Below the pieces are notes generated by a model. That model did no database searches, was not told the DNA's origin, and worked only from the letters and a program-made list of their open reading frames with translations. A stretch of 64,000 nucleotides of DNA from Rhynochetos jubatus (Eukaryota; Chordata; Aves; Eurypygiformes; Rhynochetidae), in assembly GCA_027574665.1 (NCBI GenBank), contig CM050648.1, positions 36,838,200 through 36,902,199 of the forward strand, written 5' to 3'. Every line of letters begins with the position of its first letter. The stretch's first letter is position 1. Positions 1 through 64,000 of the stretch are shown piece after piece. Both the position numbers and the translations under genes were made by a program.

Positions 1-2257
1 GGCCATTTCCTCTTGTCCTAGAGGGATGAAACAGCAAATAGGAAAAATAGAGATGATTGAAATTACAGATCATTTATTTTTCATCCACTACTTTGGAAAG
101 GTCTTTTGACACTTCTGAACAACCTTTAAGCACACCTAGTATTATCTAAGAAATAGCAGTGATTAAATTCAGAAAAAAAAAATCATATTGATTCCTTTAG
201 GATTCAGATTAGGAAAATATTTCCTCCTGCCTTGAATTCTGGAAAAGCAATGTTTTCTACAAATGTTGAAGATTTATCACCCTATCAAAGATTTTATATT
301 ATTTCCATGCAAATTGCCTTTATCTGCTATGTTAATTTTTCTACTACTGGTGGTGCAGTATTTGTAAGTAGGAGTAACGTACCTTAAAAAAAAAAAAAAA
401 AAAGGTTGGATTTTTTATCTAAAATTTCAGCCATCTTAAATTTTCACTAGAAAAATGAAAACTTACTTCAGCATGCTCAAAGGGGATATGAAACAAATGT
501 TGCAGCTTTGATTTAGGAACGTATTTATCTAAAGAGGTTACTCTTTGGTTTAAAATCATGCCCATAGTAAGCGCATTGCTGAATTTGAACATTTAGAATG
601 TTTTTCTTCTCCACAGATTGGTGGGAAAATGGACATGTCATCAAGATGAGGGTATTAGAATTTGCTGTATCAACAGAAGTCACTTATTTTACCAGATGAA
701 AGACCACTAAGTTGAAACTATTATCTGAATCCCAGTTGCTAAACCAAAAAATGAAAAAACCTGTGATTTGCCCGGTGTAACCTCTCACCAACGAGGCTGT
801 ATGAAATGACCCACATAAAACTCCACTCTGACTAACGTGACAACCTTTTTTTGAACATCTTCTGGCAATTTTGAGTGCCTGACAACCCCTCAGAACACAT
901 TGTTCTGCGGTATCACTATTACCAACAGTCTTAATGAAACGCTTGTAAATCCCTATCAATACAGAGGTCGAAAACAACTCACTGACTCACTGATTTCATC
1001 CTGCGGGCAGTGCAAGAGGCAATATCCTAGAGAAGTATCAGTTACTGGTTCCTACTCTAGTTCTATTTGTTGGAAGAAAACAACCCCACAGAAATAAAGC
1101 AGACTAATGTCCATAAATGTTTCCACTTATTTCCAAGATGACAGAATGTTCCAGGGGAATTTTACGGGTGTGAAATATGCAGCATGTAAGTATCTGAAAG
1201 ATGAATTCAGTGACAGGGACACTGCACACCATGCAGGTGGGCTGAGGATTCAGTGCAGAGCTGCATTTCCTGCCTGGGCGATGAGATCTGTCAAGTTTGG
1301 TGGAGTTCAGCTGGAGGAGACTGATCAAGTGCTACAATGTCTCAAGAATCTCTTGTGCCTGACCTTTCCGAAAGACTCATTCTGGCACTCAAAGACAGAC
1401 TCTCGAGCTTTTCTGATGACACAACTTAATGAGGAAGTACCTCAGGGTACTTTATTTCCCTTCATAGCAACCTCCTCATCCTACCACCCTGTTTTCAAAG
1501 CCACAATAACGTCCCTTTGGCAATCCCATCACTACTACCAGAAGAAAACACTGAGAGTGCATCTTGATCTTTCTTCTAGCTATACTAAGCAGCTGGAAAT
1601 AAACTGGCACAGTATGAGCAGTCATTCTGCAAAATCAGCTTTGCTTTGAGCTTGAACAGTCATCCAGCATATTGTTTATCTCTAGATTGTAATGTCTTTT
1701 TGAATCAGATTATAGAGTCAATCCTCCATGTATTTGCATAAAGCAAAGAGTTTTCTGTTAGTACTAGAGAAGGAATGAATAAGTAGCATGAATGAATAGA
1801 TGCTGTCAGGCTTTTTTAAAGTTAACGAGATTTCCATAGCAGCAACATGTTCCCCACTTGATGACTTTGAAAAACTAAGGGCATTTCCCTTTTAGATTCT
1901 AAAATTTACCAGTAAGTCCTTTTGATACTATCACGTTACTTATTTATGCCAAAAACCTTACAGTTGGAGCTATCTGGATAATTTTATCTAATTACAGCTA
2001 TACAGAAGTAGACACAAGAAAGGACCCTTACCTAAGCAAGGTCTGTTGTCTGCAATATGCAATCTTTGAAATGACATCTACTTTTTCTAACATGGCTCAC
2101 CAGGATGTATTTCTTAGTGATCTTTTCTTCTAATCAAACTGGTATTACTTAAGAAACTGTGTGGTGAAATTTGTCACTACTATCTGAAAGTTAGTCTTTC
2201 CCAAAACTTGACATATTTGACAAGAAAATAAATGTTGACAGTATCTAAAGTTCAGAT
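1..2257. other. Flank downstream of the gene
   Basis: This stretch lies beyond the presumed poly(A) site. It has an A-run near 385-402 and no repeat family I recognise. A 180-codon plus-strand open frame (1107-1649) is present, without recognisable domains or splice context. I see nothing that proves a second gene. Confidence 0.5.
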
Positions 2258-2277
2258 GAGTTTATCGCTCTCTCTCC

Positions 2278-2283
2278 TTTATT
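2278..2283 (-). promoter_or_regulatory. Polyadenylation signal AATAAA for the minus-strand gene
   Basis: The minus strand reads AATAAA here, about 70 nt after the TGA of exon F. It gives a short 3' untranslated region ending near 2260. Position and orientation fit the end of the gene. The hexamer alone is common in AT-rich DNA. Confidence 0.5.
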
Positions 2284-2353
2284 GTAATCAGCTACGTGGC
2301 ATGTCATTACACTTCCCCATTCTTTTTGTGTGACAGAACTAGTGATCTTGTTT

Positions 2354-2473
2354 TCAGATCTCTCTGATACGCATCAATATCCAATTTACATGGGCTGTTA
2401 GAGAGGACAGCTTCTTGACATTATGGTAATTGATGCCTTGGAAAGATGTGAGATTGATGTTCTCACTTAGAAC
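2354..2473 (-). CDS. Last coding exon F with stop codon
   Basis: A strong acceptor (ttttctatttcttttcag) opens this exon in phase 0, exactly as exon E leaves. It encodes 39 residues, VLSENINLTSFQGINYHNVK and then a stretch ending VNWILMRIREI, before TGA at 2354-2356. No donor is needed. About 70 nt after the stop lies an AATAAA signal, so this is taken as the 3'-terminal exon. The C-terminal tail is moderately hydrophobic and helical in character, without a clear targeting signal. With exons C to E it forms a compact Cys-containing C-terminal domain. Confidence 0.72.
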   Translation of the reverse strand, partial: VLSENINLTSFQGINYHNVKKLSSLTAHVNWILMRIREI

Positions 2474-5400
2474 CTGAAAAGAAATAGAAAATATCACCCT
2501 ACAAAACAATTCCTTATATGAATCAAAAATCCGAAACCATCCCAAAATTACTAATTATAATGGGTACCTAAAGTGTGGGTATAGTGGGGATGGAAGGAGA
2601 GAGTAACTGTAGAGGAGCTGAGCCACTTGTACCCCCCTAAAACAATGTAGTAGCACTTATACAGCTACAGAGTTTCCAGACAATAGGACACTGGAATATC
2701 TTGGGGAAAAAATAACAGGGAACAGTTGAGGAAGTGGAATTAAAATAGGTTTTTTTGCCCTCCATGATTTAAAGTTGGCATATATTTTCAGATTTGAAAT
2801 TTGTGGAAACATTTGCAGTTCAGCAAAATGATTTTTAAGAGGTAAAACAAAGTCCTGCTTTGAGGGCAACTATGGGTATGTCTATACTTGGATGTATCCA
2901 TGACTGCAAGTACAGATGCAAGATGAATTCCTGCCTAAGAACTCCTCCAGTGCACTAAATGTACACACACACTATGATTATCCTCTATGTCAACACTGTT
3001 GTCCTGTGATATTCTTAAAATTAGCAGTAAATGCAATCAAAGTAAACTCCATGTTACAGCAGAATACTGCAATAAAAATAAAAGGTCACTGGTGAACACC
3101 ATTCTTGTAATATGAATTGATTAGAAGAAAAAAAAACCAATAAAAAAATTCCAAGGACTACATCAGATACATAAAAATAATTAAAAACACTTCACCAAAA
3201 GCACAGGTACTTCTAACATCAGGGCCTAATGAGAACCAATGAGGTATCCTGAAAACAATGAAATGGAAATGTTTCTGATACTTAATATTGAGATATATGC
3301 TCTTTAGTATTTGTTCTTTGTGTAGACTACTAATTCAAAGTATGTTTAAAAAGGCATTATAAACTGCCTTATGCTAGTAGAGCCTATGCTTTAGGAATTT
3401 TTCGTTTTGAATCAAATACTAATCAGGAGAGGAGATTCACCTTCAGAGGAGGGTGACCGTTCACTCACAGGCAGAGAAAGTGGGATTATATTTAGATTAA
3501 TACATTTCTGACATAGTCTTCCAGAAATATGCCACTTAAATAACCAAATTTCCATTCCATTCCTCCCAAAAATTAACCAAAACCACCCAAACAGAAGGCA
3601 GCTTGTCATTTTTGGACAAACTCTCCTTTAATCCCCAATTAAACAACTACAGGCAAAAATTATATAATTACTGTGTATATGGTTGGCTTTCAAATACTGG
3701 TCTATGACTAGGGGATGACTTCTTTTTAAACACAGCAAACTAGAGCTGGATAAATTTGCTCAAATTCTGAGGTTCCCCAGAAGTGAACAACAGAAACTTT
3801 GAAATTCCACTTGAGAAGAAATCCTGAAAACCTGTTATTTCAAGACAATACAAATGCTTCTGCTGTCTTTTTAATAATAAAGAAAAATTCCCCCGGGGGC
3901 TGCAAGCCAGCAAAGGGCACTCCCCGAGGAGGAAGCGAGAAATTACATGCCTGAGAATTGCAGCTCCATCATTCTCTTCGCTTTGTCCTGTGTCAGCTAA
4001 ATTTTGTTGAATCTGGATATTCTGTAACACATTTTGGTTTCTGTGAATCGTTATTTCCTAAAGAACACACATTTAATTGGAAAATTCCTTATCTGCTTTG
4101 CTGAAGATTCAGCTGACTTCTTTTAGCTAAACCTGGTGAGGAGTACAGGAAAGTTCAGCAAAGAATCCTTAAATCTTTCAGCAAAAAAGAGGAGTAAAGC
4201 TGTTTTCATGTGCAACCAAATTCAGCCTACATTTTTAAGGCTACAACCAGAAAGAAATGTTCTCAACTCTGAAGAACAGAGGTAGTGTCATGTTTGTATC
4301 AGAACCTTAATTAAGGAGATCTTGGGTTGCTGAATCACTGAATCTGCTTAAATGATTTCAAAATAGGTGTCGTGGTTTAACTCTGGCCAGCAATAAAATG
4401 CCACGAAGCTGCTCACACACCTCTTCCCTCCCTTCCTCCAAAGGAGGGGGAGAATCAGAGGAAAAAGACAAGGAAGCTCGTAAAATTGATATAAGAACTA
4501 TTTACTAATTGAATATAAATGAATAACACATAAACAAATACATAACAATACTACTACTACTAAGTAATTAAAATAACAGAAAAATAAACCACATGATACA
4601 ATTGCTCACTACTCGCAAACCGATGCACAGCCACATCCCAAGCAGCGAGAGTCAGAGCCCCAGAGCTATCACAGCAGGGTCTGAGCAGGCCCCACCAGCT
4701 ACAGCATGACCAGGAAACCCAACCAACCCACCAACTCACAAAACAGCCAGCAAACGAGTTAGCGAAACAGTTAGCAAAGGAGGTAAGGTGCTAACAGAAG
4801 AGTTAAGGAAAGAGTTAAGGAATCCCTAAAAGAGTGATGCCCCTGAGCCCACTCCCTGCCTAAGTCCCTACGTGCTACGGAATGAAATACTCCCTTGGTC
4901 ACTCTGGGTCAGCTGCCTGAGCTGTGTGTCCCCTACACGGCCTGTGGCGAGACAGCCAGAGCTGGGAACGCTGCTGCAGTGTCAGAAGTGGAGAGAGACC
5001 TTGAATCTGGTGCAAGCACTCCCCAGCACCAGCCAAAAAGACACCTTATCAGTACTTTTCTTGGGGTAAATCCAGAAACCAGCTTCATACCAGCCACTGT
5101 GAAGAAACTTAACTCTTTCCTGACTCAAACCAGAACAGTAGGTTAACTATGCTCTTGAAAAAATCCTAATAAATACTTCAGTGATTTATAGTTAGTTTAT
5201 GAAGCAGTTATTAATTTGGATTAAAAAACATATATACATTTTGAAAGATTAATGAATATCATGAACTTAACACAAGAAACTTATTAGAAATATAACATGA
5301 TGATGTTTCTTTGGCAACTAAAGAGAATTTCAGTCAGAGATGAGGAGAAGGATAAGTTTGACTTATTAGACTTCCCCCCTTTTTTTTTCAAATCATCTGC

Positions 5401-6893
5401 TTCCTTACTGTAATTTAAAACATCACATCTACATCTAACATCTCTCTGATATCACTGTAATATTGAATTATAATTTCCCTAGAACAAATACATAACTCCA
5501 GGGAAGTTACAGCAACAGAGATCAGACAACAAAAGTCCTGAAAACTCTCACATGCTTTTAGGTTACACTGAATGTTTTTTTGCACCTTTCCCTAGCAACC
5601 TCAACACCACACCAAACTTTATATCCATTTGTCCTGACTTGCCTATAATATAGTGAGTTTATTTCATTCTTTGTTCTCAGACATACTGATCCAAATTCTG
5701 ATCTCATGTACCTTGACTTACTGTCTCCACAAGTTCTGTGCTTCTTTATACTGGTGTAAAATTCAAAGCTTCTCCAGCACCTAAACACAAAGCCAGGAAT
5801 TTCTGACCTATTTCGTTTGTTCTACTAATGTCTTTTACAAAAATAAAAATGTTAAAACTCTGTCAGCAAAATTCTTAGTGTATTCACAGGTACAAAAAGA
5901 TGTCAGTTTTCCAGTATAGGCTATGCCAGTTAATATAATGTAGAATTACATTAAATAAATATTATTAAACAATAATACAGGCAAAAGCACTCTTTTGCTG
6001 GTAACACTCTCCATTTGCTTTAGTTACATACTGTAGCTTCCTAATGAAGATTAGATCTTAAAAGAAGTTCATACAAATTTCAGACCAATAAACTACAGAA
6101 GACAAATGTCTCTGATCTATGGGGGCAAACAACAGAGGACTGTGAATTCAGTGAGTATGAGACTGGCTGGCACCTCTTGAGTCCAAAGTAATAATGGGAA
6201 AGCTCTGCAACATGTCACCTTGTTATATTTAAAAAAGATCAGTGTCATAGCTTCTGTTTTTATCATAGACTCAAATAGAGGAAGCATCTGCATTGAAGAG
6301 AAATGAAGCATGAGGGGTACTGGATTATCCTTCAGAACTTTATCCAGGAAGGCAGACGGTTCCAAAAACTGTAAGACTACGCAAATAAATACAGATATTT
6401 AACAAATTCTCTGAATAAAATGTAGGAAAATAAACTTACTGACATATTCAGTATGCTCCCCAACCGACATCTGTAATTACTTTAAATCCATTTTAAAGAA
6501 GTGGTGCAAAGCTCTCAGGCAGGAGTATGTTGTTACTACTATTTATGTGAGACATACAGAATTTGAGTTTCACCTTGACCTAAGGTACAGTCAACCTGAA
6601 ATAACTGATACTATTCGGACCACAGTCTGTTTCTTCCTTTTGCACTCTCTTATGGCTGCTATTTCTCAGTGCCTGCACACTAAGACACAGCAAACCATTT
6701 GAAAATTAATAAAAACAGTAGTTAAATATGAATTTGGGTTGAAGTCCAGTCTCTTTCTGCAAATTAAAAGCATTATTTTCCAGTCACTCCTGAAGATTTT
6801 TGTGGAAATTTCCCATGTCACCAATACGTAATTCACAGTCATAATGATCTCAGCTGGTAAAACTAGAATATCCACTTGCTGAGCAAAACTTAC
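2474..6893 (-). other. Intron between exons E and F
   Basis: About 4.4 kb, AT-rich. It contains the ERVL-like solo LTR at 4368-5137. The rest shows only short chance frames and simple runs. Confidence 0.6.
4368..5137 (-). mobile_element. ERVL-like solo LTR
   Basis: On the minus strand the element runs from TGTTCTGGTTTGAGTCAGGA to a terminus ending TTAAACCACGACA, so it has the TG...CA ends of a retroviral LTR. Features shared with the other two ERVL-like copies here include AGAGTTAA followed by TTTCTTCA or similar near the 5' end and a block near 4890-4910 (rc of ggaatgaaatactcccttgg). The flanks ATAGG and GTAGG form a 5-bp target-site duplication with one mismatch, as expected for ERVL. No internal retroviral genes adjoin it, so it is solo. 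The small open frames inside (such as 4872-5069) are non-coding LTR sequence. Family assignment is from memory of avian repeats. Confidence 0.8.
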
Positions 6894-7000
6894 ACGTTGG
6901 CACAGCCTGCAAATTAATCTTTTCTGTGTGCTGTTTGCCTTTTCAAAATGTCTGAATGCAGGTCTTTGTGCATTTAAATAAGTACACTCTGCAGCTATTT
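6894..7000 (-). CDS. Coding exon E with the second C-x2-C pair
   Basis: The acceptor is ttttggttctcctcag and the donor CGT/GTAAGT is a perfect consensus at its intron side. The exon is 107 nt, phase 1 in and phase 0 out. Only this frame is free of stops. It encodes IAAECTYLNAQRPAFRHFEK and then a basic stretch ending LICRLCQR. Counting across exons C-D-E, the ICARC and ICRLC pairs are separated by about 50 residues, with extra Cys and His residues in between. This spacing is typical of beta-stranded zinc-binding modules such as the Yippee-like type, but no further signature is seen, so the fold is only a suggestion. Confidence 0.75.
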
Positions 7001-7236
7001 CTGAGGAGAACCAAAAGTGGAAATATATTTCCCAGAGTAAGGAATCCATAAAGAGACTGAATTATCTAATCCTTTTACAAGATGGGGAATTAAGCCATTC
7101 TTATGGCAATCTTTTATCTGCTGCTGGCTTCAAACCATTATCTCACAGGAGAAAAATTACAGTCTTTGTCAGTCTTTTCAGACTTAACACTCTTTCTTCC
7201 CCTGTGAACCATTTTTTCTAGGACTTGTAAAAGAAT

Positions 7237-7261
7237 TGTGTGTGTGTGTGCGCATGTGTGT
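7237..7261. repeat. Short (TG)n microsatellite, interrupted
   Basis: A run of TG dinucleotides interrupted by CGCA, about 25 bp. Confidence 0.85.
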
Positions 7262-10229
7262 CTTTAAGAGCTACATTAAACTGTTATCCAGAGCCTCAAA
7301 TTATGACCAACAAGCTTCCCCAAGCTCATGATCTCCGGGCTTCCTCCCTGTATCGTTTGCATCCAGAAGCAACTGCTATTGCTGATATACATCACAGTGT
7401 AGCAGCAAATAGAAAGAACCTATAAACACTGCAATAAAGAATTAGCTTGCAAAGCACACATCAAAGAGAGCAAGGGAAAAGAAGGGGGAAAGCTTGGGAA
7501 AGCACTTGTCTTTTTAAATTATTGAGGGGGTTAAACGTGTTTTGTAGGGGAAAATAGAAAGATGTCTTGGCAAGATCTGCAAGTGAAGGACAGGATGTTC
7601 CCCTCTATTAAACTGAGAGACAGTACAATAATTTTCAGGACCAGACAACGTAATATTAATTTCATTTTCAAATACGCTCCTACTGCTTTCATTATTACAA
7701 ATCAAGACTGGTAGATTCAAAAGAACTAAAAAATCGTTTCGGTCCACTCTTCTTCGAATTACTCAACATTTTAAAATGTTTGCAAGTGTACCATCATCCT
7801 CATACCGGTTCTATCCTTTTACAACCAGCTTGAGATAAAAAACATAGCTACTGTTGACCAATATCAGAAAAGATGTCCTATTGATACATCATTAATTCAT
7901 AGCATCTTATACTGTACTCCTCCCTCAGGACCAAAACCAGATACCGATTCTCCATCAGTTAAAGTAGGACTATCTCCAGATAAATTTGGCGCACTGAGTG
8001 CCACATTTCCAAACCCAGCCCTGTCACGAAAACAATACGTTAGTATGTCTGCGTAATATGCCATTCACACGCAAACTTTATGTATCTAGCATACATGTTT
8101 CAACTATGTCTATTTTCACTAACATGCAAACACTCATCTTTTTTCAGAGAGAGTTCTTGCATTTCTCTTACATTTTTGACAGTTATTTATGCCAAAAACA
8201 AGTCTGGCCCACAAATGCAGCCTTCAAGGAAATAAAATAGCTGTTAAATTAAACTCAGAGTGAAACACTTCACCTCTGAAAATACTGCGCAATGCACGGA
8301 CACAGACACACATTGTTCCTTTTAAAGAGATATATGCTTCCTCTGAAAATGCTGCTTTCTTCAGAGCTTACATCATTTTTGATAACAATATTTTTATTGC
8401 TGAATTTTATTCTGAAATTATTGCTTGCTGGATTTACCCAGTGGGAAATTCTGGTAAAAAAGAGGGAGGAAAGAAGTCTGATCCTCCTGGCATTTCTGTC
8501 TAAGCACTTCATATAAATCTCCTTTCTTATACTGTTCCCTTCCCAAGACACAGTTAAGATTTTGAAAACAGAGACCTTGGCCATTCTTGTAAAACACACA
8601 TTCATTGGGAATTTGCCATAAAACTCATTAAGGTTTGGGACTAAAAATGATAATCTCTTGTGCATTTTAGAGGTCAAATTTAGATTTGTGAATTCAAGAA
8701 ATCATTTGAAATTAAACAGTTATTCTCTATTTTGCATTAGTAAGATGTTCAAAAGAAACATGAGTTGGTGAAAGAAAGGGCAAGCCAGTGTGTTACTCTA
8801 ACAACTTAGCAAATCAATCTACTAACTCTTAGAATTTATGGTCTCTGTCTTTGATCATCACCAGGATCAGCAAAAATCTTTTCTAAAGGATTTTTTCTTT
8901 AGTGTTTTCCTATGTTTTTTGAAAGAAGAAGTAAGATACCAAAGTGATATGCCACTCCAGAAGAGGAAAAATAAAGTGGTTTATTTTAGCTGTATTTAAC
9001 ATGTACAAAATTAAGAGAAGTCAATGAAGGTCCTAGTGTGGTTATTAATGCAGCAAAACTGGGCAAATTAATCACTGCCGAGATTCAACTCAGCCAAAAA
9101 GCTACATGAAATTTTTTTAAACTAATTTTTTTTTGCCACAACTTTTTCTTTCTTGCAATTCTTTAGTTTTCTGCCTTATAAGAAGTTCTAAGTAGCAAAA
9201 GGGGTTTCTCCACAATTTTTCAAAGTGAGAGGAGATTTTAAAAGTAATAAAGTGCTACTATACAGAGCTTCCTTTGCTTGTTTGCCACTCTTAAAAGGAA
9301 AAACATGCAAATAAAACACTTTGTTTAGGACAAAGTCTGTGAAGCTAGCATTAACAAATATGAGGAAAATTCAGCTCTTTGAAAGAACAGGTCCAATAAA
9401 ACTAAGGTTAGAAAAAAGAAAATAAAGTAAAAAAAGAATGAAAAATAGTGACCCAAATAATTTGAAATGTTTAGTACTTCCTCTCTGTAAGAATAGCCAC
9501 TAAGTACACAAAGAGAAAGCTAATATGAAAAGCAAAACAGGAAAGAAAAAAATCTGTATAGAGAATCAAAAGGTTTGGTAACATTCGAAGACATAAACCT
9601 CCTAACATTATGTGCAGGAACTCCAATCAGAGAATTTTTCCCCCAAAATCATTTCTGTTCCAACCACTTGAGTTTGGAAAGACTTTTTTTCTCTTGGTAC
9701 CTTGAAGTCATTTGTTCCCAAACTTCAGGAATATTAACAAACCAGAAGACTCTGCCAGAAACTGAGTCACTAAGCTGGCCTTACCACTACTGGGCAGACA
9801 TACAAAAACTATTCTTTATGCAAATACATGTACTAAACCATACGTGTACCTGTATCCATTCCCTAGTATTACATCACAGTGTGCAGCGCCAAGCCAGGGA
9901 TTATATGAGGATTTGAGAAGTAATTCTTTCTGACGCTTCCTTATATTATTGATTAATTAGAAATATAAATTATATGACATGCTATTGTCCTGTTTCTTAC
10001 CTTTCTGCTGCATGATTAGAAATTAGCTGTTTCCTTTAAAAGATTACAGTTTCAAAGGTATTTGTACATGGAAAAATACTAAAAACATATAAAAAACATA
10101 AATCCTAGGCCGTTCTTTGTTACATTTCTCTGTAAAAAGCTGCACTCTAGAAAAATCAAAACCCATTTAAATATAGAAAAGGACAAATTTACTTAAAATT
10201 CACCATGGAGGATAAAGCTAGAAGCAACA

Positions 10230-10702
10230 TAGACCAGTTGGAGCAAGTCCAGATGAGGCCATGAAGATGATCAGAGGGCTGGAGCACCTCTGCTATGGGG
10301 ACAGGCTGAGAGAGTTGGGCTGGTTCAGCCTGGAGAAGAGAAGGCTCCGGGGAAACCTTATTCCTGCCTTCCAGTACCTGAAGGGAGCCTACAATGAAGC
10401 TGGGGGGGGACTTTTTACAAGGGGCTGTAGTGACAGGACAAGGAGTAGTGGGTTTAAACTGAAAGCAGGGAGATTTAGATTGGATATCAGGAAGAAATTC
10501 TTCCCAGAGAGGCTGGTGAGGCACTGGCACAGGTTGCCCAGAGAAGCTGTGGATGCCCCATCCCTGGCAGTGTTCAAGGCCAGGCTGGATGAGGCTTGGA
10601 GCAACCTGGTCTAGTGGAGGGTGTCCTTGCCCATGGCAGGGGGGTTGGAAGTAGGTGATCTTTAAGGTCCCTTCTAACTCAAACCATTTTGTGATTCTAT
10701 GA
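10230..10702 (+). mobile_element. CR1 LINE 3' fragment
   Basis: The sequence matches the familiar CR1 3' end. It has gatgatcagagggctggagc, a ctggagaagagaaggctccg block, ttagattggatatcaggaag, and a closing tail gtgattctatga. It is on the plus strand, opposite to the host gene, and 5'-truncated as is usual for CR1. The encoded 3' part of the reverse-transcriptase frame is absent or broken. The 113- and 117-codon frames here are not genes. It is fairly well preserved, so it is one of the younger CR1 copies in the window. Confidence 0.92.
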
Positions 10703-11505
10703 AAAAGGCATGATAATGATTCAAAGTCAAAACCAGAAAAAATTGAACTTAGTGGGAACAGAATAAAAGATTCTGAATCCAGAGATTCAAATCATCTGGA
10801 TGGTCTACACCTTCCCCTCTGACAGAATACTCACTATGCATTTATTTACACAGACTTTTGGGGAGTAGCCAAGAACGCTAGGAAACAGAGGAATTAGAAC
10901 TAAAGAGGAAATGTAATGTTAGGTTTTCCAAATAGATACATCGTGTTATATCATGATTTTGATACCAGAAATTACAATTTATTCTCCTCACACACATTCC
11001 AGGGTCCACCATTTTCAGGTTAGTCCTCACAAAACATTACATTAGGATGAAAGGTAATGTCTGTAAAGTAAATCAGGGATTTAGAGACATCCTTTGACGT
11101 CACATACACAGTGCTCTACTCCTAACTCTGTTAGGAACAGATAATTTTATATTGCAAGTCATCAGGTTCTCTTCTATCTAATTCTATATCACCTCTTGAT
11201 TTATATGAACACTGCAGTTAAGGCAATGATTATACTTCATGCGAACATACCTGAACGGCCTATAAATTAGCATCTGCAGATGCTATCACTGAATAGTTTT
11301 GAAAATTGATGTAGCAGCTAAGCAATTTTTTGCACGAGCAGAAATCTTCCTGCCAGTTTCAATGTAAGCACTGCCTTTTATCATCTAACCCAGACACCAT
11401 GTACTGTTACATATGCTCAGGATAAGAAGATAACAGTCCATGGAGTTTTAATGTCTAGTCCTGCACACATTTTCAAGGTACTACTCCCGTTAGAGTGGCT
11501 CACAC

Positions 11506-11561
11506 CAAAACGGCTCGGCCTGGGAAGAAAGGCTTCACACTCAGACTTGAATAGCAGTCTG
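11506..11561 (-). CDS. Small coding exon D with a tandem (NAGNAG) acceptor
   Basis: This 56-nt exon follows a strong pyrimidine tract and a doubled acceptor (tctgttttcagcag). It ends at TTTG/GTGTGA. With the first AG used, it enters in phase 2 and adds Ser-RLLFKSECEAFLPRPSRF before one leftover G. With the second AG, one codon is skipped and the frame is kept. A donor two bases downstream (GGT/GTGAGC) looks slightly better by consensus but would break phase with exon E, so the upstream one is chosen. The exon sits between the two C-x2-C pairs and contributes one further Cys. Confidence 0.68.
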
Positions 11562-14500
11562 CTGAAAACAGAGCAGAAGCATCTATAGTGATGGCTTGGT
11601 CTAAACCGGCAGAACATAAACATAGACTACCTGTTAAAAACCACACCAGCAGCAAACTCTGCATCCTCCCTTATTCCAGGACCTTTGGCATTTATATGGG
11701 ATGTCAGAGGTTGCCGGTCTCACCCTACCTGATCAGACTCTATCCTAATGTTGCATGGTGCAGCACCCATTCCCTGACACCTACTCATCCCCAGCTGTGG
11801 TGTTAGTCTGGGATCACATTCCTGGAGAAGACAGGAGAACCTATCCCATTTCAAATGGCAAGTCAACCACTCCAGTGATTTCTATGCAGGGAACACACTG
11901 ACAATGAGAGCAGACCAGCCATAAACAATAAGGTCAGTACGCTTCCTTCTTTCACCTGAGGAAACCTTCTGGGAACCATCATCTTCAACTGCTTTTCACA
12001 TGTAGCCTTTTGTCAGTATTTAAGATCTTCCTCACATGGGTAAACAATTTCATTAATTTTTCTCTTTGCTGTCTGAAGGTTCAGTAGAGATGTCTGTGGA
12101 CAGTACATACAGTAATATGTCTTGCTTAATGGAAGTTTTGTCTCTTTTTACAGACATCAGCTTTTCTGCCTCAAATAGTTAAGAGATCCATTTGTCCAGC
12201 TTCAGACACTATTTTCTGTACAGTTTATTATAAATTTTTCCAACAAATGCTTCTTAACAACCCTCAAGTCTTCTTAGTTTTGTATAGTTTTGTGATACTC
12301 TGATAAAGCATGTCCATACAAACTTGAGAATCTAAAATGCTCAGAGCTACATTAACAGCAGAGAATTCCCTGAACAAACAATTAATTCCTCTTCTTTTCT
12401 AGAGAGATATATCATGGCCAATGCAGACAGCAGTTCTATTCTATCCACCACTATTCTGCAATTAATGGCAAATTATAACTGGTTCCTTCAATTCTCTTGT
12501 CTCTTCCCGCACATGTTCACAGTCGTCATGGCTCCATGGCATGAAGATCACCTTAAAGTCCAATAGTGTATTTCAGAGAACCTAGATGCGATTCTTAAAT
12601 TTCACACAGTACCATGCAGTTTATATGACCATGTCCCAAGTGGTAGAGACCACACCGTAGAAAACCAAACTTATAAAATATTGCAAAAATCCAGATGGTT
12701 AAAGAAAAGTTAACTGGCTTTAGTACAAGCTAACTTGTAGATTGTTTGGAGAAGATCTTAAAGGAGTCAGAGATACAGATGATGAGCAGAGCAACAATTA
12801 AGATTTCATAAGCAAGGCAAACTGACATGAGAATTTTTGAATATTTTGTCCCAACTGAGTTTTCAGGGGGCACCTGTAAATGGTAGTATGCACAGAGCAT
12901 CTCATTTTTTCTACACTAGCAGCTCAAGCACACAAGTTACTACACTTGAACTGTATTCCACATCCTAATAGTGATAGGTAGAAAAGCCACATTTACTAGT
13001 TCAGTGTACAGATGCACTTTGTTTGTTTATATCTATATAACTGATTCCTCCAATAAGTTAAAAGGCCTTAGGACATTGTGCTTTTGCTCTAGGTAATCTT
13101 AAAATATTATTTTAAATATTGCATCTCAAACCTACATTTGTATGCAACTAGTGCTCCTTCCCAACATTCTTGTTCAGAAGCCTTCAAGCTTGTGGCACAG
13201 TATGTTTTCTATAATCCCATTTCTTTTTTAATCACATGCAACCCCTTTTTTGTATTCTATTGATGTTAAGAAGAATGAATACAGCCACTGCGCTATTAAA
13301 AACAAAAAGCTTCTTACTTCCAGGAATGCATTGGCAAGACTCCACAAGAACAAGATTTAACTTTTGAGCATGGCAGTGGGCATACAAGGCTAATGGGTGG
13401 TCCTTACAAAAAAAAAGGCAAAAAGAAAACGCTCTAAAATTCATTCAATAGTACATTAATATATCTTATACATTATGCCTGATTAAATTCCTGCAAAACA
13501 CTCAATGTGCAAGTCACAATACATGAGAAAATACAGAAGTGCTGTTTGGCTCTTACAAATTGTCATTTAGGTATTTATTTAACCCATATGAGTTTTGCTT
13601 ATGTGTGAGGGTGTCTTATGATTCATCGACCAAACCTGAAATTCATTTGTTTTGCCTGTATATGAGAAAGGATTCATAAAACCGTGTTATAGAATGAGCG
13701 AGTCTATTCTCTATGACAGTCAGACTAGCTGTGCCCTTAGATGAAGAAGAAAATTTTTGTTATAACAATTTTGCTCAAATGATCTAATTTTCCAGACTAA
13801 ATAGCAAAAAGCAAACCTTCCACATACAGTTTTCTGGTGGCCTTTTTTTCTGTATCTATAAACCTTGTTTTGTTCCACCTTGTGAATGATGTCACCCCTT
13901 TATTTAGATGACTTAATATGCTGCTTAACTTGCACTGTAGTCCAAGAGCAGCTATGGGAATAACATTGTTCTGTAGCTACTTTCCCATTTGAAAAACCTC
14001 TTAAAGCTGTTATCCATCTGCATTTCGCTCATCGTGTGTGAAACATCTAACAGAAAACAGTAAGCTCTCTGTTTCTTACAGCTATATTCCAGTCTACAAA
14101 CCAATTTATACTCCAGGAGAATTAACCCCTCCTTTTATTTCTCTTTTTCACTCTCTGTTTCTTGAGGTTTTTTTTATTAGGTTGGTTTTGTGGTTTTTTT
14201 TTTTTTTTAATTGTAAGATGTAAAAACTTTACCTTTTTATTAAAATTACTGACCTGGGCTATGATAACTCTATTATTTGAAGATTGGTGAAATGATCAGC
14301 ATTGAAGGCTAGATACCAATTTCAAAAAAAAAAAAATAAAAAACAACCTTAAAAATTTGGGTGGTTTTATTCTAGTTCAAATTATGTCTATTCTCAGTCT
14401 CATTTCCTACGAGTCATGAAAAAAACTATTACTTTTGTCTAAGAGACCTAAGGCAAGAGAGGATTTGGTTTTGCCAAATGCAGCGCCTCAACAGCATTGC

Positions 14501-17500
14501 AGGTTTCTCCCACAATATAAACTGGATTTAATTTGCCTTGTACCAAAGTAGTTTTTTTATCTCTCACTATAGTCATTCCCATTTGTCATTCTTTTTTAAG
14601 ATCTTCCTCTGACCCTGAGTTAAACACTGCAGGAGAAACAGAATAAGGGAGTTAAAAGGGAAGAACTATTACTGTGCAGAGTAACAGCCTAATAGCAGTC
14701 AGAGAAAACGAGCTACACAGGACATTTAACACTAGCTTGGACTAAATGCCTGGCACTAGCAAAGGAATAAGGCTGTACTGACAGAGAAAGAGGGAAGCAG
14801 AAGCTGCTAGTATTGTCCTATTATTACATTCTAGAATTTGGGTCCTGATTTTCTCATATATTCGAGTGGTACAAAGGGAAGGAACTAAACTGGAGCTAAA
14901 TGAAGTCCAATGGCAAATATTCCAGCATGGGGGAAACAGTTGGTTCAGTCCATCCTCCTCACAAGTCACTGTATTCCCACCTTTAGCCAATCTGTAGGAA
15001 GGTACAGAAGCCACAGAAGAGACAATCTTCCTGTACTGTACCCTACTGCAGTTGCGCTCAGCAGGCTTACAGACTTACACCAGCACTCCTCTCAGGCTCA
15101 AGTAACCTACGCGTAGCCATAGACCTGTTCTCTCTAATTCTCAATGAGGTCTAAGATCTAGGGCAACAAAATGTAATCCTAGTAGTACGAGGGAACTCCT
15201 TCAATTGTTTAAATATTTCTCCCTCAGAAGAGCACCAAAATGTGCAAGGAAGCGAGGAACTTTCTGGAGGAGGTATCATAGAAGCTAAATGGACTGGAGA
15301 GAGTGATAGAGCAGAGCATTTTTTAAAAAAATATAGTGTGAAAGAACTAGATTATGCAAATGAAAGAGTAAAATTAAACTTTTTGTCAGAGCCAAGAAGC
15401 ACGTTTCCTAATATTTGGAACTCTGCCAATTAAATTTTAAGTAAAAAGTCACATTCCTCCTAAAGACAGCCAAAATGCCTTCAGCAAACCTGATTTGGTA
15501 ATCTGATTTGACAAGCCCTATTATCTACAGAACATCCGCTGCCATTAATAGCTCCATTCATTTCAAATCACTTTATACAGCCAAAAAATGGGTAAAATGA
15601 AGAGAAAAGACACCTCTTTAATTGTAACCAAAACATGTGTAACAACTTATACTGATTTCTTTATGAATTGTATTCAAACATGCTTAAAATCAAATCCCAT
15701 ATTATTTATATATTAACTCTAGAGCACACAAGACTACTTAGAGAATATGCACAAATAAAAAAATATCGTTCCTAAAACAAATAAATAGACTAACCGGTTC
15801 TGTATTATGACCTTACAATAAATACTGAGCTTTGTCATAACAATGGAGATAAATGCCAACACTGAGAAACTTTCATAGAGATGACCCAAGTACTCTGGCT
15901 GTGTTTTTACAGCCTAACATTTTCAAGAGCTATATCACTGAATAACAGAAAATTGAATTGCTCTTGGAACCAAACAGGAAAAAACCCTATCTTCGTGTCT
16001 TTGAAGCCACTTGCTTCATGCAGCTCCTCTCTACCCACTACTTCAGCTGCTTCAAGGAGGAACAGGACAAATCTGCTGTGGAGGTACCGAAAGACAGAGC
16101 TAACTGAATAACTCTGTCTTGAAGTAAGAGAGAAAAGTTCCTTCAGACTCAGTAAGAAGCAAGGAATGCTCCAAAAGAATTGACAGACTTCATCATCTTG
16201 AAGAATAAATGCTAGTTTCCTCACTGCTGGATACAACAGCAATACCCATTTCTCTCTTTTTACTTTTCTTGCTACTGATGAGATGGTATGTTTTTTAAAA
16301 TTCCTCCTAAGTTTAAACAAACAGAAAAGCTGCAACAAGAGTGAAAAGAACGACATCAAGTAGGTAGGTATCATCTAATTCCTCCCCAACTTCCTTAAAC
16401 AGGGTAGGGAATGAAATGGAAGTGTACAGGCGAAATAAATCACCGCTTTGCATTGTCTGAGAAGTGAAGTGACAAAAGGGGATTTTTTGGAGATTTTTTT
16501 CACAACTCATATTCTAGACTGCACAGTCATATAGTACAGCCAGTTATAGGACAATAGCAATTGCCAAGGTTGCTAGGCTTGGCTCAAGATCTGAGCTGCT
16601 TGTTCCCTGGTGTGCAGGATTGAGAGAATATATAATATCTTGGCACCTGCTGTTAGCATCTACTTTAGGGAATTTAAAATTTAATTAACCTTCATAGTAA
16701 TCCATACAAGATTTTATATAAGTTCAAAAAGACCACGTAGAAACTTAACATTCCTATTTCCCTTACCTTTCTACTTGTTAATCCATGGACAACCAATGCC
16801 AGTTGAAAAAAAAAGGTGTCACGCTTTCATGTAGCTAGTTGTTTGGAAACATTTTAAAACATAAGCAATTTGTTCCTAGTGAATTTGGAAGAATCCCATG
16901 AGCAGCATGTTTGCTCTTTTCTTAAAGCATAAGGCCACACTGCTGACAGCAAAACTCTAGAATCACAAGGCCATCCAGTCACTGCTGCTGTGACAGCACC
17001 GCGAGCTGAGGCTCCACAACCCTGCTAAAGAGACGCTATTGCACGGGTGACTCAGTATGCCTGCAGTTATGCTCCTAGAGCATCAGAAAACGTTTAGAAG
17101 CCCCTCTTCCTACATAAGCGCCTCTTAAAAATAGTAATTTACAAGCAAAATGGGAAAAAAGTAGAAACGTAGGGTGGCATATGGCCAAACTTTTGACTTA
17201 ATTTCACCACAGGTTGCTTTTTATTTACAAGCGGCTAATCCCCTCTCAAACTACACAATAGAGCAGCCATTGGCAAAGGCAGGCAGATAAAATTGGCATG
17301 CCTCTGCATTGTTCTTGCTAATCTGAACCATTAACAGAAGGGTGAGAAGGCTAGTTTTGTCATTTAAACAGGCTTAAATCCTTTCTCCAAATGAGCTTTT
17401 GTCTACACAGAAGAATGCATCTAGGAAATTTAAGGGGTTTCTGTTAGTGTAGCATTCTCAACTTGACTTGGTCCCAGGAATACCAACTTGTTTATTTGGC

Positions 17501-18023
17501 CCTCATACTGTAAATGCAAGAATTATTTCCAGCTGTCAAAACCAAAAGGGGTTCAACCTGATTAAATTATTTCTCAGAGGTGAAACAGGATGAGATTATA
17601 AAGTGCTAAGAAGCAACTATTTGAAATCCTGGACTGCACCTGTGCAACTAAATCTCCATTTATACAGGTGCTTTTCAAATTGGATTTGAACCTTTAAATT
17701 CCCTGATTCATCCCCTGAAAAACCACAGAAGCTCAAATAACTAATGAAATTCAGAGACAGAAAGGCTTAAAATAGTTTCAAGCTGTGAAGCAAGGCCTAA
17801 GACTAACTATGTCCTTTGATTCATTGTTGATGCGACATATCAAGCATAAACATAAGTTGCACAACCCAAAACCCAGGGGTCATAGGGTAGCCAGTAGCTA
17901 AGTAATTATTTTTCCTTCAGCACAGGAGAGGTCATCACCGGGCCCATAAGCACAATACATAGCTGAAAACCTGGGGAAAAGAATGTGTCCGTTAGCATGA
18001 TCTGGTCTTGTTTTGCTTGTTAC
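11562..18023 (-). other. Intron between exons C and D
   Basis: About 6.5 kb, AT-rich, without a recognised interspersed repeat. A GC-richer patch near 16940-17060 and a 155-codon minus-strand frame (15907-16374) were examined. Neither has fitting splice sites. Confidence 0.6.
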
Positions 18024-18159
18024 CTGGCACATCTCGCGCAGATATTCAATGTGACCTTCGCTTGAGGCTCAGCCGTATGAGCACTTCGAGTTTGATTGAA
18101 TTTGCTCCCAGAAGACATCACACTTGTTACTCCTTCCATTCTTAGATCATCAAGATCCT
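18024..18159 (-). CDS. Internal coding exon C, ending in the first C-x2-C pair
   Basis: The acceptor reads cttgttgcag and the donor CCAG/GTAACA. The exon is 136 nt, phase 1 in and phase 2 out. The one base left by exon B plus AG makes a Glu codon, followed by [20 protein letters not shown], then a Thr/Ala/Gln-rich stretch, and the exon ends with LNICARCA. The ICARC motif is the first of two C-x2-C pairs in the C-terminal part of the protein. The acidic start continues the acidic end of exon B, which supports direct B-to-C splicing across about 36.7 kb. The role is unknown. Zinc binding is inferred from the Cys spacing only. Confidence 0.75.
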
Positions 18160-21100
18160 CTGCAACAAGACAGAATGACTGGATGAACACATGATTAAAT
18201 TTTGTAGCAATAAAGGTGCTTCATCTGTAGAATCACTAAAGAATGGAACAAAACAAAAATTAGGAAGAAAATACAGTTACTTGTATAATAATAGGAAAAT
18301 ACATTTGAAAGGACTTTTATTCATATATGTTATCACCCTGTTATTAGGGGTTCCTTGAAAAATAGTCATCATTTCCACTTCAAAGTGCTGCATATTTTTT
18401 CAAACTTTCTGTGATTCATTTATAAAAAAACTTGTCATCAGGAGATGATGTCCAATAGCTCCATTTGATATAGGGAATATTGAAGAAAAAAATCTCTTTT
18501 TTTTAAGTGTATTCTCCTCCTCTGATTTTTTTCATCATCTATTCACATAGCAATGAAAAAATATTGATAAAATAGAAGTGCTCTGCTAAACCCAGAAAAT
18601 GCGAAATGGATTCATATATCACACCGAAATAGACCATAATGTGCATACCTATATGCACCATATTGCTGTAATATTTGCGCAACTCATAATAATAATGTCA
18701 TTTTCTACTACTGTAAAATCATTCCCATTTTTCAGGAAGACTGCTGAGGCTCTCAGAGATTTCCCCTCCCCCTCCAAGATCACACTGGAACAGCGTAGCT
18801 CAGACTGTAAATGAATTCTCCTGGTTTACAGCGAGGACATTCTTTATAATCTGTACATTTTTTGCTAACATAAAACAGGCAAATTCTGTATATTTAAAGT
18901 ATCCATAAAGCCCAATTTTCAGTTGTTTATAATTTGGTTAGGTTCTAGCTGAAAAGCAAACAATGAAAACACTGACTAGCTGCTATTAAATAAGTACCAA
19001 CAATTCCACGTAGTGACTGATGCCTGTGGCTTACAGTTTACAGTATGTGATCACCTAATCAACATCTTTTTCAGATAATGTGTACACACACATTTTCATA
19101 TATTTATGTTACAAAAGAAACCTGATGTTAAAGGAGCTAAGTGAAGCAGGAAGTGCATAAAGGCAGACTTTAAATCCTGACATCAGATGGGGGAAAGTCA
19201 CAGAGAATTGTAAAATCAAAGAGACAGTGTTCAATTTGAACTTAAAATACACAAGCAGTCATCACAGATACATCACAGTGGAGTGCCAGGCTCCTCTTCA
19301 TACACAAAAGAGGATGCTACAACCTGGCCAATCACTACCTGAAATATTCCTAGTTGTCCCCTATAGTTCATAGACTCTTACCACTGTGCTTCAGCCTCTG
19401 GGCAGTGTGGTCAGACTGTCCGGATAATGCCATGTTAACAACACCCTTTTTGGGAGACACCCATTTTAATAAGCAACATCCAAGAACAGCAAAGCTAAAT
19501 TTCAATGAATTTTTTCTGATTAAAGTCTTTGAACTAGATTTTCTTATTGGTAATGTTTTATTTTACTGCTTAAGAAAACTCTTCTCCCTCTTAAAATTCA
19601 TTGACTTGGTGGTATAAATCGACAGTTCCACTGAAGTTTCTGGCATTGATTTATACCATTTCCACACCTTTTTCTTTAAATGTCATCGATGGCTAATATA
19701 CAAACTAATTCAAAGGGCTTGGAAGGCTATATGATAATGAATTATGAAATCAATCAGGTATGAGTCATTTCAGAAAAGGTATTACATATTCGGAACACAT
19801 TATGTATTAAAATAAATACAGTTTAATTGTGCTTTAAAGAGGTGTGAAAAGTTCCATATTTTTTAACAGATGTAAACCACTAGATGGATTACAGTTTAAA
19901 TGAAATCGAAGCATATGCCTTTGGGGTTTTTTTTTCCCCCCTACACAGATGTGATTTCTTTTAAATGAGGTTTTCAACTGTTCTCTGCCTGATTAACTTC
20001 TGGCTCTCTGACGACTACGACTGTTTCCACAAAGCAATGACATCGGTTGCCCTCTATCACAGTTTTTACATTTGAATCTGTACATAAAAAACATGCCTTT
20101 TTTAATTTTTAGTCAACTCAAGAGAAAATTAAGTGAAAATTTGTGCAAGAAACGTGGATTTCAGAGGAGCCAGTAGTTGTAGCTAACAGAGAAGTAGGCA
20201 GAACATTATGCAGTAGTGATTCATTGTCTCATGCTGTTAGACCAATAGCATTAATATGCATGCTAAAATGCAGATAAAAAAAAAGAGCGAGCCTACAACA
20301 CATATAATTGTTAATTTTTCTAAAGGAATATTCATTGATCTAATTCAGCATTGGATGGAATTTGTCCATGACAAGCTACAAAAAGCTGCTAATATTCCAA
20401 CTAGATAGAGAAGTATAACCTACCTACCAAAGAGTAAGTGCAGTAAGTGCTTATTGCACTTCTGCCTTAGTACTGAGTGATTTCAGTTTCTTCTGGATGC
20501 CTCAAATTTAGAGTGAAGGTATTGCATTGTCTTATCACTACATCAACTTGGCTTTGAGAAGCTGCCTGGTTCCCAATGCCCATAACTTTGGATGGGAATT
20601 TTTGAGATGTAAGCAAGTTTACATGCCATCTGGCAATCTTCCTGATTGACTACATTCATTACTGAAGGCCCTTGATTGATAAAAAAACAAAAACCCAAAT
20701 AAACAATCCCAACAATAAATCATACAGTAATTTTAGTACTAAACTCTGGGCGTGTGTGTATGTATCATTCAGCAATTGATGCGTGTTTTACAGAAGAGTA
20801 TTTGTTCATAAATGAGGATGTTACAAAATAAATACAAGCAATGAGTGCAATAATATATTTCAAGAATAGAAACATGGTTTCCAAAGGTTCAAATGTTTCT
20901 GTGTAACATTGGAAAGAATCATTCTTAGGAAAAAAGGGATTTCATTGAGAAGTCAATTCAGTTACAGGGTCTGGAACACTGAATCTTTTCTCTGTCTTTG
21001 TATTCTTTCCTAGACCAACTAGTGATGATACAGCTGAGCGGTTCAGTGATTTTATTGAGCAGCAATGAGGTAATTCACTAAGAAAAAGAAAAGCCAAGTT

Positions 21101-22370
21101 GATGACTGCTTATGTGATAGAAGACAAGAAGATGGAAGACAAGAATACCATAAAACAACTCAAATCTTTAGAAAATTGTTACCTATTTTTGTACAGTGAT
21201 AGGCTGGAAGTTACAAAAACAAAACACTTACTTGTACTAATAAAGGTCTGTCATTTTAATGCATGACTGTGCACTGTATTTCTTTGGTTTAATGTTAATT
21301 CTCTGTTATTCTACACATGAATAGGGTATGTGAAGACCTTGGTCCTATAGCAATTTCAATTAAGCGTGTTCTGTGTAGTAAAACCAACTACCTACCAACC
21401 AATCAAAAAACCTTTACATTTTTCTCAAATCAGCAGTTCACCAAAATAAATTCACACAGCTGCAATCTTCATGCGTTGCCATAACAATACAAGAAAATAC
21501 TTAAAAGTGAGATAAAGATCACAAGTGCTATACACCACAGCACAGAACCAGATGTTTTCCATATTAATAATGCTGCACTAAGCTCAAGTCTCTGTGATTT
21601 CTTAACAGACAAGTTTCATCAAACAGGGAAGGGGAAAAAGGGGATCTATTTCAGCTAAACAAGAACATAGCCCAGAACAAGGTAACATTTTTAAACAGGA
21701 CGTTGCTTGTAATTATTTACTTCCTTTCTTACTGAGGAGGAAGGGCTGAGGAGAGGGAAAGGGGAATAATGCCAAATATTCTAGAAACTGCAAGATTGCT
21801 TAATATCTTGGGAGGAGGGTGTGGAATCATCTTACAAACATCTACATGACTCACACACCTTTCACTGTAAGGACAGAGCTCTTCTTATGCAGAACCGCTA
21901 TTAATGCAGTAAAACGTCAGTCGTGCAGAAGGCTCACACAATCAGTTTATGTGCTGCATTGCTTGATATGATCCAGTCACTTTTGTGTCCTTCCCCCACT
22001 ACAAACCATGTAGTTATTTCCCAGGAGTAATTCAAGAAGTATAAGGTGGAAAGCTGGAAAAAGGCCTGGTTCATCTTTAGAGAGATTATGACAGCTCAGA
22101 GTTTGTCTGTTCAGTCTAATGCTAAGAAAAGCACTAAATGTTTTCACTTGAGAGTAAAAAATTCAGATAATGAATTCTGATTTATGTTCTTGCAGGCCAC
22201 CAGTCAATTCTGATGCACCAGTAGAATAAAGCTTCTTTCTCTGCAGCAATGAATTTCTCAAGGCAGTGTTCTTACATCATGATAGACATTGATGTATTCC
22301 ATGTACATAGCATTGATTTGTCAAGGATTATTTACTGGAGCACTGATGCAATATGCTCTATTACTCCCAT

Positions 22371-22452
22371 TAAAAAAAAAAAAAAGGAAAAAAAAAAAAA
22401 CAAAAACAAAAAAACCCCCACCAAAACAGAAAACCAAAAACACACACACGCC
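22371..22452. repeat. A-rich low-complexity tract
   Basis: Long A runs with interspersed C and G, ending in a short CA run. It could be the decayed tail of an old insertion, but no repeat body is recognisable upstream. Confidence 0.8.
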
Positions 22453-25186
22453 TTGAAAATTAACCTGAAAGCAAAACCCAACAAAAACATACTGTCAAAA
22501 GCAGTTCTGCTTGTGTATCAGGAATTTATGCAGCTTTGTATGTCATACCTATATGTTTCTTATTATCTTAACCAATTTTCTCTCTTTTAGATAAATTTTC
22601 TTACCAATATCAAGAGAGCCCAATAAAAATCCCACCTTAATTGCGAACAAACTGTTGGGACAAGCAGAAATTAAGCTTCCAGACACAGAATCATCATTCA
22701 TCTAGCACACTTGATGCTCCACTCCTGAAAATATTTAATCCAGCAAAACTGGAGTTATCTTCTGCAATGCACTAGCTACATGACATCTCACTTTGTTTCT
22801 TCCTATTCATCTAGGACTTCAGTGTCATGGAGTAGACAATGCTGTTACTCTGGTACATATGTTCTAATATGTTTTCCTATTATCATCTTCAAATACAAAA
22901 TTTGGCTCAATTCAGACCCATGCCATAAAGTGTTGATGTAAATATCATCCTAAGTAAATTCATCAAAAGACTTTTACTCCTTAAAGCCATTTTAGATTCC
23001 TGAGCCCAGTTTTCTGAAGACATACTACTTTATAAGCTTCTCAAGATGACAATAAATTCCCTAAATGTTTGTGCTTCCACTGATGGACACTGGCAAAACC
23101 ACGTGCAACATGCTGCTGCTACGTCCTTGAGTTTGCATGTCCACCTCTACCTGTACCATTTGTCAGAGTCAACCTGGCAGAATCCCACCTCACAGTCAAA
23201 ACCACAAAACAACATGGGACTACAGAAAGCAGCACTGTTTGCAGGTACTGCAACACACAATGAATCATGGATTATTTATCTATGATTCTATGATTAGAGT
23301 TCTCACTTTTAATCAGTAAGAGGAATCTGTCTTCTGTTTCTCCATCACCCTGTTTTAAGTTGGGACTAGAATTAACATAGGAGGTAACCTTTTCTGAGGA
23401 AGAAGTTCTAGTTACATTAGAGCACACTTCAGTATCTTAGACAACTACACAAAGCACTGGCCCACACGGCTCCTGCTTATCCTCCCTTTTTCCACTGCAT
23501 GGGATATTTGTTTGCTACAGAAAACAAATTACTTGCAGACAAGACTGATGGAGCACTGACATCGGAAATGAGAGTGTGTCTAAATTGCTTCAGACCCTTG
23601 CTCCAAATCAGGCAGGATGAAGACAAGTTTTGGATATCCAAACTGCCCAAACCACCAACTGAATGCAACACTATAGTCCTGTTTTATTTAAATGAGAAAG
23701 TCCATAATCAGAGTTGAAAAGAAGCAGCATCATGCCCTCTTACCATTCCCTACTGGTAATCCTAGGACAAATGATCTAATATCATCCAATAACCACTGTT
23801 CACCTATTAGTTCAGCAGTAATAAGTGACTATATAACCACTGTTGCTCCATAGAAACTCTTATTTCAAACACACTGGTCTAAACTATCAACTAGGCAGTT
23901 TCCTTCAGTGCTAAAGAATTATTTCAAATACTGTTCTTACAATAACAGGAGTTTAGTAATGATTGGAGCACATTAATTACCCTACAATTCCAATAAAATA
24001 AAATGTACAATATTTCACTTGTTACATCACATTCTGCAAAGCATTACTGCAACTGTCATAATTGTACAAAAATACTTGCACTATATTAGTAACACAGAAC
24101 CGCAAAAAGGTCATGAGAAAATGCACAAAACAACCAGAAATCCTGGACTTCAGAAGGCATCTAAAGGAATACCTTTTAACCTTTTTCCTTGGAAAAACTC
24201 TTTCTTTTTTGAACTCTAGCTTTAAGTAAAACAGCTTTTAAAATTGAAAGCAGATCTTTATCAGTATTTCTAATCAGCTCCAATTCTGATGTCATTTATT
24301 TATGCAACCACTATATTTATTTGAAAATGCAATTCAGACCTCAGTCCAACTCTGAATTCTTAAAGAAAACTACCAAAAAAAGCCTTGTCATAACAACAGA
24401 ATAAGCCATGTTTAAATCAGTAAGTTTTTTTTCAATCATACAAAAAATATCAAACCATTAGAAAGGAATATATATTTTAAAGTTTTCACTTTGTTTTAAA
24501 TTTCAGTTTGTGGAGTTTTTTTAAAATTTTCTAACAAAGAGAAGCCAGGCATAATATTTTTCAAGTGTATTTCGTTAACACAGTACAAATGTTCCTTACA
24601 ATATATATCCAAAATATAGAATTTTACATTACATTGTCACAATTTTTTCTTATTATATCTATTTTGAACTAAACGGATCATTTGCATACTGTTTACATGA
24701 AGTTTTACAAAAATAAGCCAAGATGAGCAATAATTCATTAATTCAGTAATACACCTCACTAAACATAAAGCAACCACAGTGAATTTTCAACCAGTCAGAG
24801 AAGATATTAAACTATTTAGCTTTGTATGAATCAATTTTTGCACTGAGGGCCACACTCGTATTTCTTTGCATCTGCCCAATTTACTCAACCAGCCCCTTGG
24901 CAGGATTAAGCTTAACTACTTGCCAAGAGGCCAGTGGAAATTCATACACCTTTTATTGAAATGGAAGTTGAGGGAAAGCATAAAAACTACAAATAATCTT
25001 ATGTCAAACATTTCCACTAACACTGAACTTTCCAACAGTTTTCTTTTGAAAAATGATTAGTACAAGCGTCACTGGAGTGCCAGTTACTAGAGTCTGTATG
25101 CTTTCTTCCATAAACCTATCTAGCTAGATCAAGGGTTCCTACAACGAAATATCTCTTTCCCCAATTTTTTCTCTTTCTTATTGTGG

Positions 25187-25222
25187 TTTGTTTTTTTTTT
25201 TTTTTTGGTTGTTGTTGTTTTT
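25187..25222. repeat. T-rich tract with GTT repeats
   Basis: A T run is followed by GGTTGTTGTTGTT and another T run. It is simple sequence only. Confidence 0.8.
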
Positions 25223-25730
25223 TAATTAAAATAACAAAATTCCAAATATAGTCAAACACCTTGTCCTTCAGAGAGAAACAGACCAAACAAAAAGCAAGAT
25301 GCTTGTACAGCCTAAATTTTCTACTGAAAAGATAGCCTATCTTCCATTTTAAAAAAAGTGTTTTTCAGTCAAGCACTACACCCGAATGCACCTGGCTGCA
25401 GACCAAGCTCTTGTGTTAGCAAAGTTCCAGTTAATTCAGGGATTCATATATGAGTGATCTCAGATTGGACAGTTTGTGCAGGCAGAGAGAAAACAAAGAG
25501 ATGTCTAAATTCTTCCTGAGCACAGGCACATCTAGCAAAGAATATTTGGTATGTTGCATGTGAAAGTTCATAGGAAGCTCTAGCTGCACTGAAGTCCTAA
25601 GACACTAACATTTCAGTAATCTTATGACAGTCACCAAAACTCTTAGATGATAAGATGGAAGAAACAAACTGTGGATATTTGTTATTGCTCTTCTGCCTAG
25701 CTGCAAAGGGGCAACTGTCCTCCTTGTTAC

Positions 25731-25863
25731 CTCTGCTAACTGAATCAAAGGTAAGAGGGCATCCAGCAACCGAAGTGCTGCGGCTTCTTCCAGTTCTATC
25801 AGCTTGCATCAACTCTGCTTTGTCCTGAGACAAGAACATCTGCTTTGTATCACTATCCCAATT
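25731..25863 (-). CDS. Candidate exon inside the giant intron, Ser-rich (phase 0 to 1)
   Basis: A long open frame on the minus strand (25597-25971) contains an exon-like piece. It begins after the acceptor-like sequence ending gtctggccag and ends at AGAG/GTAACA. It is 133 nt. The frame begins NWDSDTKQMFLSQDKAEL and ends FDSVSR, and is rich in Ser, Asp and Lys. Ending in phase 1, it joins exon C correctly. Starting in phase 0, it would accept the 36.0 kb candidate. A second acceptor ending gcttcag, with the exon starting at 25907, would make it phase 1 to 1 and let it follow exon B directly. If the donor were not used, the frame runs to a stop at 25597, so it could also be an alternative last exon. 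Start choice is unresolved. Confidence 0.33.
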
Positions 25864-28800
25864 CTGGCCAGACACTGGGACATCTGGAAGACTGCACTGT
25901 CTACACGCTGAAGCAGACACTGAGCTGGATACCATCAGCATACCAATGGCATCACAGCTGACAGTACACACTCTTCCTCACTCATTGATTAAATTCATTC
26001 CACTGATGTCTTTGAGAGAGGGTAGAACCCAATTTTTAAATATAATTTTATCTCTCCAGCTGGATCAAGCAGATAAACTAGCAGGTATGTCAAAACCATC
26101 CCACACATCCAATAGATTAGCCAGGTAATAAAGTTTCAATTAAACCACACAGTTTTGCAATATTTCTTTTACTTAAGAGAAGCAAACGCTTTTTAAAGAA
26201 ACCTTTTGTTACTGAAAAACCTCTGTAGTTGGGGGTGTTATATAAATGGCACTTATTCTGTTATATTGTTTTGGGTAACCTAGCAGTTCAGTACACTACC
26301 ACGTTATGTTTGCTCATGGTTTTGGTTTGGATGAGAGAAAATTAGAATTTTTTAGTTTTGCCACAAGTCTTGTGCAAGCATACTGCAATACAAGATAGAG
26401 AGCTAGCTGAAATGGAAAATAATCTAGTGGTACATATAGTACATGTGACTGTTACACTTTCACTGAATATTGCAGGACGAGATTATTCCCTAGATAATGC
26501 ATCAGGCATTGCAGTATGTTAGTTCATGCATGTTTATTCAGCACTACTTTAGCTTCTGGATAAGAATTAAACTCACACATTTCTCCAGAAGATCTCATTT
26601 CAGAACTATAAAACCATCCTGTAAACAAATCAGAGAACGTTACCTGACATTTCTGCTTCTCAAGACATACTACAGTTAACCATGACTCCACTGAACCCAA
26701 TGGAATTGCCATTGACTCCACAGACTGAAAATTTATCTATAATATTACAAGTTTCGCTCTTTGGGGTTTTACCTCCTTAACAGAAGAGCTGTCAAACTCC
26801 CATAGGCATGTTTAACTGTGGTGTTCACAGCAGTGGAGCAGTATGTGAACCACATTCCTTGGTGGCACTGTATGCCATCCGCTGCAGAGTGTAAAACCTG
26901 CAGGCTAAGCATTCAAAGCAATTCTGTCAATTGAGGGGGAGGCAGAGATCCTACAATGGAAAGCCAATTCAACATAAGATAGCAAGTGTTTCACAAAAAT
27001 CAAGGATGAATGAAACAAAACGTTAGGAAGCATAATCATCATACGCTGAAAGGAGGCAGCAGAAAAGAGTCTATCGTATCACAGAAGATAAATTAGTAAT
27101 TCAGTATATTCTCCTTCTCAAATAGGACCACGTGTACTAAATTCCTACAGTTCAGGCAGTTTGACTGACAGATAACCTAAAAATGAAATGAGGTCAAACT
27201 TGCAGTACAAACCACACCAACAGGAGGAACACAGAAAATAAAATAATAAGAATCAACAAGTGTAAACTGAAATCAACTTCAACAAGACACAGCACAGCAG
27301 ATCTATTTCAAGCAAAAAGAAAACACGTAGCATTGCACTGAGAGGAACGTTAGGTCAACACAAAAAGGCCAAGTGATTCATGGTTTTCAGTCTTCAGCAC
27401 TAGCAAAGCTCACCGGCCCCGAAATACTATTAGCTCAGGTGGCGGATGAATGAGGTCAAACTCCTCAGTGCTACCCAGCAGTCACTAAGGGTGCAGTTCT
27501 GCAATCCAGTAGCTTCTTTCCAGGGATGGAGAAAGTCCCACTTCTTTCCATGCACTTAGCCCTTTTTATCGTTCCCGGTGATATCGGTGCTCAATTCTTA
27601 CCTGACCCTGGCGTGAGCTCATTCAGAGGAAAAGGATTATGTTATTGCTGGAATCTTCTGCACCTGGCAGAGTGAGCTGCATTGGCACTGAGGGGTCATG
27701 CAATCATTACAGTCAGTCTAAAGGAACCTACAGGAGCATACAGCTCTGCATGAAGGAACAGAGGAGGAAGTAGGGCCACCTTCTTAAAGAAGAAAGAACT
27801 CTATCACGTTCAGTTATGCTCAGCCCACCTCCCAGAGCCGTACGTTAAGGGCTAAGAGCATTAGGTATTTAAGCAATACTAACAATTCAGAATATGAACA
27901 TGTTTGTACAAGACTAAAGCACCAGAAAAAAAAAATATAGATGTTTATCAAAGTACCAGAAATAAAAGTAAGCAAGACACCATTTTTACACTGAGGGAAG
28001 AATACCCCATCTGCAACTCACCACTGCTTAAAACTTAGTGTAATTTTGCTTCTCTCAAGACACAAGAATCAAAGTTTTGCAAAACTGGTATTATATCAGA
28101 ATATTCAAGTACGTATTCAGAAAAGTGTTCCTAATATAGTAGCAAAATGTGATTCTTAATAGTATTTGTTAGCATATTAAAGACATGATTTTGGATTTTT
28201 CTTAAATAGCATTTGCAAAGTAATCACTGCCTTTCTGTTTTTTTCTTATTTAACTGAGTAATGCCAAACTGACATAATCTGATTGAACTTGTAAATAAGC
28301 GTGAAGATGAGAAGCAGGTTAAGGCCTCTTGCTATCAACACAATGTCTTACCTTCTCATCACCTTTTCTTCACCTGATTTAGAATTCCTGAAATATGGTA
28401 ATCTGCATAAATTAAATGAATTCTGATGTTATGGTATGACTGTATAAAGATGCTTTTAAGAAAATGCAGATTTAGTGGATGAGTCTTGCTCTATCAACAG
28501 TTGAAAGAAAAAAAGGGGCAGCTTGTTTGAAAGGTATCACAAATGAGAGGTCATGATGAGCTCAAAGAAATTTTCAAAACTCTAACTTACTGGTTTCATT
28601 ATCATGGATACAAATATTATTCTGAAACTAATGTACACATTTGCTCATCCATAAAATGACATCGTTGCAATTCAACTGCATTCCTTCAAATGCAACACTC
28701 CTTCAGTTTCCCAGAATACCAGAAACAGTTTGTAACATCTGATAATGCTCCAGCAGACCCCCACAAAAACTTTTTTCAGCTCCCAAATGACATTTTCAAT

Positions 28801-28985
28801 TACCTATGTACACTCAAAGTTCCCTTTCAGATGAGGACCCCAAAACAGTCCTGCATGGAAAGGTCTCCCAGCTGTCAAAAACTCTTTACTATTCCCTATC
28901 ACCTGAGCAGCTTAGTTTGTAAACCTGATCATTACCCTTTCAATAAGCACCCTGAGTAAACACCCATGGCAGCTAACATAACGTC

Positions 28986-29031
28986 CCAATGCACCAGTGA
29001 AAGTGTCTCCAATGCACCAGTGAAAGTCTCC
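28986..29031. repeat. Tandem duplication, 23-bp unit, two copies
   Basis: The unit beginning ccaatgcaccagtgaaagt occurs twice head to tail, with near identity. It looks like a local replication slip. Confidence 0.85.
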
Positions 29032-30490
29032 CATCTGTTTAATGTTCTAAGTATCACCTACTCATGTAACATTTATCTATGTGCAGATTCAATATAATGT
29101 GAAATATTGCCAAGTTTTTGTTCATTTACAAGTTCCAACTCCTTATGCAAATACAAAATGCTTTTTAATACATCAATAGATAATCAATATTCAAAGATGA
29201 AAAAATAACTACTGCTCAGCAGCTAGACCTTAACAATATTTTGTGTCTGATAACTAGACATATGTTTCGAGCCATGTTCACAAAGCAAGTATTATTTTTA
29301 TCAGATCATGATGTGACCATTAATAAAAAAATGCAAAGATAAATTGAGCCTAATTATATGTGACGGACATAACCCAGTTGCTATCAGTTTCCTGAAAAAC
29401 ACCAGTAAAATGAGTTCCTCTCAGAAACACTCCAATATGTCAAAAGATTTTTCTCTTTCTCTAAGGGCATCCAAGTGACCATGAAAAATGTTTGATAATA
29501 TCCCCTGCAAAGATACATTTCCCCATACAGTCAAATGGACAAACAGACCTGCAAACTGTTGTCAGACACCTTGCCATGTCTCCTCAGTCCCAAACATTAG
29601 ACTACTTCTGGATTTAGGTGATAGTGATTGAATAATTAAATCTGTGACATTCAGAGGTATTCTCTCTCCACAGTCACTAATTCACACTTGCCTATGGTCA
29701 TATATACACTAACTAACCGAGAGTCAGAAATAGAAATTAAATAATAAATTAAGTTCCTTTGTATATGTAAAAATGATAACCATTCAGTCAGCTTCTGAAT
29801 GTCCTGAACAAAGTACAGAGTAATTCGTATATCAGGAAAACTATTTGACTTTGATGTGATGGAGTAATCTCTGAGAGATGTGCCAGGTGAGCAAGAGGAA
29901 ACAATTCCACAAATAAGTATTAATTCGGAATGACTGTGTTCTCTATGTGTAGGACAGAGACGAGGACTCTGGTCCACAGTTCAATGACTGAGGAAGGAAA
30001 TATACACTTGGTTAGAGTTACTTTTTAATTTTGCTAACAGGGAAGTACCAGAGTGAATGGCAACTTCTCCGTAAGGCATAAGCAGGACACACACCCTTCT
30101 CTATGGTGTTCTCTGGATGAAACCAGCTGATTTGCCTTCAGATGCTCAGAGATCTACATGCAATGAGAGGGATGTGTCTACACAAAAGCTGTAAAACCTG
30201 CCCATGACAAATATGGCTTATCTTCTCAATCCTGATGCTTTATGTTTTCAGTTGAGTTTAGTTAGGCATAGGATTCCGTACAAGAACAAAATTAGTTATC
30301 CTCCATCTGCATTTCATGTCATCCAAAAAATAATTATTAATAAAGAATAAAAATAAATGCAGATTTTATATAATACAAATGTTACTTATTCCAGCCTACA
30401 GGACAATACTTTAATACACTGAACAATCTTGAAGCTGAAATTTCAAATCAGAAGAGACTTGAAGGAAGACTAAGAAAGGATTACATGCAA

Positions 30491-30550
30491 CATTAGTTTA
30501 GTACTTCAAACATTAGTTTAGTACTTCAAACATTAGTTTAGAAACTTCAA
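30491..30550. repeat. Tandem repeat, 20-bp unit, three copies
   Basis: The unit cattagtttagtacttcaaa is repeated three times. The first two copies are identical and the third has changes in its second half. Confidence 0.9.
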
Positions 30551-32642
30551 ATAGTTTCAAAACCAGGGAAACTTAAAAGTCAATAACATTTAAAAGTTCT
30601 GCAATAATGTAGGAATGTTTTGGAGAAAAAAGAAAGCATCTTTACCTTTGTTGGAAAGGACAAATACATGACTATCACTTTTTTATTATGAACTATGCCT
30701 TTAAGAACAATTTTGTATTCTTATTGTTTCATTTACAACATCTTTTCAAGTTTTTATTCTCATCATATTGAAAAGAAAACAACCTTTTATTACTTCTGGT
30801 TTTAATAAAATAAGGGGAGAAACCTTTCTGAAGTCACAATTGGATTTGTCTCTCTGCATCTGGTTAAAAATCAAAACTGAAAAATCTTATTATTTGCATA
30901 TTTATTTATATTTAATTATTCCCAGGACTGTAAACTTTCTATGAAGAGAATTAAAAACAATGGAATGACTATAATTCTTTTCATTTCTATTTTATCCCTT
31001 CATTATTTGATACTTCAAAGATACACCAGTTCTTTACAGAGAAGAAACTTGGGCTACGCCAATGTTACCCGAAACACAGTAAGCCAATAAATGTAAACTT
31101 TTGGTGTTCAAAACTCCTCCTTCTCTCAGAAAGGCACATTGTAACCTCAACTGCTCAACTCAGGAATGTATAAACTTTATGCATTTAACATCACACACAT
31201 ACATATCCTATTAAAATTTAATTTCTTATTCAGCTGCTCAATATCTCAATATTTTGCTAACCATTTCCATCCTCATTTTTATATATTTTTCCAAAGGTGA
31301 CTCACCATCTCTCTTCCCATAATCAGACTCCCTCCCAAGCAAAACCATGGCTTTATATGTATCAGTGGCCAAACTCATATTTCACTGCAATGAAGACAGG
31401 ATTTAACTCTTTTAAGTGTGCTTCCTGTGCAGCTTATTGTTCCAAGATAGTGATGATTTAAGGTGCAGTTTCACAATGAGTTTAAGCTAAACTAAGTCTG
31501 TTCTGCCACTGAAAGAGTCAGACCTGCCTGTCTCCTGCTTCAAGACTTCCCCCCCTATACACATAGTAGTGCTTGTGTGGCCCACAATGAGCTGGGCCAG
31601 GGAGCTCATCTTTCTCAGGGTTCTCTCTCTCTTGCTGGGTTGATTTTTGGCCCAGGTCAGACTCACTCTTCAATATCTTCTTTGAGGCTTCTTGCTTAGA
31701 CATGGACTGTTTAAAACAGGCAATCCGAAGAGTTGATTTTAAAATACAACTTAGTATTTTTCAATTCAGTCTCTGGTGATATAGAACCAGTTAAATCAAA
31801 CCAGGGTCATGAATGGTTATTGAACTTTAGATGATACCACCAGGAGGATCCTCACAGAAATTAACAATACTATGTCACCTTGAAATATCATTTATTTCCT
31901 TGGAATGTGAAGCTGAAGCCCTGTAGGCTACAATTTGTGAAAATATTGAGTAGATATTAGAAAGGAGTTTTAGGAGTTATTTTAACGCCTCTTGGTTTTG
32001 GATTTAGTTTAGGCAAAAAATATTGTATGCATTCTCTTGAGATTACTGTAGCGGTAGGTAAGTACAGAGAAAACATACAGAAATTGCCAAAACTTTCGCA
32101 GCTTCAAAGCAAATGTTTAGAAGATAAATTTTCTCCAAGAACAGATATTCAGCTTAAACCAACACTCATTCTGACTACAAAAGAAGAAAAATAACCTAAA
32201 AACCAAACACAACACCCCCACCCCCAAATGATAAGTGTAATGGGAAAGGACTCAGAATACAGAATTACATACAACAGCTTCCAGTGTCAACCCGTAGTTA
32301 CTGTAACTCCGTAGGTTTCAAATGATATAATATCAAAGACAGTTCAGATCCTTATATTTAAATCTAGCACCTCTCCTCTTGTCTAATCTTTGTCCATGGG
32401 CACAATGGGGATTTTTAGATTTGGTATTTGAATGTATTCTTACTGTACTTGATGCTCCCTCCCCCTTCCAGTCCTCACTAATTAGGCAAAGGATCTAGCA
32501 GCTACTTATGACAACAGACAGACATCATTCAGCTGAAATGGCCGTCTGGGTCTTTTTAATTTATTTTCCAGCACTGCAGTTATCACAGTGATGTGTCTAA
32601 GCTAGCACTGAACTTGCAAACTCAGGGTACTGTGTGACATAG

Positions 32643-33190
32643 TGTCATGGTTGAGCCCCTGGTGGTAACTAAGCACCACACAGCCACTTGCTTGACCACT
32701 GTCTCCCAGGTGGAATGGAGGAGAGAACTGGAAAAACAATTGTGGGTGGAGATAAAAACAGTTTAATAGCACACAAAAGGGAAAGGAAATAAAATTACTG
32801 ATAAAGGAATATGCAAAAACAAGTGATGCACAATGCAACAACTGCTCACCATCCGGTGATTGATAGCCCATCCCTGATTAGCGACCCCCCCACCGGGACA
32901 ACTTCTCCCAGCTTATATATAGAGTATGATAGCTTATGGCATGAAATATCCCTTTGGTCACTTTGGTTCAGCTGTCCTGGTTTTGTCCCCTCACAGCTTT
33001 TTGTAGAGAAGAAGCTGGGAGAACAGGGGCAGCATGATAAACTGAGAAAGTCCTTGGCTTAATGTAAACATTGCTTAGCATCAACTAAAATATCAGTGTT
33101 GTCAACATTTCTCTCAGCACAAATTCAAAATATAGCCTCAGACTAGCTGTTATGAAGAAAATTAACTCTGTCCCAGCCACAACCAGCACA
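32643..33190 (-). mobile_element. ERVL-like solo LTR (second copy)
   Basis: On the minus strand it begins TGTGCTGGTTGTGGCTGGGA, continues with AGAGTTAATTTTCTTCATAA, and ends with a terminus reading AACCATGACA. A TATA-like stretch (ctctatatataagctg) lies in the middle, and an ATTAAA-type signal lies further 3'. It shares the AGAGTTAATTTTCTTC start and the block that reads rc of gaaatatccctttggtcac with the copies at 4368 and 50676. No adjoining retroviral genes are seen. A clear target-site duplication is not visible because the 3' flank is a CA run. Confidence 0.8.
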
Positions 33191-33818
33191 CACAATAATA
33201 ACCCTGTGAATCATGGCATACTATCTGTCATATTATTTACTGCTTGCAGCATTTTAACTTACACTTATCTGATGATTTTTAGATTCAATGTTGCACTTTA
33301 CACCACATTCAATGACAAGCAGACACACAATAAAAACAACAAACAACAAAATTAAAATTCTGCCTGGTCAGAGAAAGCAACACAAACAAAAAAAAGTAGA
33401 GGTAGTTATTCTGTAAGCAGCAAACCTAATGACTCTTAGGGATTTGTGTTACATCCCAATAATTACTTTGTGTTAATTTCAGTTGTATCCCTCCACATTT
33501 CTTACAGTATCCTCTCCCTAGTAATTCTCCCCATCTTCCTTCTTTTCCTTTCCTTCATTAACTCAAACAGCTTGTCCCAAACTGCTTGAGCAAGTCAGCA
33601 GATGCTTTGTTTGATTCAGAGCCATAATACTGATCAACCTGCAACAGTACCTCTTTAGTTTGTACTGAAGCTTCAGGGGTGGTACTGATGAGATTGTCTT
33701 CTATACAGATACCAATTTTCAGGAAATGGGAAGAAATTTCATATACTAGAATTCTGTTGAAATTTGTCAGTAGATTTAAAAGTTATTAGGACTAGAACTC
33801 AGACAGATGGGCACAGCT

Positions 33819-33929
33819 CACAGAATCACAGAACGGTTTGGGTTGGAAGGGACCTTAAAGCCCATCCAGTTCCAACCCCCCCGCCATGAGCAGGGACACC
33901 CTCCACTAGACCAGGTTGCTCCAAGCCTC
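33819..33929 (-). mobile_element. CR1 3' end, short fragment
   Basis: It reads cacagaatcacagaacggtt, then ggttggaagggaccttaaag, then the ccaggttgctccaagcctc block, which is the complement of the CR1 3' end. Only about 110 bp are kept. It is oriented on the minus strand, as is the host gene. Confidence 0.9.
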
Positions 33930-35957
33930 AAAAATCATTTAAGAGCATAGAAAAATAGCCTCACAGGAAACCAGGGGCTGAAAACTTTGAGGGGGAAAAA
34001 TGGAATACAGGGGACACATTAAGCTCAGAGCTTTGACACTATGTTACTGTGAACATTTCCACCAGTTAAATACACAATGGATAAAACAAGCATTTCCCTT
34101 TTTAACAATTTTCAGTAGTCACAGTTTTATAAGCTTTTCTCTTTCAAATATTAAATCTATGAGGTCTCTGGCAGACTCTCCCTGCTTGATGTTTCTACCA
34201 GCCAAAACCATCTTCTTCCCCTCCTCTCACAGACATTGCTGCACTCCTAGGCAGAAACTGGCTTCCTTAATGCACTGGGTTGAAAACAACAGTGATTCAC
34301 AAGCTGGTTTTTACAAGCAGATCAGATGTCTCTGCCCTGAGGGCTTCCATATCTATTAAAGGTGCAGGGCAAGGCAGATGGGCTGAGGGTAGCAAGAACT
34401 TCAGCCAACAATCTCCTGCTGCAAATCTGCAGTTACGGGCCTGCAAACACCGCAGCACAACCACTCACGTTAATTTAATAACCTGAAAATTGTAGCTGTA
34501 GTTCAGATCATTCTTTCTCATACCTTCTCTGACATTTCTCAACCATAAGATTTAAGTACTATCATGTTGTTAATTTCTAGAAAAATCACTTGTTTCTGGT
34601 CTTGACCAATGGGGATAGTTTTGTGTAATGTTGTAAAGATCATTTTAGTTATCACCTACCTCTCAGTGGAGTACAATAATATATTAAACTATAGCAGTCT
34701 AATAGAGGTATCCCACTGCTACTGGATTGCTAAAATAAAAGATACTAAAAAATATCCCATATTTATTCATTATCATTTTGTCACGTTGGCAACTTCTAAA
34801 CCCTGACAGCAGTTTATTTCTCATCTTGTAAATACTTTCTTGCCTTACCATCAATTCATGAGGGACCTTTGAGAAAGGTTTTTTTCATGAAAGCCCAAGT
34901 ATGTACTAGCACCCTTTAGCCAGTATTTTTCCAACATGTTCAAAGGGTCATAATCACATACACAACTAGGAAAAGACACGTCTAGTCACTGGAACAGTCC
35001 CCTTTTTATTGCTTTCTAAGGAGAAAACTTGACATCACTATGCATGTCTACCTTTAAAAAAGGGGAAAAAAATCCTCCCTGCTAAAATGGTTGGTTACTA
35101 AATATCAAGAGAAAAGAGAGAGCAATGATTAAGTACTTAGTGTTTGAGGCCAATATTAACCTCAGAAGAAATGTTATTGCTCACATCCTAACCATCCATT
35201 TCTTATCAGAAGCTATCAAACATTTATACAGAAACCTCTCTGATGTCGTCTTTCTCAACACTGGAGTTAATAACTGGCTAACTAAAAATTAATCAAACTG
35301 CATGGGTAAGCTCATAGAAAAATTTAAATACCTTCTTTTTTTTTGAGTTTCACCACTTGAAACAAATTTTCTAATAGATTCAATTTTTTAAAATGTTAAT
35401 TTAAAATAGGCATTTAATTTTAAAAAGGGTATTTTCTATTTTTATTACACACGACATTAGTTGATAAATAAGTTCTGGGCTCTTATTTATCTTCAGGTAA
35501 AGCTATTGGTAGAAAGATATTCAGTGGGAGTTAAAGATACTGGGACACTACACACCATCTGACAAACAAACCTGTGATTTTCCATGTCACAAACCTGATG
35601 CTAGTAACATACAAGAAAATGCTTATGTATTTATAATTCTTGACAATTCTTGGAATGCCAGGGTGCAATAGAAGTGTTCTGATGATGCTGATAAAAGTTT
35701 GGGTCAGGGGAGATTAACAAGTAAACAGAACAGAACAGAAATGACTGTTTATACCCAGTGAGAATCTGAACGTGCTTATAAGCTCCTGAACACTGCTATA
35801 TCACAGTCATAATTAATCTTCACATACAGGTGACTTGAAATACTGCATAAATGTGATGTTACACCACTAAGAGTCAAAGTCTAACTGAGAGTTACAAACA
35901 TTCTGAAATGTAATTCCATGGCAAACATACAAGTAAAGAAATGTGCTTTTGCCTTAC

Positions 35958-36100
35958 ATTCACAATTTCATCAGCAGAACCCTTCCTTGTATTAAATGGT
36001 TTTGTAAATCCTGGCAGCTTCTCCTTTGATGCAGTCTCATTACTCCAAGAAAACATTATTTCACAGCCAAGATCCATTTCTTTTGTATTGGGCAGACTGC
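35958..36100 (-). CDS. Candidate exon inside the giant intron (phase 1 to 0)
   Basis: The minus strand shows an acceptor-like sequence (cattgcattgttccttaaag), 143 open nucleotides and an AAT/GTAAGG donor that is close to consensus. The frame gives 47 complete codons. It contains the run EMDLGCEIMFSWSNETASKE and ends near GSADEIVN. It would enter in phase 1, as required after exon B or the 51.6 kb candidate. It leaves in phase 0, so it must be followed by a phase-0 exon. The 25.7 kb candidate can supply that. Composition looks protein-like, but I recognise no domain and cannot test conservation. Confidence 0.33.
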
Positions 36101-39100
36101 CTTTAAGGAACAATGCAATGCCTGGGTGGTACATGTGCTATTTATTCTTTATCTAAATTTCAGCTCGTTTTGTTACCTGAACATGCAAAAGGGACAATAG
36201 CTGAGACCCTATCTTGTAAAAATACGTAAAACCACACACAGAAGTATTTTCTGTACTGTTAGTTACAGAATGTTTCTCTAGAGGTGGAAAAAGCACAAGC
36301 TTTTCAGAACTGAGGAAGTGTTCTGGACAGTTGAAAATGGAGAAAAGAGCGAAGGATGGGCTTGCCTGGAAAGAGGCATGGAGAACAAGAAAAAAATGTA
36401 ATCACATATCTAAAAATTATTTTGTACCTCACCCACAAGAAGTTCAAATGACATGACACATATGCAACAGAACCCCAAGCCGAGTACTTCTGGATTTCTG
36501 ATTAACTGTCCTGCTGTCTTACTTATATACATAATATTCTACTATTTGTGGTTATATGTTTGATAACCCACTTACTAATGGTGGAGAGCACAAAGTTACT
36601 GCTCCTTCAGGTACTCCTGCAGGTAGTAGTTTCGGCACAAATGAAATGTCCTATAAAGGCACTTTACTATTCGCCTGTTAAGCTATACTTACGCCCTTCT
36701 TTGCTCTTGCATTCTTTTCTTGCTCATTTCAACTTAATTTAATATATGGCATGCCCTGACAAAATAATTCACACTACTCTTCATTCTGCACTCTTCTCTC
36801 CAAGGACTTACAGTTGTATTTCAGCAGCAGATTAAGGTAAAAAACTTAATTGTCTATAGCAAACTTTAAGTCAAGCTACTGATGGTTTTCAGTAGTGTTT
36901 TCTATGCAAGCTTGCACCTGTTTATAACGTCTTAGCTTAATACATATAATCTCATTGAAGGGAAGATGGGCAATGCCTTTGCTCTAGAAACACACATTTA
37001 AAATAATCTTTTGAAGAGTATTAGCTTTTTCTTTCCTCTGATCTTCCATGGGGAAGTGATCACTCACACAGAAATATCTATCAGCAGTAGCTTTTACATT
37101 ATAGACTTCAGCCTTTCATACTCATAGGTCTAGAGCTGTTATTAATATTTTGCAAAAAAGATCCCCTAAAAAAAAAAAGTTAATTCAATGCTACGTTTCC
37201 TTTTACAAAACAATTTGTGAAGCAAACTCTTTTATCCCTTACAAGATAAAGCGAAGCATTAAGAGTATTTTTTCATTTAAACCACGAGTTCTCTGAACAC
37301 TACCTTCTCTCAACAGACTAACAGCCAATCATTTAAGATAGGCTTTTGTATAAACAAATCCACCAACAAAAAAAATCCAGAAGCTAAAATAGTCACACCT
37401 TAAACAATTCACCAGAAAAATAGTGGCAAGATTAGAACCATTTATAATTCAATTTTTCCACATGATTCTAACAAAGGACCAGGTGTGCTACAAACGAGAA
37501 GCATGAAGTAAAGTCTGAAAAGAGACAGCAATACATATACAATGAAAAATTTCCTTTGTCAAAGAGATGGAAGCCCTTTATACTCATTAAACATACAACA
37601 CCTCATAAGAAAACAAATAACATAATCAGTTCAGTAAGAGAGATTTGACAGCACCTGTATCACCAACTACTTACATAGTGATCAACATAGACTTAAGTTA
37701 ATCGCAAAAGCTGCATGTCACTACTTTTAATCAAAATTAAAAACCCCCAAATCTACCTGCCCCACTACTCAAATGTGGTATGTCATTTGAACACACCCGT
37801 TGAGCAGAAATTCTTTTACCAAAAAAAAAAAAAAAGGATTTGATTTTGATGAGAGATAATCCAATGGTTAAAATTCTAAACAGCTGAAGTTGGAGATACT
37901 GAACGCATTTTTTAATTTCTATACATTTGCATTTTCTTTCAAAGTGTTTATTTTTCTGGTCTCTACACAGAAACTATTTTTAACCCTTAATCTGTGATAA
38001 ACATTTTGTAGGAATAATATCAATTTCATACCCAGGAAAAGAATAACATAATCACCGTAGCTAAACAGAGATTAATTCAATACATTTTGTGGTAGACGGA
38101 TGAAATAAGTATGACTGTTTTGATGACAACTGTGTTTCACATCTCCTTTGTGCCATCCAAATTAGTTCATTTGTTCTGATACAATTAACTTTAGTTTTGT
38201 GCTACATACTAATAAATGTTCAATTAAGCATGTTACAACAAATACTATTCCAGGATTTTAGTCTGTAGATAATTTTCCAGCAATATCTAAATGTCACAAG
38301 TGGTAAGTCTAGCATTAACTACATAAGCTAATTAAAAACGCTATAAAATTAAATTATGTTCAAGTGCATCAAAACAACAACAAAGTTCATTCAAAATTTA
38401 AACTCATCATCCTTAGATGAATATCACCACTTCTCTTCCCTACGCATTTATTGCCTTCCCTATGCTTAAGGAACTGTTTTGTCATCAGGTTTACAAAATT
38501 TGGATGAATTACGGATGTAAGTGGGCAGCAGCAGTCTTCATGAGCAACAATTGTTGATACGATTCTATCACATTTTGACAAGTGCTGCTCTCCGAGTTCA
38601 CTTGCTGCTACATTAATCAAGATGACATAAACCAGATATTCTCAATTTGTACAAACAGATGAGTCATATGACAGGCTTACAGGATCACTGACCTAGACTT
38701 GGAAAATTTGGCAAAAAGAAACACATTTTGCTGAAATGGATGAATCTGGGCAGTTTCAAAGATAGCCACTATAACACAGACTACAATGGAGGTTTGTAAA
38801 GCATATTTTTTTGCTGCATTTCTTGATTATGCAAAAGAAGATGTTTGCTTCCTCATGTGAAAGTGTTACTTTTTGATTTCAAGGACAAAAAAAAAGTCTG
38901 TTTCTCTTTTTTTTTGCACATTTGTTTTAAATGATATACACTTATCTACAATCACAGGTTTAAAATTCATGTAAAATGCAAAAAGTAGCAAAAAATATTT
39001 TGTCAGAGCTTACAACAGTGACCTACACAACATGAGTTAAAAATTGCTTATCAGTCCTTGCAGTCACACACAGTCTTCAGTGTGAATTTGCATACATCTC

Positions 39101-39287
39101 CTACTAGAATAAAGCACTCATTTTTATAAACTTTGAAAAGAAAAATACCACAGGCTTACAGTATACCCATGTTTTCTGTTATTGGTACATAAAGTGGTTT
39201 TTTCCTGCAACGTTAAGCACTTTGTTTGCCTTTTAAATGGATTAAATCTAATCTCCATTTAGATTAATCAATCCATAAAGAAAAACG

Positions 39288-39308
39288 CCAGCGCCCCCCG
39301 GTGGGCAC
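39288..39308 (-). promoter_or_regulatory. Probable CTCF-binding motif
   Basis: The minus strand reads CCACCGGGGGGCGCTGG in its core. This differs at one position from the common vertebrate CTCF core CCACCAGGGGGCGCT. It stands out as a GC-rich, CpG-containing island of about 20 bp in otherwise AT-rich intron, which is unlikely to persist by chance. Binding itself cannot be seen from sequence. Confidence 0.6.
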
Positions 39309-42300
39309 AGCTGCTTTTTGACAATACAGGCTTCACTATCCAGGGATTATTTCATCTAGCCTTAAAAAAAAGACAGCTCAGTTATATCAAATACTTTATT
39401 TCCGTGCTAAAAATTTGTATTTTATATTCATCCAGTAGTCTGTGGAACTAGATCTGTAAACTGGAGAAGTATTCTCTTGTTTACCCCAAATGCTCACATT
39501 TGTGTCCGTTTTTACTATAAAATACATGAGGTTTGTAAAGAATAATCTGCCACTTATTTAGCTCTTTATTTTAGCAGCATGTTTAAAAGTCAATCTCGTT
39601 GTAAATTAATTAGAACTAGTAAATCACATTTATTATGTTGGCTAGTTGTTTTTAAAATAAGCAGAAAACTGTTGCAAACTCAAAATGAAACTGCGAACAC
39701 ACAAATGAGAGGCTGAGCCTGTAGGATCCAATCTTACTGCAAATGGACATAGTAGTCTGTACAATGTATAGGAGAACTAATTAATGTGCTAAGAAACAGT
39801 CAACTTGTTTTAGTAAGGTGGTTTGCAGAGTCAAAGCCTAAGCTTGTTCACAGTGCTAGTCAAAGTAAATAGCTTTGCATGGCTTTTAAAAATGCAAGTT
39901 CATATAAAATGTAAGGTTATCAGACATAAGTCTCACCTGAACATAATTCCCACTGATATAATTGGAATTTCAGGGTAATTCCAGCCATCACAATATCCCA
40001 ATTATAATGTCTTCAGAGTATAAAATGTTTGGTGCAGAATAAAGATACAACTGCAGCACCAATGAGATAGAGAGTGAGTTGCAAATGGAATCAGTATGCC
40101 AAAAGCAGCTACCCCTAACTCAGAAACCTATCAGTCCACTCTGAACCGTGTTCATCTCTGCACACAGAAGGTACCTGAGCTCACATCCCAAGGCTCTCAG
40201 TGATACATAAACCAAGTCATTCTACCTATTATTTCCAGTGTATTACAGGAAACTCCTCTCTGGAACTGGAAAGAAACTCAAGGATGTCACGGGTGGCAAA
40301 TGGCATTAGCCTGAGCCAGTACTGAGGAGCACTGCAGAAGGCTAAGCCTGTACCAGGCATTTTCAGAGAAAAACATGACTCTCTTTGAGCAATAGTTGTT
40401 GTGTATGTCCAAATACTTGTGCTAGGGTAATAGTCAAGTTATGAGATAATTTTGCATCCAGAGACAAACCTTTAAACAACTTCCGCTGAAATCTTTGTAC
40501 TGTATAAAATCGATGGGAACCTGTTTTTGTAAGAGATCAGTACAAAACAAGCAAAAGTCTTTAGGTTTGGTCAATACATAAATAGAAGATTCCATTATTG
40601 TCCCTTATTCATGTAGCTTGTTCATCACTAATCTAAAAGAAAATATTACTTGTCTATCAGAACAGGGTTTTTTTGCCTTTGAATTATTTATTTTCTTAAA
40701 AAATATTAATCTCATCAAATATGAACAAAACCATATACGTTTATAAAAACCTGATCCAAGCAGGTTTTTCTCATTTCTTTTTAACCTCAGTAAATAATTA
40801 TAAGCCTCAGCAATATTACAATCACATTAATGAATTTTGAAGAACATCAAACAGCAGGTTTAAACTGAGGCAGAGGTTCCAAAATAGCCTGACTTGCTGT
40901 GTAGCAGTCAAAAAGGACAAGGTGTTTCTGGGTCTCAGACTCCCACATATATTTCCTAGCACTAGTCTTCTCTAGTTCTTTATCTTCCTCTCCTCACTTA
41001 CTGAGATGTCAATGCTGTTCTTTGCAGATTGCAGCAGTGAGCAGAGTGACTTTGCAGCTTTCTAAGACATCTGTCTGATAATATACTGCCGTAAGACATC
41101 ACCTATCACTTTTTCACTAACCAGGACTGCTTTGTATGGGTCATAATATCTCTTTTTAAAATTATTACATTTACTGCATTTTAAATAATATTGCCATGTT
41201 GCCTGTATCATGGTTAAGTGCACTACCCATAGTCTACTTCAGGGATTTTGGAGACGTGAGGTTGTTGCTGATTTCTCTGTAGAGATTCTACCTGCCTGCA
41301 TGTGCAACTTTGTGATGTGTCTTTGCACAAAATACACCCTTATTTTATCACCTCTTATTCTACCAGACAAGTTTCCAGTTGTGTCCAACTAAATCCATAT
41401 GCTCTTTATTGGCTATTCACTGATTTTTTCAAACCCTCCATGGGGATTCTTCTGTCTGAAGCCCAGGTGTTAATACTACCCTTCCATTTACACCTGTAAG
41501 AAGTGTTTGTTTTTCCAGCTAAATACATGTTTCTATCACACTCTGCGATGCCTTCAACTTTGTGTTCAGAGGACTGACTTTTCCATCTCTCTTGTCATTC
41601 TCCTATTTCCCCCAAAACTGTTTAGGTGTGTTTTCAGAGCTACACGGGTCCAACTTACTAGTTCTAGTAACTTTTACTCACAGCACTTCAAGTCCTCCTT
41701 CAAACTTCCTTGTATTGCCCTCACAGCTGCTAAACTACATATTAACCTTCAAGACCTGCTACCATTTTTTTTTTTAGAAGTTACTTGTTCTGAAGAGAAA
41801 GCAAACATTGGAAGCCATTCACTACCACTTATTTAGATAATTTCAGACATTTCAGTCCACATTATGGGCTCAGAAGAGGGAAAGAACTGTAATGGGCTGT
41901 AATTACTTGCCTAGGTAGTTTTATATTAACTCTCTATCTGTATAGTTTTAATATTAATTACTTCAGCTTACCAACTTCTAAAACGTGGACTAAAAATATA
42001 TTTTCTTCTGAGTGTTTAACTTGACATTACCCTTCAACTTTTTTTCTTCTCTTTCTTTCATCTATGGTTTTCCTTTATAAGCACAAATCAGCATCTTAGT
42101 TTTTAAATGAGCCTGCAGCTTCTTCTTTCCGCAATTTCTGGAGATAACCGCAAGATCTGACAGCATTTTGGCAGTACTAGAGAGCTAATACAATTCCCTT
42201 CAGTAAAGGAATCTCCCTTCTGGATGACTGAACTTGGAATGAGCTGCTGGTTAGTTAAAAGCTCGGCTTGCACCTGTAATATCTGTTACCAGATTTGCAA

Positions 42301-42678
42301 CTGGCTTTTTATTTTAAGTAATATAGATATGTCATGAGAAGAATAAGGGAAATACAGTAATCATTCACACATGTTTGCATGACAGACATACTACTTATAC
42401 AGGTTATCCAAAACATCTATTTTAAACACCTCTGCATGTCTTCTAATCACATAGAAATTTTCCTATATCATCATATATTTCACTTTTTCATCTTTCTGAA
42501 GTCCAGATCTAACGTTTTTGTCTTAGTCTGCATGTTCTGTTTGGTAAAACATTTATTTTCACAGTAGTTCACTCAGACCAATATTTACTTTCTACTGGTT
42601 TAATTTTCAGTATTTTACAAGCAGAGTACAACAAAATATTTCAGGGGCTCGTGACCCTCCCAACACTAGGAATACATA

Positions 42679-43070
42679 GGATCATACAGGCTCAGCAGGA
42701 CTTTAGGAGGTCTCTGTCTCACCTTCCTGCTCAAAGCAGGGTCAGCCAATATGCTTAGGGTTTTATCCAACTGAGTCTTGAAAATGTCCAAAGTCACTGA
42801 CTCCACAACCTCCCTGGGCAAAATGTTTCAGCAGTTAAATACTGCCATACTGATTACACACACACACTCTTTATATCTAACCAGAACCTTGCCTGCTTCA
42901 GTTAATGCCCAGTTTTGCTCACCCTCCTGCTGTGCACCCCAGTAAAGAGTATGCCTCCTCCTTCTTCTCAGGAGTCCCCATTTAGGCACTGGGAGGCTGC
43001 TCTAGGTGCCCCTGAGGCCTTCTCTTTTCCATGCCAAACAGAGTTCCTTCATCTTCACCCCATAGGTGGG
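42679..43070 (-). mobile_element. Older CR1 3' fragment
   Basis: Blocks such as actccacaacctccctgggc, aaaccttgcctgcttcagtt-like text and the closing tccatgccaaacagagttcc match the complement of CR1 3' regions. There are many substitutions and no intact tail, so it is an older copy or subfamily than the one at 10230. Confidence 0.8.
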
Positions 43071-44302
43071 ACCCCCAAATTATGAATGCTGGACAGTGTT
43101 AAAAAAAGCTGTCAACTGCTCTTAGCTGCAAGACTTCCTGCAGCATAACTCCTGCAATCTCTTTACTACCATGACTTATGTCCTGTAGAGTACTCCATGC
43201 CTTTAGCTCTTTTTTTTTTTTTCCCCCAGAAGGGCTGTAAGAAAACACAAGCTGTAAGAACTGGGTGAATGTCCCCATGAAAAAAGGCAACATCTCTACT
43301 TTTTTATTGTCATCTTATCTCAAAGATGCTATATCCCAACACATCAAAGTAGATAGATCTGCTGCAGCAGGTGGAGCTTCAGGAAAGCTGAACTACCCAT
43401 CTGACCCACATTTTTGTTCATGTGGTTTTGACTTTTTTTTTTTTTAAATATCGCCTAGAGGAAAAAGCAAGGTAGGGCTCTATTTTTCTGTTCTTTCTCC
43501 TAACTATGCTATCACTTTTTCTCTAAATCACAGATACTTCCTCCATTTTTATTATTTTAGCCTTAGTAGACAATATTACTCTTGCATAAGATATCAAATG
43601 TTTTAAGTACTAGTTCATGGTAGTTTCTACTGAGAATACTAGTTGTTTTGAAATACCCACACTTCAGCAGAAAATTGTGTTACTGAATCTCTAATATTAT
43701 TCCCTTGTGCTGTTACAGTACTTGTCAACTCCAATTTCACTGTGCTAGGACAAATACTAAAAAATGGCAGAGTTCTACAGTCTAAGCACAGACCTCACGA
43801 TCCTCTGCTTCCTCTCAATAAAATTATCGCCATAATCCTCACTCTGTCTCTCATACTTACAAATCCACATTGCAAATCTGTGAACCTAAACCCAAACAAT
43901 TAATTACATATTAACAACTAAGGGATCAGTCTTTTGGAGTTAATAACATCATTAGTGTTAAGCGTGACAGAGATTTCAACCTGATTTCTGAAGTAATGAA
44001 CTGACATTCAGCATTCCCGACTCATATTCTGACTTCCAGAAACTTGTCAGAGTTTATCTGTGTGTTTCAAATGTTCCTTCTACTAGTTTTGCATCAATAA
44101 ACTGTAGTGACAATTGTGAATTAAATTATAGCAATTGCTAAACTGGATGGCAAGTCTTAGCACATGCTAATCTTACAAGCCAAAATTAAGAACCGGTTTT
44201 TAGGAACTGGATGTATAGATACTGTTTGGGTTTGGCTTTTTTTCCCGGCAATCCTCTAATATTTATTGTGCACTCATTTTTGGTACTGGTTTTGATGGTA
44301 GT

Positions 44303-44320
44303 TATATATATATATATAGA
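44303..44320. repeat. Short (TA)n run
   Basis: Uninterrupted TA dinucleotides, under 20 bp. Confidence 0.85.
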
Positions 44321-46556
44321 TTTGCTGCTTATAAACCTTGGAAGATGTAACATCAGGTGCTGTGTTATCATGCCACATGACAAACAACTATCCTGCAAAC
44401 AGAGGCCAAGCTTATTTGAATGACACAAAGCACTGCCTTTTAACAATGGAAAAACCCACCAAAAGGATAATGGAGTACTGTCCACACAATTTCTAGATCA
44501 CTTTAACTAAAACTAGTTGGGGTAGAAGAGGTGGGAAATCCTGGAATCGAAATGTACGGACTGCTGGAATGAGCAAGAAACAACTTCTTTCCTGTCGAGA
44601 GAAAAGCCAAAAAAATTTGGTCCGTTTTCTTAAGAGAGAGTGACAGGGAATCAGCCCTCAGGGAGTAAAATTAATTTAACTCTCTGTCATCTTCCCATAC
44701 TATTGGCAGAGCAGGAATAATTAATGCAAAATGTACTCATGAGTGATTTAGTGGCAAAGAGATACCTTAAGAGTATCACTAGACAGTAAATATAGAAAAG
44801 GCATTACCTACCTTCAAACAATGAGAAATACTTGTAATTTCAAGGCAAACTACATGTGACTACTCCATATGAAGTCCCCTAAATTGTACCTAGTATTTAG
44901 TGATCAAATGCTATATTCTACAGAGAAAGACAGTTGGTGTGTGAAGGAGAGCGAAAGGATAGTGACAAATTAGATACCTGGTTTCTCATGACTGTGATGG
45001 CATGCATAAAACACTAGCCCACAGTCCCACTCCAGCACTATCGGACTTGGAATCAACTCCATTAAATACTCCACCTGCACTAGAAACAAATTTAACTGAT
45101 CTACTGAGACACAGACAGAGAAAGCTGCAGGACACAGTTAAAGCAAAGTATGAAGAAGTGACTATTTCTGCTGCCACTGAGTCCTGACCTGTTTAGGCCT
45201 TACATTATTTGAGTACAGCTACATATTTCAACCACACACATTTAGCTTTCACAAGACTTTTAAAGTAAGAGATTCAAGCAGATTGAGCCTTTTCATGGCT
45301 CGTCACCTAAAAGCCAACTTTGAGACAAGGACACAGTTCTGTGAATCTCCAGTTCTACGATAACTGGAGAATATGTCTTATCAAAATACCCTTTGTTCCT
45401 TTCCAGAAATTATTCAGATGTGGTAACTTAAGTGAAATTCTCAAATAAGTTATATTTATTTACATTAACATACCTTCTCCTCCCTATTTCAACTTTCCTT
45501 AAATGGCAAAGGAAGGAGTAGCTTCAGCACTCAGTCTAATACTGAAAAGTTATTACTTTCTCCCAAAACTCTGCTGAAAGAGCCATAGTGCTCCACGTGA
45601 GAAGGAAGCAAGCTCATGTCTTGACAAGCACCAATACAATTACACTATGTCATGTAAAATTCATGCATTATGAATGTAATAAAAAATATATATTTTGATT
45701 ATGAATGCGTTCTGGTGATTGTTCTACACGGCATACATCAACAGTCTTGGGGAGAAAACAGACTAAATAGAAGTTTTAAATCTAACTCTTAATAGAAGCC
45801 ACTAGTGTCACTGAACAACATCAAAAAATTACTAATTAAAACTTACTTTAATATATTAATTAGGAATAAAACCCCAATAACTTATGTCTCAAACACATTT
45901 ATAGGGTCAAACCACCATCAAAACCAAATAAAACAGAAAAATAAAACAATTAAACTACTGGGAAACAATACCTAACAAGTTTTTCATCGTAATACTTAGA
46001 TAACGAGATAAGATGTTCATCATATTCTGTATTTACAATACTACTTCCTTAGTTGGGGTACATCAGATTGAACAAACATTTTACTTCAGGTATTTCATAC
46101 ACTTTCCACCAACTGTACCAGAATCTGAAACACCTATATGCAATATGAAATGTAAATAAAAAACTGTTTTCTGGAAGTAGCATTAAATGACAGTTTCAGC
46201 AATTTGAAAGTCTTCACCAAGTAATCAATGTATCAGAAAAACAGTATGAAATTCCTGAAGAGGTGCTGTGGTGTTGTGTGGTGTATGACAACAGAATCAG
46301 TTTTTCTACAGGGAGTTCTAACACCTTCCTCTCAACGAATTTCAGTTTAGAAAGAAAGACAGACAACCAGATTTTGAAGCATTTCATTCAGGGTTTTGTC
46401 TTGGCTCAAGTTGTTTCAATTCTTACTTTGTGTTGATACATACATCATATTCTGCCAGATACTATAAACAGCACTATGAGTAATACCTAGGCATTTCTCT
46501 TGCAATATATGTATAAATGAATGTCTATTGCCACCCACCAAAACCCTGCTACGTTG

Positions 46557-46902
46557 GTGGTCTTTCAGTACTTAAAGGGGGCTTTATAAGAAACCTGGGG
46601 ACAAACGTTTTAGGTGGGCCTGTTGTGACAGCACAAGGGGTAATGGTTTTAAACTAAAAGAGGGGAGATTTAGATTAGATACAAGGAAGAATTTTTTTTA
46701 CAACAAGGGTTGTGAAACACTGCAACAGTTTGCCCAGAGGGGTGGTAGATGCCCACCCCTAGTACCATTCAAGGTCAAATTGGATGGGACTCTGCGCAAC
46801 CTGACCTAGTTGATGTCCCTGCTCATTGCAAGGGGGTTGGACAAGATGATCTTTGGAGGTCCCTTCCAATCCAAACTATTCTATGGTTCTATGATTTTAT
46901 GA
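46557..46902 (+). mobile_element. CR1 LINE 3' fragment
   Basis: It starts with tctttcagtacttaaagggg and includes gagatttagattagataca and ttgcccagaggggtggtaga. It ends with the tail ctatggttctatgattttat. It is on the plus strand, 5'-truncated and moderately diverged. Confidence 0.9.
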
Positions 46903-47680
46903 AAAATAACGTTGAGCGCTGCTGTGTTCGCATGTAATCTTTTTGCCTTCCCATCCTTGCCTCCCAATGTGAATTGAATTCACACATGCCTCTCTCAATA
47001 AACCCTCTCCTTATCTACTTCTCGGATGAACAATCTCTCCTAAGTAGCTGAAAAGAGCCCCAAGGCTGAGGAATTCACTGAAGCAGGCCAAACACTAGCT
47101 GTAAGGGGTTATGATACCTGAAATCAATTAATCATACTACCTCTCCCTCTGCTGCCACCTCCCTAAATTGTCCTGGTAACTCTGCATCAATTCTATCCTC
47201 CCACCACAAGGACAATGATTTCAGACGTGTACAACTGAGCGAGTAGTAAGGAAACATCACCAGAGTTCATGCACTTCCTCTGCTGCCTTCTGAATCTCCA
47301 AGTGAAGAAATCCCGTCCTTTCTTACTCAAGTACAAGCTTGATGGTTGTAACTGACTCTTTCTTTTGTGCTGCACACCCCAAAAGGAGAATGAGATTGCT
47401 GAGGAACTGGTGGCAGTTTAGCATGCAGACTTGTCAATCAAGTGGGCCAGATCTCCTCAGCCAGCTTCTGAACTCTGACATCCATATTTTGAGCTTCAGT
47501 GTAAACTGAAGAATAAGTATATGCAGAGATTATTGCAGATGACGAATACCGGACAGCCAGCCGCCTCACTAAAACAGATCCAGGTACGAAATACGTTATA
47601 TCCACTGCTGGATTTCCTTATACAAGTCTAAACTAACCTGTGCCCTTAAGAAGTATGAAGTAGTTTGGACATCCGTTTGT

Positions 47681-47739
47681 CCAGCACCCTAGGGATATCC
47701 TAGTGATTTTCCAGCACGCTAGGGATATCCCTAGGGATG
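47681..47739. repeat. 30-bp imperfect duplication with a 16-bp palindrome
   Basis: ccagcaccctagggatatcc at 47681 recurs as ccagcacgctagggatatcc at 47711. The second copy contains the perfect palindrome CTAGGGATATCCCTAG (47719-47734). The surrounding sequence was not recognised as a repeat family. Confidence 0.8.
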
Positions 47740-50675
47740 AGTAAAAGAACAGGGCAAGTACATAACAGTACTTTACTAGCATAATCCCTCAGTCCCCCGC
47801 TGCTTCATAGCCAGGGTCTTTCTGAAGCAGGGGTGGTATTTATATCTTACAGGAAAACAGGATATGTGATGCTAAATACAATCACTAGGAATGTAGAACA
47901 GGAGGGAGGTTGAAGTCCTTACCCTGCCCTTCCCACATATACAAATAAACACCTATTACACCTATCGTTTTTCCTATCCCAGCTCTTCTACTCTGTAAAA
48001 ATAACAAACATTTATTGAAAATCCTCAGCTATTTTCAGCCACTAAAATTTCAAGAAAGAATCAGAATCATAAAGCATGCAGTCCTCAAATATACAGATTC
48101 AGTTTGTATCTCTACAAATGATGGGAGACACCAAGGTACATAAGTATTCCTGTTGGATCAGGTCTGAGGAGCAGCTATCACTGTCCTGACCCAAAATTGC
48201 CAGCAGCATATATAGATGGTAAGTAAAGATCCTCTCAGTTACCTGCAGTTTCAAATTCGGGATCAAGATAGGGAATGTACCAGAACTAACATACTTAGTA
48301 AAGTGGTATCGATCTAGCTTCTGTGAAATTATCTAGTTTTGCAGATTTACACCGTAGTCTCCACAATCCTCTGCAGCAATACATTCCACAAAACAGCTAT
48401 GCTGGACCCATGAAAAGATACTTCCTTAAACTTAATAGCTTAAAATGTTACCTAAAATATGGCACGATTCAACCACAGCTCTTTACTATTTGCCTGACAC
48501 TTGATGTGCTCAGCACATCTGGAGGTGGGCAGAGAAACAGGATTGGGGAACAGAGTTGGCTAAGAGAATCACCTTCTTGTCTTTCTTATAAATGGTGTTG
48601 GAGTGGGAGGAAGGCTCTTCCTACAGCTTCTCTAAAGGGACCTCTGTGTCTTCACAGCTGTTAAACATCAGAACTGCAAGCATATGAGTTTAGAAGAGTA
48701 TTGGTCTGACGCCATGATACTGGGATCAGTATCACATCATAATGAGTGATATACACCATGTTGTTGTGCCCACTTGCCTTCCTTTAGAAGAAAGCCCAGG
48801 CATACAGGCCATAAAAAGGCAGTGTTAGTACAGACATTTAGGTTTCTGATCTGGACAGTCACTAGGCTTACACGGTGTCCTTGCTCTGTTCTTCAGGTAC
48901 AGGCTTAAATGAGGCTTTGTTTCCTTGTGTAAATGGTAAACAAATGACATTTCAGGCACCTGCCCATCATGATATTCAATACACAGCTATTTCTTGAAAA
49001 TGAATTATTCTTTTGAAGCTTTTCATTAGCTCATGTAACTCACTTAAACTCAAGAGAATTTAGTATCTCTAACTATAATTGATTTTCTCTCTCCATTTTC
49101 CCTTTAGCAATATGAAGCACAATCAGTTTCAACCCATTTTATGCTCATCAAACCAGAAATAACTACACAAGTATTGCAGAGAGTGACTAATTCAATTCAT
49201 AATTTATTCTAACCTTACAAACACCCTCTTAACCAAGCTACAGAACGTACTAAGCTTAGTAGAAGTTATTGTCAGTCTAAAAATTCTGTGTAAACAAACA
49301 CCTGTAGTATTACTGACAGTAAAATTCAAGAGCAGGATTCCATTATTTTAACACTTTAAACAACAAATCCGTGTTCTCTGAATAACCAGTTAGATGTTTG
49401 CTTAAACTAGTATCAACTATAAGATTCTCACTGATGTTGCTGCCCTTTGGCATACTATAGCATCTGAAATCAATGAACGCCATGAATGACATTGAGAGAC
49501 CTGTGCGTCTCTCTTGCTTCAGTGACTTCATATATTGGCAGAAAGAAAAAAATACTGAATATGGTATTTGTTAAACTTCTACACAGGTGTTCAGTAACAA
49601 GTATAATGCATGAAAACATTGATTTAAAATTAGCAGTAGATTTCAAGTTTATGGCTTCCCTCTAGACAACAGTCCTGCAGATCAAAGGTTCTGCTAAAAA
49701 ATACTGTTGGCAGTATCTGCATTAATGCTGCAGTTAAAATTTCTGTGAAATGCCATAAAAAATCCCAAAACTTTTGGATGTTATTTCTCACCTTAACTGT
49801 TTTGTAAAAATGAGTCCAACTGGTTTACCAATCCTGACATTTGTATACTACGTTCCCATAAAATGAATAAGAATGATAAAAATACAAGTTATCCATAATT
49901 GCCCATTTTTAAAAGAGAAATTCCTTCTCACAACCTTGGTGGTTTCTTTGCTGCTCTTTTTCCCCTACTTTCCTCTCCACTTCCCCTTCCACTAGAATTC
50001 AATATTTATTACATGTTCTCAAGACCATATCCTGTACATGGATCCCTCCAGGTAAACTCCATATAACCAACTACAGTAAAGGAATAACAGAACATGTATG
50101 TTAAAAGAGAAGAAAAAAGTGAAAGGAGAAGTTACAGCAAATACGACCTACTGAAGGAAAGAATATTTCTTTGTGTGAGTCCACAGAAGACTAGTTGAGC
50201 TCTACAGGTTTTACAGTCTTTACAAATTACAGTGCACTTATGCAACACGATAAAAATCCCAGCCAGATACCATCACTTACAAACTGCACCCTCTGGGACA
50301 ACCATGGTCACTTCTCTGCGCTACGCTAAGGTCTTCGTGCACAACAAAGGCCGACTAAGACGCAAAAGACACAAGAGACACGGGGCAAGTGTGAAAGACA
50401 TTCTAGAGTCCACAATTATGGTCTAAAACACCCATGGGGGAACAGAATCAGCTGTAAGTCAAAGGCAATATAAAACTGGGGAACAGTTTAACAATCGCAA
50501 GAGATGTAACTGTACACTGGTCAATCCCAGGAGGACAAGAGGAGCCTTTATCTAAAAGAAATGACAACTATGACCCTGGAAATGCCAGAGAGAGTAGAAC
50601 CAACCTTCCATCATGTCAATGCAACCTCTCAGTCTTCAAGAAGACATTAGTGATGGAATAAACATCTTTAAGGGA

Positions 50676-51182
50676 TGCACTGGGTCTGGCTGGGAGGTAG
50701 CTAATTTTCTTCATCATAGCCCAGGCAGTGCTGTGTTTTAGCTTTGTGACTAAATGAGTGTTGATAGCACACCAGTCTTTCAGCTACTACTGACCAACAC
50801 TTGCACAGAGTTAAGGCTTTCTCTGTTTCTCACTCCGACTCACAGCTTGTGGGCAAAAGGCTGGGAGGGGAGACAGCTGGGACAGCTGACCTGAACTGAT
50901 CAAAGGGATATTCCAGGCCATATAATGGCATGGTCAACAATAAAAACTGGGGCATGTTTATTTCCAAAGCATCGGTTTGCTTGTGGAAGGTGACGAGTGA
51001 TTCCTTTGGCATCACTTGTTTCAGGTTTTGAGGTCTTTCTCTCTCTTTTATTAAACTATCTTTATCTCAACCCATGAATCTTCTTGCTTTTGCTTTTCCT
51101 GTTCTCTCCCCCCTACCATTTTTGGGTAATGAATGAGTGAGGGGCCCTGTGGTCCTTAGCTGCTTACTGGGGTCAACCTACA
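50676..51182 (+). mobile_element. ERVL-like solo LTR (plus strand)
   Basis: It begins TGCACTGGGTCTGGCTGGGA and has the gtagctaattttcttcatca block. It then has a cagctgacctgaactgatca region with gggatattccaggccatata, and a closing ctggggtcaaccta. Inside are an AATAAA (near 50939) and an ATTAAA (near 51050), as in the avian ERVL-type LTRs I know. The TG start and the near-complete end (about 507 bp) make it a nearly full-length solo LTR. Target-site flanks AGGGA and AGGAG match only partly. It lies opposite to the host gene. Confidence 0.82.
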
Positions 51183-51582
51183 AGGAGGGAAAAAACATCT
51201 TTTGGAACTTTTGTCTTCAACTGTTCAGTGTCTATCCAAATTCTAAACCTTTCAGGAGTTTCAAAGTACCTTATAATGAAATGCATCAGAAATGGTCTAC
51301 CACACAGATATAAAAGAAGATTGAAAATAAATGGAAAATGAACAGAAGACTGAAGATCAGACCTTTTGCAAATTGTAATAAGAGTAACCTGCATTTATTG
51401 ATATTTTTCCTAGAACCAGATAGTTCTATTCAAATTGGGATGAACTATATCTTCCACATCAGACTCTAAAGAAAAAGCCACTGAATGTCAAATACCTATC
51501 ACATAGAAAGCGACAAAAGTAAAGTTTAAGCTACCCTTCATTCTTTCATTATTTCAAGCACACACTTGCATCAGTGCATTAC

Positions 51583-51723
51583 CTCTGCCACTGAAAATTT
51601 TGCAAAGTCTAGTACAGTCAGCCTCCACATGCGGAAGAGGCCTACTGTCTCCCAGAGGGGCCAGCTTCTGCACATGCACTACACAGCAGATGCTCACAGG
51701 TAATGTTGTCGATTCCCCAATAG
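51583..51723 (-). CDS. Candidate cassette exon inside the giant intron
   Basis: On the minus strand a T-rich acceptor (gattcttcttttttggaag) is followed by 141 open nucleotides and an AGAG/GTAATG donor. Phase 1 in and phase 1 out fits exactly between exon B, which ends with one base, and exon C, which needs one base, so inclusion would keep the frame and add 47 residues. The peptide includes the run TLPVSICCVVHVQKLAPLGD and has several Cys and Val residues. The plus strand is also open across much of this stretch, which weakens the coding argument. It could be a real alternative exon, a decayed exon or chance. No family is recognised. Confidence 0.33.
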
Positions 51724-53859
51724 CTTCCAAAAAAGAAGAATCAGCAAAAGGTGACATGATGAGCAATTCACACAGCTTTCTCCCACGCAATCGTTCTACT
51801 TAAACCGGAACAAAATGGGCTGTGGGACAGAAAACTGTTCTGAAGATGAAGTACAACCCACACATCATCTTTTCGAGGGCCTTGTGGCCTCTATTCTGGC
51901 AAATGGTGTATTCCAGTCACATAATGGAAGAGAAGCTTTTGTCCAGCTGGGACAGACAATGAAGAGAAATAAACCGCTGCTAATATTAGAATAATTTATC
52001 AGGTCTAGAGTCTGTTTCCTGCATGTTGCCTAAGACCTCTCGAAAATGGGGAAATCAGAAGTGTTCCTTCTCTGCGTCTTATGTCATATATAACGAGTGA
52101 TAACAGAAATCAGAATGCAGCCCCATAAATATTCTGTGTCTTCTTTGCACATACATTTCTTTTTAAATGGATCCTTCAGAAGTGTGACAGCTCAATTGTT
52201 TCTTCTATTTGGAATGTTTCATTCTAGCTAAAGACACCTTCATTGACGATTCTGATGTGAGTACTAGGAGAGGTTTTTTTTAAAGGAAAATATACCAACA
52301 GTCAGTTCCATGCTTTTAATACCTCAATAAATCAACCAAACTCTGAAATAGATTCTCTTGAACACACAAAGATAGACGTTTGTGTTATGCAAAAACCTGC
52401 ATTTTAAGTAGGGTACGCATTAAAATAATCTGCTATAAATAGTCCAATTTGTTTTCCCAGAATCCAGACTTAGAAGCATGAGGTTTTGCAATTTTTAAAG
52501 AAAGGGCTGAATAAGCAATGAATACTGAACTCTAAAGGGAACAAGTCAAGTAGCTATATGCAACAATGCCCTGCAATTCAGTGATGGCAGAAAGCCATGA
52601 TTTGAAATTAGTTATACTGCATATAAGCAGTGTAAAAACCATCCAAGCAGTTAATGGATTAATGCAGTACATAATAAAAAAAATTCAACTCCAGTATCAT
52701 ACAGTTACTGATCTGGAAAATATAGCACTAAAAAATACTTATGTTTGCTGACAGAAAAACTTTAATTCTTTAGGTTACCTTCAAAAGAAAATAAAAACCC
52801 CTCCCTGTGTAACACTGTCATATCCTCAAGTTTTGGGCAGTTCTGCAGGCTCTAACCTAACTCATATCTCATATGAAACACATACTGTCAGCAAATTGCA
52901 AAATGAGAATGGATATAAAAGCCAGTCTTTCAGAAGCACAGCACCTTCAACACCAACATGTGCATACTGTACTTTCTATCAGTGGTAGTTACCATAACAT
53001 GGCTATATTATAATTACTATAACCATGGCTACTCATCAAATATGCCATGATTTTGCCCCAGAATCACCTATATAACACCATACCCAAACCAGAAGTCCTG
53101 TTTGTGACCTCTACTACTTTTAAGTTGATTTTGCATAAACTTTACCAGTTTTCATAAATTTCGTGATAGAAAATTGTTTTTTGCATGGCACAAAACCAGA
53201 ATGGATTCTTACAATGGAGTCCTTATTAAAAAAACCAGAACATTTGTTTGGAAACAGATAATATTTTGCCCAAACATCAAGACACTAGAAAATAAAATTT
53301 ACTTTATACTGCCTGTCTGGTTCCAGATATCTTCAGGGATTCAAGTGTCTGAATGGAAATACCTACACACGTATTGGATACCTTTTCCTCACTACCTCCC
53401 CAGAAGTTAACAAAAGATTCTATTCTGTATTTGATACATACTGAGGCCAATAACATCACACACATCTACTTACTGTACCTTCCAGAGGCCACAGAATCCT
53501 AGAGGAGTCCTGTGGTTTCTGCCAGTACAAGATAGACATTCAGCCTTCTTTTTAAGACAGATTGACAAAGTTGGAAAGATCTGTAAATTGCAGGAGGAAA
53601 TAAGGAGGTAACACAGCTACAAACTAATTATGGCCCTCACTGGAATCCATGGGTTAATCCTGGAAATACCAACTGATTCCATGAAGACTGCAAGCCCACA
53701 GTCACAAACAATGGGACTTCCTTCCAGCACAAAGAACTAATAGATCCACTATGACAACTGAATGACCCAGCCCATTACCTCTTCTTTATTCTAAAAATAA
53801 ATGCATGCAAACCTAAAAATACTGAAAAAAATCAAGTATATATTAATTTACAATTATTT

Positions 53860-54055
53860 AGGCATAACAAAAAACTTTCTGACCATGAGCATGGCCAAAC
53901 ACTGGAACAGGTTCCCCAGAGACCTGTTTTATCTTTAGAGAATAAAACTACAAGTGAACAACGTTCAGAGTAACCTGCCGATTGTTTTGAGCAAGGGATT
54001 GGACCAGGTATCTCCAGAAGTCCCCTCCAATCTCAACTATTTTGTGATTCTATGA
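53860..54055 (+). mobile_element. CR1 3' end fragment
   Basis: The words aaacactggaacaggttccc, cagaagtcccctccaatctc and the tail gtgattctatga mark the last 190 bp or so of a CR1 on the plus strand. The 5' part is diverged. Confidence 0.85.
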
Positions 54056-54892
54056 AGACTGTAGTAAGGAAGCAAGAGAAATAATACAGAGTAGAGCACC
54101 AAGTTTATCTGATTTTTAGATTAATGTCCAACCTGAAACAAGTAATTTGTGGTAGAATTCATAAAAGGAAGAATTCTGAGCTATCCTGATGCCCCATAAA
54201 GTTCAATATAGCAAAAATTGGGGGAAGAAAAATTAAATCCACAACTACCTTTTAAGCATATTACATTAAAGCTTTTAAAAATGGCAGGAAAAAAGACTAT
54301 TAATTAACTTTCTTCAACTATTTCCCTCCTCTCGCACCTAGTAATTCTAGGAAAGGGAGGAAACAGTGAGCATAGAGCTTTCTAGAGTACAACTTGACAT
54401 ACAATACAGTCCACTGGAAAATTACAATCAAATCCCCCGAAGAGATTACAAATCTCCATTACATAAGCTATTTGTTGCTAATAAGTCTCAAATAAAACCC
54501 ACTGAAGTTAGAACCATGATACAGCTAAGAAAAAGAACCAGATGAAAGCCAGTGAAGCAGATTCTGATACTTATACATAAATACATTCTCCAAGTAGAAT
54601 CTACAAGTAATGTATGTAGGAAATCAAATAAATTGCTTTAAACACCTGAAGTGTTTGGTCTTTTGTGAGATTTTAATGCAGATGGCAGCTTATTCACACG
54701 CATATATGGTCTACTTCACTTCTGAAAGTTGCAAGTTAAACCCTATGAATCTCCACATAGCTGCTGGATACTTACTCTTCAGACATTGGGAGAAGATTCA
54801 AACTAACCTATGTTTGATCAGATGATATACTTCTTTTGATTAATCTATAATAAAAATGTATCAGAAAATACATATAATTTTTTTGCAGTTAC

Positions 54893-55059
54893 CCAGGAGT
54901 TCCATTGCATCATCTTCATTGTCAATATCTTCTTCGGTGACAGAGGGAGCTGTGCTTTGAGCAGAATCAAAGGAGTCCTGAGAAAGCATGGCAGCCAGCA
55001 GTTTCTTATGTTGCTGCTGTTGTTGCTTTAGTCCTTTGGTCTTTGGCTCCATTTTTAAG
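54893..55059 (-). CDS. Internal coding exon B, Gln-rich then acidic, of the unnamed minus-strand gene
   Basis: The exon is bounded by a good acceptor (ttcctccctcacag) and a CTGG/GTAACT donor. It is 167 nt, enters in phase 2 and leaves in phase 1. The encoded segment has a basic start ([10 protein letters not shown]), five Gln in a row, a short hydrophobic stretch ([15 protein letters not shown]) and an acidic end ([15 protein letters not shown]). This pattern suggests a helix or interaction segment followed by an acidic linker. An ATG in good context lies seven bases inside the exon at 55050-55052. A shorter product could therefore start here, but the open phase across the acceptor and the match to exon A make an internal exon more likely. 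The domain family is not recognised. Confidence 0.75.
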
Positions 55060-56069
55060 CTGTGAGGGAGGAAAGCACAACTTTCTCTTACTGATCTTCT
55101 CTACAAAATACGTCACACATTTGTCAAATTACTGTAGCCTGTGATGCCTTTCAGATCTGAAGATTAACACATAAACCAGCTGGTTATCACTCATTCCCTG
55201 ATCATTGGAAGTTACATCAGTTTGGGTTTTCAGTTCCTACCTAAAGTTTTGACTGAATCATGATGGGAAATTTCCCATTGGCTTTATGGGCATTAATCAA
55301 GTCTAAATAAGGCACATATAAAGAACAGGAGGTAAATTATTAATCAGTATTGCTGAGGCACAGCAACAAAGCTGAGAACAAAGAACTGCTCCCCTGAGTG
55401 GTTATGTTATCACAATCCCACAAGATTAAGAGCTAAAAGTTATAATAATTATCATATTATAATCTCATGAGGTATAACTCATGGTTTGTTGACCTCTGTC
55501 CCTAACTTAAGTAACAGACAACTGGAACTGCACAGAACTAATCAGAAGGGTCTAAGCCTTGCTACAGCTAGCAATTTCTGATTCCTTAGAATACCGAGAC
55601 ACAGACAACAGCACAGAGGTTTGGTGCCCTTCATGAGAGTATCAGCAACACCACAGACTGTCTTACAGCCTGTTGCAGGAGGGCAGATCTGTTGTAAATG
55701 TATGAAAATTAGCATCATCAATGATAGTTCATTTCCTACTGCAAGGCTTAAGACTAAGTGGACCTTGGAGATGGAGAACAGGCTTTGTTTAGGACATGAG
55801 GTTGTGGATGGTGCCTCTGACAGCTTTAGTTGACATTGGGCTCTAAGAAACAAGAGTATCATTAAAAACCGCCCAAATTCCCCACTGAGGGGGATTGCTT
55901 GAGGAAGTTTCCCCAAGAGCTTTGCTGCTTCTCAAAATTTCTCAAGGAAACTTTTCATGTAGAAAGGGAGTAACAATGACGTGGAGTTTAATCTTATTTT
56001 CACCATGTTTGAATTTCTGAAAGATGAGCTCAGTACCAGCAGGATTGACATCAGCACTTTTATATGGTT

Positions 56070-56930
56070 CTATTGGGTTTGCATGGCAAGGTTTTCGTAG
56101 CAGGAAGGGCTCATATGAGAAGCTGCTAGAAGCCTCTCCTAAGTCTGACATAGCCAATGCCAGCCGGCTCCAAGACGGATCCACCACTGGCCAAGGCTGG
56201 GCCCACCAGTGATGGTGGTAGCATCTCAAAGAAACCTGCGCAATTGCGTCTGGGTGAGAGGATGAGACTATGTGAGAAAAGACTTTGCAGACACAAAGTT
56301 CAGTTGGAAAGGAGGGGGAGGAGGTGCTCCAGGTGCCGGAGCAGAGATTCCCCAGTAGCCTGTGGTGCAGACCATGGTGAGGCCGGCTGTGCCCCTGCCA
56401 CCATGGAGGGTCACAGGGGAACAGAGAGACACCTGCAACCTGGGGAGGACCCCACGCCGGAGCAGGAAGATGCCCGAAGGAGGCTGTGACCCCATGGACA
56501 GCCCAGGCTGGAGCAGGCTCCTGGCAGGAGCTGTGGCCCCATGAAGAGATGAGCCCAGGCTGAAGCAGGTTTGCTGGTAGGACTCGTGACCCTGCAGGGG
56601 ACCCACGCTGGAGCAGGCTGCTCCTGAAGGACTGCACCCCATGGGAGAGACACACACTGGAGCAGTTCATGAAGAACCACAGCCTGTGGGAAGGACCCAC
56701 ATCAGAGAAGTTCCTGAAGGACTGTCTCCCGTGGGACGGACCCCACGCTGGAGCAGGGGCAGAGTGTGAGGAGTCCTCTCCCTGAGGAGTAAGGAGCGGC
56801 AGAGACAACGTGTGATGGACTGACCACAACCCCCATTGCCTATCCCCCTGTGCTGCTGGTGGGGAGGAGGTAGAGAATCCAAAGGGAAGTTGAGCCCAGG
56901 AAGAAGAGAGGGGTAGGGGGAATGGAATTA
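56070..56930 (+). mobile_element. GC-rich avian LTR fragment with internal minisatellite
   Basis: The sequence runs from ttgggtttgcatggcaaggt through gccaatgccagccggctcca to gttgagcccaggaagaagag. It resembles a common avian LTR whose middle is made of imperfect tandem units around the words ccacgctggagcagg. The usual A/T-rich 3' third with the polyadenylation region is missing after about 56930, so the copy is truncated. The GC content is far above the flanks. The 330-codon minus-strand frame (55942-56934) and the smaller frames here follow from the stop-poor repeat, not from a gene. Family naming is from memory. Confidence 0.8.
56430..56755 (+). repeat. Minisatellite inside the LTR
   Basis: Imperfect units of roughly 40-60 bp share a gctggagcagg core and alternate with phrases like ctgaaggactg and gtgggaaggaccc. 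At least six cores are visible. Unit length is uneven. Confidence 0.75.
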
Positions 56931-59289
56931 ACATCGCCTTGCTCCCTTACCGCAGCAACAGAGAGCAGCACAAAACAGTGACAAAAGGAGTCTTTCCTCT
57001 GTAGCAATCTAGAACATTAAGGGCAAAACGATATCCCCTCATCAGTCTGACATTACTAATACAGCTACCTTAGACTAGCTACACTATCTTTCCCAGTCAA
57101 AACAGCAGTGAAACCTGTTCTTTTAGTTTCTCAATTAATTCCCCTTCTTTTTCTAAGTTACTGAGCCTGGCTTTCAGATATACAACAGATGTGCTACCAT
57201 TGCTCATCATCACAGGACCATAGGTTTTTAAGGAGGAAATAGTGGTTCTTCCACACTCTCCACTACTGAATGGTGCAAAAAAGTGAGGTTCATGGTTGCA
57301 AAGACAGAAAAAGCAGACAACTCACAGATTCCCAAATATCACATACTCACTATGATCTGCTTTATGATGAAAGGCCAATATTGAAAATGGGCATGTTATC
57401 AACAGACCTGTGGTCCACAGGAATATGCTGTTTTCTGCAGCCCATTCAGTCCCCTATAGAATGCTACAAATGTGGAAGGACCCAGGGCTTCCCCTTCCCC
57501 CCAACAGACAAAAACTTATACATTATGGCCTGTGAAAACAACACAGAGACAGGGAGTCACACGACACGAATGGGAATTACTCTACCACCGATCTACCAAT
57601 GCCTAATCCTCTGGATATTTATACAGTATTTCATTTATGTAGCATTTCCTTATGTTTATTGATAAAGATATTACCTGGAAATAATGGGACAATTACATTT
57701 TTTCAATTTCCTGTTCTATTGCTGTAACTGAAGATGAGGATTAGTTCTGAGAGTTCACTGGATTATCAAATAAATCCTGATAATTAGTGATCAATAAACT
57801 ATCACTTTTTATTAAAAGTGTTGCTAAATCAAATTTAACAAGATATAATTGGAAACATGTAATACGAATTTCAAATTACTCCCTCTTACGGTTGCCAGGC
57901 AAAAACGTAACTGAATTATTTTAGGCTATATTAACTATGAAGTAGATGAATGAAATACCGATGAGGTAGCCAAAAATTCTTTACAACCCATAACAATTCA
58001 CGCTTTTGAGAGTTTCATTGAATCTCATAAAAATCACACTATTCCCACCACTTCTGGATGCTCTAGGTATATGCTACATTACAACTAAAATATTACCTAT
58101 TATTTGTCTCATGCATTTGGTGTACACCCAGTTCCAAATTCTACTAATAATACTTTAATTCCCAGTAACACTGAATCAGACCTTGAAGAAATTGCTGTTA
58201 TTAGTGAACTATTATTAAACATTCAGATTAACTTTCTTCAATATGGCTATTTTGAACTTCCACATCTAGGTGGCATCAATTTTATATCACCACCGTCTTG
58301 AAGTTCTGTAATTGTATTATTATTTTGCAAGACTGCAAACATGTTTTTTATAAATGACTCACAAAAGCTGATGAAATGCTAATGAAGCAAAGAATTATCC
58401 CAGACATAAAATCAGTCATCCAAATGTAAATCCATATGCTGTATGTAATTTAGTAGTTATTCATTTCCACTGAAAATCAGTATTCCCACTTAACAACTTC
58501 AACTTAATGCGCCTAAAAACTAGAGCTATCAGTTTCCCATAAGTCTTTCCTGGCATCAAGTACTCCATATTCTCCTTATTTCATATGTCAGGCAATGTGA
58601 TTTTGTCACGATACTTAACAAGACTTCTCAAATACTACTCTCAAAGCCATTAAACACATTTTTTAATTATAGCATTAGCTGTGAGGTTTCTCACAGCTTG
58701 TACCACCCTCTACAAAGAGAAAAATACACTGCTTTGAATCATCTTTGTTACTCAGAACTAAACCTGTTTGCTTGTTTCTAGCGATCAGAGATGCTTATTT
58801 CTGCTCCTTCTTATTGAGAGAAGGCATACAATATCCTTGATTTGCTCTGCAACATGGAACAGATCTTCATTGAGCATCTTTATTGGACTGCTGAGTAAGG
58901 AAAAAGAAACCCAGGCCCTGACAATCAAGCCTCAGTGCCAGCTGCTGACTCCATTACATTCCCAGAAACTGCACTGGAGAGACCCAGTGTCTGAGTTCTG
59001 TTGGTTCCAATCCAAAGTCTGGCTGAGGGTTCATTAGTACATGCTGCTACTTCTTTGAAATAGTAGTACTTGCAGCTTCCCCCACAATAATCTAATTAAA
59101 AGAAGGAAGAAGTGCTTATGGATAACAAACATTCCCAACATATGAGGAAAGTTAACAAATACAGCCTGTAAGAGTACAGCAAGTGACAGTTCCCTGTGCC
59201 AGGGAGGTGAATTCCCACATAGAAGGCACATGAAGGACACAGTGAAGGAATATTCACACTTCAAACTCAGGGATAAGAGGCTGGAGATC

Positions 59290-59943
59290 TGAGGGTTTGG
59301 GCTGATAGGAAGTTGAATATGAGCTAACAGTGTGCCCTGGCAGCCAAAAGAGCCAACTGTGCCTTGGGGTGCAACAAGCACAGCATAGCTAGCCAGTTGA
59401 GGGCAGTGACACTCCACTGGTGTGGCCCCACCTCAACTATTGTGGGCAGTTTTGGGTGCCTCAATACAAGATGGACATCAGACTATTAGAGCATGGCCAG
59501 AGAAGGTCAACAAAGATGGTCAAAGACCTCGAGGGAAAGTTGAAGAACAGTCAATTGGTCATGTTTGTTCAGCTTGGAGAAGAGAAGGCTGAGGAGTGAC
59601 CTCACTGCAGTCTACACCTTTCTCCAGGGGGGAGCAGAGAGGGAGGTACTGATCTCTCTCTGTTGACCAGTGATAGGACACAAGGAAATGGAATGAAGCT
59701 GCATCAGGGGAAGTTCATACTGGACATCAGGAAAAGGTTCTTCACTGAGAGGGTGGTCAGTCACTGGAACAGGCTTCTCCAGGAAAGCAGTTATGGCACC
59801 AAGCCTGTCAGAGTTCAAGGAGCATCTGGATGATGCTCTTATTCATATGCTTTAGTTTTAGGTAGTCCTATGAGGAGCAGGGAGTTGGACTCAATGATCC
59901 TTTTGGGTCCCTTCCAACTTGAGTTACCTTATGATTCTATGAT
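59290..59943 (+). mobile_element. CR1 LINE 3' fragment, longest in the window
   Basis: About 650 bp on the plus strand. It carries accctcaactattgtgggcag-like text, the agcttggagaagagaaggct block, ctggacatcaggaaaaggtt, cttcactgagagggtggtca, and the tail ttatgattctatgata. It includes the end of the degenerate reverse-transcriptase frame, which is interrupted. It is a different subfamily type from the copy at 10230, judging by its 3' block. Confidence 0.9.
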
Positions 59944-60816
59944 AATACCTCAGACCTTTTCAAAGGGAATGCAGAGAGTTTCTGCCTTCTTAAAAGGGGA
60001 AGAAAAAGGTGTCTGCTGCACAGTAGTAACTGTAATGAGGGAGAAAGGCTACATGGCTGAGGTAGAGCTGGAGGTATTTAAGGCAATTAACAGAAGCAGT
60101 GCACAAGCTTTACACTTGAAGAAAAAAAAAAAGCATGAATCCCTTTTAAAGAAAAGCTGTGAATACTTCATTTTCTGTGATTAACAGGTATCTTTAAATC
60201 ATGGAAAATATACTCCTTGGAAGATTAATCTCTCTTCGTGTAGCTGAAGAACGCGAACGAACATAATTCCCCACCCTCAGTCAACCACAATAAATTATCA
60301 GAAGTTATTTACTGCAGAGTATACAATTTTCTCACTGAGAAAGAATTGTTATTACACCAAGATACTAATTGTAAGAACTGAAGATGAATTTAAGAAGTCC
60401 TGTTAAAACTAACATAGATATTGTTTCCCTTGTCTATCTGTCCTTGCAGTGATAAATCTGATTTTCTCATTTAAGTGTCAAGAAGATTAACAAATAGCTA
60501 CCACCAACCGCTGACCAACAGAAGGGTTTGAAGTATCTGAATGAAGCTATACGTCACAAAATTATTACACAACGGGCTCCAATCTTGTCAACATACACTC
60601 AGCTTTATACATGGGAATAAAACAATGGGATTGCAAATGAGTATAAAAGCATGAGAAGAAACCACTCACATATCAGTATCTTCCGTTCATTCTGCATGCT
60701 GCCACACTGTGGCATGGGAATTTAAAAGCCCTGCAATCTGCTCTCACAACCAGGGTATTGCAAGGACAGCTCCACTATACGAATTACAAAATTTCTAGGA
60801 AGAACCAAAATCCCAC

Positions 60817-60986
60817 CTTCCTCCAGGACTGCTGCTATCCTCACTGTCCCACTGCTCATTTTTATTCCTTGGTATTGGTGGCTGTAGCATCTCAGCAGCC
60901 AGTGGGTCAGCATCATTCTCCTCACGGCCAATCCATTCTCCAATCACACGAGGTCTGAGAAGTGGGGTGTTAAAACCTGTTGTGTC
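60817..60986 (-). CDS. Internal coding exon A of the large unnamed minus-strand gene
   Basis: This exon is the most upstream one I can support. On the minus strand it follows a pyrimidine-rich acceptor (ttatttctcttcag) and ends at a GAAG/GTGGGA donor. It is 170 nt, starts in phase 0 and ends in phase 2 with the bases AG. The 56 complete codons begin [18 protein letters not shown] and continue through an acidic, Ser-rich end (SEDSSSPGG). The final AG joins the first base of exon B to give Ser. The other two frames are not needed to keep the chain open. The encoded stretch is hydrophilic, without a membrane segment or a catalytic motif I recognise. It probably belongs to the middle of a longer protein, because its phase-0 start needs further exons beyond position 64000. 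I do not recognise the gene. Confidence 0.72.
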
Positions 60987-63900
60987 CTGAAGAGAAATAA
61001 AAAACCCAGAAACACTGCACTGATTGCTCTCAACCATACCCGTCAATAGGAAAAGAAGAAATACAAAATAAAACCATTTAAAAAGTACAAAACCGGTATA
61101 GTACGTTATCATCTCAAAGGGTTACAAAGTATCCAGAAACAATCACAGACTAACTAAAAGATTCCAATTAACAAAATTCCAAGAGAGATTTGCCCACCCT
61201 GATGCCTCAAATTTATTCTGTTTCTTACTTTACAATAGCAATAGTAGAAATCTGGGGTATCATCTTGAAAAATTATGATTTTTTAAATAAACACACAATA
61301 CTTCGCATCACTCTTATTTGCATTATGAATTGATGCAAAAATAATACATAAATCTGCATTTGGCATTTTAAAAATAACCCTGCTGGGATTTACATAATGT
61401 ATCTTTCAATTCTGAAAATGGTATTAACATTTTAATAAAATGCTTTCCTGGAACTAGCAGTCATATTTTTAAACACTTACTGGAAGAAGATAGCTGGAGA
61501 GGATTACAAGAAGTAAGCAAAATGCAACTGTAATAATCAAAACACTAACTATTATTTGCATCATTATATTAGGAATTTAGATTATAGAAACAAATTGTGT
61601 CTAAAAATTGTATTAAAAAGCTGAAGTGGTGAATATCTCTGTTCGCACTTGTTACTAGAATGGTTGTAAATAAAGGGTCATGTACAACAGTATAGTCAAA
61701 CTAAAAAATAAGCATGTATGCAAAAAAATAGATATTAAATGATGGGGCAGGAATATTTATTCTACTTCAATTAAACCCTTTTTTAGGGTAGCAAAGACAT
61801 TTCAAATACAGTGTTCCTAATTAGGAGAGATATATTCCATTCCTTGGCTGCTACCTAGCTTGGTGTTTCAATAATGTTCCTTCCATAAAACAATGCTTTC
61901 CAAACAAAGAGCGCCTGGAAAACGTACAGCACAGCGATTACTTAGTGTAGCAACCACATTTTCTCACCTTCCTAAAGCCAACCCATTTTTAAAGTCTCTT
62001 CCTAACTGACACAGATATGGTACAGTTTGAAGTAGAGGCCTCTACTGAAATGAAAAAAAACCAACCACCAAAGAACAGCTTGCAAACCTCTTTCATATGA
62101 ACATATCTACCCCGCTCAGGCTAGACGCTGTAATGTTGCTCAGCAGAACTCCAAGAGCTTCCATTCTGACAGAGCCAAATATGACCCAGGCCCTGGATTA
62201 GACTCTTTCTCTTTAGTTCTCTTTTCTGCGATGTGCTTGTGAGTGCATTACTGCACTCCACTCTCTGTATGTCTGTCCAGAATTCTCCATCACTTGACTA
62301 ATTCACTTTCTACACGATGTCTGTTTTCTGCAAGATTGACATGACACAGTAGGACCACTGAAAATGGAATGCAACCAACACAAAAGAGAGAAACCCGAGG
62401 AAAACACCAGGGCTTCAGAGGTTTTAGAATATCTAACCACTGGAGTCTTTCTTTTATGTAATTACAAATAAACATTTTGTGTCTGGTGCTCTGTCGTAGT
62501 CAGGTAATGTAGATGTCAGTGGCCTCTGGTATCTTGACAGGCATAACCTCTCGCAGGTAGGTCTACTATCACTCATATGCCTGTGAGCTAGGAAAAAAGA
62601 TTATTCCCATGCTCACAATGCCTTCATTATACAAGGTACCTGCAGTAGTTTTTTTAAGTAAGAACCATTTGGCTCCTTCTGAGGTTTATTCCCGCTTTTC
62701 TTGCGATTTTCTCCCTTCCCTTGCTCCCTAGGATAATTTCTAATAATTAATAAAAATGGTTTCTGGGGCTAGTTAAACTTGCAATAACTTGCAGCATCAA
62801 TCTTGCTAAAAGCTTTCAGTCCCTTAAGTGAAGAACACCTAAAAATTTACTCTTTTTTCAGTACCACAAGTTTTTCCTGACACTGTGCCATCAGCACAGG
62901 AATAAGTAAACCATGAACACTGTGTCTGTCCTTGTTAGGATGATTTCTTTTCTAGGCATTTTAGGGATTAAAGTAGCTCTTTCATACTCTACATAATACA
63001 AATGTAATTCACATTACACAGTCATCCTTTGCCTCACTTTATCACCTTGCTTTCCTTTTTGAATCTTGTTAGATTAGTACACCACAGTTTCAGTGACCTA
63101 ATTTACTCTTTCAGCTATGTAAGCAGCCACAGTGAAAACAGTAGATGGAAAATCAGAGACAGCTCTATTGAGAACACCAGGACGTTTATTTGGCACCTTA
63201 TTTCAAAAGCTTCAGTAAATTCAGATGAAGTATTGTGTTCTCAAACAAGTTTTTATAGGTTTTTTATTATACAAACCTTAGAATCTTAACTGATTTCCAA
63301 TTTATATTCCCTCATAAATAACAGAAGAGATTGACAGTGACATCAGTGTAGAGAAGAATATTTTCATGACATTTTATACACATCAGTAGCCACCAGCTTG
63401 ACACACTTGAGCTTCCTTAATATGGAGACCAGAAGAAGGGGAAGACTGGAGGACAGCTGAATCTCATCTTCACACTGGGCTGAGATGTGGTTGCAGTATG
63501 CAACCCCCACGAGGGAGCACAACATTTATATATCCATTTATTTAAGCATAGGTGAAAAAGCTCAGTATTTCTAATATGGATTTTGAGGGAACCTCCATAG
63601 TGAGAAATATTTTTGGGTGAGCAGAAATGTGTTTATTTTTATGACTTCAATCAGTTGTTTCCTCTATTTTATTAATTATAACCTGTGTTCATTGTAGTAA
63701 TACTACATGTAAGGAGGAAGTATACCCTAGATAAAGCATAGAAACATGTTTTAATATTAACCTAGAGGGTCAAAATCTGTTACGAATTATTAGATCACCT
63801 TCACTCAAGTCTGATTCTGAATCCCTAACACTTAGCTGTCTCCCATTATTAACATTAAAAGTGACTGAAAGACATGGTTGGGAGTTCCAGACAAATCTCA

Positions 63901-64000
63901 CAATGTTACGACAGGTCTCACTCCACTTGTGACAGCTCCACCACATGAAACTTAAGTCAAGTACCAGTCCATGGACTATTGGGATTATGTGAAAATCTCA
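60987..64000 (-). other. Intron upstream of exon A (to window edge)
   Basis: Exon A starts in phase 0, so the gene should continue beyond the right edge. I searched for a further minus-strand exon here and found none that is convincing. The sequence is AT-rich without a recognised repeat. Confidence 0.5.

Follow-up and report, generated by a model that had tools for sequence, protein, structure and literature searches.

Strong conservation in birds and reptiles, the lack of an assigned function and mention at human association signals are what draw attention to C8orf34 (vestibule 1). In one report the gene is named at an association signal for hip joint-space width and described as little known in joint tissues (PMC10470292), and in another it is named at a signal for side effects of chemotherapy (PMC10000841); to the hip joint-space and chemotherapy questions the window analysed here adds nothing. 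The protein belongs to the Pfam family PF17824 (DUF5586), to which Pfam assigns no function. No paper was found in the searched library under the name DUF5586, and among the titles and opening lines of abstracts listed for C8orf34, also in combination with cilia and docking, vestibule names or protein kinase A/RIIa, no study of protein function was seen, though one may exist. The gene is nonetheless catalogued in many birds. The closest annotated protein for the present purpose is C8orf34 homolog isoform 2 of the plover Pluvialis apricaria (P0002), which has 550 residues.

Here we describe how a locus of the kagu, Rhynochetos jubatus, compares with these known systems. The window, by which we mean the whole stretch of 64,000 nucleotides under analysis, had initially been annotated as belonging to a large unnamed gene, of which it would carry the 3' part: six phase-consistent exons, five junctions in one frame, a last exon with a stop and a poly(A) signal. 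Only the two end coordinates were given for that structure, without the internal exons, and these ends fit minus-strand position 60986 and the interval 2473..2354.

Identity of the gene

Sequence comparison indicates that the window almost certainly lies inside the already annotated C8orf34 gene, on the minus strand, and that it holds three consecutive coding exons from the middle of that gene, here called A, B and C. Joined together, these exons form 157 codons without a stop, and the joined peptide gives one unbroken match to positions 165-321 of the 404 positions of DUF5586 (302.4 bits, E 7e-90), the order A, B, C being colinear with the family in one frame and a single stretch, with no difference seen. 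The Pfam gathering cut-off for PF17824 (26.6 bits) is exceeded by the joined exons as well as by each exon alone (75-98 bits). Of 730 candidates in a protein search with the joined peptide, 535 passed E<=0.001. The 120 matches listed, which span 97-100% of the joined peptide, are from avian, turtle, crocodilian and lizard species. The majority carry the name 'uncharacterized protein C8orf34 homolog' or 'chromosome 8 open reading frame 34'; in two, a truncated name includes 'Vestibule 1', some are labelled hypothetical, and a single one is unnamed. The best match is to the plover protein P0002, which is identical at 157/157 positions, in the same order and continuous over both junctions; the difference is that the window shows only residues 127-283 of its 550. 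The next seven matches shown, from gulls, sea eagle, penguins and owl, are each identical at 156/157 positions, so the peptide indicates a bird but no particular species. The identity of the locus is thus already known, and the gene is not an unnamed one, since annotated C8orf34 homologs (vestibule 1) exist in many birds. The expectation of a poorly characterised vertebrate protein gene with several exons was borne out, the protein being bird-like, and the exons are indeed short and not evident from the length of their open frames.

Exon A (60817..60986, minus strand, 170 bases) encodes residues 127-182 of P0002, to which it is identical. It begins at a codon and leaves 2 bases over, it matches DUF5586 positions 165-216 on its own (89 bits), and it ranked first in a scan for splice-bounded open frames. 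Its acceptor scores 12.0 and its donor 4.1 on a rough splice-site scale, which is used for all splice scores given here. Exon B (54893..55059, minus strand, 167 bases) was found by searching for a frame-keeping exon between A and C; it opens with the 1 remaining base of the split codon, encodes residues 183-238, leaves 1 base over and matches DUF5586 positions 222-276 alone (98 bits). Its acceptor scores 7.2 and its donor is weak at 0.7, but the joined exons match P0002 gap-free. Exon C (18024..18159, minus strand, 136 bases; acceptor 6.1, donor 3.1) takes up 2 split-codon bases, continues through residues 239-283 with 2 bases left over, and on its own matches DUF5586 positions 278-321 (75 bits). 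The introns between them, A-B (55060..60816, minus strand, 5757 bases) and B-C (18160..54892, minus strand, 36733 bases), are both spanned by the gap-free match of the joined exons to the family and to P0002. Junctions A-B and B-C are confirmed by the uninterrupted match of the 157 joined codons to homologous proteins. By tblastn, each of the three exons is matched by all 120 listed homologs.

Across 23 bird and reptile homologs, invariant residues make up 40/56 of exon A, 50/56 of exon B and 31/45 of exon C. Downstream of exon C, 0/267 residues are invariant in the same 23 homologs, a count that is partly due to some of the aligned proteins not having that part. Judged from these alignments, exons A-C belong to the conserved half of the protein. 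The donor of exon C (18020-18025, minus strand) holds an in-frame TAA, and a transcript that retained the intron would end the protein after ...NICARCAR; a protein end right after NICARCAR was found in none of the 120 listed homologs.

The claimed 3' end

Exons A, B and C account for three of the six exons and two of the five junctions originally proposed; the other three exons are without support, and the frame agreement of the other three junctions is at chance level. At the far end of the proposed structure lies an open frame (2354..2473, minus strand) of 39 codons with a TGA stop, whose peptide would begin VLSENINLTSF and which is preceded by a strong acceptor-like site. If A, B and C were continued by two further exons and then by this stop exon, the window would hold a genuine six-exon 3' end, namely that of an alternative short isoform of C8orf34. 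Three observations are consistent with such an ending. The acceptor at 2473 scores 12.0 on the rough scale, equal to that of exon A and among the two best of 4462 minus-strand AG sites; an AATAAA lies 70 bases past the stop (2278..2283, minus strand) and is probably what the initial annotation took for the poly(A) signal; and database isoforms of birds vary in their tails.

Set against these points is the peptide itself, which had no relative at E<=10 in the protein search (3 candidates) and no Pfam match, and whose 35 5-mers are all absent from the 120 listed homologs of C8orf34. For seven further candidate exon peptides, too, no relative appeared at E<=1 (49 candidates), and all eight share no 5-mer with the listed homologs; the searches for relatives are confined to proteins that fall in a length band and have short words in common with the query, and could miss a new bird-specific tail. 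The protein search that linked A-C to proteins of other birds and beyond gave nothing for the claimed last exon, which as an exon of C8orf34 is unsupported in spite of its acceptor. As for the AATAAA, the window contains 161 copies on both strands, compared with a mean of 101 in shuffles, a frequency that counts against giving weight to the one at 2278-2283.

Keeping the frame is no firmer guide. If A, B, C and the claimed last exon are all kept constant, 29 candidates for exon D and 36 for exon E can be combined into 160 frame-keeping D-E chains. When the last exon was left free, 32 frame-keeping endings with a stop and an AATAAA were obtained, as against 9, 40, 17, 12 and 16 in five control slices similar in length, drawn from other parts of the window or from the opposite strand, so the frame agreement past exon C is within chance. 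The listed homologs, moreover, agree on a different continuation: after NICARC, 116 of the 120 read ARLQG (ARLQGD in 102, ARLQGE in 12 and ARLQGG in 2), three are without the motif and one is different. This continuation would be encoded outside the window.

The claimed 3' end is thus most likely a false chain. It would be a considerable surprise, on the sequence comparisons above, if this bird made a shortened C8orf34 in which exon C runs on to a lineage-specific last exon at about 2354-2473; were it so, the protein would lack its variable C-terminal half. Linking exons through frame and splice sites had succeeded in the conserved part of the gene, but not where frame and splice-like sites were all that remained.

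Among other peptides from this search, 14 of 16 further candidates were without a Pfam match; the remaining two gave a Dof/BED zinc finger match and a short viral membrane-anchor match, both below the curated cut-off (E 0.0085-0.073) and taken as chance. Two exon-like frames on the minus strand, 11729-11821 and 51117-51177, have acceptors of 10.2 and 11.2, with no Pfam match and no relatives in the protein search.

Location of the remaining exons

P0002 extends for 267 residues past exon C; for the 116 homologs with the motif, out of 120 listed, the median extension is 294. We cut P0002 into 90 12-mers with a step of 6 and scored each of them against all six frames of the window. Strong matches were obtained for 22/90, every one in A, B or C, and partial matches for 4/90, at exon edges. 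For the other 64/90 (starts 1-121 or 283-535) the best score was at most 36, compared with self scores of 53-72, and there was no strong match in the window, in a scan that may overlook exons of fewer than about 12 codons. By tblastn of the 120 listed homologs, the best of 23 matches outside A, B and C reached 30 bits and fell in a retrotransposon-like stretch. As there is no strong match to the remainder of P0002, the window represents the middle of the gene rather than its 3' end. By inference, exons before A would lie beyond base 64000 and those after C, among them the part coding for RLQGDNLAERPED, below base 1, on the minus strand. No second gene was recognised in the window: an Rfam scan gave 0 matches at the gathering score, a tRNA scan found none, and Pfam at E<=1 gave no match on four other frames of the window.

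That the window shows only part of the gene would also suit a reading of A-C as a fragment or pseudogene copy rather than a working gene. We regard this as highly improbable, given 157 intact codons identical to the plover protein; with introns and splice sites kept, A-C is not a retrocopy. No supporting point was found for the locus being a separate, unnamed relative of C8orf34, a reading that is close to negligible because the identities of the bird matches listed (94-100%, with 98-100% for C8orf34 homologs from several bird orders) leave little room for a paralog.

Possible role of the protein

For the C8orf34 gene, then, sequence comparison and structure modelling allow a tentative proposal, to which we give somewhat less than even chances: the protein may be a docking-type adaptor with a disordered tail. 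A short helical docking module of the Dpy-30/RII type at its N-terminus, encoded outside the window, would dimerise and bind a helix of a partner, and a long, mostly disordered tail, encoded in part by the conserved exons A-C, would carry short binding motifs. The weak likeness to known Dpy-30/RII modules consists in an alignment of 37 N-terminal residues of C8orf34 homologs with adenylate kinase 8: a profile of the 23 homologs aligned over residues 11-47 with E 0.0037, and a single sequence with E 0.035. The match of the homologs' N-terminus to the docking domain of protein kinase A RI-alpha was weak (E 1.4). The C8orf34 homologs differ from established modules in that their match to Pfam Dpy-30 stays below the cut-off of 22 bits, the N-terminus of a turtle homolog reaching 13.5 bits (E 0.059) and the plover not appearing among the matches listed; the aligned part also lies outside the window. 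A structure model of P0002 places N-terminal helices at residues 2-15, 18-32 and 39-49, with a confidence of 47-64 per ten-residue block over the first 50 residues. This model is poor as a whole (mean pLDDT 40), and its sole confident helix, residues 355-392, falls outside the part covered by the window.

Other features of the window

Upstream of exon A by about 1.5 kb, the stretch 62468-62548 (minus strand) can be aligned weakly (E 0.02), across a stop and a gap, with residues 9-38 of P0023, a pigeon C8orf34 isoform whose N-terminus directly precedes exon A. Going by this match, the stretch is perhaps a remnant of an alternative first exon.

Traces of mobile elements may be present on the plus strand. 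An open frame of 130 codons at 10222-10614 has no Pfam or NCBIfam match, and we take it to resemble the C-terminus of a protein from a CR1 retrotransposon. The DNA at 10390-10502 has a direct copy at 46585-46697 (77%), and that at 10590-10702 an inverted partner at 33818-33930 (88%). A broken stretch with a stop at 59286-59491 (plus strand), presumably CR1-like as well, aligns to the tail of P0036, a swallow C8orf34 gene model, and the alignment suggests that this model includes retrotransposon sequence.

A minus-strand open frame of 334 codons (55942-56946), without a Pfam match, reaches into 56001-60000, which has the highest G+C content (0.439) among the 4-kb blocks of the window. On the plus strand, the 183-codon open frame at 1098-1649, also without a Pfam match, is probably due to chance. 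Finally, a tandem repeat with a 20-base unit in about 3 copies is found at 30489-30551.
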